Shown here in pieces: positions 1 to 64,000 of a stretch of 64,000 nucleotides of DNA (within the stretch, counting starts at the first letter, position 1; every line of letters starts with the position of its first letter). The stretch comes from Streptomyces sp. NBC_01454 (GTDB taxonomy: Bacteria > Actinomycetota > Actinomycetes > Streptomycetales > Streptomycetaceae): assembly GCF_036227565.1 (NCBI RefSeq), contig NZ_CP109460.1:5952001-6016000 (forward strand), given 5' to 3'. A model generated the notes under the pieces. It saw nothing but the letters and a program-made list of their open reading frames with translations. It ran no database searches and was not told where the DNA came from. The translations under genes and the position numbers were made by a program.

Positions 1-1048
1 TCGCCGAGCGGAAGATGCCGCTGACCATGTCGAAGGCGCCGGCCAGGGTCAGCAGGAGCAGCACCGCCCAGACCTGCCGCAGCTGCCCGGCGGCGGCGAT
101 CGCCAGGCCCCAGCCGGCGGCCGCCAGCACGATCGCCCGGCCCTGCCGGTGGACCCGCCCGGTCCAGCCGCTGGTCAGGCTCACCAGCAGGGAGCCGGCC
201 GGCAGCGCCGCGTACATCAGCCCCAGCGACCAGGGCGCGTGGAGGTCATCGGCGAGGAACGGGAAGATCGCCAGCGGGAAGGCGAAGAGCATCGCGATCA
301 CGTCGACGGCGTAGGTGCCGAGCAGCTCCTTGCGGCTCCAGGCATAGCGCGCGCCCTCAGCGATCCCGCGCAGCGAGGGTTTCTCGGCGTCGTGCGAGGC
401 GGGTGACGGCGCCAGCTTGCGGGAGAGCAGCACCGAGAGCACGAAGGTGACCGCATCGATGGCGTACGCCCAGCGCAGTCCGGCAAGGGCGAGCAGTCCG
501 CCGGCCAGGGCCGGTCCGGCGATGGCGCCGATCTGCCAGCGCAGCGCGTTGAGTGCGGCGGCCGCGGCGAGCTGGTCGTGCCGCACGATCCGCGGCACGA
601 TCGCGTCCAGGGCCGGCCGCTGCAGCCCGGTCAGCGCGCTGGACAGCGCGGCCGCCGCGTACAGCGGCCACACCAGCGGGTGCGGCAGCAGGCTGTTGAC
701 CAGCAGCAGCGCGGAGATCAGGCCGAGTGCCAGCTCGCTGCCGACGATCAGCCGGCGGCGGTCCACGGAGTCGGCGAGCGCACCGCCGTAGAGACCGAAG
801 ACCAGCAGCGGGACCAGCTCCACCGCGCCCAGCGCACCGACCGCGAGGGTGGAGCCGGTCAGCTCCTTGAGCTGGAGCGGCAGCGCCACGACGGTCAGGA
901 AGGTGCCGAAGACCGTGATCGCGCCCGCGCACCACAGCAGCCGGAAGTCGCGCGAGGTGCGCCAGGGCGCCAGATCCGGCAGCAGCGCGGTCAGGCGCCG
1001 GCGGGCAGTGGGCGAGGGGGAGTCACGTGGGGGGCCGTCCGAAGTCAC
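1..1048 (-). CDS. MFS transporter, N-terminal part (runs off the left edge)
   Basis: Read on the minus strand from GTG at 1048 (MTSDGPPRDSP...), the frame stays open to base 1, giving about 349 residues of a major facilitator permease. After a cytoplasmic start (WRTSRDFRLLW), alternating hydrophobic segments contain the typical loop after helix 2 (GLYGGALADSVDRRRLIVG) and later SLGLMYAALPAGSLLVS. The architecture resembles the EntS-like 12-helix exporter family; the substrate cannot be told. The start was chosen because it is the first GTG in frame after upstream stops and gives a short hydrophilic N-terminus. The 3' end lies outside the window. The next gene on the same strand ends 73 bp upstream of this start, so the two could be co-transcribed. 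Confidence 0.8.
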   Translation of the reverse strand, partial: MTSDGPPRDSPSPTARRRLTALLPDLAPWRTSRDFRLLWCAGAITVFGTFLTVVALPLQLKELTGSTLAVGALGAVELVPLLVFGLYGGALADSVDRRRLIVGSELALGLISALLLVNSLLPHPLVWPLYAAAALSSALTGLQRPALDAIVPRIVRHDQLAAAAALNALRWQIGAIAGPALAGGLLALAGLRWAYAIDAVTFVLSVLLSRKLAPSPASHDAEKPSLRGIAEGARYAWSRKELLGTYAVDVIAMLFAFPLAIFPFLADDLHAPWSLGLMYAALPAGSLLVSLTSGWTGRVHRQGRAIVLAAAGWGLAIAAAGQLRQVWAVLLLLTLAGAFDMVSGIFRSA

Positions 1049-1120
1049 CGCAGCACCCTCGCCCGCGGGCACAAGGTGGCGCAAAGGGTTTTTTCCGGCC
1101 GTGCGCGGCCGGGCGGAGGG

Positions 1121-1750
1121 CTACCAGCGCGGGGGCGGCGGGGCGGTCAACTGGTCGGCGAGGCGGGCCAGCCGGTCCCGGAACCGGCGGCGGCCGCGGG
1201 ACGGCGGCAGGCAGTTCTCCCCGGCGGCCGCGCTCACCAGATGCTGGACGGTGTCGAGGTCGAGGTCCGGCGAGGCCGCGGAGGCGCCGGCGGGCGGAGC
1301 CGGGGGAGCGGCGAGCGCGTCATGGGCCAGGGCGTGCAGATCGCGGTCGCCGCCGTCCAGGGCGAGCACCGTCGCGCCGTTGCGGCGGGCGTCGTGCACC
1401 CGCTCCAGCAGCCCGGCGCCCGGTGCCCCCGGCGCGACGACCAGCAGCGTCTCGCCCCGCCCGGCCGCCTCCAGCCGGCCCAGCCCGACCGCCAGATGGG
1501 CCGGTGCCCCGCCCGGGACGCGATGGCGCACCAGGGTCGGGGACAGCTCCGGCAGGCCCGACCAGGCGGCCTCGTCGTCGAGGTGGGCGGCCAGGTGCCA
1601 GGGCTCGTACGCGGTACTGCCGACCAGCAGCAGCCCGCCGCGGTGCGGGGCGACGGAGGACCGCAGCGCCCCGGCGAAGCGGCGGGTGGCCTGCACCCAC
1701 TCGGTCCCGGCGAGGACTTCACGCAGCAAGGCGACGCGTACGGCATCCAT
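1121..1750 (-). CDS. Unknown protein with a Rossmann/SIS-like core
   Basis: A 209-residue soluble protein beginning MDAVRVALLREVL. The central part alternates predicted strands and helices: GGLLLVGSTAYEPWHLAAHL, then GETLLVVAPGAPGAGLLERV, then GATVLALDGGDRDLHALAHD. This rhythm is like the sugar-isomerase (SIS) fold, but no diagnostic SIS motif can be named with certainty. The C-terminus is Arg-rich (SRGRRRFRDRLARLADQL). The ATG at 1750 was preferred over an upstream start that would add 29 Arg-rich residues of non-coding character, because a CAGGA ribosome-binding sequence precedes it by about 10 nt. The gene follows the aldolase gene on the same strand with a 131-bp gap. Function is not assigned. 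Confidence 0.6.
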   Translation of the reverse strand: MDAVRVALLREVLAGTEWVQATRRFAGALRSSVAPHRGGLLLVGSTAYEPWHLAAHLDDEAAWSGLPELSPTLVRHRVPGGAPAHLAVGLGRLEAAGRGETLLVVAPGAPGAGLLERVHDARRNGATVLALDGGDRDLHALAHDALAAPPAPPAGASAASPDLDLDTVQHLVSAAAGENCLPPSRGRRRFRDRLARLADQLTAPPPPRW

Positions 1751-1881
1751 GGCCCGGCATCCTGCCGCACCACGGCGCGCCACGGGCGCGAATGCAACGG
1801 GGGTCACCCATACGGGACTTGCGCGCCGGCGGCGCACCGGCGCTTCGGCTCCCCGGCGCCCCAGTTCCCCCTCCAGGCCCT

Positions 1882-2865
1882 TCAGTCGCGCTGTGCCCCT
1901 CGGTCCTGTCGTGCCGGCAGCAGGCCGGCCGCGTCGAGCCGGCGGGCCACCTCCGCCACGGCCTGCTCGCCCAGCGGGCGTTGCGGAAAGGCGGTGGTGC
2001 CCCGGGCGGTCACGCCGAGGAGATGGAGGGCCGCCTTGAACGCGCCCAGGGCGGCGGAGCTGCGGCCCATCTCGGACTCGGGGCCGGCGTCGACCATGGA
2101 GAACAGGGTGACCAGACGCTCCTGTTCGGCGGCCGCCCGGTCCCAGTGGCCCGCCCGGGCGGCGTCGTAGAGGCGCACATAGGCGGCCGGGTCGACATTG
2201 CCGAGGCCGGGGACGACGCCGTCCGCACCCGCCAACAGGGCTGCGTCCACGGTCAGTTCGGAACCGGTGAGGACGGCGAAGCCGGGGGCGGGGCCGCGGT
2301 GCCGGCCGGTGCGGCCGCCGAGGGCGGTGAGCAGGCGGCGCAGGGCGCCCTCGTCGCCGCTGCTGTCCTTGAGCCCGGCCAGGGTGGAGTCCTCGGCCAG
2401 CTCCCGCACCAGCTCCGGGGCCAGCTTGCTGTGGACGGCCACGGGGATGTCGTAGGCGAAGAGCGGCAGATCCACGGCCGCCCGCAGATGGCGGAAGTGT
2501 GCGGCGATCTCCCGGGGATGGGTGCGGGTGTAGAAGGGCGCGGTGGCGACCAGGGCGTCGGCGCCGAGGGCGGCCGCGGTCCGGGCGTGGTCGAGCACCC
2601 GCGGGGTGGTGGTGTCGATGACCCCGGCGAGCACCGGCACCCGGCCGGCGGCGGCCTCGAGGACGGTTTCCAGTGCGGTGTGGCGCTGGACGTCGGTGAG
2701 ATAGGCGACCTCGCTGGTGGAGCCGAGGGCGAACAGCGCGTGCACACCGCCGTCGAGGAGGTGGTGCACCAGGCGGGTCAGGGACGCGGTGTCGATCTCG
2801 CCGTGCGGGCCGAGCGGGGTGCAGACCGGGGGGATGACGCCGTGCAGGGGTGCGGGCAGTGCCAT
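1882..2865 (-). CDS. Dihydrodipicolinate synthase/N-acetylneuraminate lyase family protein
   Basis: A 327-residue class I aldolase of the DapA/NanA family, a (beta/alpha)8 barrel that uses a Schiff-base lysine. The N-terminus has HGVIPPVCTPLGPHGEID, the usual family opening. The Tyr motif is in FAYDIPVAVHSK and the Schiff-base lysine is in TLAGLKDSSGD. The substrate-loop sequence GSTSEVAYLTDVQRH replaces the GTTGE of true DapA, so lysine biosynthesis is unlikely. The ATG at 2865 is preceded by GGAG 6 nt away. It diverges from a GntR regulator and shares its operator type with the sugar importer downstream of that regulator, so a catabolic lyase or dehydratase acting on an imported sugar acid or amino sugar is inferred. 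The exact substrate is unknown. Confidence 0.85.
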   Translation of the reverse strand: MALPAPLHGVIPPVCTPLGPHGEIDTASLTRLVHHLLDGGVHALFALGSTSEVAYLTDVQRHTALETVLEAAAGRVPVLAGVIDTTTPRVLDHARTAAALGADALVATAPFYTRTHPREIAAHFRHLRAAVDLPLFAYDIPVAVHSKLAPELVRELAEDSTLAGLKDSSGDEGALRRLLTALGGRTGRHRGPAPGFAVLTGSELTVDAALLAGADGVVPGLGNVDPAAYVRLYDAARAGHWDRAAAEQERLVTLFSMVDAGPESEMGRSSAALGAFKAALHLLGVTARGTTAFPQRPLGEQAVAEVARRLDAAGLLPARQDRGAQRD

Positions 2866-2890
2866 GAGAGCTCCGGACCTCCGAGTCAGG

Positions 2891-2915
2891 ACATAGGACA
2901 TGGGATGTCCTATGT
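2891..2915. promoter_or_regulatory. Perfect GntR-type palindromic operator
   Basis: Two perfect 11-bp arms (ACATAGGACAT and ATGTCCTATGT) surround a GGG spacer. The palindrome lies between the aldolase gene (start 2865, minus) and the GntR gene (start 3029, plus). The inner 15-mer has the form GGACAT-N3-ATGTCC, and a near-copy occurs at 3909-3923 in front of the ABC transporter. Autoregulation plus control of the aldolase is inferred from position and symmetry. Confidence 0.8.
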
Positions 2916-3028
2916 CGAGCACAATAGACCTGTTCACAGGCGGTCGGTCAAGGATCCGCGGCCCCGTCGGGGCGGGCGGCGGACGGGCCGGCGGCACGGC
3001 AGACGCGGGAGCGGGAGAGGGAGTTTCC

Positions 3029-3712
3029 ATGGCGCGAGGGACGATGTCCGAGGAGGTGCAGGCGCAGATCAAGCAGTTGATCCTGCGCCGTGGACTGACG
3101 TCGGGTGATCCGCTGCCCACCGAGGCCGACCTGGTCGGCCTGCTCGACGTCAGCCGCAACTCGGTGCGTGAGGCGCTCAAGGCGCTGCAGGCCATGCGCA
3201 TCGTGGAGATCCGGCACGGCTTCGGCACCTATGTCGGCCCGCTGACCCTGGAGCCGTTCGTCGAGGGGGTCGCCTTCCGCGCCGCCGTCCGCCACCACCA
3301 GGGCGAGGCGAGCCTGTACGAGCTGATGGAGGTCCGCGAGGCGCTGGAGGCGGGTCTGATTCAGGCCGTCGCCCGCGCGCTGCCCGCCGAGGACCTCACC
3401 GTCCTCAAGGGGCTGGTGCAGCGGATGGCGGAGGAGGCGCGCGGCGGGGAGGTGCTCAGCGCCACCGACCGGGCCTTCCATCTCGCGCTGTACCGCTCGC
3501 TGGGCAACCACCTGCTGAGCGAGGTGCTGGACGCGTTCTGGGCGGCGCTGCGCCGGGTGCGCGAGGACCTCTCCGACGACCGGCCGGACCCGGAGGTGAC
3601 CTACCGTCAGCATCTGGAGATCGTCGACGCGCTGGAGGCGGGCGACGGGGACCGCGCCGTGGAGGCGATACATCGGCACTTCGACGGGATCCGGCGCCGG
3701 CTGACCGAATAG
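3029..3712 (+). CDS. GntR family regulator, FadR-type
   Basis: A 227-residue repressor. Residues 1-70 form the winged HTH (EEVQAQIKQLILRRGL, then GDPLPTEADLVGLLDVSRNSVREALKAL and the wing RHGFGTYVG). The rest is an all-helical FCD effector domain with the typical MEVREALEAGLIQAVA and late histidines (FHLALYRSLGNHLL, YRQHLEIVDAL). The start at 3029 is set by GGGAG 6 nt upstream; the longer frame from 2900 would translate through the operator. It diverges from the aldolase gene and precedes the sugar importer. The two matching palindromes argue that it controls both. A ligand such as the pathway sugar acid is likely but unknown. Confidence 0.88.
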   Translation: MARGTMSEEVQAQIKQLILRRGLTSGDPLPTEADLVGLLDVSRNSVREALKALQAMRIVEIRHGFGTYVGPLTLEPFVEGVAFRAAVRHHQGEASLYELMEVREALEAGLIQAVARALPAEDLTVLKGLVQRMAEEARGGEVLSATDRAFHLALYRSLGNHLLSEVLDAFWAALRRVREDLSDDRPDPEVTYRQHLEIVDALEAGDGDRAVEAIHRHFDGIRRRLTE

Positions 3713-3753
3713 CGGCGAACGGCGGCGGGGCATAGCGGCGAACGGCGGCGGGG
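3709..3753 (+). repeat. Tandem duplication of 22 bp over the GntR stop codon
   Basis: A 22-bp unit beginning ATAGCGGCGAACGG at 3709-3730 is repeated exactly at 3732-3753, separated by one C. The first copy contains the TAG stop of the GntR gene, so the duplication adds a second untranslated copy directly after it. It looks like a recent slippage event and has no visible coding role. Confidence 0.75.
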
Positions 3754-3786
3754 TGCCGGGCGGTCCCGCGAAGGCGTCGTGGTGGT

Positions 3787-3832
3787 GGCACCGCCCCCGT
3801 TCACCGGGATGTCACCCGGTGTCGGCGGTGCC
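3787..3832 (+). terminator. Nested stem-loop downstream of GntR
   Basis: An outer perfect 9-bp stem (GGCACCGCC / GGCGGTGCC) encloses an inner perfect 7-bp stem (CACCGGG / CCCGGTG) with a 6-nt loop. There is no U-tract, as is usual for Streptomyces terminators. It probably ends GntR transcription or insulates the importer promoter that follows. Confidence 0.55.
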
Positions 3833-3908
3833 GTTGCCGACACGCAGGGCGCCATGGAGGCCGCCTTGACGGTCAGTTGGGCACTCCCTATGGTCGCCGC
3901 AGGACAAG

Positions 3909-3923
3909 GGACATCCTACGTCC
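3909..3923. promoter_or_regulatory. Second GntR operator copy upstream of the importer
   Basis: GGACAT-CCT-ACGTCC matches the arms of the perfect palindrome at 2896-2910 in 11 of 12 positions, with the same 3-bp spacer. It lies 97 bp before the solute-binding-protein start, a typical place for repression of the importer promoter. Confidence 0.65.
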
Positions 3924-4019
3924 TTGCCCTTTGGGGGTGACCCAACTGCTCTGCGAGACGGGCGACTTCACCACGTGCCCGATGCTTCCGTTCCGCCGCA
4001 TCCCCGTGGAGGACCTCGT

Positions 4020-5354
4020 ATGACCAGCAACCCCATGCCCCGCAGAACGGTCCTGGGCGGGGCGGCCGCCCTCGCCGCCGGCTTCGCGCTCGCCGGCTGT
4101 GGCGACGGCGGGGACACGGACGGCAAGGCGCCCCGGGAACGCAAGAAGGGGCAGCGGATCCAGCTGACCTTCTGGTCCTGGGTGCCCGGCATCGACAAGC
4201 CCGTCGACCTGTGGAACCGCAAGAACCCCGAGGTGCAGGTCAAGGTCGAGAAGGTCTCGGCGGTCAACGGCGAGCAGTACGCGAAGATGCACGCCGCCGT
4301 GAAGGCCGGCAACCCGCCCGACCTCGGCCAGATCGAATTCCCGGTCGTCCCCAGCTTCCTCCTCGACAACGGCCTGCTCGACCTCGCCCCGCTCGGCGCC
4401 TCCCGCTACCAGGACAAGTTCGTCGGCTGGCAGTGGCAGCAGTCCGTCTTCGGCAAGGGCATCTACGCCATCCCGCAGGCCTCCGGGCCGATGGGACTGT
4501 TCCTCCGGCAGGACCTCTTCGAGAAGTGGGGCGTGCACACCCCGCGGACCTGGGACGAGTACGAGGCCGCCGCCAAGACCATCCGCAAGCAGGGCGCCTG
4601 GATCGAGACCTTCGCCCCCACCAACGGCAACCGGTTCGCCGGCCTCGCCTGGCAGGCCGGCGCCACGTGGTACGCGACGCACGGCGACACCTGGCGCGTG
4701 CAGCTCGACGACGAACCCACCCGCAGGGTCGCCGACTACTGGGAGTCCCTCGTGCGGCGGGGGCTCGTCAAGACCATCCCCGACCGGCAGAACGCCTGGT
4801 ACAAGGACCTGCAGACCGGCGCCATCCCGGCCTGGGTGGGCGCCAGTTGGGGCGATGCCCTGCTGGTCGGCAACGCGCCGGGCACCAAGGGGAAGTGGCG
4901 GGCCGCGCCGCTGCCGCAGTGGAAGGCGGGCGAGCAGGCCTTCGCCAACTGGGGCGGCTCGACCACCGCGGTCTTCGCGGGGGCGCACTACCCCAAGGAC
5001 GCCCTGGACTTCGCCGTCTGGCTCAACACCGACCCCGAGTCGATCGCCCTGCTCATCGACGGCGGCTACGGCTTCCCCAGCGCCAAGACGGGCTACACCA
5101 CCGCCGATCTCGACGCCGACAAGAGCTTCTTCGGCGGCCAGGCGTACAGCAAGGTCTTCGCCGACGCCGGGGCGCACGTCGACACCAGCTGGCGGTGGGG
5201 GCCCGGGGTGGACACCCTCTACCAGCGGCTCGGCGACGCCTTCACCGACGCGCTGGCCGACGGCAGTTCCTTCCGCTCGGTCCTGACGAAGGTGCAGGGG
5301 CAGACCGTCGCCGACCTCAAGGACAAGGGCCTGAAGGTGGAGAGCGGCGGGTGA
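4020..5354 (+). CDS. Sugar ABC transporter solute-binding lipoprotein
   Basis: A 444-residue extracellular binding protein of the family 1 (MalE-like) type. The N-terminus has twin arginines (RRTVLGGAAALAAGFALAGC) ending in a lipobox (LAGC), so it is probably exported by Tat and lipid-anchored. The mature part begins with the family signature QLTFWSWVPGIDKPVDLWNRKN and includes GKGIYAIPQASGPMGLFLRQDLFEKWG and the Trp-rich loops common in sugar binders. The ATG at 4020 has GGAGG 8 nt upstream. It overlaps the next permease gene by 4 bp. Context with a GntR regulator and an aldolase suggests a sugar acid or amino-sugar ligand; specificity is not readable. Confidence 0.9.
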   Translation: MTSNPMPRRTVLGGAAALAAGFALAGCGDGGDTDGKAPRERKKGQRIQLTFWSWVPGIDKPVDLWNRKNPEVQVKVEKVSAVNGEQYAKMHAAVKAGNPPDLGQIEFPVVPSFLLDNGLLDLAPLGASRYQDKFVGWQWQQSVFGKGIYAIPQASGPMGLFLRQDLFEKWGVHTPRTWDEYEAAAKTIRKQGAWIETFAPTNGNRFAGLAWQAGATWYATHGDTWRVQLDDEPTRRVADYWESLVRRGLVKTIPDRQNAWYKDLQTGAIPAWVGASWGDALLVGNAPGTKGKWRAAPLPQWKAGEQAFANWGGSTTAVFAGAHYPKDALDFAVWLNTDPESIALLIDGGYGFPSAKTGYTTADLDADKSFFGGQAYSKVFADAGAHVDTSWRWGPGVDTLYQRLGDAFTDALADGSSFRSVLTKVQGQTVADLKDKGLKVESGG

Positions 5355-6337
5355 GCCGGGACACGCTGCACCGCCCGGAGCCGGTGGCCGGGAAGGGGCC
5401 CGGCCCCGCCCCGCGCGCCCGCCCGCGCCGCGCCTGCGGCACCGGGGCCCGCCGTGCCCGCGCCGCGGCCGCTTTCCTGCTGCCCTTCCTCGCCCTCTTC
5501 GCCCTCTGCTTCCTCGCCCCGATCGGCTACGCCCTCCACCAGAGCCTGTTCACCACCGAACGCACCGGCCCGCTCGGGCTCGGCGGCCGGGAGCACGACG
5601 TCTTCGCCGGCCTCGCCAACTACACCCATGCGCTCTCCGACGACCGGTTCCTGACCGGCTTCGGCCGGGTGCTGCTCTTCGGCGCCGTCCAGATCCCGCT
5701 GATGATCGTGCTCGCCACCGGCCTCGCGCTGCTGCTGGAGAGCGCGAGCGCCCGCGGGGTCGCCTTCTTCCGTACCGCCTTCTTCCTGCCGTACGGGGTG
5801 CCCGGGGTGATCGCCTCGATCCTGTGGGGATTCCTGTACGTGCCGGGCATCAGCCCGCTGGTGAAGATCGCCGGCACGCTGGGCTGGGACGTCGACTTCC
5901 TCTCCCGCGGCACCGTCCTGTGGTCCATCGCCAACATCGTCACCTGGCAGTTCACCGGCTACAACATGCTGGTGCTGATCGCTCAGCTCAAGGCCGTCCC
6001 GGGGGAGTTGTACGAGGCGGCGCGGCTCGACGGCGCCTCGGCCTGGCAGATCGCCCGGCACGTCAAGCTTCCGCTGATCCGGCCGGCGCTCGTGCTCACC
6101 TGCGTCTTCAGCATCATCGGCACCCTCCAGCTGTTCGCCGAACCCATGGTGCTGCGCCCGCTGGCCTCCGCCATCGACTCCGGCTTCACCCCCAATCTGC
6201 ACGCCTACAGCGAGGCGTTCGTCGGCAACAACCAGCATGTGGCGGCGGCCGAGGCGGTGCTGCTCGCGCTGGTGGCGTGTGTGCTGTCCTTCGGCTTCCT
6301 GCGGCTGGTCGGCGGGCGCGGGAAGGAGCGCCGATGA
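5351..6337 (+). CDS. Sugar ABC transporter permease, MalF/UgpA-type
   Basis: A 328-residue inner-membrane subunit. A basic 35-residue cytoplasmic start is followed by six hydrophobic segments. The coupling EAA loop is present as GELYEAARLDGASAWQIARH with the following P (KLPLI). The GTG start at 5351 overlaps the upstream TGA (GTGA) and was chosen for coupling; codons upstream in this frame are antisense-like. It pairs with the next permease to form the channel. No ATPase gene is in the operon, so a shared distant ATPase (MsiK type) is expected. Confidence 0.9.
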   Translation: MSRDTLHRPEPVAGKGPGPAPRARPRRACGTGARRARAAAAFLLPFLALFALCFLAPIGYALHQSLFTTERTGPLGLGGREHDVFAGLANYTHALSDDRFLTGFGRVLLFGAVQIPLMIVLATGLALLLESASARGVAFFRTAFFLPYGVPGVIASILWGFLYVPGISPLVKIAGTLGWDVDFLSRGTVLWSIANIVTWQFTGYNMLVLIAQLKAVPGELYEAARLDGASAWQIARHVKLPLIRPALVLTCVFSIIGTLQLFAEPMVLRPLASAIDSGFTPNLHAYSEAFVGNNQHVAAAEAVLLALVACVLSFGFLRLVGGRGKERR

Positions 6338-7182
6338 CCCGGCCCCCGGTCCGCCACCGGATCATCACCGCCTCGCTGCTCACCGTCGCCGCGCTCTACT
6401 TCCTGGTGCCCGTCTACTGGCTGGCCGTCTCCGCCACCAAGAACAGCGCCGACCTCTTCGGCACGTTCGGCTTCTGGTTCTCCGCCCATCCGCACCCGGT
6501 CGAGTACCTCACCGCCGTCCTCACCTACGACCACGGCATCTACGCCCGCTGGTTCGCCAACTCCCTCTTCTACGCCGGGACCGGTGCGGTCTGCGCCACC
6601 CTGCTGTCCGCCGCGGCCGGCTATGCGCTGGCCAAATTCCCCTTCCGCGGACGGGAGGCGGTCTTCAACGTGGTGCTGGCCGGGGTGCTGATTCCCGGCA
6701 CCGCGCTGGCCCTGCCGCTCTACTTCCTCTTCAGCGCGATGGGCCTGGCGAACACCTATGGCGCGGTGCTGCTCCCGAGCATGGTCAGCCCGTTCGGCGT
6801 CTATCTCTGCCGGATCTACGCGGCCGCCGCGGTCCCCGACTCGCTGCTGGAGGCGGCCCGGATCGACGGCGCGGGCGAGGCGAGGATCTTCGGCGGGCTC
6901 GGGCTGCGGCTGATGACCCCGGCTTTGGTCACCGTCTTCCTGTTCCAGTTCGTCCACATCTGGAACAACTATTTCCTGCCGCTGGTGATGCTCTCGGACT
7001 CCGACCTCTACCCGGTCCAGCTGGGCCTGACCTCCTGGACCGGCTACGCCGACCGGCAGCCGGTGCTCTACCAGTACACGGTGGGGGGTGCGCTGTTGTC
7101 CGTGGTGCCGCTGATGGTGCTGATGACGGTGCTCCAGCGGTACTGGCGCACGGGCCTGACCGAGGGCAGCGTGAAGGCATGA
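6334..7182 (+). CDS. Sugar ABC transporter permease, MalG/UgpE-type
   Basis: A 282-residue permease with six predicted helices, beginning RHRIITASLLTVAALYFLVPVYWLAVSATK, the usual MalG-type first helix and periplasmic loop. The EAA loop is DSLLEAARIDGAGEARIF, although the usual downstream proline region reads GLRLMTPALV. It overlaps the previous gene through ATGA and closes the importer operon. The 110 bp after it is a degenerate GACGGCGG-rich tract with no clear terminator. Confidence 0.9.
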   Translation: MTRPPVRHRIITASLLTVAALYFLVPVYWLAVSATKNSADLFGTFGFWFSAHPHPVEYLTAVLTYDHGIYARWFANSLFYAGTGAVCATLLSAAAGYALAKFPFRGREAVFNVVLAGVLIPGTALALPLYFLFSAMGLANTYGAVLLPSMVSPFGVYLCRIYAAAAVPDSLLEAARIDGAGEARIFGGLGLRLMTPALVTVFLFQFVHIWNNYFLPLVMLSDSDLYPVQLGLTSWTGYADRQPVLYQYTVGGALLSVVPLMVLMTVLQRYWRTGLTEGSVKA

Positions 7183-7292
7183 CGGTGTGGCGGCGTAACG
7201 GCGTAACAGTGTGACGGCGGGACGGCGGGACGGCGTGATGGCATGAGGAGTGCGTGCCCGGCTCGCCGCCGGCGCGTGACACCATCACTGTC

Positions 7293-8024
7293 ATGACTAC
7301 TCCTGACGATGCCCGGTCCGAGAACGTCGCGACCCGTGTGAAGGCCGCCCTCAAGCGTGACCCGTGGGACCTCCCGGACGTCTCCGGCCTGGTGGTCGGC
7401 GTCCTGGGCGGTACCGGCGACCAGGGCCGTGGCCTGGCCTACCGGCTCGCCCGGGCCGGCCAGAAGGTGATCATCGGCTCCCGTGCCGCCGAGCGTGCCC
7501 GGACCGCCGCCGACGAACTCGGCCTGGGTATCGAGGGCGCGGAGAACGCCGAGTGCGCCCGCCGCAGCGATGTCGTGATCGTCGCCGTGCCCTGGGAGGG
7601 CCACGCCCAGACCCTTCAGGCGCTGCGCGGGGAGCTGGCCGGCAAGCTGGTCATCGACTGCGTCAACCCGCTCGGCTTCGACAAGAAGGGCGCCTTCGCG
7701 CTCAAGCCCGAGGAGGGCAGCGCCGCCGAGCAGGCCGCCGCCCTGCTGCCCGAGTCCCGGGTCACCGCGGCCTTCCACCATCTGTCCGCGGTGCTGCTCC
7801 AGGACCCCGCAACCGAGCAGATCGACACCGACGTGATGGTGCTCGGCGAGTCCCGCGCGGACACCGATCTGGTGCAGGCGCTGGCCGCCCGCATCCCCGG
7901 CATGCGCGGTGTCTTCGCCGGCCGGCTGCGCAACGCCCACCAGGTCGAGTCGCTGGTCGCCAATCTGATCTCGGTCAACCGGCGCTACAAGGCGCACGCG
8001 GGGCTGCGGCTCACCGACGTCTGA
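7293..8024 (+). CDS. fno: NADPH-dependent F420 reductase
   Basis: A 243-residue Rossmann enzyme that exchanges hydride between NADPH and the deazaflavin F420. The dinucleotide-binding motif is GVLGGTGDQGRGLAYRLARAG, followed by VIIGSRAAERA with the Arg that contacts the NADPH phosphate. Later family blocks include VVIVAVPWEGH, VIDCVNPLGFDKKG, VTAAFHHLSAVLLQDP and the C-terminal VESLVANLISVNRRYKAHAG. The start at 7293 gives the family-like MTTPDDARSEN; the frame extends 13 codons upstream without a better ribosome-binding site. Actinobacteria use F420 in redox and secondary metabolism; here it is a stand-alone gene. Confidence 0.9.
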   Translation: MTTPDDARSENVATRVKAALKRDPWDLPDVSGLVVGVLGGTGDQGRGLAYRLARAGQKVIIGSRAAERARTAADELGLGIEGAENAECARRSDVVIVAVPWEGHAQTLQALRGELAGKLVIDCVNPLGFDKKGAFALKPEEGSAAEQAAALLPESRVTAAFHHLSAVLLQDPATEQIDTDVMVLGESRADTDLVQALAARIPGMRGVFAGRLRNAHQVESLVANLISVNRRYKAHAGLRLTDV

Positions 8025-8122
8025 GCCGGCCGCCGGGGCGTCCGGACGCCGGGCCCGGTCCGGCGCCCGCGGGGCATGGGGGACACTGGGGAGGACCGCA
8101 CCACTCCCGACAGGAGCCCCCC

Positions 8123-8350
8123 ATGTCCTTCCTGCCCGCGCCCGGCCCGGCCCGGCGACTCGCCCTGATGGCCCTCGCCGTGTGCGTCCTGTCCGTCGCC
8201 GCGGCCGTCGTCGCCTTCGTGGAGGGCAGCTTCGTCGGCATCGTCTGGGTCCTGCTGGCGGGCATCTCCAGCAACATGGCGTGGTTCTACGTGCGCAGGG
8301 CGCAGCAGGAGTCGCAGCAGAAGGCACAGCGGGCCGGGGCGGCGGGCTGA
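8123..8350 (+). CDS. Small two-helix membrane protein
   Basis: A 75-residue protein with CAGGAG 7 nt before ATG. Two hydrophobic segments (LALMALAVCVLSVAAAVVAFV and GIVWVLLAGISSNMAWFYV) are followed by a polar Gln/Lys tail (RRAQQESQQKAQRAG). No domain is recognised. It stands between the F420 reductase and a convergent protease gene. Confidence 0.7.
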   Translation: MSFLPAPGPARRLALMALAVCVLSVAAAVVAFVEGSFVGIVWVLLAGISSNMAWFYVRRAQQESQQKAQRAGAAG

Positions 8351-8361
8351 CCCGTCCCCGG

Positions 8362-8388
8362 CTCCGGCCGGGCGGGGCCCGCCCGGAG
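8362..8388. terminator. GC hairpin between convergent genes
   Basis: CCGGGCGGG (8368-8376) pairs with CCCGCCCGG (8378-8386). Outer bases can extend the stem to a CTC/GAG closing with a small bulge. It lies between the small membrane protein and the converging M50 protease gene, so it could terminate both. Confidence 0.45.
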
Positions 8389-8390
8389 CG

Positions 8391-9179
8391 TCAGCCGATC
8401 TGCGGCGGGCCCTGCCAGAAGTGGAAGAACTCCTGGCCCAGGTAGCTGTACACCTCCGAGACGCCCAGGGCGCCCAGGACCGTGTGGACCAGGTCGAAGA
8501 ACGCCCGGTTGAGCTCCGGAACCCACAGCAGGCCGAAGATCAGCAGCAGCCCGAACGGTGCGATCGGCTCCACCTGCCGCCGCAGCGAGTGCGACAGCCA
8601 CGGCTCGAGCACCCCGTAGCCGTCCAGCCCGGGCACCGGCAGCATGTTCAAGATCGCCGCGGTCACCTGCAGCAGCGCGAGGAACGCCAGCGCACTGCGG
8701 AACGGCACCGGCACCCCGTCCAGGCCGTGCAGCCAGAACGGCGCCGTGCACACCACGGCGAACACCACGTTCGTCAGCGGCCCGGCCGCGGAGATCAGAC
8801 TGTGCCGCCAGCGGCCGCGGATCCGGCCGCGCTCGATGAACACCGCCCCGCCCGGCAGCCCGATCCCGCCCATCAGCAGGAAGATCACCGGCAGCACGAT
8901 GCTCAGCAGCGCATGGGTGTACTTCAGCGGGTTCAGCGTCAGATAGCCCTTGTCCGTCACGGAGAGGTCGCCGCTGTGCAGCGCGGTGCGGGCGTGGGCG
9001 TACTCGTGCAGGCACAGCGACACCACCCAGCCGGACACCACGAACAAGAACACCGCGAGGCCGGTGTTCGCCGCGAGGGTCCGGCTCCACACGGCCCAGC
9101 CGGACACCGCCAGCACGGCGACGAGCGCGAGGAAGACCGGGCTGACGCGACGGTCCGCGCGCCGGAATGCTGTGGTCAT
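8391..9179 (-). CDS. Site-2 protease family (M50) membrane metalloprotease
   Basis: A 262-residue integral membrane zinc protease. The zinc motif is HEYAH in WVVSLCLHEYAHARTAL, and the second conserved block is NMLPVPGLDGYGVLEPWL, equivalent to the NxxPxxxLDG motif that supplies the third ligand. Hydrophobic segments flank both motifs. ATG at 9179 starts MTTAFRRADRRVSPVFLALVA; upstream codons are Arg/Gly-rich non-coding sequence. Family members cleave within membranes, often on anti-sigma factors, but no partner is visible here. Its start region faces the SARP regulator gene (170 bp apart), so the two are divergent. Confidence 0.88.
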   Translation of the reverse strand: MTTAFRRADRRVSPVFLALVAVLAVSGWAVWSRTLAANTGLAVFLFVVSGWVVSLCLHEYAHARTALHSGDLSVTDKGYLTLNPLKYTHALLSIVLPVIFLLMGGIGLPGGAVFIERGRIRGRWRHSLISAAGPLTNVVFAVVCTAPFWLHGLDGVPVPFRSALAFLALLQVTAAILNMLPVPGLDGYGVLEPWLSHSLRRQVEPIAPFGLLLIFGLLWVPELNRAFFDLVHTVLGALGVSEVYSYLGQEFFHFWQGPPQIG

Positions 9180-9348
9180 GGTGCGGGCTCCCGAGGTTGG
9201 TGAGGGGCAGCCCCGACCGTATCCGCGGGACGGCGGCCGGCGCACAACCCCCCTGACGGAGCGCGTGGCCGGGACCCTTCCGGGGGCCCCTGCCCCGGAA
9301 AGTGACGCTCGATGCCTGCCGGTGGCCGCCGTGCACCACAATGGGCCG

Positions 9349-12300
9349 GTGCGTTACGGAATACTCGGCACCACCCAGGCCGGCCGGGCCGACGGCACCC
9401 CCGTCGTCCTCGGCGGCGCACGCCTGCGTGCGCTGCTCACCGCCCTCGCGCTGCGCCCCGGCCGGGCACTGCCGCCCGAGGTGCTGATCACCGACATCTG
9501 GGGCGCGGACCCGCCCGCCGACGCCTCCGGCGCGCTCCAGGCGCTGGTCGGCCGGTTGCGCCGCGCCCTGGGGCACGCCGCGGTCGCCTCGGCCGACGGC
9601 GGCTACCTGCTGTGCGCCGAGCCCGACGCGGTCGATCTGCACCGCTTCGAACGGCTGGTGACGGAGGGCGGCCGGGCGCTCGGCGCGGCGGACCCGGCCC
9701 GCGCCGCGGCGCTGCTCGACGACGCCCTGGCGCTCTGGCGCGGCCCGGCCCTCGCCGACCTCCCGGACGCGGGCTCCCGGGCCGCGGGCGCCGAGCGCCG
9801 CCGGCTGGACGCCCAGCGCACCCGGCTCGCCGCCGAACTCGCCCTGGGCCGGGCCGAACCGGCGCTCGCCCCGCTCCACGCGCTGTGCCAGGAGCACCCG
9901 CTCGACGAGCCGCTCCAGGCCCTGCGGCTGCGTGCGCTGCGCGCCGCGGGCCGGCCGGCGGAGGCGCTGGCGGCCTACGAGGAGATACGTACCGGTCTCG
10001 CCGACCGCCTCGGCGCCGACCCGGGCCCCGAACTGCGCGCCCTGCACGCGGAACTGCTGCGCCCGCCGCCCGCGGCGGAACCGCCCGCCGTGCCCCCGCC
10101 GCCCGCGGGGCCCCCGTCCTCCGCTCTCCCGGCTCCCGCCGCCCCGTCCGACGGCGCCGTCCCCGCCGCCGCCCGCCCCCGCCCCGGCAACCTCCGGGCC
10201 CGCCTCACCTCCTTCGTCGGCCGGGAAGCCGACCTGGCGGGGCTGCGCTCCGACCTGGCCGAGCACCGGCTGGTGACGCTGCTGGGGCCGGGCGGCGCCG
10301 GCAAGACACGGCTGTCCCAGGAGGGCGCCGAGAGCGCCGCGGCCGCGCTGCCGGACGCCTGGCCGCACGGCGTCTGGCTGGCCGAACTGGCGCCGGTGGA
10401 CGATCCGCAGACCGTGCCCGAGGCGGTGCTGACCGCGCTCGGCGCCCGGGAGACCGTCGTCCGCGGCTCCACGGCCGAGGGCCTGCGCGCCGCCGCCGAC
10501 CCCACCGCCCTGGACCCCCTCGCCCGGCTCGCCGAGCACTGCGCGGGCCGCCGGATGCTGCTGGTGCTCGACAACTGCGAGCATGTGATCTCCGCCGCCG
10601 CCGAACTCGCCGAGCGGCTGCTGGCCCACTGCCCCGGGGTGACGGTGCTGGCCACCAGCCGGGAGCCGCTTGCCGTACCGGGCGAGGTGCTGCGCCCGGT
10701 CGAGCCGCTGCCCGACCCGGTCGCGCTGCAACTGCTCGCCGACCGCGGGGCCGCCGCCCGTACCGGCTTCCGGGTCGAGGCCGACGAGGAGACCGCGGCG
10801 GCCTGCGCCGAGATCTGCCGGCGGCTGGACGGGCTGCCGCTCGCCGTCGAACTCGCCGCGGCCCGGCTGCGGTTGCTCTCCCCGCGCCAGCTCGCCGACC
10901 GGCTCGACGACCGCTTCCGCCTGCTGACCAGCGGCAGCCGGACCGTGCTGCCCCGCCAGCAGACGCTGCGCGCGGTGGTGGACTGGTCCTGGGACCTGAC
11001 CGACGCGCCCGAACGGGCCGTGCTGCGGCGGCTGTCCGTCTTCTCCGGCGGCTGCGACCTGGCCGCCGCCGAGGACGTGTGCGCCGGCGGCGGCGTCGAC
11101 CGGCGCGAGGTGCCCGCGCTGCTCGGCGCGCTGATCGACAAGTCGCTGGTGGTGGCGGCGCCGGCGCCGAACGGCGAGATGCGCTACCGGCTGCTGGAGA
11201 CGGTGGGGGAGTACGCCGGCGAGCGGCTGGACGAGGCGGGGGAGCGGGACGGTGCCGAGCGCCGCCATCTCGTCGCCTACCGCGAACTGGCCCGCACCAC
11301 GGACCCGTTGCTGCGCGGCCCCGGCCAGCGCGCGGCCATGGACCGGCTGGAGCTGGAGCACGACAACCTGCGCACCGCGCTGCGCCGTGCCCTCGCCGCG
11401 CGCGACGAGCACGAGGTGCTGTGCCTGGTGCTGTCCCTCCAGTGGTTCTGGTCGCTGCGCGACCACCGCAGCGACGGCCGCCACTGGGCGTCCGCGGCCG
11501 CCGGGCTCGGCCCCAACCCCTTCGCCGCGCCGGTCGAGCCGGCCCCCGACCTGCCCGAGCGCCCCATCGACGCCCCGCCGCCGATGGCCCCCGACCAGCT
11601 GGTGGAGGCCCGCCGCGAGGTCCGGTTGGTCGCGCTCGCCAGCCGGGACAGCGACATCCAGGCGCTGCGCGATCCCGAGACGCAGGAGGACCTGGCCGGG
11701 ATGCTCGCCGCCTACCGCAGCGGCATGCCGCAGACCTGCAAGGTCCCCGGCGTGATGTGGTACTACGCGGTGATGATGTCCGGCCGCTTCGCGGAGCTGA
11801 CGGAGCTGGTCGGCCTCGCCGTACAGGCCTGCCGCTCCCTCGGCTACACCTGGGAGCTGGCCTATGTGCTGCAACTGCGCTCCAGGGTCCTCAACGACCG
11901 CCTCGACGGGCTGACCCAGGCGGGCCGCGACGCCGACGAGGCGCTGCGGATCTTCCAGGAGCTGGGCGACGCCTGGGGCGCGGCCGAGGCGCTGGCGGGG
12001 CGCGGCGAGACCCATGAGCAGCGCGGCGCGTACGCGCTGGCGGCGCGCGACTACCGGGCGGCGATGGTGCACGCCGAGTACCTGGGGGCGCACGGCCAGA
12101 TCCTGCTGCTGCGCTGCCGGCTGGGCGCGGTGCTGATCGAGGACGGCCAGGCGGAGGCCGGTGAGCGGATGCTGCGCGAGGTGCTGGCGGATGCCGCCCG
12201 GGGCGAGAGCGCCCGGGACACCGAGCCGTTCGCCCGGCTGACCCTCGCCCGGCACCTCGCGCTGACCGGACGTCCGAAGGAGGCGCGGGGGGAACTGCAC

Positions 12301-12729
12301 ACGGTGGGGGAGGTGTTCAGCGCCCGGGCCCCGGACCTGTTCGCCGGGATGCTGGAGACCTCGCTGATCGCGCTGGATCTCCAGGAGGGGCACCGGGAGG
12401 GACTGCTGCCGCGGTTCCGGGCGGCGCTGGAGCTGCTCCAGGGGCCCGTCACGCAGATGGTCGCGCCGGACCTGCCGATCGCCCAACTCCTCACCGGCGC
12501 GCGGGTGCTGGCCGCGGAGCGGGGCGCGCCGGCCGGGTGGGACGTGGCGCGTCTGGTGGGCGCGTACGACGCGCTGCGGGCTCCCGATCACGTGCCGGTG
12601 CGGATCGTCCGCGACGGCCGCATCCGTGCCGAGGCGGCGGCGCGGGCGCTGCTGGACGACGCCGCCTACGCCCGCGCGTACACCGAAGGCGGCGGCCTCT
12701 CCCTCGGGGAGGCCACCGCCCTCATCTGA
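9349..12729 (+). CDS. SARP/AfsR-like transcriptional regulator with NB-ARC and TPR domains
   Basis: A 1126-residue regulator. Residues 1-95 form an OmpR-type winged HTH (ARLRALLTALALRPGRALPP and LQALVGRLRRALG). Residues 100-245 are the bacterial transcriptional activation (BTAD) domain ending in LADRLGADPGPELRALHAELL. A Pro/Ala linker follows, then an NB-ARC ATPase with Walker A GPGGAGKT at about residue 313, Walker B MLLVLDNCEHV and GLPLAVELAAARLRLL. The C-terminal 450 residues are helical TPR-like repeats. The GTG at 9349 gives MRYGILGTTQAG, a start shared by many such proteins. This resembles a conserved Streptomyces AfsR-like protein rather than a cluster-specific SARP, but its proximity to the polyketide cluster leaves a role there possible. 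Confidence 0.88.
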   Translation: MRYGILGTTQAGRADGTPVVLGGARLRALLTALALRPGRALPPEVLITDIWGADPPADASGALQALVGRLRRALGHAAVASADGGYLLCAEPDAVDLHRFERLVTEGGRALGAADPARAAALLDDALALWRGPALADLPDAGSRAAGAERRRLDAQRTRLAAELALGRAEPALAPLHALCQEHPLDEPLQALRLRALRAAGRPAEALAAYEEIRTGLADRLGADPGPELRALHAELLRPPPAAEPPAVPPPPAGPPSSALPAPAAPSDGAVPAAARPRPGNLRARLTSFVGREADLAGLRSDLAEHRLVTLLGPGGAGKTRLSQEGAESAAAALPDAWPHGVWLAELAPVDDPQTVPEAVLTALGARETVVRGSTAEGLRAAADPTALDPLARLAEHCAGRRMLLVLDNCEHVISAAAELAERLLAHCPGVTVLATSREPLAVPGEVLRPVEPLPDPVALQLLADRGAAARTGFRVEADEETAAACAEICRRLDGLPLAVELAAARLRLLSPRQLADRLDDRFRLLTSGSRTVLPRQQTLRAVVDWSWDLTDAPERAVLRRLSVFSGGCDLAAAEDVCAGGGVDRREVPALLGALIDKSLVVAAPAPNGEMRYRLLETVGEYAGERLDEAGERDGAERRHLVAYRELARTTDPLLRGPGQRAAMDRLELEHDNLRTALRRALAARDEHEVLCLVLSLQWFWSLRDHRSDGRHWASAAAGLGPNPFAAPVEPAPDLPERPIDAPPPMAPDQLVEARREVRLVALASRDSDIQALRDPETQEDLAGMLAAYRSGMPQTCKVPGVMWYYAVMMSGRFAELTELVGLAVQACRSLGYTWELAYVLQLRSRVLNDRLDGLTQAGRDADEALRIFQELGDAWGAAEALAGRGETHEQRGAYALAARDYRAAMVHAEYLGAHGQILLLRCRLGAVLIEDGQAEAGERMLREVLADAARGESARDTEPFARLTLARHLALTGRPKEARGELHTVGEVFSARAPDLFAGMLETSLIALDLQEGHREGLLPRFRAALELLQGPVTQMVAPDLPIAQLLTGARVLAAERGAPAGWDVARLVGAYDALRAPDHVPVRIVRDGRIRAEAAARALLDDAAYARAYTEGGGLSLGEATALI

Positions 12730-12757
12730 CGCGGGCCAGGACAGCGCAGATCGGACT

Positions 12758-12784
12758 GTCCCGCAGGGAAGCCCCCTGCGGGAC
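12758..12784. terminator. Perfect 11-bp hairpin between convergent genes
   Basis: GTCCCGCAGGG and CCCTGCGGGAC are perfect complements around an AAGCC loop. It lies between the stop of the SARP gene (12729) and the stop of the ABC permease (12790), so it can terminate both directions. Confidence 0.75.
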
Positions 12785-12789
12785 GCCCG

Positions 12790-13620
12790 TCAGGTCTTGC
12801 TGCGGAACTTCGCCACCGCGAGCGGCATGGTGACCGCCGTGAGGCCGACCACCCAGGCGAGGGTGATCAGGGTCGGGTGTAGCACCGCGCCCTGGCCCTT
12901 GATCAGGGCCCGGGACGCGTCCGCCAGGGTCGAGAGGGGATTGACCTCGGTGAAGGCCTCCAGCCAGCCGGGCATCGAGGTCGGCCGGGTGAAGACGGAT
13001 GAGCCGAACTGCAACGGCATCAGGATCAGCATCGCCGTGCCCTGCACGGCCTGCGTCGTCTTCATCACCAGCCCGAGCAGGATGAAGATCCACATCAGGC
13101 CGGCGCAGAAGAGTGCGGACAGCCCGACCGCGGCGAGGAGGGGCACGAGGCCGCCGGTGACCTTGAGTCCCAGCAGAAAGCCCATCGCCAGCAGGATCGT
13201 GGTGGCGATCAGCATCCGGCCGAGCTCCACCACGATCTTCGCGATCAACACCGAGGACCGGGCGATGGGCATCGTCCGGAAGCGGTCCATCACGCCCTTG
13301 CGGAAGTCCTCGTTGACGCCCGAGCCGACCGCCGTGGCGATGTTCATCGCCATCATGCCCATCATGCCGGGCACCAGGTACTGGACGTAGCGGTCCTGAT
13401 GGCCCTTGCCGGCGATCGCACCGCCGAAGACGTAGACGAAGAGCAGGATGAAGATGACCGGCATCAGCAGGACGTCGAACATCGACTCCGGGTCCTGCTT
13501 GATCTGCAGGGCGTTGCGCCGCACCAGCGCGCCGATGTGCCGCAGGTTGGCGCGGATGCCGATCCGGCCCTCGTCGGCGCCCGGCTTGGTCAGCGGTGCC
13601 GTCATCGTTGCGGCACTCAT
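12790..13620 (-). CDS. ABC-2 type export permease, DrrB-like
   Basis: A 276-residue membrane subunit of an ABC-2 exporter. After a polar start the sequence has RRNALQIKQDPESMFDVLLMPVIFILLFVYVFGG, the hallmark of the daunorubicin-resistance DrrB family, then QYLVPGMMGMMAMNIA and about four more membrane helices. Its ATG overlaps the stop of the upstream ATPase gene by 4 bp, so the pair is translationally coupled. The substrate is probably a drug or lipid but cannot be specified. It ends 6 bp from a bidirectional hairpin. Confidence 0.88.
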   Translation of the reverse strand: MSAATMTAPLTKPGADEGRIGIRANLRHIGALVRRNALQIKQDPESMFDVLLMPVIFILLFVYVFGGAIAGKGHQDRYVQYLVPGMMGMMAMNIATAVGSGVNEDFRKGVMDRFRTMPIARSSVLIAKIVVELGRMLIATTILLAMGFLLGLKVTGGLVPLLAAVGLSALFCAGLMWIFILLGLVMKTTQAVQGTAMLILMPLQFGSSVFTRPTSMPGWLEAFTEVNPLSTLADASRALIKGQGAVLHPTLITLAWVVGLTAVTMPLAVAKFRSKT

Positions 13621-14645
13621 GCCGATACCTCCGCGTACTGCTGGTCCATGTCGTCCTCGGATGCGCCGGTCCCGGACGCCTTGTGGCCGGTGACGGCCAG
13701 GAACACCTCGTCCAGGCTGGGCAGATGGGTGTCGATGCCGGCGAGCGCGAAGCCCTGCCGGCCGAGCACCGCGACCACCGCGGTCAGCTGTTCGTCGCTG
13801 ATGATCGGTACGTTGACCACACCCCCGTCGTGGTCAGCCGTGGCGTCCGCGATGCCGTCCAGGCCGGCCCGGGTCACGGCGGCCGCCATCCGCTCCAGCT
13901 CGCCGGCCTCGGACGGCCGGATCTGGAGTGTGCGCCCGCCGACCTTGGTCTTCAGTTCGTCGACCCCGCCCTCGGCGATCACCCGGCCGCGGTCGATCAC
14001 CGTCAGCTCGTGCGCCAGCTTCTCGGCCTCTTCCATGTACTGGGTGGTCAGCAGCACCGTCGCGCCCTCGCGCACCATCCGCTGGACCTCCTCCCACACC
14101 TCGTTGCGGGTGCGGGGATCCAGACCGGTGGTGGGCTCGTCCAGATAGAGGACCGAAGGGCGGCCGATCATCGAGGCGGCCAGGTCGAGCCGGCGGCGCA
14201 TACCGCCGGAGTATTTGGCCGCGGGCCGCCTGGCGGCGTCGGTCAGCGAGAACCGCTCCAGCAACTCGTCCGCGCGCCGGCGGGCGTCCTTGCGGGACAG
14301 ATCGAGCAGCCGCCCGATCATGTAGAGGTTCTCCCGGCCGGAGAGTTTTTCGTCGACCGAGGCGTACTGCCCGGTCAGGCCGATCGTGCGGCGCAGTGCG
14401 CGGGGCTGGCGCACCACGTCGTAGCCCGCCACCACGGCCCGGCCGGCGTCCGGCACCAGGAGGGTGGACAGGCAGCGTACGAGCGTCGTCTTGCCGGCGC
14501 CGTTGGGGCCGAGCACCCCGAGCACGGTGCCTTCCTTCACGTCCAGGTCCACTCCGTCGACGGCCTTGACCGCGCCGAAGTGCTTGACCAGACCGCGCAC
14601 CTCCACGGCGTTGCCGCCCTTGGTGGTTATCGTCTGTCGCGTCAT
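13617..14645 (-). CDS. ABC exporter ATP-binding protein, DrrA-like
   Basis: A 342-residue ATPase. Walker A is GPNGAGKTT, the Q loop lies in IGLTGQYASVDEKLSGRENL, the signature is YSGGMRRRLDLAASM (a DrrA-type variant of LSGGQ), Walker B is VLYLDEPTTGLDPRTR and the H-region follows VLLTTQYMEEAEKLAHE. The last 90 residues are the DrrA C-terminal domain (LPSLDEVFLAVTGHKA). ATG at 14645 was chosen over upstream Arg-rich frame extension. The gene diverges from the polyketide synthase gene across 281 bp, so it may export the cluster product, though the DrrAB pair looks more like part of the conserved left flank with the SARP gene. Confidence 0.9.
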   Translation of the reverse strand: MTRQTITTKGGNAVEVRGLVKHFGAVKAVDGVDLDVKEGTVLGVLGPNGAGKTTLVRCLSTLLVPDAGRAVVAGYDVVRQPRALRRTIGLTGQYASVDEKLSGRENLYMIGRLLDLSRKDARRRADELLERFSLTDAARRPAAKYSGGMRRRLDLAASMIGRPSVLYLDEPTTGLDPRTRNEVWEEVQRMVREGATVLLTTQYMEEAEKLAHELTVIDRGRVIAEGGVDELKTKVGGRTLQIRPSEAGELERMAAAVTRAGLDGIADATADHDGGVVNVPIISDEQLTAVVAVLGRQGFALAGIDTHLPSLDEVFLAVTGHKASGTGASEDDMDQQYAEVSA

Positions 14646-14846
14646 GCCCCCAAGGTGCCAGCCGCCACCGACAACGCACCGACAGGCCGCCGACAGTGCG
14701 GCCGGGACGCCGGCGCTGCGCACCTCTCGTGGTCGTCGGCGGCCCCTTCTCGTGGTTACCGCAAGGCCGGTCGCCGCGCACCACGGACTTCTCCGGGGCT
14801 CGTTGACGACGCCTCGTTCCCCGTTTGAGGCTGAGGCCACCGAGTC

Positions 14847-14886
14847 GCATACGTGTGCGTTTCTGTCGTCGGCAGCACACGTGCGC
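14847..14886. promoter_or_regulatory. Spaced inverted repeat upstream of the synthase operon
   Basis: GCATACGTGTGC (14847-14858) and GCACACGTGCGC (14875-14886) are inverted copies matching at 10 of 12 positions, with an inner perfect 8-bp ACGTGTGC/GCACACGT, separated by 16 bp. The repeat ends 40 bp before the GTG start of the first synthase gene. It is a candidate activator site, perhaps for the LAL regulator of the cluster; that link is inference. The rest of the 281-bp gap shows no gene. Confidence 0.45.
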
Positions 14887-14926
14887 ATTCGTCCCCCCAC
14901 GAGCGAACGATGTCTTCGGAGTACCT

Positions 14927-17900
14927 GTGACCACTGCACCCGTGCCGGAAGCTGTGCTGGGCATCAGTCCGTTCGGTGAACCCGATCCGAGAATCGTCGC
15001 GGCGGTCTGCCGGGCCGGCGGGCTGGGCGTGCTCGACCTCGGGGCGGGGGACCGGCGGGCCAGGGAGGCGCTGGCATCCCTCCGGCAGTGGGCGCCGGGG
15101 CCGTTCGGGGTCCGGATGGCCGCCGGGTGCGCCCTGGCCGCCGCGGACCTGGTGGAGGGCGGGAGCGTGCACACGGTGCTGCTCGCCGCCGACTCGCCCG
15201 TGCGGCCGGGCGATCTGCCGGCCAAAACCCGGGTCCTCGTCGAGGTCACCAGCCGGGAGGAGGCGATCGGCGCCGCCCGCGCCGGTGCCCACGGCCTGGT
15301 CGCCCGCGGACAGGAGAGCGGCGGGCGGATCGGTGACCTGAGTACCTTCGTGCTGCTCCAGCAACTGGTGGCGGAGCCCGAGTTGGCCCTGCCCGTATGG
15401 GCCTGCGGCGGTATCGGACCGCACACCGCCGCCGCTGCCGTGGTCGGCGGCGCGGTGGGAGTCGTGCTGGACTCCCAGTTGGCGCTGCTCGAGGAGTCCG
15501 CCCTGCCCGCGGACGTGGCCGCGGCGGTGCGGACCATGGACGGCTCGGAGACGGTGGTGGCGGCCGGCCACCGGGTGCTGCGCCGCCGGGGGCCGGACGC
15601 GCCGCCGCTGCCCGAGGACCCGGCGGCGGCGGCCCGCCTGCTCGGTGCCCAGGACCTGCGGGTCCAGCTGCTCCCCGTCGGACAGGACGGCTTCCTGGCT
15701 TCCCGTTTCGCACGGCAGTGGGGCGATGTCGGCGGGGCGGTCCGCGCGGTCACCGCCGCCGTCCTCGACGCGGTGCGCGACGACGCCCCCTCGCACGCGC
15801 TGCGCCGTGACTCCCCGATGAGCCGGGCGCTGGGCACCCGCCTGCCCCTCGCCCAGGGGCCGATGACGCGGGTCAGTGACCAGGCACCGTTCGCCGCGGC
15901 GGTCGCCGAGGGCGGCGCCCTGCCGTTCGTGGCCCTGGCACTGGCCGGGCCGGAGCAGACGCGGACCCTGCTGGAGGAGACCCGCTCCGCGCTGGACGGC
16001 CGGCCGTGGGGCGTGGGCGTACTCGGCTTCGCGCCCGAGCACACCAAGGCGGCCCAGCTCGAGATCATCCGGGAGCTGCGGCCCTCCTGCGCCATCATCG
16101 CCGGAGGCCGGCCCGCGCAGGCGGCGTCGCTGGAGGAAGCCGGCATCGAGACGTTCCTGCACGTGCCCTCGCCCGGGCTGCTCACGCAGTTCCTGGGCGC
16201 CGGTGCCCGCAAGTTCGTCTTCGAGGGCTCCGAGTGCGGCGGCCACGTCGGACCGCGCAGCAGCTTCGCGCTGTGGGAGGCGCAGATCGCCGTCCTCACC
16301 GACTTCCTCGACGCGGCCGGGGGCGCCGATCCCGGTGAGCTGAGGGTGCTGTTCGCCGGGGGCATCCACGACGCGCGGTCCTCGGCGATGGTCGCCGCGC
16401 TCGCCGCCGGGCTGAGTGCCCGTGGCGTCGCCGTCGGTGTGCTCATGGGTACCGCGTACCTGTTCACCGAGGAGGCGGTGAGCTGCGGCGCGGTCCAGCC
16501 CCTGTTCCAGCGGCAGGTCCTGGCGGCGCGGCGGACCGAACTGCTGGAGACCGCGCCCGGACACGCCACGCGCTGTGTGTCCAGCCCCTTCACCGAGAGC
16601 TACCGGTCCCTCAAGGAGGAGCTGGAGTCCCGGGGCGTGGCCGACCGGCAGGCGTGGGAGCAGCTGGAACGGCTCAATGTCGGCCGGCTGCGGATCGCCA
16701 GCAAGGGCGTCGAGCGGACCGGTGCGCACCTGGTCGAGGTGCCGGCGGCCCGACAGCTCGCCGAGGGCATGTTCATGGCGGGTGACGTGGCCGCGCTGCG
16801 GTCCCACGTCACCACGATCCCCGCGCTGCACGAGTCGGTCAGCACCGCGGCCGCCGACTTCTTCACCGAGCGCGCCGCGCTGGTGCGCGACCGGCTCGGA
16901 GCCGCCCGGCCCGCGGACGGTGCCGCGCCCCCAGCTCCCCTGGACATCGCCGTGGTCGGGATGTCCTGCATGTTCCCGGACGCCGCGGACCTGGCGAGCT
17001 ACTGGGCCCACGTGGTCGCGGGAGCCGACGCCGTCACCGAGGTGCCCACCGAGCGGTGGGACCCCGAGGTCTACTACGCGCCCGAGGCGGACGAGGCCCA
17101 CACGGAGTCGAAGTGGGGCGGGTTCCTGCCGGACATCCCGTTCGACCCGTTGCGCTACGGGATCCCGCCGTCCTCACTGGGCAGCATCGAGCCGGTGCAG
17201 CTGCTGGCACTCGAGGCCGCGCGGCGGGCACTGGAGGACGCCGGGTACGCCGGGGGTGCCCCCGCCGGGGGCGAGGGGCGGGACTTCGACCGCTCCCGGG
17301 CCTCCGTCGTCTTCGGGGCGGAGGCGGGCAGCGACCTGTCCAACGCGGCCACGCTGCGCACCCTGCTGCCGGCCTACCTGGGAGAACTGCCCCCGGAACT
17401 GGCCGCACAGCTGCCCCGGCTCACCGAGGACTCCTTCCCCGGGATGCTGGCCAACGTCATCTCCGGCCGGATCGCCAACCGGCTCGACCTCGGCGGCGCC
17501 AACTACACCGTGGACGCCGCCTGCGCCTCGTCGCTGGCCGCGGTGGACGTGGCGTGCAAGGAACTGTCCGGGGGCACCAGCGACCTCGTCCTGTGCGGCG
17601 GCGCCGACCTGCACAACGGCATCAACGACTATCTGCTCTTCTCCTCGGTGCACGCCCTGTCGCCGACCGGCCGCTCCCGCACCTTCGACAGCGCCGCGGA
17701 CGGCATCGCGCTCGGCGAGGGCGTCGCCTGCCTCGCGCTCAAGCGGCTGACCGACGCGGAGCGGGACGGGGACCGGGTCTACGCCGTGATCAAGGGCGTC
17801 GGCACCGCCAGCGACGGCAAGGGCCTCGGCCTGACCGCACCCCGCCCGGAGGGACAGCGCGCCGCCCTGGAACGCGCGTACCGCAACGCGGGGATCTCGC

Positions 17901-20900
17901 CCGCGCAGGTCGGCCTGGTGGAAGCCCACGGCACCGGGACCGTGGTCGGTGACCGGACCGAACTGGCCGCCCTCACCGAGCTGTTCACCGAGGCCGGAGC
18001 CGCCCCCGGCAGTTGTGCGCTCGGGTCGGTGAAGTCGCAGATCGGGCACACCAAGTGCGCCGCCGGCCTGGCCGGTCTGATCAAGACCGCCATGGCGCTG
18101 CACACCGGGGTCAAGCCGCCCACGGCGCACCTGGAACGGCCCAACCCGGCCTGGCAGGAAGGCAGCAGTCCGTTCGCGTTCCACACCTCGGCGCGGCCGT
18201 GGGCGGCCCCGCCGGCCGAGCGGGTCGCCGGGGTCAGCGCCTTCGGCTTCGGCGGCACCAACTTCCACGTCGTGCTGCGCGCCCACGCCGGGGGGCCGCC
18301 ACCGGCGCACGGGCTCGACGCGTGGCCGGCGGAGCTGTTCGTCTTCCGCGGCACCGACCGAAAGGACGCCCACCGGACCATCGAGGAACTGCTGACGCTG
18401 GCCGCGACGAACGACGACCACGGGCGGCCCTGGCGGCTGCGCGACTTCGCGGTGACCGCCTCCCGCCGCAGCGACACCTGCGCACACCCGGCGCAGTCGG
18501 CCGTCGTGGCCGGTGACCTGGACGAGCTGGCCCGGCTGCTGCGGCGGGCGCTCGCGGGCGAGCACGATCCGTCGGCGGGAGTCTTCGCCGCCGGTGCGGA
18601 CGGCCCGGCCGGCGAGCCCGGGGCCGCGGCGGACGTGGCGTTCCTCTTCCCCGGTCAGGGCAGCCAGCGGCCGGACATGCTCGCGGAGCTGTTCGTCGCC
18701 TTCCCCGAGACCCAGCACTACCTCCAACTCGGCCGGGAGTGGGCCGACGCCCTCTACCCGCCGACCGCCTTCGACCCGGCCGTGGCGGACGGGCAGCGGG
18801 CCCGGATCACCGACACCAGGGTCGCGCAGCCCGCGCTGGGCATCGTTGAACTGGCCGTGCACCGGTTGCTGCTGCGGTCCGGAGTGCAGCCGGCCATGAT
18901 GGCCGGGCACAGCTACGGCGAGCTGGTCGCGCTGTGCGCCGCGGGGGCGTTCGACCCCGCGACCCTGCTGGAGCTGAGTGCGGCACGGGCGGAGGCGATC
19001 CTGTCCGCCGCCGGCACGGACCCGGGCGCCATGGCCGCCGTCTCGGCCGGCGCCGCGCAGGTGTCCGCGCAGTTGCGCGCCGCCGGCCTCGCGGACCACG
19101 TCGTCGTCGCGAACCACAACGCGCCCGAACAGACCGTCATCTCCGGGCCCACCGAGGCGGTCGGGACGGCGGTGGAGCGGCTGCGGGAGAACGGCTGTGG
19201 CGCCAAGCTGATCCCCGTGGCCTGCGCCTTCCACAGCCCCGTCGTCGCCGGTGCCGGTGAGCGGTTCGCCGGGGCGCTCGCCAAGCGCCCGGTGCGCGGG
19301 CCGGAGGTGCCGGTCTGGTCCAACCGCACGGCCGCCGTCCATGCGGGACGGCCCGAGGACGTGCGCGGCGAACTGGCCGCCCAGATCGGCGCGCCGGTGC
19401 GCTTCGTCGAGCAGATCGAGGACATGTACCGGGCGGGCGCCCGCACGTTCGTGGCCGTCGGACCCGGTTCGGTGCTCACCACGCTGGTGTCCCAGATCCT
19501 CCATGACCGTCCGCACTCCACCGTGGCCTGCGAGACACCGGACCACCGGGGACTGCGCGGCTTCCTCGGCGCGCTCGCCCAGCTCGCCGTGGCCGGTGTG
19601 CGGGTGCGCACCGGCTGGATGTTCCAGGGCCGCGACGCCACCGAACTGAGCCAGGCGACCTCACCCGAGCGACCTGGCTGGACCGTCAACGGGCAACTGG
19701 TGCGCACCACCGACGGCAGCCCGCTGCCCGGTTCGCTCCGGCCGGCCCGACGTATCCAGGAGATATCCGTGACGAAGGCAGACCACGGCGACGCCGTCGC
19801 CCAGCGGGACCACATGGTCTCCGAATTCCTGCGCACCAGCCGGGAGATCGTCGCCGCGCAGCGCGATGTGCTGCTCACCTACTTCGGTGCCGCACCGGGC
19901 ACGCCGGTGGCCGCACCCCCGCCCCCGGCCGCGCCCCTCCCCCCGGCGCTCCGGCCGGCCGAAGCGGCCCTGTCCGCGCCCGGTGCACCCGTCCCCTCCG
20001 AGGCCGCCCGGGCCGGCACGCCGCCGTCCCCCGGCGACGCCCCGACGGCCGGCGCGCCGGAGGCGGTCGGCGAGGCCGATGTGCTGCGGACCGTCCTGGA
20101 CATCGTCAGCGAACGCACCGGCTACCCGGTGGACATGATCGAACCCGACCTCGACCTGGAAGCCGACCTGAGCATCGACTCGATCAAGCGGATCGAGATC
20201 GCCGGTGAGCTCGCGGCGCGCCTCGGTGCCGGCGCCCGGGGCGGCCCGGACGCCCCTCAACTCGACGACGCGGAGCTGGACGTGCTGTCCCGGGCCCGCA
20301 CCGCCGCCGGCCTCGCGGACCTGCTGGCCGCGCGGCTCCACGGCAGCGGGCGGCACCGGGACGACGACGGCGCCGAGAGCCCCGAGGAGCCGCGTCCCGT
20401 GCACGAGCCCGCGCAGGCTCCGGCCGGGCATCCGGCCCCGGCCGGGCATCCGAACCCCGAGCCGGTGGCCGCCGAGGCGCCCACTCGGATGGTGCTGCAC
20501 AGAACCGCCCTTGCGGAGCCGGCGGAAAGCGTCACCGCCCTGGCCGGAAAGCGGATCGCGCTGATAGGCGGCCACGGCCCGGTGTCCGAGAGCCTGTCCG
20601 CCCAACTCGCCGCACACGGCGCACGGACGGCCGTCTTCGGCCCGGGGCACCTGCTCACGGATCAGGACGGCCCGTGGGACGGCGTGTTCCATCTGGAGGC
20701 GCTGACCGCTGCCGAGGATCCGCTCCTGCCGGAGGGCTTCCCGGTCTTCCAGGCCGCGTTGGGCCACGGCCCGCGGTGGCTGATCGCGGCCGCCCCGGCC
20801 GCCGGCGCGAGCGGTGCCCACTGGTCCGAAGGCCGGGCGGACGGACTGCGCGGAATGTTCCGGACCATCGCCCGGGAGTACCCGGACACGGTCGCCAGGT

Positions 20901-21955
20901 TCGTCGAGACCGACCCGGACGCCTCGGCGGCACGCACGGCGACCGCGCTGGCCGGTGAACTGCTCTCGTCCGGGCACGCCCCGGTCGTGTCGCTGTCCTC
21001 CGGCGGGCGCCACGGTCTCGAACTGGTCGAGGACGGCCTCGGTCCGCTGGGTGCCAGGGGCGCCGGACCGGCCGGCGACGGCGTGGCCGAGGCCGAGGCG
21101 CTCGGACTGGACCGCGACGCGGTGGTGCTGCTGGTGGGCGGGGCGCGGGGCATCACCGCGCGGTTCGCCGCGACGCTGGCGGCGGCCGGCCGCTGCCGGA
21201 TCGAGCTGGTCGGCAGGACCGCCGCGCCCACCGGCCCGGAGGACGAGGCGACGCGCGCGGCGCCCGACCGCGCGGCCCTGACGGCCGCCCTCGCGGCGCG
21301 GGGCAACCGCTCCCCGGCACAGATCGAGCAGACCGTCACGCGCCTCCTGGCGCAACGGGAGGTACGCGCCACGATCGAGGAGCTGCGCGGGCTTGGCAGC
21401 CCGGTGCGGTACCACTCCGTGGACATGCGCGACGCCGAAGCGGTGCACCGGACGGTCAAGGAGATCTACGCGGAGCACAACCGGCTGGACGGCATCGTCT
21501 ACGCCGCCGGGGTGATCGAGGACCGGATGCTGGCCGAGAAGGAGATCACGTCCTTCCGGCGGGTGTTCCACACCAAGGTCGACGGAGCCCGCACCCTGTT
21601 GGCCGCGGTGGAGGACCTGCCCAACGGGCCGGGGTTCACCGTGCTCTTCGGCAGTATCTCGGCCGCCCTGGGCAACCGCGGTCAGGTGGACTACGCGGCG
21701 GCGAACGACGCGCTGGAGAGCCTGGCCGGCCGGTGGGCCGCACGGGCCGGCCGCCGGGCGCTGACGGTCCACTGGGGGCCGTGGGCGCCCACCGGGCAGC
21801 ACAACGGAATGGTCACCCCGGAGCTCGCGCGGGAGTACGTCCGCCGGGGCGTCAGGCTGATCGACCCCGAGGAGGGCACGCTCTGTCTGCTGCGTGAACT
21901 CGCCTGGGGCCAGGACTCGGCCGATGCCGTGATCTACACCGCATCGGGTTGGTGA
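14927..21955 (+). CDS. Iterative type I PKS/Pfa-like synthase: NMO-NMO-KS-AT-ACP-KR
   Basis: A 2342-residue megasynthase. Residues 1-240 and about 290-620 are two nitronate-monooxygenase/FabK-like FMN barrels; the second has EGSECGGHVG, FAGGIHD and GTAYLFTEEA, the family's flavin-site motifs, and is a candidate trans-acting enoyl reductase like PfaD. KS spans about 671-1120 with Cys866 (DAACASSLA), VEAHGTGTVVGD and KSQIGHTKCAAG. AT spans about 1237-1570 with FPGQGSQ, Ser1329 in GHSYGE and AFHSP, suggesting malonyl use. ACP is about 1715-1805 with Ser1752 in DLSIDSIKRIEI, wording typical of PUFA/HglE carriers. KR occupies the C-terminus with VGGARGI and Tyr2256 (VDYAAAND). GTG at 14927 has GGAG 7 nt upstream. 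It heads the operon; the next ATG follows its stop by 1 nt. The cryptic EPA-like cluster recalled in S. coelicolor is the nearest analogue I know. Confidence 0.88.
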   Translation: MTTAPVPEAVLGISPFGEPDPRIVAAVCRAGGLGVLDLGAGDRRAREALASLRQWAPGPFGVRMAAGCALAAADLVEGGSVHTVLLAADSPVRPGDLPAKTRVLVEVTSREEAIGAARAGAHGLVARGQESGGRIGDLSTFVLLQQLVAEPELALPVWACGGIGPHTAAAAVVGGAVGVVLDSQLALLEESALPADVAAAVRTMDGSETVVAAGHRVLRRRGPDAPPLPEDPAAAARLLGAQDLRVQLLPVGQDGFLASRFARQWGDVGGAVRAVTAAVLDAVRDDAPSHALRRDSPMSRALGTRLPLAQGPMTRVSDQAPFAAAVAEGGALPFVALALAGPEQTRTLLEETRSALDGRPWGVGVLGFAPEHTKAAQLEIIRELRPSCAIIAGGRPAQAASLEEAGIETFLHVPSPGLLTQFLGAGARKFVFEGSECGGHVGPRSSFALWEAQIAVLTDFLDAAGGADPGELRVLFAGGIHDARSSAMVAALAAGLSARGVAVGVLMGTAYLFTEEAVSCGAVQPLFQRQVLAARRTELLETAPGHATRCVSSPFTESYRSLKEELESRGVADRQAWEQLERLNVGRLRIASKGVERTGAHLVEVPAARQLAEGMFMAGDVAALRSHVTTIPALHESVSTAAADFFTERAALVRDRLGAARPADGAAPPAPLDIAVVGMSCMFPDAADLASYWAHVVAGADAVTEVPTERWDPEVYYAPEADEAHTESKWGGFLPDIPFDPLRYGIPPSSLGSIEPVQLLALEAARRALEDAGYAGGAPAGGEGRDFDRSRASVVFGAEAGSDLSNAATLRTLLPAYLGELPPELAAQLPRLTEDSFPGMLANVISGRIANRLDLGGANYTVDAACASSLAAVDVACKELSGGTSDLVLCGGADLHNGINDYLLFSSVHALSPTGRSRTFDSAADGIALGEGVACLALKRLTDAERDGDRVYAVIKGVGTASDGKGLGLTAPRPEGQRAALERAYRNAGISPAQVGLVEAHGTGTVVGDRTELAALTELFTEAGAAPGSCALGSVKSQIGHTKCAAGLAGLIKTAMALHTGVKPPTAHLERPNPAWQEGSSPFAFHTSARPWAAPPAERVAGVSAFGFGGTNFHVVLRAHAGGPPPAHGLDAWPAELFVFRGTDRKDAHRTIEELLTLAATNDDHGRPWRLRDFAVTASRRSDTCAHPAQSAVVAGDLDELARLLRRALAGEHDPSAGVFAAGADGPAGEPGAAADVAFLFPGQGSQRPDMLAELFVAFPETQHYLQLGREWADALYPPTAFDPAVADGQRARITDTRVAQPALGIVELAVHRLLLRSGVQPAMMAGHSYGELVALCAAGAFDPATLLELSAARAEAILSAAGTDPGAMAAVSAGAAQVSAQLRAAGLADHVVVANHNAPEQTVISGPTEAVGTAVERLRENGCGAKLIPVACAFHSPVVAGAGERFAGALAKRPVRGPEVPVWSNRTAAVHAGRPEDVRGELAAQIGAPVRFVEQIEDMYRAGARTFVAVGPGSVLTTLVSQILHDRPHSTVACETPDHRGLRGFLGALAQLAVAGVRVRTGWMFQGRDATELSQATSPERPGWTVNGQLVRTTDGSPLPGSLRPARRIQEISVTKADHGDAVAQRDHMVSEFLRTSREIVAAQRDVLLTYFGAAPGTPVAAPPPPAAPLPPALRPAEAALSAPGAPVPSEAARAGTPPSPGDAPTAGAPEAVGEADVLRTVLDIVSERTGYPVDMIEPDLDLEADLSIDSIKRIEIAGELAARLGAGARGGPDAPQLDDAELDVLSRARTAAGLADLLAARLHGSGRHRDDDGAESPEEPRPVHEPAQAPAGHPAPAGHPNPEPVAAEAPTRMVLHRTALAEPAESVTALAGKRIALIGGHGPVSESLSAQLAAHGARTAVFGPGHLLTDQDGPWDGVFHLEALTAAEDPLLPEGFPVFQAALGHGPRWLIAAAPAAGASGAHWSEGRADGLRGMFRTIAREYPDTVARFVETDPDASAARTATALAGELLSSGHAPVVSLSSGGRHGLELVEDGLGPLGARGAGPAGDGVAEAEALGLDRDAVVLLVGGARGITARFAATLAAAGRCRIELVGRTAAPTGPEDEATRAAPDRAALTAALAARGNRSPAQIEQTVTRLLAQREVRATIEELRGLGSPVRYHSVDMRDAEAVHRTVKEIYAEHNRLDGIVYAAGVIEDRMLAEKEITSFRRVFHTKVDGARTLLAAVEDLPNGPGFTVLFGSISAALGNRGQVDYAAANDALESLAGRWAARAGRRALTVHWGPWAPTGQHNGMVTPELAREYVRRGVRLIDPEEGTLCLLRELAWGQDSADAVIYTASGW

Positions 21956-21956
21956 G

Positions 21957-24900
21957 ATGACGTCCTGCGCACACGGCCCGGGCCCCCGGGTCGCCATCGT
22001 CGGAATGGCCGTCCTGCTGCCGGGGGCGGCAGACCTCCAGGCGTACTGGCGGAACCTCGCGGCCGGATTCGACGCGATCACCGACGTCCCCGCCGGACGG
22101 TGGGACGCCGACTTCTACGATCCGCAGGCGGTGGGACGCTCGGACCGTGTCTACTGCCGGCGGGGCGGGTTCGTCGACGACCTGGCCGACGTCGAGGTGA
22201 CCCGGTTCGGCATCATGCCCCACTCGGTGGCGGGTACCGAACCGGACCAGCTCCTCGCGCTGAAGGTGGCGGCCGATGCCCTCGCGGACGCCGGCGGCGA
22301 GCACCGGCTGCCCGCCCGCGACCGGATCGGCGTGGTCCTGGGCCGCGGCGGGTATCTGACGCCCGGACTCTCCCGTGGATCCCAGCGGGTACGGACGGCC
22401 AATCAGCTCGTCCGCACGCTCGGCGAGCTGCTGCCCGGCCTCGGTGCCGACCGGCTGGAGCAGGTGCGGCAGGCGTTCACCCGGCAGCTCGGGCCGGACG
22501 AACCCGAGCAGGCGATCGGCCTGGTGCCCAACCTCACCGCCTCGCGGGTGGCCAACCGGCTCGACCTGCGCGGCCCCGCGTACACGGTGGACGCTGCCTG
22601 CGCGTCCTCGCTGGTCGCGGTCGACCAGGCGGTGGGCGAACTGGCGAGCGGGCGCTGCGACGTGGTGCTCGCCGGCGGTGTGCACCACTGCCACGACATC
22701 ACCCTGTGGAGTGTGTTCTCCCAGCTCCGCGCGCTGTCCGTGAGCCAGCGGATCCGCCCGTTCGACCATGCCGCGGACGGCCTGCTGATCGGTGAGGGCA
22801 CCGGCGTCGTGGTCCTCAAGCGGCTCGCCGACGCGGAGCGCGACGGCGACCGGATCTACGCCGTCATCCGGGGCGTCGGGGTGGCGAGCGACGGCCGCAG
22901 CGGCAGCCTCGTCAACCCGGACCCCGCCGGGCAGGTGCGGGCGGTGCGGCAGGCGTGGCGGAGCGCCGGTCTCGACCCCGCCGCGCCCGGATCGGTCGGG
23001 CTGCTGGAGGCCCACGGGACCGCCACCCCCTCCGGGGACGCCGCCGAACTGGCCACCCTGGCCGAGGTGTTCGGACCTGCACCCGGCAACGACCGGGCGG
23101 TGCTCGGGTCGGTGAAGTCGATGATCGGCCACACCATGCCGGCCGCGGGCGTGGCCGGCCTGGTCAAGGCGGCGCTCGCGGTGCACCATGCGGTGCTGCC
23201 GCCGACGCTGCACTGCGAGGATCCACACCCCGCGCTGGCCGCCACCCGGTTCCGCCCGATCGCCTCGGCGGAGCCCTGGGAGACCGATGCGGGCACGCGG
23301 CGGGCCGCCGTGAACGCCTTCGGCTTCGGCGGCATCAACGCGCACGTGGTGCTCGAAGCGGCGCCCGGCGCCGTGGCCGGCCGGCGGATCCGGCCCACGG
23401 CCGCGGTGCGGGAGAAGGAACGGGTGCTGCGGCTCACCGCCGACAGCCCCGAGCAGCTCGCCACGCTGCTGGACGCCGAGGACCCGGCCGTGCTGGCGGC
23501 CGGCCTCGACGACCGGGCCCCCCGCGGCCACGGCCGCAGCCGGCTCGGCATCGTCGACCCCACCGCCAAACGCCTCGCGCTGGCCAGGAGGGCCGTGGCC
23601 AAGGGCCGTTCCTGGCGGGGCCGCGGCGACGTGTGGTTCACCCCCGAGCCCCTGCTCGGCACGGACGGCGGCGGCCGGGTGGCATTCGTCTTCCCGGGGC
23701 TCGAAGCGGAGTTCCAGCCCCATGTCTCCGATGTCGCCGAACACTTCGGGCTGTCCGGCCTGCTCCCCCAAGCCCGCGCCGGGCGGCCGGCGCAGGTGGC
23801 GGACGTCGGCCGGCACGGTGCCGAGGTGGTGGGCGTGGGACGGGTGCTGGACGCCGCCCTGCGCCGCATCGGCATCGTGCCGGACGCGGTCGCGGGCCAC
23901 AGTGTGGGGGAGTGGACCGCGATGATCGCCGGGGGGCTGTTCGCCGGCCCCGCGGTGGACGAGTTCGTGGCGTCCTTCGACCCGGACGAGCTGCGGGTGC
24001 CCGACCTGGCCTTCGCGGTCCTGGGTGCGTCGGCCGACCGGGTCGCGGCCGCCCTCGTGGACCGCCCCGAGATCGTGCTGTCCCACGACAACGCGCCGGA
24101 CCAGGCGATGGTGTGCGGTCCGCCCGGCCCGGTGGACGACCTCGTGCGCTGGTTTCGCGCGCGCCACGTCCTCGGCCGCGTCCTGCCGTTCCGGTCCGGC
24201 TTCCACACCCCCATGCTGGCCCCCTACCTCGAACCGATTCGCCAGGCCGCCGCCCGGTTCGCGCTGTATCCGCCCACCGTGCCCGTGTGGTCGGCGACCA
24301 CCGCGTCGGTGTATCCGCCCGCCGAGGCGGAGGTGCGCGCGCTGTTCCTCCGTCATCTGCTGGAGCCGGTGCGCTTCCGCCCGCTGATCGAGGCGATGTA
24401 CGCGGCCGGCTTCCGGGTGTTCGTACAGGCGGGAACGGGCCAGGCCGGCGCGCTGATCGGCAACACGCTGCACGGCCGGCCGCACCTGACGGTGGCCGCC
24501 AGCTCCCCGCACCGCAGCGGACTGGCCCAACTGCAGCACGTCGCCACGGCGCTGTGGGTGGACGGCGGGGATCCGCAACCCGGTCCGCCGGCGGCCGGCC
24601 GCGGCGCGCCGGCCAAGCCCGCGCCGGTCCGGCTGGACCTCGGCGGGCCGCTGGTCTCCCTCGACCAGCGGACGCTGAACGACCTGCGCCCGGCGCTCGC
24701 CGGCGGACACGCGGCCACCGCCGGCGCGGAACCGGCCCCGCTGGAGCAGCTGGCCGCCCGCTTCCCCCTGGCGGGCGAACTGGGCGCACTGCTCAAGGAC
24801 ACCGCGGACACCGCCGCGGCGGTGATCACGGCCGCCGGCACGGCGCACCCGCGCTCACCTGCACCCCCGACAGCACCTGCACCCCCGGCAGCACCTGCAC

Positions 24901-26621
24901 CCCCGACAGCACCTGCACCCCCGGCAGCACCTGCACCCCCGGCAGCACCTGCACCCCCGGCAGCACCTGCACCCCCGGCAGCACCTGCACCCCCGGCAGC
25001 ACCTGCACCCCCGACAGCGCCGGCCCCTCCGGCACCACACAGCCCTCCGGCCCCGTCCGGAGGCGAACTCAGCGCCGTGCTGCGGGTGTCCACGGCGACC
25101 ATGCCCTACCTCCTCGACCACTGTCTCTTCTCCCAGCGCCCCGACTGGCCCGACGAGTCGGACCGCTGGCCGGTGGTCCCGGCCACCACGGTGATCCAGC
25201 ACATGCTGGAGTTCGCCGAGCGGGCGGCGCCCGGCACCAGGGCGGTAGGGGTGCACGGGGTGCACCTGAAGCGGTGGGCGACGGCCAGCCCGCCGGTCGA
25301 GGTACCCGTGACGGTGGCGGCGCGCGGGCCCGGGCGGGTCGGCGTGGCCTTCGGGCAGTTCGCCGCTGCCGAGGTCGAACTGGCGGCGGAGCATCCCGAC
25401 GATCCGCCCCGCCCGTGGGCGTGGGATCCCCGGGACGAGCGGCGTCCGCAGATCACGGCCGAGGAACTGTACGGCGAGCGCTGGATGTTCCACGGCCCCC
25501 TGTTCCAGGGCGTCACCGAGCTGACCGCGATCGGGGAGGCGCATGTCCGCGGGGTGCTCACCACCCCGGCCGCCCCCGGCGCCCTGCTGGACAACGTGGG
25601 GCAGCTCCTCGGCTACTGGATCATCACCACCCTGACCGAGCGGACCGTGGTGTTCCCGGTGCGGATGAAGGAGATGCGCTTCTTCGGCCCGCATCCCGCA
25701 CCGGGTGCCCGGCTGGAGTGTCTCATCACGATCACCTCGGTCACCGACTCCGCGGTGGAGGCCGACATGCAGCTCGTCGCCGACGGCCGGGTATGGGCGC
25801 AGATCAACGGCTGGCAGGACCGCCGCTTCGACAACCGCCTGGAGACCAGGGTTCAGGAACGGTTCCCCGAGCGGCACACGCTGTCCCGCGAAGAGCAGGG
25901 CGGCTGGTGGCTCGTGCACGACCGGTGGCCGGACCTCGCCTCGCGCGATCTCGTCATGCGCAACCATCTGAGCAGCGCCGAACGTGCCGACTACGAGCGG
26001 TGTCCGCCACGCGGCCGCCGCCAGTGGCTGCTGGGCCGCATCGCGGTCAAGGACGCGGTCCGCCGGTGGCTGTGGGAACACGGTGCGGGCCCGGTCTTCC
26101 CTGCCGAGATCCGGGTGCGCAACGACGACAGCGGACGGCCGTGGGTCGCCGGCCTCCACGGCCGGGTCCTTCCCGAGCTGGACGTCACGCTGGCGCACTG
26201 CGCGGAGACCGGCGTGGCCCTCGTACGGCCCCGCGGCACGCACGGGCCCGGCGGGGTCGGCATCGACGTCGAGGAGATCACCGAGCGGCCCGTGCAGACA
26301 CAGATGATGGCGCTCGGCCGGGCCGAGCGCGAGCTCCTGGTGGCGCGGTGCGCCGGGACACAGGAACCGGAAGCCCTGTGGTTCACCCGGTTCTGGGCGG
26401 CGAAGGAGGCCGCGTCGAAGGCGGAGGGCACCGGCTTGCGGGGGCGGCCGCGGGATTTCCGGGTGGTCGCCGCACAGCCGGACGAGTTGGTGGTGGATTC
26501 CGGGAGCCGCGTGCACCGGGTGCACTGCCGCCGGATCAGCAACATGGCCGACCTGCCGAGCAGGGACTACGTCGTCGCCTGGACGACGGGCACGGCCGAC
26601 GAAGGAAAGAGGAAGCGTTGA
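21957..26621 (+). CDS. Second synthase subunit: KS-AT-DH-phosphopantetheinyl transferase
   Basis: A 1554-residue partner. KS (1-460) keeps the full triad: Cys215 in DAACASSLV, LEAHGTATPSGD and KSMIGHTMPAAG, so it is not a chain-length-factor-type inactive KS. An AT domain (about 575-880) has Ser649 in GHSVGEW and GFHTP, but its first motif is FPGLEAEF instead of FPGQGSQ. A proline repeat (about 967-1020) leads to a hotdog dehydratase (1040-1290) with His1055 (LLDHCLF) and Asp1212 (LLDNVGQ). The last 200 residues are an Sfp-type PPTase with Asp1437/Glu1439 (GIDVEE) and WAAKEAASKAEG. Fusion of the PPTase recalls enediyne and some PUFA synthases and suggests in-house activation of both ACPs. The start lies 1 nt after the previous stop. 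Confidence 0.87.
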   Translation: MTSCAHGPGPRVAIVGMAVLLPGAADLQAYWRNLAAGFDAITDVPAGRWDADFYDPQAVGRSDRVYCRRGGFVDDLADVEVTRFGIMPHSVAGTEPDQLLALKVAADALADAGGEHRLPARDRIGVVLGRGGYLTPGLSRGSQRVRTANQLVRTLGELLPGLGADRLEQVRQAFTRQLGPDEPEQAIGLVPNLTASRVANRLDLRGPAYTVDAACASSLVAVDQAVGELASGRCDVVLAGGVHHCHDITLWSVFSQLRALSVSQRIRPFDHAADGLLIGEGTGVVVLKRLADAERDGDRIYAVIRGVGVASDGRSGSLVNPDPAGQVRAVRQAWRSAGLDPAAPGSVGLLEAHGTATPSGDAAELATLAEVFGPAPGNDRAVLGSVKSMIGHTMPAAGVAGLVKAALAVHHAVLPPTLHCEDPHPALAATRFRPIASAEPWETDAGTRRAAVNAFGFGGINAHVVLEAAPGAVAGRRIRPTAAVREKERVLRLTADSPEQLATLLDAEDPAVLAAGLDDRAPRGHGRSRLGIVDPTAKRLALARRAVAKGRSWRGRGDVWFTPEPLLGTDGGGRVAFVFPGLEAEFQPHVSDVAEHFGLSGLLPQARAGRPAQVADVGRHGAEVVGVGRVLDAALRRIGIVPDAVAGHSVGEWTAMIAGGLFAGPAVDEFVASFDPDELRVPDLAFAVLGASADRVAAALVDRPEIVLSHDNAPDQAMVCGPPGPVDDLVRWFRARHVLGRVLPFRSGFHTPMLAPYLEPIRQAAARFALYPPTVPVWSATTASVYPPAEAEVRALFLRHLLEPVRFRPLIEAMYAAGFRVFVQAGTGQAGALIGNTLHGRPHLTVAASSPHRSGLAQLQHVATALWVDGGDPQPGPPAAGRGAPAKPAPVRLDLGGPLVSLDQRTLNDLRPALAGGHAATAGAEPAPLEQLAARFPLAGELGALLKDTADTAAAVITAAGTAHPRSPAPPTAPAPPAAPAPPTAPAPPAAPAPPAAPAPPAAPAPPAAPAPPAAPAPPTAPAPPAPHSPPAPSGGELSAVLRVSTATMPYLLDHCLFSQRPDWPDESDRWPVVPATTVIQHMLEFAERAAPGTRAVGVHGVHLKRWATASPPVEVPVTVAARGPGRVGVAFGQFAAAEVELAAEHPDDPPRPWAWDPRDERRPQITAEELYGERWMFHGPLFQGVTELTAIGEAHVRGVLTTPAAPGALLDNVGQLLGYWIITTLTERTVVFPVRMKEMRFFGPHPAPGARLECLITITSVTDSAVEADMQLVADGRVWAQINGWQDRRFDNRLETRVQERFPERHTLSREEQGGWWLVHDRWPDLASRDLVMRNHLSSAERADYERCPPRGRRQWLLGRIAVKDAVRRWLWEHGAGPVFPAEIRVRNDDSGRPWVAGLHGRVLPELDVTLAHCAETGVALVRPRGTHGPGGVGIDVEEITERPVQTQMMALGRAERELLVARCAGTQEPEALWFTRFWAAKEAASKAEGTGLRGRPRDFRVVAAQPDELVVDSGSRVHRVHCRRISNMADLPSRDYVVAWTTGTADEGKRKR
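24856..25017 (+). repeat. Nine tandem 18-bp repeats encoding a proline-rich linker
   Basis: Nine consecutive copies of an 18-bp unit (CACCTGCACCCCCGRCAG) vary only at one G/A position. They encode the hexapeptide Pro-Ala-Pro-Pro-(Ala/Thr)-Ala between the AT and DH domains. Near-identity of the copies implies recent expansion or ongoing slippage; copy number may differ among strains without breaking the frame because the unit is a multiple of three. It is a coding repeat, not a CRISPR array: the copies are contiguous with no spacers. Confidence 0.95.
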
Positions 26622-26962
26622 ACAGCAGTCAGGCGCAGGATCCGGTCCTTGCCGAAGGGCCCGATGAGACCGCCGTGTTCGGCGAGATCGCCGGGATGCT
26701 CCACTCCGTGCTCGACGAGTACGGAGAGCAGGACGTCGAGATCACCATGGACACCAAGTTCCACGACGACCTGGACCTGGAGAGCATCGATCTGGTCACT
26801 CTCGGCGGCCGGTTGGCGGCGCGGTACGGCGAGCGGGTGAACTTCGCCGAGTTCCTGGCCGGACTCGAACTCGAAGAGATCATCTACCTCACGGTCGGTC
26901 AGCTCGTCACGTTCGTGGTGGGCTGCCTGCGGGAATCCGGGGGCGCTGAGCCGTGGCGATGA
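26618..26962 (+). CDS. Discrete acyl carrier protein
   Basis: A 114-residue acidic carrier protein. The phosphopantetheine serine is in DDLDLESIDLVTLGGRLAARYG, followed by VNFAEFLAGLELEEI, typical of helix 3 in ACPs. The TTG start at 26618 overlaps the upstream TGA (TTGA) and has an AGGA-rich sequence before it; no ATG or GTG lies upstream in a plausible place. As a separate carrier beside the integral ACP of the first synthase it may accept a starter, hold the finished chain for release or glycosylation, or act in trans during extension. It is probably activated by the PPTase fused to the preceding protein. Confidence 0.88.
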   Translation: MNSSQAQDPVLAEGPDETAVFGEIAGMLHSVLDEYGEQDVEITMDTKFHDDLDLESIDLVTLGGRLAARYGERVNFAEFLAGLELEEIIYLTVGQLVTFVVGCLRESGGAEPWR

Positions 26963-27768
26963 TCCACGCCAACGGCGTCGCGCTGCATGTGGAGCGGATG
27001 CCCGCCCGGAACACCACGGGCACCGCGCCGCCGCCCACCGTGGTGTTCGTCCACGGCATGCTCGTGGACAGCCTCGTCAGCTACTACTTCACCCTGGCAC
27101 CGGTGTTCGCCGCCGCGGGGATCGACGTGATCATGTACGACCTGCGCGGGCACGGGCGCAGCGAGCGGCGGGCGGACGGCTACCTGCTGGAGGACTTCGT
27201 CGGGGACCTCGACGCGCTGCTCGACCGGCTGGAGGTGACCGGGCCGGTCCACCTCGTCGGCAACTCCTACGGCGGCACGATCGCGTTCAGCTACGCGGCG
27301 CGGCGCCCGGAGCGGGTGGCCAGCGTCTCGCTGATCGAATCGGAGCCGGCGACCGACGCCTGGTCCCGCAAGATGGCCGTCAACCTTGAGCGCGCGAGCG
27401 TGGAGTTCGCCCGTGCGGACCTGCACGAGCGGCTGGCGGAGGAACACGGGCCGCATGCGACCCGGCGGGTGCGGTCGGCGTCGCGGCTGCTGCACTCCAG
27501 CACCATGGCCCGGGACGTCCCGGCCAGCCAGGTGCTGGACGAGGACCAGATCCGGTCGGTGCGCTGTCCGGTCCTGGCCATCTACGGCAGCGAGTCGGAA
27601 CTCGCGGTCCAGGAGCCGTGGCTGAAGTCGCTGCTCGACGACTGCCGGACCGTTGTGGTGCCGGACCAGGAGCACTGGGTCCTGATGGGTGCCACGCAGC
27701 AGGTGAGCGAGCTGATCTCGGCATGGGTCCGCGCGCACGACGCGAGGGCGGAGGCCGGCAGCCCGTGA
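26953..27768 (+). CDS. Alpha/beta hydrolase, candidate chain-release enzyme
   Basis: A 271-residue alpha/beta hydrolase. The oxyanion region is VVFVHGMLVDS, the strand-4 block is YDLRGHGRSER, the nucleophile elbow is GNSYGG and the catalytic His is in PDQEHWVLMG. The position of the usual acid after strand 7 reads IYGSESELA, with Glu rather than Asp, so the acid residue is either Glu or displaced. The GTG at 26953 and the ATG at 26959 are both possible; the latter overlaps the ACP stop as ATGA. Its place directly after the ACP gene supports a thioesterase or ester-forming role in releasing the acyl chain, by inference only. Confidence 0.82.
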   Translation: MAMIHANGVALHVERMPARNTTGTAPPPTVVFVHGMLVDSLVSYYFTLAPVFAAAGIDVIMYDLRGHGRSERRADGYLLEDFVGDLDALLDRLEVTGPVHLVGNSYGGTIAFSYAARRPERVASVSLIESEPATDAWSRKMAVNLERASVEFARADLHERLAEEHGPHATRRVRSASRLLHSSTMARDVPASQVLDEDQIRSVRCPVLAIYGSESELAVQEPWLKSLLDDCRTVVVPDQEHWVLMGATQQVSELISAWVRAHDARAEAGSP

Positions 27769-28952
27769 GCAGGTTCCTCTTCGTGGTGCCGCCGCTGGTC
27801 GGCCACATCAACCCCACCCTCGGGGTCGCGGCACACCTGGTCCGGCGCGGTCACCAGGTGGCCTGGGCGGGACTGCCGGCTGTCGTGGCACCCCTCGCGG
27901 GGGAGCGGGCAACGGTGTTCCCCTGTGCCGCGCCGCCGCTGGACGACCCGGCCCTGGTCCGGCCGCTCTCCCTCCGGGGCCCGGCGGCGCTGAAATTCCT
28001 CTGGGAGATGTTCCTCGGGCCGCTGGCGGAGACCATGGCACCCGGCGTCCGTGCCGCGGTCGGGGAGTTCCGTCCGGATGTCCTGGTCGCCGATCAGCAG
28101 GCCGTCGCCGGCGGGCTGGTGGCCGAGCGGCTCGGTGTGCCCTGGGCCACCTCCGCGACCACCTCGGCGGGGTTCACCGCGTTCGCGGGCATCCCGAAGG
28201 TGGAGGCCTGGGTGGCCGGGCTGATCCACGGCCTGCGGCAGCGGATCGGCGATCCGGCCGGCGACGCGGACCCGCGGATGTCCCGCCGTCTCGTGCTGGC
28301 GTTCAGCACCGAGGCACTGGTGGGGCCCGCCGGATCCTTCGGCGACCAGGTGCGGTTCGTCGGTCCGTCGATCGCTCCCCGCCCCTCGCCGGGCGACTTC
28401 CCCTGGGAGTGGCTGGACTCCGGGCGCGCCACCGTGCTGATCACCCTCGGCACGGCCAACAGCGAGGTCGGGCCGCGTTTCCTCGCCGAGTGCGCCGAGG
28501 CGGTGCGGGCACGGTCGGACCGTCTCCAAGCCGTCGTCGTCGACCCCTCGGGGACCCTGGACGTCTCCCACGACCGGATACTCGTGCGCCCGAGCGTGCC
28601 CCAACTGGCGCTCCTGGAACGGTGCGAGGCGGTGATCTGTCACGGCGGGCACAACACCGTCTGCGAGGCGCTGTGGCACGGACTGCCGCTGGTGGTCGCA
28701 CCGATCCGGGACGACCAGCCCACCGTCGCCGCCCAGGTGGCCGAGGCCGGTGCGGGGCTGCGGGTGCGGTTCAACCGGGTGACGGCCGGCCACCTCGGCA
28801 CGGCACTCGACGCCGTTCTGTACGAGCCGGGCTACCGGGCCGCCGCCGAGCGGGTGCGCGGGTCCTTCCGCGCCGCCGGCGGCGCGGACGCCGCGGCCGC
28901 ACACCTCGAACGCCTCGCCGTCCGCACCGCCGCAGAGAGGCTTCGCCCATGA
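27765..28952 (+). CDS. Glycosyltransferase, GT1/MGT-type
   Basis: A 395-residue GT-B fold enzyme of the macrolide glycosyltransferase type, transferring a nucleotide-activated sugar to a small acceptor. The N-terminal acceptor domain starts FLFVVPPLVGHINPTLGVA with the catalytic-position His of the GHINP block. The C-terminal donor domain has the PSPG-like stretch CHGGHNTVCEALWHGLPLVV followed by PIRDDQPTVAAQVAE. The GTG at 27765 overlaps the hydrolase stop. Lying within the synthase operon, it probably glycosylates the cluster's lipid or polyketide. The sugar is not predictable and no deoxysugar genes are present, so a common UDP-sugar is likely. Confidence 0.9.
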   Translation: MSRFLFVVPPLVGHINPTLGVAAHLVRRGHQVAWAGLPAVVAPLAGERATVFPCAAPPLDDPALVRPLSLRGPAALKFLWEMFLGPLAETMAPGVRAAVGEFRPDVLVADQQAVAGGLVAERLGVPWATSATTSAGFTAFAGIPKVEAWVAGLIHGLRQRIGDPAGDADPRMSRRLVLAFSTEALVGPAGSFGDQVRFVGPSIAPRPSPGDFPWEWLDSGRATVLITLGTANSEVGPRFLAECAEAVRARSDRLQAVVVDPSGTLDVSHDRILVRPSVPQLALLERCEAVICHGGHNTVCEALWHGLPLVVAPIRDDQPTVAAQVAEAGAGLRVRFNRVTAGHLGTALDAVLYEPGYRAAAERVRGSFRAAGGADAAAAHLERLAVRTAAERLRP

Positions 28953-30004
28953 ACCGGGCCGCACAGGTCGCCGCGCTTCGCCCCCGCTACCAGGACGACC
29001 TCGCCCGCGGCGTGGCGCGGTTCTTCCGGCCGCGGCGCACCGACTGCCCCTGGTGCGGGTCGGAGCAGCTGGAGGTCCGGCTGCGGACCCCCGATCTGCT
29101 CCAGCACAAACCCGGCCGGTTCGTCCTGGAACGGTGCCGGGAGTGCCGCCACACGTTTCAAAACCCCCAACTCAACGAGGACGGGCTGGAGTTCTACTAC
29201 CGCGACTTCTACGACGGACTGGGTGAGGAGAACCTCGCGACGCTCTTCCGGGCGCACGACAGGGCCTACCGGCTCAGGGCGGGCGCCGTGACGCCCCACG
29301 CCGAGCCGGAGACCTGGCTCGACGTGGGCACCGGACACGGGCACTTCTGCGACGCGGCACGGGCCCTCCTGCCCCGTACGGTCTTCGACGGGCTGGACAT
29401 CGGCGCGGGCGTCGAATCGGCCCAGGAGCGGGGCTGGGTACGGCGCGGCCACCGCGGCAGCTTCGTGGCGCTGGCCGGGGAACTCGCCGGGCACTACGAC
29501 GTGGTGAGCATGTTCCACTACCTGGAGCACAGCACGGACCCCGGGCGCGAGCTGGCAGCGGCGCACCGGGCGCTGCGTCCCGGCGGCCACCTGCTGATCG
29601 AGGTACCGGACCCGCGGTGCTGGTTCGGCCGGCTCCTCGGCCGCTGGTGGCTGCCCTGGCTACAGCCGCAGCACCTGCACCTCATCCCGGTGGGGAACCT
29701 GCGCCGGCGGCTGACGGAACTCGGGTTCACGGTGGTCGCGGAGGAGCACGCGGAGCCGCACGATCCCGTGGACCTGCTCACCGCCGGATGGCTGGCCGTG
29801 AACAGCCTGGCCCCCCGGAGGGACGAACCGTGGCACGCCGCGCCACCCGGCACGGTCCGCCGTGTGCTGCGCGGCACCGTGCTCGCCGCCGGCCTCCCGC
29901 TCCTCACGGCCGGCTGGCTGCTCGACCGGCTCCTCACACCCGTGGCCCACCGGGCCGGTCTGTCGAACGCCTACCGGCTGCTCGTCCGCCGCGATGACGG
30001 GTGA
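28949..30004 (+). CDS. SAM-dependent methyltransferase with N-terminal zinc ribbon
   Basis: A 351-residue class I methyltransferase. Residues 30-75 hold four cysteines in two pairs (CPWCG and CRECRHTFQNP), a zinc-ribbon common before methyltransferases that act on sugars or surface glycans. Motif I is WLDVGTGHGHFCD, the acidic motif II is FDGLDIG, and post motifs include DVVSMFHYLEHSTDP and LRPGGHLLIEVPDP. The C-terminal 60 residues contain a hydrophobic stretch (LAAGLPLLTAGWLLDRLL) that could associate with membrane or a lipid acceptor. ATG at 28949 overlaps the glycosyltransferase stop. Substrate may be the glycosyl group or the acyl chain. The last 34 bp overlap the convergent regulator gene. 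Confidence 0.86.
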   Translation: MNRAAQVAALRPRYQDDLARGVARFFRPRRTDCPWCGSEQLEVRLRTPDLLQHKPGRFVLERCRECRHTFQNPQLNEDGLEFYYRDFYDGLGEENLATLFRAHDRAYRLRAGAVTPHAEPETWLDVGTGHGHFCDAARALLPRTVFDGLDIGAGVESAQERGWVRRGHRGSFVALAGELAGHYDVVSMFHYLEHSTDPGRELAAAHRALRPGGHLLIEVPDPRCWFGRLLGRWWLPWLQPQHLHLIPVGNLRRRLTELGFTVVAEEHAEPHDPVDLLTAGWLAVNSLAPRRDEPWHAAPPGTVRRVLRGTVLAAGLPLLTAGWLLDRLLTPVAHRAGLSNAYRLLVRRDDG

Positions 30005-32868
30005 GGGCCGGGGCCGGCCATGGCGGCGGCCAGATGGTGGCGGCCGGCTATCCCGAACTTGCGGTAGGCGCCCGTCAGATGGGTCTCGACGGTCCGCAGG
30101 GACACCACGAGCAGTTCGGCGATCTGCTTGTTGCTGTACCCCTGCACGGCCAGTGCGCTGACGCGCTCCTCGCCGGGAGTCAGCAGGTTCCCGCCGGGTC
30201 TGGCCGCCCGCCCGCCGGCCTCGTGCAGCGGGCCCCGCAGCCGGGTGGCGAGCGCGGTGGCACCGCATCCGGTGGCCAGCTCCAGGCCGCGCTGGAGGGC
30301 GTCGCGGGCGCCGCTCCGGTCGTCCCTGCGCAGCAGCGCGACGCCGAGGTCGCCCAGCGTGCGGGCGAGGTCGAGGCGGGCCGGGGTGGCGGTGAGTACG
30401 CTCACCGCCTCGCCGAGCAGATCCAGCCCGCGGGTTCCTTCCGCCGCCCTCCCGGCCGCGCGCAGCGCCACGCCGAGGGCCCGCGGGATGCGGCTCTGCC
30501 GGGCGAGGTCGAGTTCCTGCTCGATGAGGGCGTGCGCCGCCGGGGCGTCCCCCAGCGCCAGGTGAGCGGCGGCGGCCCGGGAGCGCCAGGGGCAGATCGC
30601 CGGGTTGACCGTCCCCGCGGCGTCGAGGTGGTGGCCGCACTCCCGCAGCAGGGCCAGCGCGGTCCGCGGCTCGCCCTGGGACATCCGCAGCGCGGACAGG
30701 CTCATGAGGAACAACGGCCTCTCCCAGCCCGCTTCCTGCGGTTCCTTGGGGGAGCGGGTGAGCACCACCTGTTCGGCCGCGTCGAGGTGCCCCTGTTCGA
30801 GGAGCGCGTTGATCCTGATGATGTCCAGGGTGGTCGCGTACGGCCGGGTGCCGGCGGCGGGGCGCCGGCCGGCGGCCGCCTGGGCCGTGACGAGGGCCTC
30901 GGTGACGTTCCCTCCCTGCCACGCCAGCGCGGCCTGCAGGACCGACAGCGAGGAGTCGAGCAGTTCCAGGCCCTTGACCTCGACCCCCTGGGTCAGCTGC
31001 CGGATGAACCGGTCCACCCTGTCGAGCTCGTCGAGGTAGAAGAGGGTCTGCGCGACGAAGTAGTGCAGCGGAAACAGATCGTGGGAGAAGACCGGCAGGT
31101 TGACGCAGGCGCGGTCGACGAGTTCGGCCACGTATGGGGCCGGGACCGCCGCCTTGAGCGAGTGGAACGCGTGGAGGGCGAGCAGCTGCCGTTCCCCCGG
31201 CGTGCGGCCGACCAGGCCCTCGACGGCCACCGGCGCCGACGGCTCCGGTGTCCGGGCCGCGGGCCGCTCGTACTCCCGCCAGGAACGCAGCGCCCGCATG
31301 CGCAGCACCAGTTCACGGTCGGCGCCGCCGTTCTCCGTCTCGCCGCAGAGCTCCGCGATCAGGCGGTCCACGCTGGACAGCACCCCGCGCGGCCGCTGGG
31401 AGAACAGCAGGCAGTAGGTCAGTACGCCCAGGGCGTCGCGCCGGGCGGTCTTCTCGGTCAGCACCTCCAGCGCGCCGGTGACGTACGACAGCGCCAGGTC
31501 GGCGTCGTAGTGACCGGCCGCGACGCCGAGTTGGAGCAGGATGGGGCCGCGCTCGGCCGCCCCCGGACGCTGGCCCAGCGCGGAACGCAGATAGGTGACC
31601 GCCACCTCCGGCGCGCCGCGGTGCAGCGCCTCGTCGGCCGCTCTGCGCAGCACCGTTACCGCCCAGGCCCCCTCCACCGGGCCGGCCGCCAGCAAGTGGG
31701 CCGCCACTTCCTCGTCGGGCCGGCCGGCGAGATACGACACGTGTGCCGCCCTGGCGTGTCCCTGGCCGCGCTCCTCGGGCGACATCGTCGCCAGCACGGT
31801 CTCCCGCACGACCTGGTGGACGAAGCAGGGGTCGCCACCGGACCGCAGGAGACCGAGCGACCAGAGATCGGCGGCCGCCGCACGCACCACGGCTTCGCCG
31901 CTCCCGCAGTACGCGGCGAGCAGCTCGGCCGGTTTGCGATCCCCCAGGACCGCCAGGGCATGCGTCAACTCCACCGCCTCTCGGGACCCTTGGGAGAGCC
32001 GGTGCATGACCTCCCGGTTGAGGGTGGACAGCGTCACGGTGCGCAGGCGGTCGCGGAACTCCGCCGTCGGCTGCACGCCGGCGAGCTGCGCGTGGTGCAG
32101 CAGCGCGCACAGGAAGAGCGGGTGGCCGCCGGTGGCGGCATGGCAGGCGGCGGAGAAGGGCGCGTCGGGCTCCTCCGTTCCCCACATGTGCTGCGCCAGT
32201 TGCCGCACGCCGGGGACGTCGAGGGGTTCCAGGGCGATCTTGTGGCAGTGGTCGGGCCGTACGAGTTCGGCGAACAGCGGGTCGGGCTTGCGGAATTCGC
32301 CGGTGCGGTTGACCACCGCCACCAGGACGGGGCGGGTGTCGGCGCGCAGGACGAAACGGGCCAGCCAGCGCAGTGACGGTGTGTCGATCCACTGCAGGTT
32401 GTCGATCGCCAGCAGCAGCGGCTGCCGGTCGGCCAGGTGCAGGGCGAGAGCGTCGAGTCCGTCCAGCGCCGTGGCGCTCGAGCGGGGTCCGGTCGCCGGG
32501 GTGTCCGTGCGGGCGCCGTCCTCCAGCACCCGCAGTGCCGCCGCCTCCGTCCCCGCCGGCAGCGCTGCCCGCTCGGCTTCGGTGGCCGACTCCATGACGG
32601 GCTGGAACAGCTGGCGCACCGCGCCGAACGCGAACTCCCGCTCCAGCGGACGGCAGCGCGCCCACAGCACCCGGAACCGCTGGTCGCGACGGCACCAGCC
32701 GTTCAGCAGAGCCGACTTGCCCATGCCCGCGGGGCCTTCGATCTGCACCACGTAGGACCGGCCGGACACCACATGCGCGGCCACCGCCTCCAGTGTGGCC
32801 AGCTCGGCACTGCGGCCGACCAGTGGCCGGTCCTGCCCGCACTCGGTGTGCCGCGGTCCGAAACTCAC
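29971..32868 (-). CDS. LAL-family LuxR regulator of the synthase cluster
   Basis: A 965-residue large ATP-binding LuxR-type regulator. The N-terminal AAA-like ATPase has Walker A EGPAGMGKSALL at about residue 46 and Walker B LLLAIDNLQWIDTPSL. A long helical TPR-like middle follows. The C-terminal HTH (about 895-955) reads LTPGEERVSALAVQGYSNKQIAELLVVSLRTVETHL, the LuxR signature. LAL proteins commonly activate polyketide clusters, and this is the only regulator within the block, so it is the probable pathway activator. It is convergent with the methyltransferase and shares 34 bp of coding sequence with it. ATG at 32868 opens the frame with MSFGPRHTECGQDRPLVGR. Confidence 0.9.
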   Translation of the reverse strand: MSFGPRHTECGQDRPLVGRSAELATLEAVAAHVVSGRSYVVQIEGPAGMGKSALLNGWCRRDQRFRVLWARCRPLEREFAFGAVRQLFQPVMESATEAERAALPAGTEAAALRVLEDGARTDTPATGPRSSATALDGLDALALHLADRQPLLLAIDNLQWIDTPSLRWLARFVLRADTRPVLVAVVNRTGEFRKPDPLFAELVRPDHCHKIALEPLDVPGVRQLAQHMWGTEEPDAPFSAACHAATGGHPLFLCALLHHAQLAGVQPTAEFRDRLRTVTLSTLNREVMHRLSQGSREAVELTHALAVLGDRKPAELLAAYCGSGEAVVRAAAADLWSLGLLRSGGDPCFVHQVVRETVLATMSPEERGQGHARAAHVSYLAGRPDEEVAAHLLAAGPVEGAWAVTVLRRAADEALHRGAPEVAVTYLRSALGQRPGAAERGPILLQLGVAAGHYDADLALSYVTGALEVLTEKTARRDALGVLTYCLLFSQRPRGVLSSVDRLIAELCGETENGGADRELVLRMRALRSWREYERPAARTPEPSAPVAVEGLVGRTPGERQLLALHAFHSLKAAVPAPYVAELVDRACVNLPVFSHDLFPLHYFVAQTLFYLDELDRVDRFIRQLTQGVEVKGLELLDSSLSVLQAALAWQGGNVTEALVTAQAAAGRRPAAGTRPYATTLDIIRINALLEQGHLDAAEQVVLTRSPKEPQEAGWERPLFLMSLSALRMSQGEPRTALALLRECGHHLDAAGTVNPAICPWRSRAAAAHLALGDAPAAHALIEQELDLARQSRIPRALGVALRAAGRAAEGTRGLDLLGEAVSVLTATPARLDLARTLGDLGVALLRRDDRSGARDALQRGLELATGCGATALATRLRGPLHEAGGRAARPGGNLLTPGEERVSALAVQGYSNKQIAELLVVSLRTVETHLTGAYRKFGIAGRHHLAAAMAGPGPHPSSRRTSSR

Positions 32869-33250
32869 GCGCTCATTCCCCTAGCCTCGTCGTCGGTCGG
32901 TCCCAGGCTTCGCCGAAGTTAACAGGCGGGCACGGGGGCGAGGGGCAAGGAGGACGCGCAGCATGGCGTTCAGTCTGCCGCCCTGCGGCGGCCGAGTCCT
33001 CCCACCAGGGATGTCACCGGGTCTATGCCAAGTGGAGTAGACGCGTGCGCGTCCTACGACTTCCGGCGGATGGCCCGGTGCCCGCCGACCGGTCCACGTG
33101 GTGTGCGCTGAGGGGCGCGGGAGCGGTGGCCGTGCGTGAGGCGCCGGCATCCGCCGCGGCAGGTGCCGGCCGGCAAGAAGGACACCGCCGTTCTTGCCGG
33201 CCGGTCGTGGGGCGGCCGCCCGGTCGCCCGGGGTGATCCGCCGGACCTGC
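32869..33250. other. Intergenic region between the LAL regulator and panB
   Basis: This 382-bp gap holds the upstream region of the LAL gene and, near its right end, the strong panB hairpin (33166-33204). Open frames crossing it have non-coding codon use. No insertion-sequence end, tRNA or direct repeat marking an island border was seen. Confidence 0.6.
33166..33204 (-). terminator. Perfect 14-bp hairpin after panB
   Basis: CCGGCCGGCAAGAA and TTCTTGCCGGCCGG are perfect complements around an 11-nt loop, 46 bp past the panB stop. Strength and position indicate the panB terminator. It also marks the junction between the secondary-metabolite block and the housekeeping genes. Confidence 0.8.
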
Positions 33251-34111
33251 CTAGTGGAAGGTGTGCTCCTGGGCCGGGAAGGCGCCGCCGATGACGTCCT
33301 CCGCGAACGCCTTGGCCGCCCCGCCGAGCAACTCCCGCATCTGGAGGTACTGCTTGACGAACTTCGGCAGCCGGCCGGCCGTCATCCCGGCCATGTCGGT
33401 CCACACCAGCACCTGGGCGTCGCAGTCCGCCCCCGCGCCGATGCCGACGGTCGGAACGGCCAGCGACCGGGTGACCTCGGCGGCCAGCTCGGCGGGTACG
33501 GCCTCCAGCACGACCGCGAACGCACCGGCGTCCTGCACCGCCTTCGCGTCCCGCAGCAGCTGCTGGGCCGCCTCCTCGCCGCGCCCCTGGACGGGGTAGC
33601 CGCCATAGGCGTTGACCGACTGCGGGGTCAGCCCGACGTGCGCCATCACCGGGATGCCGGACGACACCAGCAGCTCGACCTGGTCGGCGGAGCGCTCACC
33701 GCCCTCCAGCTTGACGGCGCCCACCCCGGCTTCCTTCACCAGCCGGGTGGCGCTGCGCAGCGCCTGCACCGGCCCTTCCTGGTAGGTGCCGAACGGCAGA
33801 TCGCCGACGACGAGGGAGCGGGTGGTGCCCCGGACGACCGCCGCGGACAGCATGACGATCTCGTCCAGGGTGACCGGCACGGTGGATTCGTAGCCGAGGT
33901 GGCAGTTGCCCATCGAGTCCCCGACGAGCAGCACCGGGATGCCGGCCTCGTCGAAGACGGAGGCGGTCATCGCGTCGTAGGCGGTGAGCATCGGCCACTT
34001 CTCACCGCGCTCCTTGGCGGCGGCGATGTCCCGGACGGTGATCCGGCGCGACCCGGAGCCCCCGTACAGAGACTTGGCGACCGGCTTCTGGGCAGGCGAA
34101 GGCTGCGTCAT
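33251..34111 (-). CDS. panB: 3-methyl-2-oxobutanoate hydroxymethyltransferase
   Basis: A 286-residue enzyme making ketopantoate from 2-oxoisovalerate and methylene-tetrahydrofolate, the first committed step to pantothenate, CoA and 4'-phosphopantetheine. Family blocks are all present: MLTAYDAMTASVFDEAGIPVLLVGDSMG, GYESTVPVTLDEI, VVGDLPFGTYQ, VKLEGG with the metal-binding Glu, GIPVMAHVGLTPQSVN and VVLEAVPAELA with the general base Glu, then GIGAGADCDAQVLVWTDM. A Tat or signal sequence is absent, consistent with the cytoplasm. Pantothenate supply is needed by the ACPs of the neighbouring cluster, but this looks like the housekeeping copy. Confidence 0.95.
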   Translation of the reverse strand: MTQPSPAQKPVAKSLYGGSGSRRITVRDIAAAKERGEKWPMLTAYDAMTASVFDEAGIPVLLVGDSMGNCHLGYESTVPVTLDEIVMLSAAVVRGTTRSLVVGDLPFGTYQEGPVQALRSATRLVKEAGVGAVKLEGGERSADQVELLVSSGIPVMAHVGLTPQSVNAYGGYPVQGRGEEAAQQLLRDAKAVQDAGAFAVVLEAVPAELAAEVTRSLAVPTVGIGAGADCDAQVLVWTDMAGMTAGRLPKFVKQYLQMRELLGGAAKAFAEDVIGGAFPAQEHTFH

Positions 34112-34258
34112 GATGACGTCTCCTGTTCCTCATCTCGAGGCACCCTGACGGTGTCCCCGGACTCCCGTCCATGCTGGCACGGCTCGCCCGCAAAGGAAAA
34201 GGGGAGCGGCCGGACCCCGTTCGGTCACCCGGGTGGCCCTACCCGCCCGCGATTCCTT

Positions 34259-34283
34259 CCGATACGGAACGGGACCGTATCGG
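34259..34283. promoter_or_regulatory. TetR-type operator upstream of the MFS pump
   Basis: Perfect 9-bp arms CCGATACGG and CCGTATCGG flank a 7-bp spacer. The 25-bp palindrome lies 20 bp before the MFS start and covers the expected -35 position of the promoter whose -10 is TAGGGT at 34292-34297. The last gene of this two-gene operon encodes a TetR protein, the probable ligand. Confidence 0.78.
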
Positions 34284-34291
34284 TGACTGCA

Positions 34292-34297
34292 TAGGGT
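34292..34297 (+). promoter_or_regulatory. Candidate -10 element, possible leaderless start
   Basis: TAGGGT matches the Streptomyces -10 consensus TAGRRT. Its end is only 6 bp before the ATG at 34304, so transcription would begin at or next to the start codon. No clear Shine-Dalgarno sequence precedes that ATG, which fits a leaderless mRNA. Confidence 0.45.
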
Positions 34298-34303
34298 GAC
34301 CAA

Positions 34304-35923
34304 ATGGTCACCTCACCCCCCGCCCCGGGCACACCCCCCGACCGCCGGATCCCGGACCGTATCCACCGCCGCCGCTGGGCGATCCTGTCCCTTCTCATGC
34401 TCAGCCTGCTGATCGTGGTGCTGGACAACTCGATCCTCAACGTCGCCATGAAGACGATCGCCACCCCCGCCCCCGTCGGGCTGGGCGCCACCCAGAGTGA
34501 GCTGGAGTGGGCGATCAACTCCTACACCCTGGTCTTCGCCGGGCTGCTGTTCACCGCGGGACTGCTGGGCGACCGTCTGGGCCGCAAGAAGATGCTGCTC
34601 TTCGGCCTGGCCGTGTTCGGTGCCGGGTCGGTACTCGCCGGGGTGTCCGGCTCGCCCGCGGAGCTGATCACCTTCCGCGCGCTGATGGGGGTGGGCGGCG
34701 CCTTCGTGATGCCCTCCAACCTCGCCATCTTGATGAACGTCTTCGAGCGGGAGGAGCAGCCCAAGGCGATCGGTATCTGGGCCGGCGGGGTGGGCGTGGC
34801 CATCGCGGTCGGCCCGATCGCCGGGGGCCTGCTGCTCGACCACTTCTGGTGGGGCTCGGTCTTCATGATCAACGCGCCGATCGTGGTGCTCTCGCTGGTC
34901 GCGATGCTGATCCTGGTGCCCGACTCCCGCGACCCCCGGCCCGGCCGGCTGGACCCGGCCGGGGTGCTGCTGTCCGTCATCGGACTCGTGCTGCTGGTCT
35001 ACGGGATCATCAAGGGCGGCCAGCTCGCCGACTTCACCGAGGCCCAGGTGGTCGGCCCGATCGCCGGCGGGGTGCTGGTGCTGGCCGTCTTCGTGGTGCA
35101 CCAGAAGCGCAGCGACCACCCGTCGATCGACATCGGCTACTTCCGCGTCCCCGCCTTCTCGGCCGCGATCACCGCCATCGCGCTGGTCTTCTTCGCGCTC
35201 ACGGGCGTGACGTTCTTCATCGTCTTCTACGTCCAGAGCGTGCGCGGCTACTCCCCGCTGCAGGCCGGGCTGCTGATCCTGCCGCTGGCCGCGGCTCAGC
35301 TGATCTTCGCGCCGCGGGCCCGGCTCGCGGTGGACCATTACGGCGCCCGGGCGGTGTGCACCTTCAGCATGTTCGTGGTGGCCACCACCATGGTGGGCCT
35401 GCTGCTGCTGGACACCGCCACCCCGCTGTGGCTCATGGAGGCGCTCTTCTTCATCCAGGGCTCCGCCATGGCGCACATCATGCCGCCGGCCACCGTCGCG
35501 GTCATGCAGTCGCTGCCGCGCGAGAAGGCCGGCTCCGGCTCGGCGCTCAACAACGTCTTCCGGCAGGTCGGCGGCACCCTCGGCGTGGCCGTCCTCGGCT
35601 CGCTGCTGTCGACCAGCTACCGCGACCGCATCCAGGGCACGCTCGACGCGCTGCCCGGACTGCCGGCCGCCGTCCGGCACGCGGCCGGCGAGTCCATCGA
35701 GGCGACCCTCTCCCTCGCGGCCCGGCTGGGCCCGGCCGGCCGGCCGCTGACCACCGCCGCCGACGACGCCTTCGTCCACGCCATGCACATCACCGCGCTC
35801 GGTTCGGCCGCCGTCGCGATGATCGGCACCATGGTGGCCGCGGCGTTCCTGCCAGGCAAAATGGTCCCGGCACCGCAGCCGGCGGAGCCCCAGGAAGAGC
35901 GGAAGGCGGGCGTGCAGCGATGA
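34304..35923 (+). CDS. MFS drug efflux transporter, DHA2 (14-helix) type
   Basis: A 539-residue EmrB/QacA-type pump. The first helix ends in [14 protein letters not shown], the motif D1 equivalent of DHA2 pumps; loop 2-3 is [16 protein letters not shown]; motif C appears as [29 protein letters not shown] in helix 5. A second half with matching topology gives about 14 helices, including an extra central pair. It uses proton-motive force to export hydrophobic compounds. The TetR gene downstream overlaps by 4 bp, and a clear palindrome sits upstream, so inducible resistance or self-protection is likely. The ATG has no evident ribosome-binding site and may be leaderless. Confidence 0.9.
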
Positions 35924-36594
35924 ACCGGGCGGCGGAGGACCACGAGGTCGCGGCGGACGGGGGGCAGCCGGAACCGGCGGTCCCCGGGCGCCGCGGCCGG
36001 CCGCGCAGCGCAGCGGCCGACTCCGCCATCATCGAGGCCGTGCTCAGCCTGATCGAGGACGGTGTCTCCATAGGTGAGCTGTCCATGGAACGCATCGCCC
36101 GGGAGGCGGGAGTCGGCAAGGCCACCGTCTACCGCCGCTGGTCCGGCAAGAGCGCCCTGATGCTCGACGTCATGCGGTCGCTGGACGTCCCGAGCCCGCC
36201 GGCCGCCGGCCTCTCGGTCCGCGACGACCTGGTCTCGCTGCTGGAGTTCCTGCGCCACCGCGGCCTCGCCAAGCGCGGCTCGGCCCTGCTGCGCACCGTC
36301 GTCAGCCATGTCCGGGCCCAGCCCGAGCTGTGGGCGGAGTACCACGCCACGGTCATCCGGGCCCGCCACGAGGCGCTGCTCGGGGTGCTGCGGCGCGGGG
36401 TGGCGAACGGCGAGATCCGCGCCGACCACGACCTGGACACCCTCGCCGACCTCTTCGTGGGCCCGATGCTGGCCCGCGCCCTCCTCCACGACCGCACGGA
36501 TCTGCCCGAGGGGCTCCCGGCGGACCTCGTCGACCTCGTCCTGGAGGGCGTACGGCCCGGCGTACGGCCCACGGCGGCGACGGCGGCGGGCTGA
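35920..36594 (+). CDS. TetR family repressor of the MFS pump
   Basis: A 224-residue repressor. The N-terminal HTH region reads [49 protein letters not shown], the classic TetR three-helix DNA-binding unit after an Arg-rich arm (GRRGRPRS). The C-terminal helices are a ligand pocket and dimer interface with the TetR_C-type block [42 protein letters not shown] overlaps the pump stop (ATGA), making one operon. The palindrome at 34259-34283 is the presumed operator, giving autoregulation. Confidence 0.92.
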
Positions 36595-36858
36595 ACTCCG
36601 CGGCGCCCCGGCAGGGTTGGGCCACCCGGAGCGTCCCTCCGTCGAGGCCGCGGCCGCGCCCGGCACGACCGGTCCGCTCCCGTGTGCCGTATGACCGGAG
36701 CATGCCCGTTCTGTCACAGCCGTTGTCACACATGCCGAGGCCGGAACCCCGCCCCGGCAGCGCGCCGTCCTCACTTCTAAGAAAGCACATTACGGGTCAT
36801 CGCCTAGGGTCGGAGATCACAGGTGAGGCGCAGCGAGCAAGGCAGCGAGGGCAGCTAC

Positions 36859-37878
36859 ATGGCGCAGGCATACATGACGGAACCGGGGCAGGGGCACACC
36901 CCCGGGCAGGCCGGTTCCCGGGCCGAACGCCTGCGGAACTGGTGGCGCCCCGAGGGCACCTGGCGGCGGGGCATCGTGCTCGCGGTGCTGGCCGTCCTGC
37001 TCGGGCTGGTGATGATCCTGCACGCCCGGATCCCCAACACCGTGGGGAACCTGGGCAGTCTGCTGGAGACCTTCCTGCCGTGGGTGGGGCTGGGCATCCC
37101 GCTGCTGCTCATCGCCGCGGTGCTGCGCCGCTCGGCCACCGCGCTGGTCGCCCTGCTGCTGCCGGCCATCGTGTGGGTCAACCTCTTCGGGAGCCAGGTC
37201 ACCGACAAGGCCGGCGAGGGCGGCAACCTCACCGTCGTCACCCACAACGTCAATGCCGAAAACCCCGACCCGGCCGGCACCGCCAAGGACATCGTGGCGT
37301 CCGGCGCCGATGTGGTGGCCCTGGAGGAGCTGTCCGGGGACGCCCTGTCGACCTACCGCCAGGGGCTGGCGAAGGCGTATCCGTACCACACGATCGAGGG
37401 CACGGTCGGCCTGTGGAGCAAGCGCCCGCTGACCGACACCCGGCCGGTGGACACCAAGATGGGGTGGAACCGCGCGCTGCGGGCCACCGTCACCGCCGTC
37501 GACGGCCAGCAGTTCGCCGTCTACGTCGCCCATCTGCCGTCGGTACGGGTCAACCCCCAGAAGGGGTTCACCGCCAACCCGCGCGACGCCAGCGCCAAGG
37601 CGCTGGGTGAGGCGATCGCCGCGGACCCGGTGCAGAAGGTCGTGCTGCTCGGCGACCTCAACGGCACCATGAACGACCGCTCGCTGGCCCCGGTCACCTC
37701 CCAGATGCGCTCCGCGCAGGGCGCGGCGGGCGACGGCTTCGGCTTCAGCTGGCCGGCCTCGTTCCCGATGGCCCGGATCGACCAGATCATGATGAAGGGG
37801 ATGTCCCCGGTCAAGGCCTGGGTGATGCCGTCGACCGGTAGCGACCACCTGCCGGTCGCGGCCTCGGTGAAGATCTGA
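36859..37878 (+). CDS. VanJ-like membrane phosphatase (endonuclease/exonuclease/phosphatase fold)
   Basis: A 339-residue protein with three N-terminal membrane helices (IVLAVLAVLLGLVMILHA, VGLGIPLLLIAAVL, ATALVALLLPAIVWVNLFG) and an extracellular EEP-fold domain. Metal and catalytic motifs are VVTHNVNAENP, DVVALEELSGDALSTY, VLLGDLNGTMNDR and the C-terminal GSDHLPVAASV. This is the VanJ architecture; Streptomyces VanJ and a paralogue that I recall lying beside panB (SCO2255) confer teicoplanin-type glycopeptide resistance, probably by acting on lipid-linked phosphate intermediates. The ATG at 36859 was chosen with GAGGG upstream; an in-frame ATG at 36823 would add 12 residues. It stands alone between the TetR gene and an MFS gene. 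Confidence 0.82.
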   Translation: MAQAYMTEPGQGHTPGQAGSRAERLRNWWRPEGTWRRGIVLAVLAVLLGLVMILHARIPNTVGNLGSLLETFLPWVGLGIPLLLIAAVLRRSATALVALLLPAIVWVNLFGSQVTDKAGEGGNLTVVTHNVNAENPDPAGTAKDIVASGADVVALEELSGDALSTYRQGLAKAYPYHTIEGTVGLWSKRPLTDTRPVDTKMGWNRALRATVTAVDGQQFAVYVAHLPSVRVNPQKGFTANPRDASAKALGEAIAADPVQKVVLLGDLNGTMNDRSLAPVTSQMRSAQGAAGDGFGFSWPASFPMARIDQIMMKGMSPVKAWVMPSTGSDHLPVAASVKI

Positions 37879-38118
37879 CGGACGGCGGACGGCGGACAGC
37901 GGACGGACGGGCGGAGGGACGGGCGGACGGGCGGAGGGGCGGCGCCCGGCCGACGGCGGGTGGAAACGGGCTCGTCACGCCCCGTTCCCCGGCCGGAATA
38001 CCGCGCCTGAGAGACTTTGTTCCGTAAAGGTACTTAGCGCTGACGGTTCCACCGTGCTCAGCGCTCGCGGTCCGCTCTCCGTGTGCCCGTCCGCACGCAC
38101 ACCCCGGGAAGGTCTTTC

Positions 38119-39354
38119 ATGCCCTTGGCTCTGCTCGCCCTCGCAGTCGCAGCCTTTGGCATCGGCACCACCGAATTCGTGATGATGGGCCTGCTGCCCG
38201 AGGTCGCGGACGACCTGGGCACCTCGGTCCCCACCGCCGGCTACCTCGTCTCCGCCTACGCCCTCGGCGTCGTCCTCGGCGCCCCGCTCCTGACGGCCCT
38301 CGGCGCACGCATTCCGCGCCGGCGGATGCTGGTGGCGCTGATGGCGGTCTTCACGGTCGGCAACCTCGCCTCCGCCCTGGCACCCACCTTCGGCCTGCTG
38401 ATCGCCGGCCGGCTGCTGGCCGGTCTGCCGCACGGGGCGTTCTTCGGCGTCGGCGCGGTGGTCGCCGCCCGGCTGGTGCGCGAGGGCCGGCAGGCCCGCG
38501 CGGTCGCCACCATGTTCCTCGGCCTGACCGTCGCCAACATCGTCGGCGTCCCCGCCGCGACCCTCTTGGGCCAGCAGCTCGGCTGGCGCGCCACTTTCCT
38601 CGTCGTCGCCGCCATCGGCCTGGTCGCCATGGCCGCCCTGGTCCGGCTGCTCCCGCCGCTGCCGGCCGGCGAACGCACCGGCCTGGGCCGCGAACTGCGT
38701 GCGCTGGGCCACCGCCAGGTGCTGCTCGGCCTGCTCACCACCGTCTTCGGCTTCGCCGGGGTCTTCACCGTCTACAGCTATCTCGCCTCGATGCTGACCG
38801 AGGTCACCGGCTTCGCGGCGGGCTCGGTCCCGGTGGTGCTCGCCCTCTTCGGCATCGGGATGACCCTCGGCGCCCTGGCCGCGGGCCCGCTCACCGACCG
38901 GGCCCTGCGCCCCACCCTCTACGTCTCACTGGCCGCCCTGGCCCTCGTCCTGACGGCCTTTCACTTCACCGCGCACCTGAAGGGGGCGGCGCTGGTGACG
39001 GTCGTCCTCATCGGCGCCGTCGGCTTCCTGACCACCACGCCGCTGCAGATGCTGGTCATGCACAAGGCCCAGCAGGCCCCGACCCTGGCCGCCGCCTCCC
39101 ACCAGTCCGCCTTCAACCTCGCCAACGCCGGCGGTGCCTGGGTGGGCGGCCTGGCCCTGTCGGCCGGCTGGGGCTGGACCTCCCCGCCCCTGGTCGGCGC
39201 GGTGCTGGCCGCCCTGGGCCTGGCCGTCGCCCTGCTGGCCGGCTTCCTGGACCGCGGCGCGCACGACGCCTCCCGCATCGTGGCCCGCAGCGACACGGCG
39301 GACGCGGAGCCGCCCGCCGGCACGCAACTGCCGGCCGGGGCCCGCCGGAGCTGA
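38119..39354 (+). CDS. MFS transporter, AraJ/chloramphenicol-resistance type (DHA1)
   Basis: A 411-residue 12-helix permease. The opening ALLALAVAAFGIGTTEFVMMGLLPEVADDLG is diagnostic of the AraJ/CmlR-type DHA1 family. Motif A variants are ALGARIPRRRMLVAL and GPLTDRALRPTLYV, and motif C-like sequence is TVANIVGVPAATLLGQQLGWRATF. The C-terminal 35 residues are hydrophilic. ATG at 38119 has GGAAGG about 7 nt upstream. Likely an efflux pump for small drugs or sugars; no regulator adjoins it. The 240-bp upstream gap begins with a GGACGG-rich low-complexity tract (37876-37945). Confidence 0.88.
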   Translation: MPLALLALAVAAFGIGTTEFVMMGLLPEVADDLGTSVPTAGYLVSAYALGVVLGAPLLTALGARIPRRRMLVALMAVFTVGNLASALAPTFGLLIAGRLLAGLPHGAFFGVGAVVAARLVREGRQARAVATMFLGLTVANIVGVPAATLLGQQLGWRATFLVVAAIGLVAMAALVRLLPPLPAGERTGLGRELRALGHRQVLLGLLTTVFGFAGVFTVYSYLASMLTEVTGFAAGSVPVVLALFGIGMTLGALAAGPLTDRALRPTLYVSLAALALVLTAFHFTAHLKGAALVTVVLIGAVGFLTTTPLQMLVMHKAQQAPTLAAASHQSAFNLANAGGAWVGGLALSAGWGWTSPPLVGAVLAALGLAVALLAGFLDRGAHDASRIVARSDTADAEPPAGTQLPAGARRS

Positions 39355-39372
39355 GGGCGCACGAGCCGAACG

Positions 39373-39424
39373 GCCGGGCGGCGGCACGGGCCGGGGCCCG
39401 TGCCGCCGGGCGGCGGCACGGGCC
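39373..39424. terminator. Bidirectional hairpin with three interacting arms
   Basis: A 20-bp sequence (39373-39392) is repeated exactly at 39405-39424, and GGCCCGTGCCGCC (39395-39407) between them can pair with either copy. The stable hairpin 39380-39407 has 13-bp arms. It lies between the convergent MFS and nadE genes, so it can terminate both; the duplicated arm permits two alternative structures. Confidence 0.65.
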
Positions 39425-39434
39425 CCGGCGGCCG

Positions 39435-41189
39435 TCAGTCGCCTTCCCGCCAGTGGTTGGTGATCGGCAGCCGGCGGTCCTTGCCGAAGCCCTTCGACGA
39501 GATCTTCGGGCCCGGCGGGTACTGGCGGCGCTTGTATTCGGCGCGGTCGACCATCCGCAGCACCCGCGTCACCAGCTCGGCGTCGAAGCCCCGGCCGACG
39601 ATCTCCTCGCGGCCCCGGTCGCGGTCGACATAGAGCTCCAGGATGCGGTCCAGGACGTCGTAGTCGGGGAGCGAGTCGGTGTCGACCTGGCCGGGGCGCA
39701 GTTCGGCGCTCGGGGGCTTGGTGAGGGTGTGCTCCGGGATCGGCGGGGTGTGGCCGCGGTCGGCGGCGGCCTGGTTGCGCCAGCGGGCCAGCTGGTAGAC
39801 GACGGACTTGTAGACGTCCTTGATGGGGCCGTAGCCGCCGACCGAATCGCCGTAGAGGGTCGAATAGCCGCACGCCAGCTCGGACTTGTTGCCGGGGGCG
39901 AGGACCAGATGACCCTCTTGATTGGAGAGCGCCATCAGGGTGGTGCCCCGCAGCCGTGACTGGAGATTCTCCTCGGCCAGCCCGGTCAGCGGCAGCGCCT
40001 GCATATAGGCGTCGAACATCGGGCCGATCGGCACCGTACGGAAGGACAGGCCCGTACGGTGGGCGAGTTCGGCGGCGTCGGTCAGGGAGTGCTCCGAGGA
40101 GTAGCGGGAGGGCATCGCCACCGCGTGGACCTGCTCCGCCCCCAGCGCGTCGCAGGCCAGGGTGGCCACCAGCGCCGAGTCGATGCCGCCGGAGAGGCCG
40201 AGCACCACACTGCGGAAGCCGTTCTTGGTGACATAGGCGCGCAGCCCGACGACCAGCGCGGAGTAGATCTCCTCGAGGTCCGTGAGGCGTTCGGCCGCAC
40301 CCCCGGGCGTCCGGGGTGCGTAGTACGGCAGCGGGTCCGGAGTGAGGACGCGGTGGTCGACGCGCAGCCCGTCGTTCAGGATGCCCGAGGGGGGCGCGGG
40401 GGCCGCGGCCGGCAGGTCCAGATCGACCAGCACACAGCTCTCCGCGAACTGCGGTGCCCGTGCGATCACTGAGCCGTCCCTGTCGACGACGAGCGAGTCA
40501 CCGTCGAAGACCAGCTCGTCCTGCCCGCCCGTCATCGCCAGATAGGCGGTGGTGCAGCCGGCCTCCCGGGCCCGCCTGCGCACCAGCTCCAGCCGGGTGT
40601 CGTCCTTGTCCCGCTCGTAGGGCGAGGCGTTGACCGACACCAGCAGCCCGGCGCCGGCGCTGCGGGTGGCCGGCACCCGGCCGCCGTCCTGCCACAGGTC
40701 CTCGCAGATGGCGAGCGCGACATCCACCCCGTGCACCCGGATGACGGGCAGGGTGTCGCCGGGGACGAAGTAGCGGAACTCGTCGAAGACCCCGTAGTTG
40801 GGCAGGTGGTGCTTGGCGAAGGTGAGGGCGACCTCGCCGCGGTGCAGCACGGCGGCGGCGTTCTGGGGGGCGCCCGCGGGCCTGCCGTAGCGGGGCTCGT
40901 CGCGGTCCTCGCGGTCGAGATAGCCGACGATCACCGGGAGGTCGCCCAGGCCCTGCCCGGCCAGCCGGCCGGCCAGTGCGCGCAGCGCGTTGCGGCTCGC
41001 CTCGACGAACGAGGAGCGCAGCGCGAGGTCCTCGACGGGATAGCCGGTCAGCGCCATCTCGGGGAACGCGACGAGGTGTGCGCCCTGGCCGGCGGCGTGC
41101 CGGGTCCAGTGCAGGATCGTCTCGGCGTTCCGGGCGAGGTCGCCGACACACGAATCGATCTGATTGAGGGCGAGGCGAAGGTGAGGCAC
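39435..41189 (-). CDS. nadE: Glutamine-dependent NAD+ synthetase
   Basis: A 584-residue two-domain enzyme converting nicotinate adenine dinucleotide to NAD+ with glutamine as nitrogen donor. Residues 1-270 form the nitrilase-type glutaminase with Glu in FPEMALTGYP, Lys in AKHHLPNYG and Cys in LAICEDLWQ. Residues 290-584 form the ATP-pyrophosphatase synthetase with the P-loop LGLSGGIDSALV and LAPGNKSELACGYSTLYGDSVGGYGPIKDVYKS. The GTG at 41189 is chosen because it gives the family start VPHLRLALNQID; upstream in-frame sequence is non-coding. Length matches actinobacterial NadE. Cytoplasmic and essential. Confidence 0.94.
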   Translation of the reverse strand: MPHLRLALNQIDSCVGDLARNAETILHWTRHAAGQGAHLVAFPEMALTGYPVEDLALRSSFVEASRNALRALAGRLAGQGLGDLPVIVGYLDREDRDEPRYGRPAGAPQNAAAVLHRGEVALTFAKHHLPNYGVFDEFRYFVPGDTLPVIRVHGVDVALAICEDLWQDGGRVPATRSAGAGLLVSVNASPYERDKDDTRLELVRRRAREAGCTTAYLAMTGGQDELVFDGDSLVVDRDGSVIARAPQFAESCVLVDLDLPAAAPAPPSGILNDGLRVDHRVLTPDPLPYYAPRTPGGAAERLTDLEEIYSALVVGLRAYVTKNGFRSVVLGLSGGIDSALVATLACDALGAEQVHAVAMPSRYSSEHSLTDAAELAHRTGLSFRTVPIGPMFDAYMQALPLTGLAEENLQSRLRGTTLMALSNQEGHLVLAPGNKSELACGYSTLYGDSVGGYGPIKDVYKSVVYQLARWRNQAAADRGHTPPIPEHTLTKPPSAELRPGQVDTDSLPDYDVLDRILELYVDRDRGREEIVGRGFDAELVTRVLRMVDRAEYKRRQYPPGPKISSKGFGKDRRLPITNHWREGD

Positions 41190-41332
41190 CCCGCCAGTGT
41201 AATCGTCTTTCTGACGCAATGGGGGGTCGGAGACGGTGTCGCCGGTGTCGCGCGGGGGTGACGACCGCCCGGGGAGCGGCCCGTGAGCCGGCTGCCCCCC
41301 ACTTCCCCTCTCTTCTCTCCTGCTACTTCTTC

Positions 41333-42943
41333 CTACTTCTTCCGGTAGCCGACGACCGTCATCATCCCGGACGCCGAGTGGTAGACGTTGTGGCAGTGGA
41401 CCATCCACAGCCCGGGGTTGTCGGCGTCGAAGTCGACGTTCACGGACCGGCCGGGCAGCAGTACCAGGGTGTCCTTGCGGGGGCCGTCGTCGGGCAGCGC
41501 GAAGGTGTGGCCGTGCAGATGCATCGGGTGCCACATCCGGGTGTGGTTGCGGAAGCGGATCCGGACCCGCTCACCCGCCTCGACGGGGTACCGCTGGGAC
41601 GAGGTGTACGGCTTCGAGTTGATCGCCCAGTTCCACCTGCCCATGGAGCCGGTGGCGGTCATCACCAGCGTGCGGTCGGGGTCGCGCGGGGTGAGCCGTA
41701 CCGACTCCGCGGCCCGGAGCCGCTCCGCGGTCAGCACCCGGCCGCGCAGTTCCCTGGGCCGGGTGGCCCCGTCGGGCGCCTCGCCGCCTCCGGTGCGCAG
41801 CACGGCCAGCGCGGAGCGCTTCTTGCCCTCGGCGAGCGCGGTGAGCGGGAAGACCCCGTCCCCGGCCGTGACCAGGACGTCATAGCGCTCGGCCATACCG
41901 AGCAGCAGCGTATCGGTGTCGGTGTGCTCGATCGGCCAGCCGTCGGTGTGGGTCACGGTCATCCGGTGGCCGCCGAGCGACACGCGGTAGGCGGTGTCGC
42001 TGCCCGCGTTGATGAAGCGGATCCGGATCCGGTCGCCGGGACGGGCCCGGAAGATCTCCGGGTCCTTGGTGCTCCGGCCGTTGATGAGGTGGAACGGGTG
42101 GTCCACATCGCCCGGGTCGCCGCCGAGCAGCCTGCTCTTGGCGCCCATCAGCATCCGTGACGGGCCGTTCGAGGTGCCCCCGGTCCCCTTGCCGCCGCTC
42201 GCGCCGCCGAGGTCCGTGCCGTCATGGCTCATTCCGCCGTGGAACCGGCCCCCGCTCACCTCGGACAGCACCGAGTCCGGGTCGCTGCCGTCGACCCCGT
42301 CGACCCAGTCGTCGATCATGACGATCCACTCCCTGTCGTACGAGAGCGGTTCCTTGGGGTCGTCGACGATCAGCGGCGCGTACAGCCCGCGGTCCAGCTG
42401 GGTGCCGGAGTGCGGATGCACCCAGTGGGTGCCGGGCTCGGTGATCGTCAAGTGGTAGTCGAAGGAGGCGCCGGGCGCGAGGGAGCGCTGGGTCAGGCCG
42501 GGGACGCCGTCCATGTCGTTGCGCACCGCCAGCCCGTGCCAGTGCAGGGTCGTGGACTGCGGCAGGTGGTTGGCGAGGGTCAGGGCGAGCCGGTCGCCCG
42601 CCGTGACCCGGAGCTCTCTGCCGGGCAGCCGGTCGTCGTAGGCCCAGGTCCGGACGGTGAGACCGCCCAGGTCCAGTTCGGTCTCGGTGGCCGTCAGCGA
42701 GGTGCTGCGCACCGGGCCCGAGCCCCGCTTGCGCTCGGCCTCGGCGACCTCCGGCCCGTCGGGGGAGACATAGCCGTCCGGCGGGGTGTCGCCGCCGGGC
42801 CCGTGTGAGAGGTCCATGCCGTTCTTGTCGCGCGTGCCGGTACGGACGCAGCCGGATGCGTGGGTGGCACCGGCGGGCAGCAGACCGCTGCCGGCGACGG
42901 CGATACCCGCGCCGAGCACGGCGCGGCGGGAGTGCGTACGCAT
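41333..42943 (-). CDS. Multicopper oxidase with Tat signal
   Basis: A 536-residue secreted oxidase of the laccase/copper-efflux type. The Tat signal is HSRRAVLGAGIAVAGSGLLPAGA. Four copper motifs are complete: HWHG at about residue 135, HPHSG at about 180, HPMHLHGH at about 475 and HCHNVYHSASGMM at about 520, providing the trinuclear cluster and the type 1 Cys-His-Met site. It oxidises Cu(I) or phenolics at the cell surface. A Gly/His/Met-containing insertion (GGRFHGGMSHDGTDLGGASG) lies in the middle domain, plausible for copper binding. ATG at 42943 has GAGGTG 8 nt upstream. A CsoR-type operator about 250 bp upstream suggests copper induction. Confidence 0.92.
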   Translation of the reverse strand: MRTHSRRAVLGAGIAVAGSGLLPAGATHASGCVRTGTRDKNGMDLSHGPGGDTPPDGYVSPDGPEVAEAERKRGSGPVRSTSLTATETELDLGGLTVRTWAYDDRLPGRELRVTAGDRLALTLANHLPQSTTLHWHGLAVRNDMDGVPGLTQRSLAPGASFDYHLTITEPGTHWVHPHSGTQLDRGLYAPLIVDDPKEPLSYDREWIVMIDDWVDGVDGSDPDSVLSEVSGGRFHGGMSHDGTDLGGASGGKGTGGTSNGPSRMLMGAKSRLLGGDPGDVDHPFHLINGRSTKDPEIFRARPGDRIRIRFINAGSDTAYRVSLGGHRMTVTHTDGWPIEHTDTDTLLLGMAERYDVLVTAGDGVFPLTALAEGKKRSALAVLRTGGGEAPDGATRPRELRGRVLTAERLRAAESVRLTPRDPDRTLVMTATGSMGRWNWAINSKPYTSSQRYPVEAGERVRIRFRNHTRMWHPMHLHGHTFALPDDGPRKDTLVLLPGRSVNVDFDADNPGLWMVHCHNVYHSASGMMTVVGYRKK

Positions 42944-43382
42944 GGGGAGCACCTCGTGGGGGTCTCGGTGGTGAGGTGGGGGCGGAGGCGAAGGGCGCTG
43001 CCGCCGGCCGTGACGGGTGCCGGCGGCCGGGCGCGTTCCTCCGTGCGCAGCACCGGCGGCCGGGCGCGGAGGGCCGTGAACAGCAGCAGCTCGCCGCGCC
43101 ACGCGGCGGCCTTGCCCTGTTCGCACATCGCGTCCCTCTCGACGGAACGACAATCCGGCGGCAGCCGGGGAGGCTCCACCCCTGGGACCCTACCCCCTAG
43201 GGGTATGGCCCTCCCGGTATGAGCCGCCAATCGGGGGACCACCGCCCGGCCCGGCCGCCGGATGCGGTCGTCCGCGCCGGTATCGCCGCCGCGCTGTCCC
43301 TCAGCTGCCTATTCTTGACTTTCCTTCGCTTTTCGCGTGCCTGCCCGCCCGTGCGTCGGGCCGGGTCCACCCGATCACCTGG
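42944..43382. other. Divergent promoter region and long leader of the oxidase
   Basis: This gap carries a CsoR-like palindrome (43191-43205) and a roughly 250-nt interval before the oxidase start. A short reading frame from ATG 43128 (MCEQGKAAAWRGELLLF...) has a GAGAGGG sequence ahead of it but continues antisense-like into the oxidase in another frame, so it is not called. A TTGACT (43315-43320) could be the -35 of the DUF998 gene; no matching -10 is obvious. Confidence 0.5.
43191..43205. promoter_or_regulatory. CsoR-like copper operator
   Basis: TACCCC-CTA-GGGGTA is a 15-bp palindrome with C4/G4 runs, the form bound by Cu(I)-sensing CsoR repressors. It lies upstream of the multicopper oxidase and divergent from the DUF998 gene. 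Copper control of the oxidase is established for many actinobacteria; for this site it is inference from the motif and context. Confidence 0.7.
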
Positions 43383-44192
43383 ATGTCCGTGACCCCGACC
43401 CGTCCTCCCGCCGCCGTCCGCCGCCGGGTTGCCGCCGCCCTGTTGCTGCTCGGTGCGGTCGCCTACACCGCGTGGGTGCTGGAGGTGGTGGTCGCCACCG
43501 GGCTCGACCCCGTACGGGCCTATGTCAGTGAGCTGGCCGCCGCCGACCAGCCGCTCGGCGGGCTGTTCCGCGCCACCGATCTGGTCGCCGGGCTGCTGGT
43601 GCTGGCCGGTGCGCTGACGGCGCTGTCGGCGATATCGGCGGACGAGCGCCGGGCGTGGACGACGGCCGGATGGGCCGCGCTGGCGCTGTTCGGCGCCGCC
43701 ACCGCCGTGGACTCCCGGCTGCCGCTGAGCTGCGCGCCGACCAGCGACCCGGTCTGCGCGGCCCGGGAGACCGCGGGCCTGGTGCCGGCCACGCACACCG
43801 CACACGCCGTCAGCAGCTCCCTCGCGATGGCCGGCGCCCTCGCCGCGCTGATCCTGCTGACCGTGGCCGCCCGGCGCCACGGCAGCTGGCCGCCGCTGCG
43901 CCGCTTCGGCCCGCCGCTGGTGCTGGCCGAACTCGCCGCCACGCTCTGGACGCTGGCCGCCATCACCGCCTTCACCGCAGGCCAGGGCACATGGTCGCTG
44001 GGCGCGGGACAGCGGCTGCAAGTGCTGCTGGTCGCCTGCTACGTGGCCCTGCTCGCCTGCTGCGTGGCACGGGCCCCGGAGCGGCACGGGCGACGAGAAG
44101 ACGCACGAGATCGAGAGCGACAAGGCCCACGAGAACGGGCACCACAAGGGCAACGACAGCAGGAGCGACACGGCCGACGGCCACCGGAATGA
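43383..44192 (+). CDS. DUF998-type membrane protein with polar tail
   Basis: A 269-residue protein with about six membrane helices (for example RRRVAAALLLLGAVAYTAWVLEVVVATGL and LLVACYVALLACCVARA). The loop VRAYVSELAAADQPLGGLFRATDL and the later HTAHAVSSSLAMAGALAAL are features of the DUF998 family, whose function is unknown. Two cysteines lie in an extracellular loop (LSCAPTSDPVCAARE) and may form a disulfide. The last 40 residues are an Arg/Gln/Glu-rich low-complexity tail encoded by a degenerate purine-rich tract (about 44085-44215). ATG at 43383 is the only good start. The next gene follows after 29 bp. Confidence 0.7.
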   Translation: MSVTPTRPPAAVRRRVAAALLLLGAVAYTAWVLEVVVATGLDPVRAYVSELAAADQPLGGLFRATDLVAGLLVLAGALTALSAISADERRAWTTAGWAALALFGAATAVDSRLPLSCAPTSDPVCAARETAGLVPATHTAHAVSSSLAMAGALAALILLTVAARRHGSWPPLRRFGPPLVLAELAATLWTLAAITAFTAGQGTWSLGAGQRLQVLLVACYVALLACCVARAPERHGRREDARDRERQGPRERAPQGQRQQERHGRRPPE

Positions 44193-44221
44193 CACGGGCA
44201 ACGACCACGACAAGGAGCCCG

Positions 44222-45130
44222 ATGAGGCGAGCGCCGAGCCCCCTTCCCCTTCCCCTCCCCGTCCCCGGCCGGTTCCTGCGGGTCGGCGGGGTGCCGCTGC
44301 ATGTGCTGACCGAGGGCCGCGGGCCGGTCTGTGTCCTCAGCGGTGGCCTCGGCATGGCCTGGCACGACTGGGACGCCGTTGCCGCACTGCTCGCCCCGCA
44401 CCGTACCGTCGTCCGCTTCGACCGGCCCGGTCTCGGCCTGAGCGCCCCGGCCCCCGGGCCGCCCACCCTCGCCGGCGAGGCCGACCGGATCGCCCACCTC
44501 CTCGACGCGCTCGGCCACTTCGGCCCGGTCACCGTCGTCGGTCACTCGCTCGCCGGCTTCCACGCCGAGGCGTTCGCCCGGCTGCACCCGGCACGCTGTG
44601 CCGGGATCGTGCTCGCCGACGGCAGCATCGAGGACGCCGCCCCGCCCCGGCTGCCGCGCGCGGCCCGGACCGCCGTGGCGACCGCCGTGGCCGCCGCGCT
44701 GTCCGCCGCCGGGGTGCCGCGCGCCCTGGGCCCGCCCGCCCGCCGGCTGATCGGCCGCGCCTCGACGGTCGGCAGCCATCCGCCGCACCCGTGGGAGCAC
44801 ACCTACCGCACCAGCCGGGTCCTGCGGGCCTGCGTCCTGGAGAACGCGACCTACGCCTACCAGGCCGCGGAACTCGCCGCGCTGCGGTCGGCCCGCCCGC
44901 TGCCCGCGGCCCCGGTCACCGTCCTCGCGGCGTACGACGGCAGCGAGACGCCGCGGCAACTGCGCTGGCTGGCGCGGCAGCGGGGGCTCGCCGCCGAGCT
45001 GGGCGGCCGCTTCGCGCTCGCCGCGCCCGCCGGGCATCTGGTGATGGCCGATGCGCCGGTCTCGGTGGCGCGGGCGGTGCTGGACCTGTCGGGGACGGGA
45101 CGGGACGCGGCGGTGCCGGAACGGCCGTAG
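44222..45130 (+). CDS. Alpha/beta hydrolase
   Basis: A 302-residue hydrolase. The oxyanion region is VLSGGLGMAWHDWDAVAALLA, the strand-4 block is VVRFDRPGLGLSAPAPG, the nucleophile elbow is VVGHSLAGFHAEAFARLHP, and the C-terminal His is in APAGHLVMADAP; the acid is probably Asp in VLAAYDGSE. A helical cap separates the halves. The ATG at 44222 has AAGGAG 6 nt upstream, better than any upstream start. The low Lys and high Ala/Arg content is ordinary for the organism. Substrate is unknown. It follows the DUF998 gene closely and may be co-transcribed. Confidence 0.82.
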   Translation: MRRAPSPLPLPLPVPGRFLRVGGVPLHVLTEGRGPVCVLSGGLGMAWHDWDAVAALLAPHRTVVRFDRPGLGLSAPAPGPPTLAGEADRIAHLLDALGHFGPVTVVGHSLAGFHAEAFARLHPARCAGIVLADGSIEDAAPPRLPRAARTAVATAVAAALSAAGVPRALGPPARRLIGRASTVGSHPPHPWEHTYRTSRVLRACVLENATYAYQAAELAALRSARPLPAAPVTVLAAYDGSETPRQLRWLARQRGLAAELGGRFALAAPAGHLVMADAPVSVARAVLDLSGTGRDAAVPERP

Positions 45131-45477
45131 CCCGCGGTGATCACGGCGCTCGGGGCGGCCCGGGCCAAGCCGCCGTGAACACCTCGTACCCGCCCGGATC
45201 CGCCGTGTGAATACCGCGGAACGGAGCCGTCAACACCGGGTCAACGAGCCCCCGGCACGGGCCCAAGACTGGGCCAAGCCCCCCGATTGCCGCCGCCCGC
45301 AGCGCTGAGCTCGCGTGCTGCGGGAAGGATGGGCCTTGAGGGGTTACGGGACACCGGTTCTGGTTCAGGCCAAGGGTGCGTAATGTGACGGTAACCCCCT
45401 CACGTGATACTGGTGTGCCGAACCACGTTGCCCGATGTGGCTCGACAGGCCGATTGACCTGCAAGGATTGGTGACCC
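45131..45477. other. Upstream region of the glutamine-synthetase-like gene
   Basis: This 347-bp gap has a plausible vegetative promoter, TGTGAC (45384-45389) then 16 bp then GATACT (45406-45411), about 67 bp before the gene start. An AAGGATTGG sequence serves as ribosome-binding site. No convincing GlnR box (GTnAC-N6-GaAAC) was found. The left half carries GC-rich sequence that may terminate the hydrolase gene. Confidence 0.5.
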
Positions 45478-46839
45478 ATGGACAAGCAGCAGGAGTTTGT
45501 GCTCCGGACGCTGGAGGAGCGCGACATCCGCTTCGTACGGCTGTGGTTCACCGATGTCCTCGGGTTCCTGAAGTCCGTGGCGGTGGCGCCCGCGGAGCTG
45601 GAGCAGGCCTTCGACGAGGGCATCGGCTTCGACGGCTCGGCCATCGAGGGATTCGCCCGCGTGTACGAATCCGACATGATCGCCAAGCCGGATCCCGGCA
45701 CCTTCCAGATCCTGCCCTGGCGCGCCGAGGCCCCCGGCACCGCCCGGATGTTCTGCGACATCCTGATGCCGGACGGCTCCCCCTCCTACGCCGACCCGCG
45801 CTACGTCCTCAAGCGCATCCTGGCCAAGACCTCCGACCTCGGGTTCACCTTCTACACGCACCCGGAGATCGAGTTCTTCCTGCTCAAGGACAAGCCCGTG
45901 GACGGCCGGCGGCCCACCCCCGGCGACTCCTCGGGCTATTTCGACCACACCCCGCAGAACGTCGGCATGGACTTCCGCCGGCAGGCGATCACCATGCTGG
46001 AGTCGATGGGCATCTCGGTGGAGTTCAGCCACCACGAGGGCGCCCCCGGCCAGCAGGAGATCGATCTGCGCTACGCCGACGCCCTCTCGACGGCCGACAA
46101 CATCATGACGTTCCGGCTTGTCATGAAGCAGGTCGCGCTGGAGCAGGGGGTGCAGGCGACGTTCATGCCCAAGCCGTTCTCGGAGTACCCCGGCTCCGGC
46201 ATGCACACCCACCTCTCGCTCTTCGAGGGCGACCGCAACGCCTTCCACGAGTCCGGCTCGGAGTACCAACTCTCCAAGGTGGGACGCTCGTTCATCGCCG
46301 GCCTGCTCCGGCACGCGGGCGAGATCTCCGCCGTCACCAACCAGTGGGTCAACTCCTACAAGCGCATCTGGGGCGGCGCCAACCGCACCGCGGGCGCCGG
46401 CGGCGAGGCCCCCTCCTACATCTGCTGGGGCCACAACAACCGCTCCGCGCTGATCCGCGTGCCGATGTACAAGCCCGGCAAGATGGGCTCGACCCGGGTC
46501 GAGGTCCGTTCCATCGACTCCGGCGCCAACCCCTATCTGACGTACGCGGTGCTGCTCGCGGCCGGCCTCAAGGGCATCGAGGAGGGCTACGAGCTGCCGG
46601 CCGGCGCCGACGACGACGTCTGGGCGCTGTCCGACTCCGAGCGCCGCGCGATGGGTATCGAGCCGCTGCCGCAGAACCTCGGCGAGGCCATCGAGCTGAT
46701 GGAGCGCAGCGAACTGGTCGCCGAGACCCTCGGTGAGCACGTCTTCGACTTCTTCCTGCGCAACAAGAAGCAGGAGTGGGAGGAGTACCGCTCCGAGGTC
46801 ACCGCCTTCGAGCTGCGCAAGATGCTGCCCGTGCTCTGA
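45478..46839 (+). CDS. glnA2: Glutamine synthetase type I family protein, GlnA2-like
   Basis: A 453-residue member of the GSI family. The N-terminal beta-grasp domain holds GIGFDGSAIEGFARVYESDM. The catalytic domain has the metal and glutamate motifs EIEFFL, EGAPGQQEIDLRYADAL, PKPFSEYPGSGMHTHLSLF and the Arg-containing RVEVRSIDSGANPYLTYAVLLAAGLKG. Place beside glnE and nadE fits Streptomyces GlnA2, reported to act as a gamma-glutamylpolyamine synthetase rather than a true nitrogen-assimilating enzyme; the assignment rests on context and remembered synteny. The segment corresponding to the adenylylation loop (GYELPAGADDDVW) differs from the NLYDLPPEE form. The adenylyltransferase gene follows 26 bp downstream. 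Confidence 0.88.
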   Translation: MDKQQEFVLRTLEERDIRFVRLWFTDVLGFLKSVAVAPAELEQAFDEGIGFDGSAIEGFARVYESDMIAKPDPGTFQILPWRAEAPGTARMFCDILMPDGSPSYADPRYVLKRILAKTSDLGFTFYTHPEIEFFLLKDKPVDGRRPTPGDSSGYFDHTPQNVGMDFRRQAITMLESMGISVEFSHHEGAPGQQEIDLRYADALSTADNIMTFRLVMKQVALEQGVQATFMPKPFSEYPGSGMHTHLSLFEGDRNAFHESGSEYQLSKVGRSFIAGLLRHAGEISAVTNQWVNSYKRIWGGANRTAGAGGEAPSYICWGHNNRSALIRVPMYKPGKMGSTRVEVRSIDSGANPYLTYAVLLAAGLKGIEEGYELPAGADDDVWALSDSERRAMGIEPLPQNLGEAIELMERSELVAETLGEHVFDFFLRNKKQEWEEYRSEVTAFELRKMLPVL

Positions 46840-46865
46840 GCCACCGCGCCACCGAGAGGCTGACC

Positions 46866-49800
46866 ATGGCACTTCCCGCTCCGCAGGGCCGGCGGAGCAG
46901 CACCTTCACCCGGCTGCTGAGGCACGGTTTCACCGACCCCTCGGCGGCCGGGGAGCTGCTCCACGCCCCCGAACTCGCCGCCGTGAGCGACGACTCGGTG
47001 CTGCTCGAAGCGCTCGGCGCCACCGCGGACCCGGATCTCGCGCTACGGGGCCTGGCCCGGCTGGTGGAGGCGCAGGGCGGGCCGGACGCCCAGCAGACGC
47101 TGCTGAGCACGGTCGTCGCGGCGAAACCGCTGCGCGACCGGCTGCTGGGGGTGCTCGGTGCCTCCGAGGCGCTCGCCGACCACCTCGTCCGCCATCCGCA
47201 GGACTGGCAGTCGCTGGTCACCTACGAGTCGGTCGATCTGCACCCCACCACCCCCGAGTTCGAGCTGGCGCTCGCCGAGGGCATCTGGGGCGAACAGGGC
47301 GCCGCCCGGCCGCGCGCGGACGCCCTGCGCACCGCCTACCGCCGCGCGCTGCTGGGGATCGCCGCCCGCGACGTGTGCGGCACGACCGATGTCGCCGAGG
47401 CCGCGGCCGAGCTCGCGGACCTGGCCACCGCCACGATCCGGGCCGCCCTGGAGATCAGCTACGAGGAGGCGCCCGGCGACGCCGCGGTGTCCCGGCTGGC
47501 CGTCATCGGCATGGGCAAATGCGGCGGCCGGGAGCTGAACTACGTCTCCGACGTCGATGTCATCTTCGTGGCCGAGGGCAAGGAAGGCGTCAACGAGGCC
47601 GAGGCGCTGCAGGCCGCGACCCGGCTCGCGGCCCGCATGATGCGGCTGTGCTCGGACAACACCGTCGAGGGCACCATCTGGCCGGTGGACGCCAATCTGC
47701 GCCCCGAGGGCCGCAACGGCCCGCTGGTGCGCACCCTCAGCAGCCACCTCGCCTACTACCAACGCTGGGCCAAGACCTGGGAGTTCCAGGCGCTGCTCAA
47801 GGCCCGCCCGATGGCCGGCGACCTCGGGCTGGGCCAGGAGTACCTCGATGCGCTGGCGCCGATGGTGTGGGAGGTCGCCGAGCGGGAGAACTTCGTCGCC
47901 GATGTGCGCCAGATGCGCCGCCGGGTCGTCGAGAACATCCCCGCCGCGCAGGTCGAACGGGAGCTCAAGCTCGGCCCCGGCGGCCTGCGCGACGTCGAAT
48001 TCGCCGTCCAGCTGCTCCAGTTGGTGCACGGCCGCAGCGATGCCACCCTGCGCAGCGCCACCACCCTGGACGCCCTGGCGGCGCTGGCGGCCGGCGGCTA
48101 CGTCGGACGCCAGGACGCCGCGGCCCTGGACGCCGCCTACCGCTTCCTGCGCACCCTGGAGCACCGCATCCAGCTCTTCCGGATGCGCCGTACCCATCTG
48201 ATGCCCGAGCACGAGGGCGACCTGCGGCGCCTGGCCCGCTCGTTGGGGCTGCGCACCGAGCCCGTCGACACCCTCCGCAAGGAGTGGAAGTGGCACGCCC
48301 GGGAAGTGCGCCGGCTGCACGAGAAGCTCTTCTACCGCCCGCTGCTCGACGCCGTCGCCACCCTGGAGACCGGCGAGACCCGGCTGTCGGCCAGGGCCGC
48401 CGGCCACCGCCTCGAGGCGCTCGGCTACGCCGACCCGGTCGCCGCGCTGCGGCATCTGGAGGCACTGGCCTCCGGCGTGACCCGCAAGGCCGCCATCCAG
48501 CGCACCCTGCTGCCGGTGCTGCTGGCCTGGTTCGCCGACTCCGCCGACCCGGACGCCGGACTCCTCAACTTCCGCAAGGTCTCCGACGCCCTCGGCAAGA
48601 CGCCCTGGTACCTGCGGCTGCTGCGCGACGAGGGCGCCGCCGCCGAGAACCTCGCCCGGGTGCTGTCCGCCGGCCGGCTCGCCCCCGATCTGCTGCTGCG
48701 CGCCCCCGAGGCGGTCGCCCTGCTCGGTGCCACCGACGGGCTGCAGGCCCGCAGCCGCGCCGCGCTGGAGCAGGAGGTGCTGGCCGCGGTCGGCCGCGCG
48801 GACGGCGCGGAGGCGGCGGTCGCGGCGGCCCGCGGGGTGCGCCGCCGGGAGCTGTTCCGTACCGCCGCGGCGGATGTGATCGGCGCCTACGGCACGGAGT
48901 ACAGCCCGGCGCACTCCGACCACGGCCGCTCGGTCGACGAGGTCGGCACGGCGGTCTCCGACCTCAACGCCGCCACCCTGGCCGGCGCCCTGCGGGCCGC
49001 GGTGCGCGCCCAGTGGGGCGACACCCTGCCCACCCGCTTCGCGGTGATCGGCATGGGCCGGTTCGGCGGCCGGGAGCTGAGCTACGGCTCGGACGCCGAT
49101 GTCCTGTTCGTCCACGAACCGCGCGAGGGCGCCGACGAGCAGGAGGCCGCCAAGGCCGCGCAAGCCGTCGCCAACGAGATGCGCCGGCTGCTCGAACTCC
49201 CCTCCTCCGACCCGTCGTTGCCGATCGACGCCGACCTGCGCCCGGAGGGCAGGTCCGGCCCCCTGGTGCGCACGCTCGCCTCGTACGCCGCCTACTACCG
49301 GCGCTGGTCGCTGGTGTGGGAGTCGCAGGCCCTGCTGCGCGCCGAGCCGGTCGCCGGCGACGCCGAACTGGGGCAGCGGTTCATCGAGCTGATCGACCCG
49401 CTGCGCTACCCCGCCGAGGGGCTGGGCGAGGAGGCGGTCCGCGAGATCCGCAAGCTCAAGGCCCGGATGGAGGCCGAGCGGCTGCCCCGCGGCGCGGACC
49501 CGACCACCCACGCCAAGCTGGGCCGCGGCGGACTGAGCGATGTCGAATGGACGGTGCAGCTGCTGCAGATGCAGCACGGCTGGGAGTTCCCCGGCCTGCG
49601 CACCACCCGCACCCGCGAGGCGCTGGCGGCCGCGCACGCCGCCGGATTGATCAACACCGAGGACGCCGAGACCCTCGACGAGGCATGGGTGCTGGCCGCC
49701 CGCGTCCGCAACGCGGTGATGCTGGTACGCGCCCGCCCCGGCGACACGTTCCCGGTCGACGGCCGGGAGTTGGCCGCGGTGGCCCGCTACCTCGGCTACG

Positions 49801-49892
49801 AGGAGGGCCACGTCGGCAAACTCCTCGACGACTACCGCCGCATCACCCGCCGGGCCCGCGGGGTGGTGGAGGAACTCTTCTACGGTGGCTAG
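46866..49892 (+). CDS. glnE: Glutamine synthetase adenylyltransferase/adenylyl-removing enzyme
   Basis: A 1008-residue bifunctional enzyme that adds and removes AMP on the regulatory tyrosine of GSI. It is two fused nucleotidyltransferase halves: the first has GMGKCGGRELNYVSDVDVIFV (about residue 215) and the second GMGRFGGRELSYGSDADVLFV (about residue 725), each followed by an R-x-EGR block (LRPEGRNGPLVRTL, LRPEGRSGPLVRTL) and a helical domain with KLGPGGLRDVEFAVQLLQL or KLGRGGLSDVEWTVQLLQM. ATG at 46866 gives MALPAPQGRRSSTFTRLLRHGF. Length fits actinobacterial GlnE. It shares transcription direction with the preceding GS-like gene, but its established target is GlnA. Confidence 0.95.
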   Translation: MALPAPQGRRSSTFTRLLRHGFTDPSAAGELLHAPELAAVSDDSVLLEALGATADPDLALRGLARLVEAQGGPDAQQTLLSTVVAAKPLRDRLLGVLGASEALADHLVRHPQDWQSLVTYESVDLHPTTPEFELALAEGIWGEQGAARPRADALRTAYRRALLGIAARDVCGTTDVAEAAAELADLATATIRAALEISYEEAPGDAAVSRLAVIGMGKCGGRELNYVSDVDVIFVAEGKEGVNEAEALQAATRLAARMMRLCSDNTVEGTIWPVDANLRPEGRNGPLVRTLSSHLAYYQRWAKTWEFQALLKARPMAGDLGLGQEYLDALAPMVWEVAERENFVADVRQMRRRVVENIPAAQVERELKLGPGGLRDVEFAVQLLQLVHGRSDATLRSATTLDALAALAAGGYVGRQDAAALDAAYRFLRTLEHRIQLFRMRRTHLMPEHEGDLRRLARSLGLRTEPVDTLRKEWKWHAREVRRLHEKLFYRPLLDAVATLETGETRLSARAAGHRLEALGYADPVAALRHLEALASGVTRKAAIQRTLLPVLLAWFADSADPDAGLLNFRKVSDALGKTPWYLRLLRDEGAAAENLARVLSAGRLAPDLLLRAPEAVALLGATDGLQARSRAALEQEVLAAVGRADGAEAAVAAARGVRRRELFRTAAADVIGAYGTEYSPAHSDHGRSVDEVGTAVSDLNAATLAGALRAAVRAQWGDTLPTRFAVIGMGRFGGRELSYGSDADVLFVHEPREGADEQEAAKAAQAVANEMRRLLELPSSDPSLPIDADLRPEGRSGPLVRTLASYAAYYRRWSLVWESQALLRAEPVAGDAELGQRFIELIDPLRYPAEGLGEEAVREIRKLKARMEAERLPRGADPTTHAKLGRGGLSDVEWTVQLLQMQHGWEFPGLRTTRTREALAAAHAAGLINTEDAETLDEAWVLAARVRNAVMLVRARPGDTFPVDGRELAAVARYLGYEEGHVGKLLDDYRRITRRARGVVEELFYGG

Positions 49893-50155
49893 CGCTGGGT
49901 TGGCTTCCCACGTTTTTGGCTTTCCCGCCGTGGTGGTTTCTCGCCGTGTTTCGCCCGCTTCGCGGTGCGCTCGCCGTTGCCTGTTCGCTGCGCTTTGCCT
50001 GGGCCCGATTTTGGCTTTCTCGCCGTTGCGCCTCTCCGCTGCGCGGGGCTGATTCCCGCGTTGTCGTCTGCGGCGTCGTGGTTCGTCTCGCCGTTGCGCC
50101 TGCGGCGGGCGGGGGTCCGCTGCGCGGGGCTGTCGGGGTGCGGTGACGGGCCTCC

Positions 50156-50204
50156 GGGGCCGGTGTGTGGGACTGCTTCGCTTTACGTCCCACACACCGG
50201 CCCC
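50156..50204 (+). repeat. Hairpin A with conserved 13-nt loop
   Basis: An 18-bp perfect stem (50156-50173 with 50187-50204) closes a 13-nt loop, TGCTTCGCTTTAC. The distal stem reads GTGTGTGGGAC. The same loop occurs in hairpin B on the other strand with a different but fully complementary stem. A second, 7-bp hairpin (CCCTCCC / GGGAGGG) follows at 50216-50234. Confidence 0.85.
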
Positions 50205-50359
50205 TCCGGCCCGCCCCCTCCCGTTGTGGGAGGGCGAAAAGGCCGGTGGGGGTGGAGGTAAGTGGTGCGGTGCGCCTGGTGCTTCGTAAGGAAACGAACA
50301 TCCATGGCCCGCCCCCACTCACCTTCACGTACTCCCTCACGGGAGGGGACGGGCCGGAG

Positions 50360-50406
50360 GGGGTGGGTGTTCGGACGTAAAGCGAAGCAGTCCGAACACC
50401 CACCCC
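50360..50406 (-). repeat. Hairpin B, inverted copy with compensatory stem changes
   Basis: A 17-bp perfect stem (50360-50376 with 50390-50406) closes a loop that on the minus strand is the identical TGCTTCGCTTTAC. Read in the same orientation as hairpin A, the stem is GGTGTTCGGAC instead of GTGTGTGGGAC, and every difference is matched on the opposite arm. Confidence 0.85.
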
Positions 50407-50497
50407 GGAGGTCCGTCACCGCACCCGACACCCACCCGCCCGCCGCAGGCGCAACGGCGAGCAACAACCACGGCGGGAAAGACAAAAACGTGGGAAG

Positions 50498-51328
50498 TCA
50501 GCCAAGCGCAGCGGAGAGGCGATGGGGCAGCCCCCCGTACCACACGCGGGCCAGGCCGAAGCCGAAGGTCAGGCAGAGGACGCCGCCGACCGCGTCGAGC
50601 CAGAAGTGGTTGGCGGTGGAGACGATGACCAGGAGGGTGAGGGCGGGGTAGCACAGCCCGAGGACCCTGGCCCACAGGGGCTTCGCCAGCAGGGCGATGG
50701 TGATGCCGCACCACAGCGACCAGCCGATGTGCATCGACGGCATCGCGGCGTACTGGTTGGACATCGAGGCGAGATTGCCGGACGCCATCGAGCCCCACGT
50801 CCCGTGATCGATGAGGGTGTCGACGAAGCCGCCGCCCGCCATCAGCCGGGGCGGTGCCAGCGGGAAGAAGTAGTAGCCGAGCAACGCGACGCCGGTGGTG
50901 GCGAACAGGGCCAGCCGGGCCGCGGCATAGCGGCCCGGGTGCCAGCGGTAGAGCCAGATCAGCACCCCGATGGTCACGATGAAGTGCAGTGTCGCGTAGT
51001 AGTAGTTCATCGACACGATCAGCCACGTCACGGAGTCGACCGCGTGGTTGACGGTGCGCTCGACGGCGATCCCCAGGCTGTGCTCCGCCTGCCAGATCCA
51101 GTCGGCGTTCCGCAGCGCCTTGGACTTCTGCTCCGGCACCGCGTTGCGGATCATCGAATACGTCCAGTAGCTGACCGCGATCAGCAGGACCTCGAACCAG
51201 AGCCGGGGGGTGCGGGGGGACCTCAGCCGGGCCAACCGGCCCTCGCGCGCCGGGCGGTCCGCGTCGTCCCCGATGGGTGTCGGGGTGGTCGGCAGGCCGT
51301 CCAGAGTCCTCGTATTCGCATCACCCAT
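50498..51328 (-). CDS. PAP2/inositolphosphotransferase-like membrane phosphatase
   Basis: A 276-residue membrane protein of the PAP2 (AUR1-like) superfamily. After a 45-residue cytoplasmic start there are about six helices. The phosphatase signatures are NQYAAMPSMHIGWSLW (the SxH motif) and STANHFWLDAVGGV (the HxxxD motif); the first motif resembles FFPLAPPRLM preceding them. Such proteins hydrolyse or transfer lipid phosphates such as phosphatidic acid, undecaprenyl pyrophosphate or phosphoinositides. ATG at 51328 opens MGDANTRTLDGLP. The stop adjoins the outer arm of the inverted repeat with no gap. Confidence 0.88.
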   Translation of the reverse strand: MGDANTRTLDGLPTTPTPIGDDADRPAREGRLARLRSPRTPRLWFEVLLIAVSYWTYSMIRNAVPEQKSKALRNADWIWQAEHSLGIAVERTVNHAVDSVTWLIVSMNYYYATLHFIVTIGVLIWLYRWHPGRYAAARLALFATTGVALLGYYFFPLAPPRLMAGGGFVDTLIDHGTWGSMASGNLASMSNQYAAMPSMHIGWSLWCGITIALLAKPLWARVLGLCYPALTLLVIVSTANHFWLDAVGGVLCLTFGFGLARVWYGGLPHRLSAALG

Positions 51329-51418
51329 AGGCAGACAGTCTGCCAGAAAGGGACGTCCCGCCGATCATCCTTCGGTCGGGTATTCGAAGCCACATATCGG
51401 TCTTGAGAGGGACGACGG

Positions 51419-51439
51419 ACCCCCGCCGTTCTCGGGGGT
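51419..51439 (-). terminator. Hairpin after malR1
   Basis: ACCCCCG (51419-51425) and CGGGGGT (51433-51439) form a perfect 7-bp stem with a 7-nt loop, 8 bp past the stop of the LacI gene. It probably terminates the aglA1-malR1 transcript. Confidence 0.6.
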
Positions 51440-51446
51440 GCGCCCG

Positions 51447-52496
51447 TCAGCGAGCCCGCAGCGGCTTGGGGATCCGGGCCGTTTTCGGGGCGGAGGCGGT
51501 CGAGCCGCGCACCACCAGCTCGGGGTGGAAGACGAACTCGCTGTGCGGGGCCGGGGTGCCGCCGACCTCCTCCAGCAGCGCACGCACCGCCGCCTGTCCC
51601 ATGGCCGTGACCGGCTGCCGGATCGTGGTCAGCGGCGGGTCGGTGAAGGCGATCAGCGGGGAGTCGTCGAAGCCGACCACGGAGAGGTCCCGCGGGACGT
51701 CCAGCCCGCGCTGCCGGGCCGCGCGGATCGCACCGAGCGCCATCATGTCGCTGGCGCAGACGATGGCCGTCGCGCCCTGCTCGATCAGCGCGCCCGCCGC
51801 GGCCTGCCCGCCCTCCAGGGTGTAGAGGGAGTGCTGGATGAACGGCTCCGCCTCGGCCGGGCCGGTCTGCAGCCGCTCCTGCATGCTGCGGACGAAGCCC
51901 TCGATCTTGCGCTGCACGGGCACGAACCGCTTGGGCCCGAGCGCCAGTCCGATCCGCCGGTGGCCCAGCGCCCCGAGGTGGGTGACCGCCAGATCCACCG
52001 CGGCCCGGTCGTCGGGGGAGACGAACGGCGCCTGCACCTTGTCGGAGAAGCCGTTGATGAGGACGAACGGCACGCCCTGGCCGCGCAGCTGCTCATAGCG
52101 CTGCATGTCGGCGGAGGTGTCGGCGTGCAGCCCGGAGACGAAGATGATGCCGGCCACCCCGCGGTCGACCAGCATCTCGGTCAGCTCGTCCTCCGTGGAG
52201 CCACCCGGCGTCTGGGTCGCGAGGACCGGCGTATAGCCCTGGCGGGTCAGGGCCTGCCCGATGACCTGCGCGAAGGCCGGGAAGATCGGGTTCTCCAGCT
52301 CCGGGGTGATCAGCCCGACCAGCCCCGCGCTGCGCTGGCGCAGCCGCACCGGGCGTTCGTAGCCCAGCACGTCGAGGGCGGCGAGCACGGACTGGCGGGT
52401 GGTGGCGGAGACGCCGGGCTTCCCGTTGAGAACCCGGCTGACGGTGGCCTCGCTGACACCCGCCTGTGCTGCGATATCGGCAAGCCGGGCGGTCAT
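51447..52496 (-). CDS. malR: LacI family maltose regulator, copy 1
   Basis: A 349-residue LacI repressor of the Streptomyces MalR/Reg1 type. The HTH and hinge are ARLADIAAQAGVSEATVSRVLNGKPGVSATTRQSVLAALDVLGYERP. The periplasmic-binding-like domain includes GLITPELENPIFPAFAQVIGQAL, PFVSPDDRAAVDLAVTHL and VVGFDDSPLIAFTDPPLTTIRQP. The recognition-helix region SEATVSRVLNG is identical to copy 2 at 59093-60151, so both should bind the same operators. It follows aglA1 by 24 bp on the same strand and ends at a hairpin. Repression of malEFG, aglA and amylolytic genes is the known family role. Confidence 0.9.
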   Translation of the reverse strand: MTARLADIAAQAGVSEATVSRVLNGKPGVSATTRQSVLAALDVLGYERPVRLRQRSAGLVGLITPELENPIFPAFAQVIGQALTRQGYTPVLATQTPGGSTEDELTEMLVDRGVAGIIFVSGLHADTSADMQRYEQLRGQGVPFVLINGFSDKVQAPFVSPDDRAAVDLAVTHLGALGHRRIGLALGPKRFVPVQRKIEGFVRSMQERLQTGPAEAEPFIQHSLYTLEGGQAAAGALIEQGATAIVCASDMMALGAIRAARQRGLDVPRDLSVVGFDDSPLIAFTDPPLTTIRQPVTAMGQAAVRALLEEVGGTPAPHSEFVFHPELVVRGSTASAPKTARIPKPLRAR

Positions 52497-52520
52497 GGGT
52501 GGGACTGTACCGTTCTGCTG

Positions 52521-54179
<1,659 letters not shown>

Positions 54180-54206
54180 CTGCCGTCCCTGTCGGATCAA
54201 GAGGCG

Positions 54207-54222
54207 TGCATGCCGTCATGCA
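54207..54222. promoter_or_regulatory. Palindrome upstream of aglA1
   Basis: TGCATG-CCGT-CATGCA is a perfect 6-bp-arm palindrome 27 bp before the aglA1 start. It contains TTGCATG on the minus strand, close to the heptamers seen at malE and the pullulanase gene. A MalR site for aglA1 is plausible. Confidence 0.45.
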
Positions 54223-54275
54223 ATCAACGCTCGGGCGGGCGCGGGGTGACGGTGCCACGGGCGCCCGGAGGGTCC

Positions 54276-54352
54276 CGTTCCAGCCATCTCATTGCAATTC
54301 GTTCCAGCGGTCTTGCAGAAATTTGCCGCAAAGTCTTTCGGTTTGTTTGCGG
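54276..54352 (+). promoter_or_regulatory. Candidate MalR-binding heptamers upstream of malE
   Basis: Direct heptamers CTTGCAG (54312) and TTTGCCG (54322) are spaced by 10 bp, and TTTGCGG lies at 54346. TTTGC-C-GCAAA (54322-54332) is also a short palindrome. CGTTCCAGC occurs twice (54276 and 54300). This is where MalR is known to bind in Streptomyces malE promoters; the individual sites are inferred. Confidence 0.6.
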
Positions 54353-54402
54353 CGCTGTTACGTTCCTGACCGCCATCTGAGGCATTTCCCTAAGGAGTTC
54401 AC

Positions 54403-55680
54403 ATGCGGCGTGGCATACGGGGCGCAGCGGCCACCGCGCTGGTAGCGGGCATGGCACTGGCAGCGACGGCGTGCGGCGGGGGTGACGGCGGCAGCGGGAG
54501 CGACAGCACGGGCGAACTGTCCGGAACCGTTACCTTCTGGGACACCTCCAACGACGCCGAGAAGGCGACGTACCGCAAGCTTGCCGAAGGTTTCCAGAAG
54601 GAGCACCCGAAGGTCCACGTTCAGTATGTGAACGTCCCGTTCGGCGATGCCAACGCCAAGTTCAAGAACGCCGCCGGCGGCAACTCCGGCGCGCCCGACG
54701 TGATGCGCACCGAGGTCGCCTGGACCGCCGACTTCGCCAACCTCGGCTACCTCGCCCCGCTCGACGGCACCCCCGCCCTCGACAAGACCGACGACTATCT
54801 CCCGCAGGCCGTCGGCTCCACGAAGTTCAAGGGCAAGACCTACGCCGCACCCCAGGTCATCGACACCCTCGGCCTCTTCTACAACAAGAAGCTCCTCAAG
54901 GACGCCGGCGTCGGCGTGCCCAAGACCTTCGCCGAACTGACCACCGCCGCCAAGAAGATCAAGGCCAAGACCGGCGCCACCGCCCTCTACCTGCGCGGCG
55001 ACGACCCCTACTGGTTCCTGCCCTACCTCTACGGCGAGGGCGGCAACATGGTCGACGCCCGCGACAAGATCGTGCAGATCGACGACGGCGCCGGGGTCAA
55101 GGCCTTCCGGACCATCAAGGACCTGGTCGACTCCAAGGCCGCCGTCACCGACGCCACCGACGGCCAGGAGAACCAGCTCAAGGCCCTCAAGGACGGCACC
55201 GTCGCGATGGCCGTCGACGGCCCCTGGGACATCGAGGGCGCCCGCGCCGGCAAGGCATTCAAGGATAAGGAGAACCTCGGCGTAGCCCCCGTGCCCGCCG
55301 GCTCCCGGGCCCAGGGCTCCCCGCAGGGCGGCTGGAACCTCTCCGTCTACGCGGGCAGCAAGAACCTGCGGGCCTCCTACGCCTTCGTGAAGTACATGAG
55401 CTCGGCCAAGGTCCAGCAGCAGACCACCGACAAGCTCAGCCTGCTGCCCACCCGCAAGTCCGTGTACGAGGTGCCGGCCGTCAAGAACAACGAGATGGTC
55501 ACGTTCTTCAAGCCCGCCGTGGACGGCGCCGTCCAGCGCCCCTGGATCGCCGAGGGCAACTCCCTCTTCGAGCCGATCAAGGTTCAGATGAACAAGGTGC
55601 TCACCGGCGCAGCCTCGCCCGAGCAGGCCGCCAAGGCGACCGGCGACGCCTACCGGAAGCTGCTCAAGGACTACAAGTGA
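54403..55680 (+). CDS. malE: Maltose/maltodextrin-binding lipoprotein
   Basis: A 425-residue extracellular binding protein. The signal is MRRGIRGAAATALVAGMALAATAC with a lipobox at about residue 24 (ATAC). The mature protein begins SGTVTFWDTSNDAEKATYRKLAEGFQKEHPKV, the family 1 sugar-binder signature, and carries aromatic ligand-stacking segments such as YLRGDDPYWFLPYLYGEGG and MAVDGPWDIEG. A strong AAGGAG lies 6 nt before ATG. It leads the malEFG-aglA2-malR2 operon and overlaps malF by 4 bp. Maltodextrin specificity is inferred from the flanking AglA and MalR genes. Confidence 0.92.
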   Translation: MRRGIRGAAATALVAGMALAATACGGGDGGSGSDSTGELSGTVTFWDTSNDAEKATYRKLAEGFQKEHPKVHVQYVNVPFGDANAKFKNAAGGNSGAPDVMRTEVAWTADFANLGYLAPLDGTPALDKTDDYLPQAVGSTKFKGKTYAAPQVIDTLGLFYNKKLLKDAGVGVPKTFAELTTAAKKIKAKTGATALYLRGDDPYWFLPYLYGEGGNMVDARDKIVQIDDGAGVKAFRTIKDLVDSKAAVTDATDGQENQLKALKDGTVAMAVDGPWDIEGARAGKAFKDKENLGVAPVPAGSRAQGSPQGGWNLSVYAGSKNLRASYAFVKYMSSAKVQQQTTDKLSLLPTRKSVYEVPAVKNNEMVTFFKPAVDGAVQRPWIAEGNSLFEPIKVQMNKVLTGAASPEQAAKATGDAYRKLLKDYK

Positions 55681-56612
55681 CCGTTGCTGTACGGGTGCGC
55701 CGGGCGCTGGGCACCCACTGGTACGCATGGACGATGGTCGCCCCGGTGGTACTCGTCATCGGGGTGATCATCGGCTACCCGCTGGTGCGCGGCATCTTCC
55801 TCTCGCTCACCGACGCCAACGAGGCCAACGTCGAGCGGAACATCGGCGTCAACCACCTCCCCGCCACCTACAAGTTCACCGGCCTGGACACCTACAAGGC
55901 GATCCTGACCGACGGCGTCTTCTGGGACCGCCTCGGCTGGACCGTGACCTGGACCGTCGCCTGCGTCTCGATCACCTTCCTGACCGGCCTGGCCCTGGCG
56001 AACATGCTCAACCGCTCGCTGCGCGGCCGCACCGTCTACCGCCTGGCGCTGATCCTGCCGTGGGCCATCCCCGCCTTCATCTCCGTCTTCACCTGGCGGA
56101 TGCTCTACAACGAGAAGAACGGCCTCCTCAACAAGCTGCTGGCCGGCGGCGGCATCGACGCCGTCCCGTGGCTCAACGACCCCACCTGGGCCAAGCTCTC
56201 GGTGATCGCCGTCAACGTCTGGCTGGGCGTGCCCTTCATGCTCGTCGCGCTCCTCGGCGGGCTCCAGTCCATACCCGGCGAGCTCTACGAGGCCGCCGAG
56301 ATGGACGGCGCCGGCGCCTGGCAGTGCTTCCGCCACATCACCGTCCCCGGACTGCGGGCCGTCAGCAGCACCGTCATCCTGCTCTCCACCATCTGGACCT
56401 TCAACATGTTCCCGGTGATCTTCCTGCTGACCCGGGGCGGCCCCGGCGACGCCACCGAGATCCTGGTGACCTACGCCTACCGGCTCTCCTTCATCGACAG
56501 CCCCCGCGACTTCTCCGGATCCGCGGCCTGGGGCGTCCTGATCCTCCTCCTGCTCTCGGCCGTCGCGGTCGTCTACCGCAGGGCACTGCGCAAGCAGGGA
56601 GAGGTGTGGTGA
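55677..56612 (+). CDS. malF: Maltose ABC transporter permease MalF
   Basis: A 311-residue permease with six helices, starting at GTG 55677, which overlaps the malE stop. The N-terminal helix AWTMVAPVVLVIGVIIGYPLVRGIFLSLTD is typical. The EAA loop is GELYEAAEMDGAGAWQCFRHITVPGL. The conserved MFPVIFLLTRGGPGDATEILVTYAYRLSF block precedes the last helix. It lacks the extra N-terminal helices and large periplasmic loop of E. coli MalF, as is normal in actinobacteria. It works with MalG, with an ATPase encoded elsewhere (MsiK in Streptomyces). Confidence 0.93.
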   Translation: MTVAVRVRRALGTHWYAWTMVAPVVLVIGVIIGYPLVRGIFLSLTDANEANVERNIGVNHLPATYKFTGLDTYKAILTDGVFWDRLGWTVTWTVACVSITFLTGLALANMLNRSLRGRTVYRLALILPWAIPAFISVFTWRMLYNEKNGLLNKLLAGGGIDAVPWLNDPTWAKLSVIAVNVWLGVPFMLVALLGGLQSIPGELYEAAEMDGAGAWQCFRHITVPGLRAVSSTVILLSTIWTFNMFPVIFLLTRGGPGDATEILVTYAYRLSFIDSPRDFSGSAAWGVLILLLLSAVAVVYRRALRKQGEVW

Positions 56613-57481
56613 CCATGACCCGCACACCGCCGGCCCGCACCGGCACACCCCGCAAGCGCTCCGAGCGCTCCCGGCTCGCCTCCGCCGGACTTCACCTGAC
56701 CCTGGCCGTCGCGGCCGTGATCGCGGTGTTCCCGCCCCTGTGGCTGCTGGTGACGTCCTTCAAACCCCGCAACGACGCCTTCTCCACCGGCCTCGTCACG
56801 CACTTCACGTTCGCCAACTACACCCATGTGGTGGCCGACACCGAGTTCCTGACCTGGTTCAAGAACTCCGTGCTCGTCGTCGGGGTGACCACCGTCCTCG
56901 GGGTCTTCCTCGCCGCCACCACCGGCTACGCCGTCAGCCGCTTCCGCTTCCCCGGAATGCGCCCGCTGATGTGGCTGCTGCTGATCACCCAGATGTTCCC
57001 GGTCGCCGTGCTGATCGTGCCGCTCTACAACCTGCTGGCCAGCCTCGGTCTGCTCAACCAGCCCGCGGGCCTGGTCATCACGTACCTCACCATCGCCGTC
57101 CCGTTCTGCGCCTGGATGATGAAGGGCTTCTTCGACACCATCCCGGTGGAGATCGACGAGGCGGGCCGGGTCGACGGCCTCAACCCCTTCGGCACCTTCT
57201 GGCGGCTCGTCCTGCCGCTGGCCCGTCCGGGCCTGGCCGTCACCGGCTTCTACACCTTCGTCACCGCCTGGGCCGAGGTCGCCTACGCCTCCGCCTTCAT
57301 GACCGGCGAGGAGAACCTGACACTCGCCGGCGGGCTGCAGACCTTCGTCAACCAGTACACCAACGACTGGGGTTCGATGACCGCCGCCGCCGTGATCATC
57401 GCCGTTCCGGCCGCACTCGTCTTCGCCTTCGCCCAGCGCCACCTCGTCGCCGGACTGACCGCCGGCTCAGCAAAGGGATGA
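56609..57481 (+). CDS. malG: Maltose ABC transporter permease MalG
   Basis: A 290-residue permease. GTG at 56609 overlaps the malF stop (GTGA); an ATG two codons on (56615) is an alternative start. First helix and loop read LAVAAVIAVFPPLWLLVTSFKPRNDAF. The EAA loop is IPVEIDEAGRVDGLNPFGTFWRLVLPLARPG, and NDWGSMTAAAVIIAVPAALVFAFAQRHLVAGLTAGSAKG is the typical MalG C-terminus that contacts the ATPase. aglA2 starts 1 bp after the stop, so import and intracellular hydrolysis are co-expressed. Confidence 0.93.
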   Translation: MTMTRTPPARTGTPRKRSERSRLASAGLHLTLAVAAVIAVFPPLWLLVTSFKPRNDAFSTGLVTHFTFANYTHVVADTEFLTWFKNSVLVVGVTTVLGVFLAATTGYAVSRFRFPGMRPLMWLLLITQMFPVAVLIVPLYNLLASLGLLNQPAGLVITYLTIAVPFCAWMMKGFFDTIPVEIDEAGRVDGLNPFGTFWRLVLPLARPGLAVTGFYTFVTAWAEVAYASAFMTGEENLTLAGGLQTFVNQYTNDWGSMTAAAVIIAVPAALVFAFAQRHLVAGLTAGSAKG

Positions 57482-57482
57482 C

Positions 57483-59092
<1,610 letters not shown>

Positions 59093-59096
<4 letters not shown>

Positions 59097-60151
59097 CCCT
59101 GCCCGACACCCATGCCACCCCCCGGCTCTCCGACATCGCCGCCCAGGCGCAGGTCAGCGAGGCGACCGTGAGCCGGGTCCTCAACGGCCGGGCGGGCGTG
59201 GCGGCGAGCACCCGGCAGCGGGTGCTCGCCGCGCTCGACGTGCTCGGCTACGAGCGTCCCGTACGGCTGCGGCGGCGCAGCGCCGGGCTGGTCGGACTGG
59301 TCATCCCCGAGCTGACCAACCCGATCTTCCCGGCCTTCGCCCAGATCATCGAGCAGTCGCTGGCCGGCCACGGCTACACGCCGGTGCTGTGCACCCAGAT
59401 GCCGGGCGGAGCCACCGAGGACGAACTCGTCGAGCAGCTGGAGGAACGGGGTGTCACCGGCATCGTCTTCCTCTCCGGGCTGCACGCCGACAGCCGCGCC
59501 GACCCCACCCGCTACGCCCGGCTGGCCTCCCGCGGCGTCCCGTTCGTCCTGATCAACGGCTACCACCCGGGGATCGACGCGCCGTTCGTCTCACCGGACG
59601 ACGGCGCGGCGGCCGGGATGGCGGTGCGCCATCTGGCCGAGCTGGGACACGAGCGGATCGGGCTCGCCGTCGGCCCGGCCCGCTATGTGCCCTCCCGCCG
59701 CAAGGCCGAGGGCTTCGCGGCGGCGCTGGAGGAATCGTTGGGCCTGTCGAGGGGGCAGGCCGAACGGCGCGTCCAGCACACGCTGTTCAGCGTCGAGGGC
59801 GGCCATGCGGCGGCCACCGCGCTGCTCGACGACCAGGGCTGCACCGGCATCGTCTGCGGCAGCGACCTGATGGCGCTGGGCGTCGTCCGCGCGGCCCGCC
59901 AGCGCGGCCTGGACGTGCCCGGGGCGCTCTCCGTGGTCGGCTTCGACGACTCCCAGCTGATCGCCTTCACCGACCCGCCCCTGACCACGGTGCGCCAGCC
60001 CGTCCAAGCCATGGCGACGGCGGCGGTCGGCGCGCTCATCGAGGAAATCCACGAACGCGCCCAGGGCCGCCACACCGCCCCCCGGCACACCGAGTTCGTC
60101 TTCCAGCCGGAGCTGGTGGTGCGGGGGTCGACGGGGCCGGTGCGGGGCTGA
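59093..60151 (+). CDS. malR: LacI family maltose regulator, copy 2
   Basis: A 352-residue LacI protein starting at GTG 59093, overlapping the aglA2 stop. The HTH is RLSDIAAQAQVSEATVSRVLNGRAGVAASTRQRVLAALDVLGYERP. The effector domain includes GLVIPELTNPIFPAFAQIIEQSL, PFVSPDDGAAAGMAVRHLAELGHERIGLAVG and VVGFDDSQLIAFTDPPLTTVRQP. Compared with copy 1 the DNA-contact helix is identical, whereas ligand-domain loops differ (for example NGYHPGID against NGFSDKVQ), which could tune inducer response. Two repressors at one locus is unusual. As the last gene of the operon it would be induced with its own targets, giving feedback. Confidence 0.92.
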
Positions 60152-60233
60152 CCCACCGCGACGACGAGCGGGGGGGCAGGCCACGCACTCGCCGCAACGG
60201 GAGAGGCGGAACCGCGGTGAGAGAGCCGGCGGC

Positions 60234-61049
60234 TCAGGCGCGGGCGTCGGGCCGGGACGCCAGTGAGGCGGTCACCACCACCTGCTCCGCGCAGGCGAGT
60301 GCGCGGAGCGCATCACCCACGACCTCCACCAGCCACACCGCGACCTCCGGCGACCACTCCGGCGCACGGCATGCGAACCGCATCACGCCCCGCTCACGGC
60401 CCTTGTTGTAGCCGTGCGCGCCGTCCACGTCCGCCATGCCGGACAGGTCGAACCGACCGGCGGCGACGTCGACTTCCGCGAGGTCACCGAGTCGCTCCCG
60501 GACGGCGTCGCGCACGGCCGTCTCCTTGCCCCACCCCGCGGGGCCGGTGGCGGCGGTGACGCTCACCGGCACCGCCGCGGACGGGTCGGCGAGAGCGAAC
60601 CACTTCCGCATCGCCTCCAGGTCGTCGGAGGCGTCACCGACGAGCTCGTGCAGCGGGAGGACGGCATGCAGCCCGGTGAACCGGACGCGCCCGAGCCGGT
60701 TCACCGCGTCCGACAGGATGCGCGCCACGTGAAGGACCGGGAGCCGCGGCTCCCGGACGTCATGGGGGATGTCCGCCGACATCCAGGCCAGCTCCCGGAC
60801 CTGCCCGTCCTGCGTCCAGTCCCCACCGGCCAGGCAATCGGCCCAGCGTCCCGGGTCCTGGACGATACGGGGCTCGCCCCATCCCTGGTACTTGTAGGTC
60901 CATCCGCCGGTGGAGTACCAGCCGTAGGCCTCCGACCTGCGCATGGCGAGGTCGTACAGTTCGCTTCCGGTGTCCTCGCAGGTGAGGTGCGACGCCCACG
61001 GATACCGGTCGAGCACTCCGTGCAAGGCGACAAGCGTCTCGTAGTACAC
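60234..61049 (-). CDS. Hypothetical protein
   Basis: A 271-residue soluble protein starting at GTG 61049, with GGAAAGG about 10 nt upstream. Trp/Tyr-rich N-terminal sequence (EAYGWYSTGGWTYKYQGWGEP) is followed by a mixed alpha/beta region with FTGLHAVLPLHELVGDASDDLEAM and VSVTAATGPAGWGKETAVRDAVRERLGDLAEVDVAAGRFDLSGM. The segment GPAGWGKETAV looks superficially like a P-loop but lacks the GKS/T ending. No family is recognised. It converges on malR2 and diverges from the pullulanase gene; codon use is normal. Confidence 0.7.
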   Translation of the reverse strand: MYYETLVALHGVLDRYPWASHLTCEDTGSELYDLAMRRSEAYGWYSTGGWTYKYQGWGEPRIVQDPGRWADCLAGGDWTQDGQVRELAWMSADIPHDVREPRLPVLHVARILSDAVNRLGRVRFTGLHAVLPLHELVGDASDDLEAMRKWFALADPSAAVPVSVTAATGPAGWGKETAVRDAVRERLGDLAEVDVAAGRFDLSGMADVDGAHGYNKGRERGVMRFACRAPEWSPEVAVWLVEVVGDALRALACAEQVVVTASLASRPDARA

Positions 61050-61365
61050 GCCAAGGGCCTTTCCGTACCCGACCGGTGTCCGAGCGCGTCCGGGTGCTAG
61101 CTGCCGCAGTATTCGTTTTGCCCCTCAAGGTGTGGGCGGACGCGGCGAGTTGGCCGTTGGCGAGGGGCTCCGGGCATTCCCTTACCGGCCCCGTGCGGGG
61201 CCGGTGCGGGCTCCTGTGTGGCGCCGGTCCGACCGGCCGGGCGCGTAGGGCCCGTTGAGACGGGTCTCCGGCCGGCCGGACCGGCTACTGCGGGAACGTA
61301 ACACCCTTGCAATGTCTTGCGTAAGGTCTTGCATCGCACTTTCGGCGCGGATAGAACCATGACCC
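61050..61365. other. Divergent region upstream of the pullulanase gene
   Basis: This 316-bp gap contains a perfect 22-bp GC palindrome (61184-61205, arms ACCGGCCCCG / CGGGGCCGGT) and three CTTGC heptamers (61306-61334) directly upstream of the pullulanase start. No gene is seen. Confidence 0.6.
61306..61334 (+). promoter_or_regulatory. Candidate MalR heptamers before the pullulanase gene
   Basis: CTTGCAA (61306), CTTGCGT (61316) and CTTGCAT (61328) are direct repeats, the first two 10 bp apart as in the malE upstream region. They end 32 bp before the ATG, suitable for repression of the same regulon. Confidence 0.55.
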
Positions 61366-64000
61366 ATGTCCTCCACCACCCGCCGGTCCCGTCGGCGCCC
61401 GGCCGCCGTCCTCGCCCTGGTCCTCGGTGCGACGGCCCTGCTCGTCTCGCCCCCGCCGCAACCGGCCGCGGCCGCCCCGTCCGGTCAGGAACAGGCCCTG
61501 GCGCAGTGGATCGACCGCGACACCGTGGTCTGGAAGGGCGCCGAACAAGCCCCCGCCATCCTGGAGTTCGGCACCCACGGCGCGCACCTCCGGCTCGTCC
61601 CGGGCACCCTCAGTCCGTCCGAACGCCTCGCCTATCCGCACCTGACGCACTACCCGGCCTTCACCGTCGACCCCCGCGACCGCGGCCTGGCCCGTACCGC
61701 CCTCCGGGGCGCACTGCACGCCACCCAGCGCACCGCCGACGGACGGCGCACCACCACCACCGGCGTCCAGATACCCGGCGTCCTCGACGACCTGTACGGC
61801 GCCCGCGCCCAACGCGCTGCCCTGGGGCCGGTCTTCGCGCGCGACGGCCGCCCCACCCTCGCCGTCTGGGCGCCCACCGCCCGCACCGTCGCCCTCGAAC
61901 TCGGCGGCCGTACGGTCCCGATGCGCCGGGACGACACCAGCGGCGTGTGGCGCGTCCGCGGGGCGCGCGACTGGGCCGGAAAGCCGTACCGCTACCGCGT
62001 CACCGTCTGGGCCCCCTCCGCCGGCAAGACCGTCACCAACGAGGTCACCGACCCCTACTCCACCGCGCTGACCGCGGACTCGGCGCGCAGCCTGATCGTC
62101 GACCTCGCCGACCCGAAGCTCGCCCCGCCCGGCTGGTCAGGGCTGACGAAGCCCGCCGCGGTCCCGCCGCGCCGCGCCCGCATCCAGGAACTGCAGATCC
62201 GCGACTTCTCCGTAGGGGACCGCACCTCCCGCCACCCCGGCCGGTACCTGGCGTTCACCGACCGGCGCTCCGAGGGCATGCGCCACCTGCGCTCCCTCGC
62301 CCGCGCCGGGACGTCCTACGTCCATCTGCTGCCGGCCTTCGACTTCGCCACCATTCCTGAGCGCCGCGCCGACCAGGCCCGTCCCGGCTGCGACCTCGCC
62401 TCCTACGCCCCCGACTCCGACCGCCAGCAGGACTGCGTCACCAAGACGGCCGGCCGCGACGCCTACAACTGGGGCTATGACCCGCTGCACTACACGGTGC
62501 CGGAGGGCTCCTACGCCTCCGACCCGGACGGCGCCGCCCGGACCGTCGAATTCCGGCGCATGGTGCAGGGCCTCAACGGCGCCGGGCTGCGCACCGTCAT
62601 GGACGTGGTCTACAACCACACCGCCGCGAGCGGCCAGGACCCGCACTCCGTACTGGACCGCATCGTCCCCGGCTACTACCAGCGACTGCTGGACGACGGC
62701 AGCGTGGCCTCCTCCACCTGCTGTGCGGGGACCGCGACCGAACACACCATGATGGGCAAGCTCGTCGTCGACTCCGTCGTCACCTGGGCCAAGGAGTACA
62801 AGGTCGACGGCTTCCGCTTCGACCTCATGGGGCACCAGCCCAAGGCCGGCATCCTCGCCGTCCGCAAGGCGCTGGACGCGCTGACCCCGGCCAAGGACGG
62901 GGTGGACGGCGCATCGGTCCTCCTCTACGGCGAGGGCTGGAACTTCGGCGAGGCCGCGAACGACGCCCGCTTCGTCCAGGCCACCCAGAGGAACATGGCG
63001 GGGACCGGGATCGCGACGTTCTCGGACCGCGCCCGTGACGCCGTACGCGGCGGCAGCCCCTTCGACGCCGACCCCCGCGTCCAGGGCTTCGCCTCCGGCC
63101 TGTACACCGATCCCAACTCCTCACCCGCCAACGGAAGTCCGGCCGAACAGCGCACCCGGCTGCTCCACTACCAGGACCTCCTCAAGGTCGGCCTCACCGG
63201 CAACCTCGCCGACTACACCTTCACCGACAGCACCGGCCACCGGGTGAAGGGCTCCGGCGTCGACTACAACGGCGCCCCGGCCGGTTACGCCGCCGCCCCC
63301 GGTGACGCCCTCGCCTACGTGGACGCCCACGACAACGAGACCCTCTACGACGCGCTCGCCTACAAGCTCCCGCCGCGCACCGGCCCCGCCGACCGCTCCC
63401 GCATGCAGGTGCTCGCGCTGGCCACCGCCGCCCTCTCCCAGGGGCCCGCGCTCTCCCAGGCAGGCTCCGACCTGCTGCGCTCCAAATCCCTGGACCGCAA
63501 CTCCTTCGACAGCGGCGACTGGTTCAACGCCCTGCACTGGAACTGCGCCGACGGCAACGGCTTCGGCCGCGGACTGCCCCCGGCCGCCGACAACAAGGAC
63601 AAGTGGCCCTACGCCCGGCCCCTGCTGGCCGACCCCGCACTGCGCCCCGGCTGCGCCGCGATCCGCCACGCCTCCGCCGCCTACCGCGACCTCCTCCGCA
63701 TCCACGCCACCGAACCGGCCTTCGGCCTGCCCACCACCGCCGCGGTACAAAAGTCGCTCTCCTTCCCCCTGTCGGGAAAGGACGAGACCCCGGGCGTCCT
63801 CACCATGCGCCTCGGCAACCTCGTCATCATCTTCAACGCCACGCCCCACCAGCAGCACCAGACCGTCCAGGGCCTCGCGGGCGAGCCCTACGCCCTGCAC
63901 CCCCTCCAGGCCCACGGCACCGACCACACCACCGCCACCGCCTCCTACGCACGCCCCTCGGGCACCTTCACCGTCCCGGCCCGCACGGTGGCGGTCTTCC
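61366..64000 (+). CDS. pulA: Secreted pullulanase, type I (C-terminus outside the window)
   Basis: At least 878 residues. A signal peptide (SSTTRRSRRRPAAVLALVLGATALLVSP...AAAAP) directs export. An N-terminal region and an early-set/CBM48-like domain (PTLAVWAPTARTVALEL) precede the GH13 barrel. YNWGYDP is the type I pullulanase signature; DVVYNHTAA, DGFRFDLMGH (nucleophile Asp at residue 486), LYGEGWNFGEA and DAHDNETLYD are conserved regions I-IV. It cleaves alpha-1,6 branches of pullulan and amylopectin, feeding MalEFG. In related genomes I recall a larger bifunctional protein at this position; a second catalytic module beyond the edge cannot be excluded. The frame is open to base 64000. Confidence 0.9.
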   Translation, partial: MSSTTRRSRRRPAAVLALVLGATALLVSPPPQPAAAAPSGQEQALAQWIDRDTVVWKGAEQAPAILEFGTHGAHLRLVPGTLSPSERLAYPHLTHYPAFTVDPRDRGLARTALRGALHATQRTADGRRTTTTGVQIPGVLDDLYGARAQRAALGPVFARDGRPTLAVWAPTARTVALELGGRTVPMRRDDTSGVWRVRGARDWAGKPYRYRVTVWAPSAGKTVTNEVTDPYSTALTADSARSLIVDLADPKLAPPGWSGLTKPAAVPPRRARIQELQIRDFSVGDRTSRHPGRYLAFTDRRSEGMRHLRSLARAGTSYVHLLPAFDFATIPERRADQARPGCDLASYAPDSDRQQDCVTKTAGRDAYNWGYDPLHYTVPEGSYASDPDGAARTVEFRRMVQGLNGAGLRTVMDVVYNHTAASGQDPHSVLDRIVPGYYQRLLDDGSVASSTCCAGTATEHTMMGKLVVDSVVTWAKEYKVDGFRFDLMGHQPKAGILAVRKALDALTPAKDGVDGASVLLYGEGWNFGEAANDARFVQATQRNMAGTGIATFSDRARDAVRGGSPFDADPRVQGFASGLYTDPNSSPANGSPAEQRTRLLHYQDLLKVGLTGNLADYTFTDSTGHRVKGSGVDYNGAPAGYAAAPGDALAYVDAHDNETLYDALAYKLPPRTGPADRSRMQVLALATAALSQGPALSQAGSDLLRSKSLDRNSFDSGDWFNALHWNCADGNGFGRGLPPAADNKDKWPYARPLLADPALRPGCAAIRHASAAYRDLLRIHATEPAFGLPTTAAVQKSLSFPLSGKDETPGVLTMRLGNLVIIFNATPHQQHQTVQGLAGEPYALHPLQAHGTDHTTATASYARPSGTFTVPARTVAVF

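Follow-up and report, generated by a model that had tools for sequence, protein, structure and literature searches.

The window, a 64,000-nucleotide stretch of the Streptomyces sp. NBC_01454 genome, holds six plus-strand genes, A to F, in one tight run (14927-30004). A and B are spaced by 1 nt, and the remaining four junctions (B/C, C/D, D/E, and E/F) are 4-nt overlaps. Gene A (14927..21955; 2,342 amino acids) encodes a degenerate and then an intact FabK-like barrel followed by KS, AT, ACP, and KR domains, as assigned with Pfam, NCBIfam, and fold comparison. Gene B (21957..26621; 1,554 amino acids) encodes a KS, an AT, a PKS-type double-hotdog DH, and a PPTase (Pfam, fold, and active-site counts). 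The domain strings that an earlier note on this DNA had given for the two proteins (two NMO stretches with KS-AT-ACP-KR in A; KS-AT-DH-PPTase in B) were recovered with Pfam, the DH by fold. Downstream lie C (26618..26962), which encodes a discrete acyl carrier protein and presumably starts at a TTG that overlaps the stop codon of B; D (26959..27768), for an alpha/beta hydrolase (Pfam) that is the presumed release enzyme; E (27765..28952), for an MGT/UDPGT-type glycosyltransferase (UDPGT/EryCIII-like in Pfam, with NCBIfam support); and F (28949..30004), for a SAM-dependent methyltransferase (Methyltransf_23) whose N-terminal part has a CxxC pair and whose C-terminal part has a hydrophobic segment. 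The earlier note had described seven coupled genes plus a LAL regulator; all the parts it named are present, but the coupled genes number six.

The LAL-type AAA/LuxR regulator gene (29971..32868, minus strand) is convergent with the run and overlaps the 3′ end of F by 34 nt. An ABC-2-type gene pair, a possible exporter (12790..14939, minus strand), is divergent from A and adjoins it, and a large BTAD/SARP-type regulator gene (8950-12729) lies upstream of this pair. A search for promoters and terminators yielded none above shuffled sequences, and models of defence systems did not match E or F.

Domains of the two synthase proteins

The first FabK-like barrel of A (14927..15800, approximate limits, plus strand) has its catalytic-His position replaced; among 69 aligned sequences, this position is R in 57, P in 9, and H, L, or Q in one each. 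The position is mostly lost in the alignment, and barrel 1 is probably structural. Barrel 2 (15803..16876, approximate limits, plus strand), the presumed enoyl reductase, retains His440 in all 69 sequences. By NCBIfam models and fold comparison, the reductase of A appears to lie nearer FabK than PfaD. Of the "PfaD/FabK-like reductase" proposed earlier, the two NMO/FabK-type stretches are confirmed, but the PfaD half of the label seems to fit less well.

The rest of A contains a single ACP stretch (PF00550) and a KS whose Cys and both His residues are conserved in 80/80 sequences. The PfaA model TIGR02813 gave 660 bits with the KS-AT part of A and 857 bits with the whole protein, short of the model cut-off of 1010. 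The same model gave 638 bits with A of a second cluster in this genome (described below), 384 bits with the KS of B in the window, 355 bits with the KS of B in the second cluster, and at most 359 bits with KS-bearing places of the genome outside the two clusters. A PfaA-like reading of the A core, as proposed earlier, is upheld by the difference between 660 and ≤359 bits and by the rejection of a modular grouping reported below.

In B, Pfam calls the KS, the AT, and an ACPS-type PPTase, while the DH, which falls under every Pfam cut-off, is by fold a PKS-type double-hotdog dehydratase. The protein has a single KS, with its Cys kept in 80/80 sequences, and no CLF; the AT nucleophile is also kept. 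The PPTase residues are not invariant among relatives. The linker between the AT and the DH (24855-25037) is a repetitive Ala-Pro stretch (PAPPAAPAPP...).

To place these KS domains, we built a tree of 53 rows from KS pieces longer than 400 residues; its family rows were supplied by 15 loci (L097 plus 14 of the 80 loci retained in the scan described below), which had been picked before tree building. The rows of A and those of PfaA fall in the same unresolved region, and the SgcE and CLF rows have long branches and an unsure placement. Six KSs of the same genome, which were counted as modular on the strength of their long multidomain frames and not checked module by module, formed their own clade with two Rhodococcus plasmid rows (100/100). 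These rows made up the modular set in AU tests, in which fam_L034_A_8 and fam_L029_A_20, being B domains, were treated as B. The groups were named after inspection of the tree, which weakens the P values; so read, the tests rejected a grouping of the A KSs with modular KSs (p-AU of 0.0052) and did not reject one of the B KSs (p-AU of 0.087). The phylogeny proposed earlier as a check between PfaA-like and modular KSs therefore separates A from the modular type and speaks neither way for B. It is extremely unlikely that the genes are a fragment of an ordinary modular type I PKS: the KS of B is inseparable from modular KSs, but that reading is rejected for A by the AU test, the KSs of the genome taken as modular stand in a separate clade with the two Rhodococcus rows, and no repeated module occurs within the six genes.

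Evidence bearing on a PUFA product

The available text of PMC3098273 and PMC13291983 describes canonical Pfa systems as having tandem ACPs, a KS-CLF pair, and DH/isomerase domains. Our controls behaved in kind: the Persicobacter PfaA has six ACP stretches, the Persicobacter PfaC has a FabA domain (131 bits), and the PfaC references of Persicobacter and Streptomyces NBC_00503 have two KS-type domains each. The NBC_00503 PfaA has four ACPs and a PKS-type DH, so that the missing FabA-type partner, and not the DH of B, is what counts against a PUFA synthase here. Pfam found no FabA-like domain in A to F, and PF07977 (FabA-like) had no match in the whole genome, whereas 9 of 14 control genomes were positive. 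Hence the PUFA-type product suggested by the earlier note is not sustained; we rejected it on the lack of a CLF, the number of ACPs, the type of DH, and the genome-wide FabA search. Methylene-interrupted cis double bonds would lack their usual route of formation if no FabA-like DH/isomerase takes part. Some PKS-type DH domains also isomerize, however, so the product may still contain cis bonds.

We regard a true PUFA synthase, making EPA- or DHA-like methylene-interrupted fatty acids as predicted for S. coelicolor SCO0126-0127, as very unlikely. The 660-bit score of the A KS-AT against the PfaA model and the part of the tree shared by the A KS and PfaA rows point toward such an enzyme, as does the existence of single-ACP clusters that yield fatty acyl chains, of which the ars cluster is an example in the available text of PMC3098273; the number of ACPs alone is for this reason not decisive. 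On the other side are the absence of a CLF, the one ACP stretch, an enoyl reductase apparently nearer FabK than PfaD, and the lack of a detected FabA-like domain in either the cluster or the genome. SCO0126-0127 serves as the reference for a predicted eicosapentaenoic acid cluster in the accessible part of PMC5932044, and Shulse and Allen, in the portion of their paper available, state that PUFA production in S. coelicolor was not shown (PMC3098273).

Relatives and a sister branch

A scan of genome contigs with B matched at least 591 stretches, at least 571 of them relatives, and 80 loci were kept. Of these, 64 had enough flanking sequence on either side for comparison; all 64 contain A, B, and C, D was found in 63 (not in L009), E in 63 (not in L034), and F in 41. 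The order of the members found was identical in 64/64, which is more than chance would produce. Glycosyl and methyl tailoring, as claimed earlier, thus agrees with the presence of E and F in the window and with these counts. At the nucleophile position of D, 65 of 72 relatives have Ser and 7 have Cys.

The flanking genes had a different distribution. A LAL homologue occurs in 1 of the 64 comparable loci, that of S. kronopolitis, so we do not count the LAL gene, which the earlier note had taken as part of the cluster, as a conserved member, and its role as pathway regulator was dropped. The exporter pair is likewise found beside the cluster at >60% identity in 1/64 loci (S. kronopolitis), and 11 further loci show weaker ATPase matches. 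At the same identity, the BTAD/SARP-type regulator is found beside the cluster in 1/64 loci (S. kronopolitis). Among the 45 largest families listed in a count over 82 loci, none beyond core or split-core genes recurs in more than 8 loci as an extra pathway gene; because the ORF caller of that count broke up or overlooked core genes (glycosyltransferase in 40/82 loci versus 63/64 elsewhere), neighbors may be undercounted.

The 520-residue end of B (DH-PPTase) was detected in 57 of 199 Streptomyces genomes, this one included, and in 86 of 293 genomes sampled from the order (2/9 genera); the two sets have genomes in common. Twelve genomes of the Streptomyces set have only a more distant form of this end (43 to 47% identity), and the genome studied here has both. 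Relatives also occur in Amycolatopsis, Kitasatospora, Kribbella, Crossiella, and other genera. Among the matches listed from the openly licensed PMC literature, we found no published product for the family; the earlier description "uncharacterised" holds in this respect, but at 57/199 Streptomyces genomes the family is common and not a peculiarity of this strain.

Any match to B was found in 1,276 plasmid records, two of which hold at least 80% of B at 60 to 80% identity; in one of these two, all six genes are annotated in the same order. L097 (NZ_CP108492.1), a large linear Streptomyces plasmid of 868,851 bases that is typed as mobilizable, carries the six-gene cluster, with IS3 and IS6 transposase genes downstream. 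Given these transposase genes and the plasmid type, the cluster on L097 may be mobile.

The NBC_01454 genome itself holds a second, paralogous cluster with the order A-B-C-D-E-methyltransferase on the minus strand at about 1098465-1112400 (L091/L092). Its homologues of A, B, C, D, and E are 54, 56, 39, 38, and 52% identical to those in the window over the best aligned stretch. Following E is the sister-clade methyltransferase, with an N-terminal extension of ~290 residues (L091:10440-11301, minus strand; no Pfam match), and then a protein without a Pfam match (L091:8468-9409, minus strand). The latter is galactokinase-like by profile match to 6tep and was also seen in L105 (cut), L106, L107, L108, L110, L111, and L112. 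Within L001 to L104, it was found only in L091; of eight sister loci fetched, seven have the gene, the copy in L105 being cut off.

A profile of seven galactokinase-like proteins matched galactokinase 6tep with an E value of 4.9e-14. All seven match the NCBIfam galactokinase model at E values up to 1, the best (3.1e-9) being far under its cut-off, and Pfam gave no match to the four members submitted. The usual GHMP kinase motif looks lost in the alignment, and the protein appears to be conserved but degenerate. The eighth locus, L109, showed no galactokinase-like match although 825 bases follow its methyltransferase match. It consists of DH-PPTase, ACP, hydrolase, glycosyltransferase, and methyltransferase, and neither A nor the KS-AT of B was recognizable in the ~13 kb upstream, so this cluster is incomplete or rearranged.

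Known counterparts and proposed pathway

The cluster shares with Pfa synthases, pfaABCD(E), a PfaA-like KS-AT-ACP-KR core and the ER and PPTase functions. It differs from them in its single ACP stretch, in the lack of a CLF and of a FabA-like DH/I, in the fusion of a FabK-type ER to the PfaA part and of the PPTase to B, and in the inclusion of a glycosyltransferase and a methyltransferase. Like the enediyne PKSE SgcE (L098), it combines KS, AT, ACP, KR, and DH within one system, but SgcE is one polypeptide without an ER match, whereas these domains are split over several proteins in A to F. SgcE presumably carries a C-terminal PPTase, although Pfam did not find one. An enediyne-like DH-PPTase was considered for B and rejected (no significant similarity to SgcE; best E value of 0.018).

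The family also has alphaproteobacterial relatives: a Beijerinckia indica plasmid (L102) and a Methylosinus sp. C49 plasmid (L101) each encode an NMO-NMO-KS-AT-ACP-KR protein as in A; the Beijerinckia protein has two ACP stretches versus one in A. In place of the KS-AT of B, both have annotated 3-oxoacyl-ACP synthase III proteins, and, unlike in B, the PPTase is on a separate protein. In Beijerinckia, this protein combines PS-DH and PPTase and is 28% identical to the B end (E value of 2e-45).

In the broad sense, A to F belong with the secondary lipid (Pfa-like FAS/PKS) synthases, having KS, ACP, and KR domains and a KS homologous to that of PfaA. The available text of PMC3098273 lists actinobacterial examples of such synthases, among them types L, M, and Q. 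Type L, from S. coelicolor, is described there as a fused KS-CLF-DH2-AT protein with a separate PfaD and would correspond to SCO0126-0127; with KS-AT-DH-PPTase in B and the ER fused to A, the present cluster differs from type L as so described. Type M includes S. avermitilis and Frankia in the same source, and the family of A to F may or may not be this type of Shulse and Allen. The Ottowia hybrid pfa-like cluster, as presented in the accessible part of PMC13291983 (El Arnouki Belhaji et al., 2026), also has a PfaD-PfaA fusion, a PfaBC without a KS-CLF pair, and a glycosyltransferase; the hybrid clusters described there carry NRPS/PKS modules, whereas A to F have none.

The best explanation of the cluster is an orphan variant of this known kind of synthase. 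With moderate confidence, we propose that A to F form a self-contained iterative reducing lipid or polyketide synthase; after release, its chain would receive a sugar and, in many relatives, a methyl group. We infer the order of reactions, the extender unit, the chain, the sugar, and the site of methylation as follows. The PPTase at the end of B would prime the ACP of A and the free ACP C, and the KS-AT cores of A and B would lengthen a malonyl-derived chain, which would be reduced by the KR of A, the PKS-type DH of B, and the FabK-like barrel 2 of A. Hydrolase D would set the chain free, glycosyltransferase E would attach a sugar, and F, where present (41/64 loci, about two-thirds), would methylate the chain. 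The hydrophobic C-terminal segment of F would suit, if weakly, a lipid substrate bound to the membrane. E looks like macrolide glycosyltransferases and might therefore act on something other than a lipid. A saturated or hydroxylated chain, or one that is partly conjugated, is most likely, more so than a methylene-interrupted cis polyene.

PKS-type DH domains yield trans-2-enoyl units, and polyenes are products of iterative enediyne-type synthases. The same synthase might thus seldom use its enoyl reductase and produce a conjugated polyene glycoside, a pigment; we consider this unlikely in view of the His of barrel 2, kept in 69/69 sequences, and of the insignificant match between the DH-PPTase and SgcE. 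The NCBIfam matches of E include macrolide- and rifamycin-inactivating glycosyltransferases, and an ABC-2-type exporter adjoins A, which would suit a secreted bioactive polyketide against which E and D jointly protect the producer instead of E taking part in biosynthesis. All such matches of E lie under the curated cut-offs, however, and the exporter is present at >60% identity in 1/64 loci versus 63/64 each for D and E, so we judge this reading rather improbable.

The compact six-gene cluster is small enough for expression and would test whether PfaA-like machinery without a FabA-like DH/I makes reduced or conjugated lipids; it is also a caution against EPA/PUFA labels on such actinobacterial clusters. 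A broader proposal is offered only tentatively: the cluster may represent a branch of secondary-lipid synthases, undescribed in the literature examined, that combines a PfaA-type core, a tandem FabK unit with a dead barrel 1, and a PKS-type DH without a FabA partner and that, in about three of ten Streptomyces species, could yield a non-PUFA lipid bearing a sugar and often a methyl group and perhaps serving in the envelope or in development, with a sister branch bearing a conserved, apparently dead galactokinase. Were this so, the galactokinase of the sister branch would link the cluster to galactose sensing or binding.

In the text available from PMC8396431 and PMC8510958, hglE-KS clusters are enumerated without further treatment. 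On a plasmid of Streptomyces NBC_00503 (L103), dihydroxybenzoate/chorismate-type genes adjoin a Pfa pair with KS-CLF that looks canonical, an arrangement reminiscent of clade V in the accessible part of PMC13291983. Four hglE-KS regions are reported for S. olivoreticuli YNK-FS0020 in the available text of PMC12472026, and S. olivoreticuli ATCC 31159 holds two loci of the cluster family (L029 and L040).
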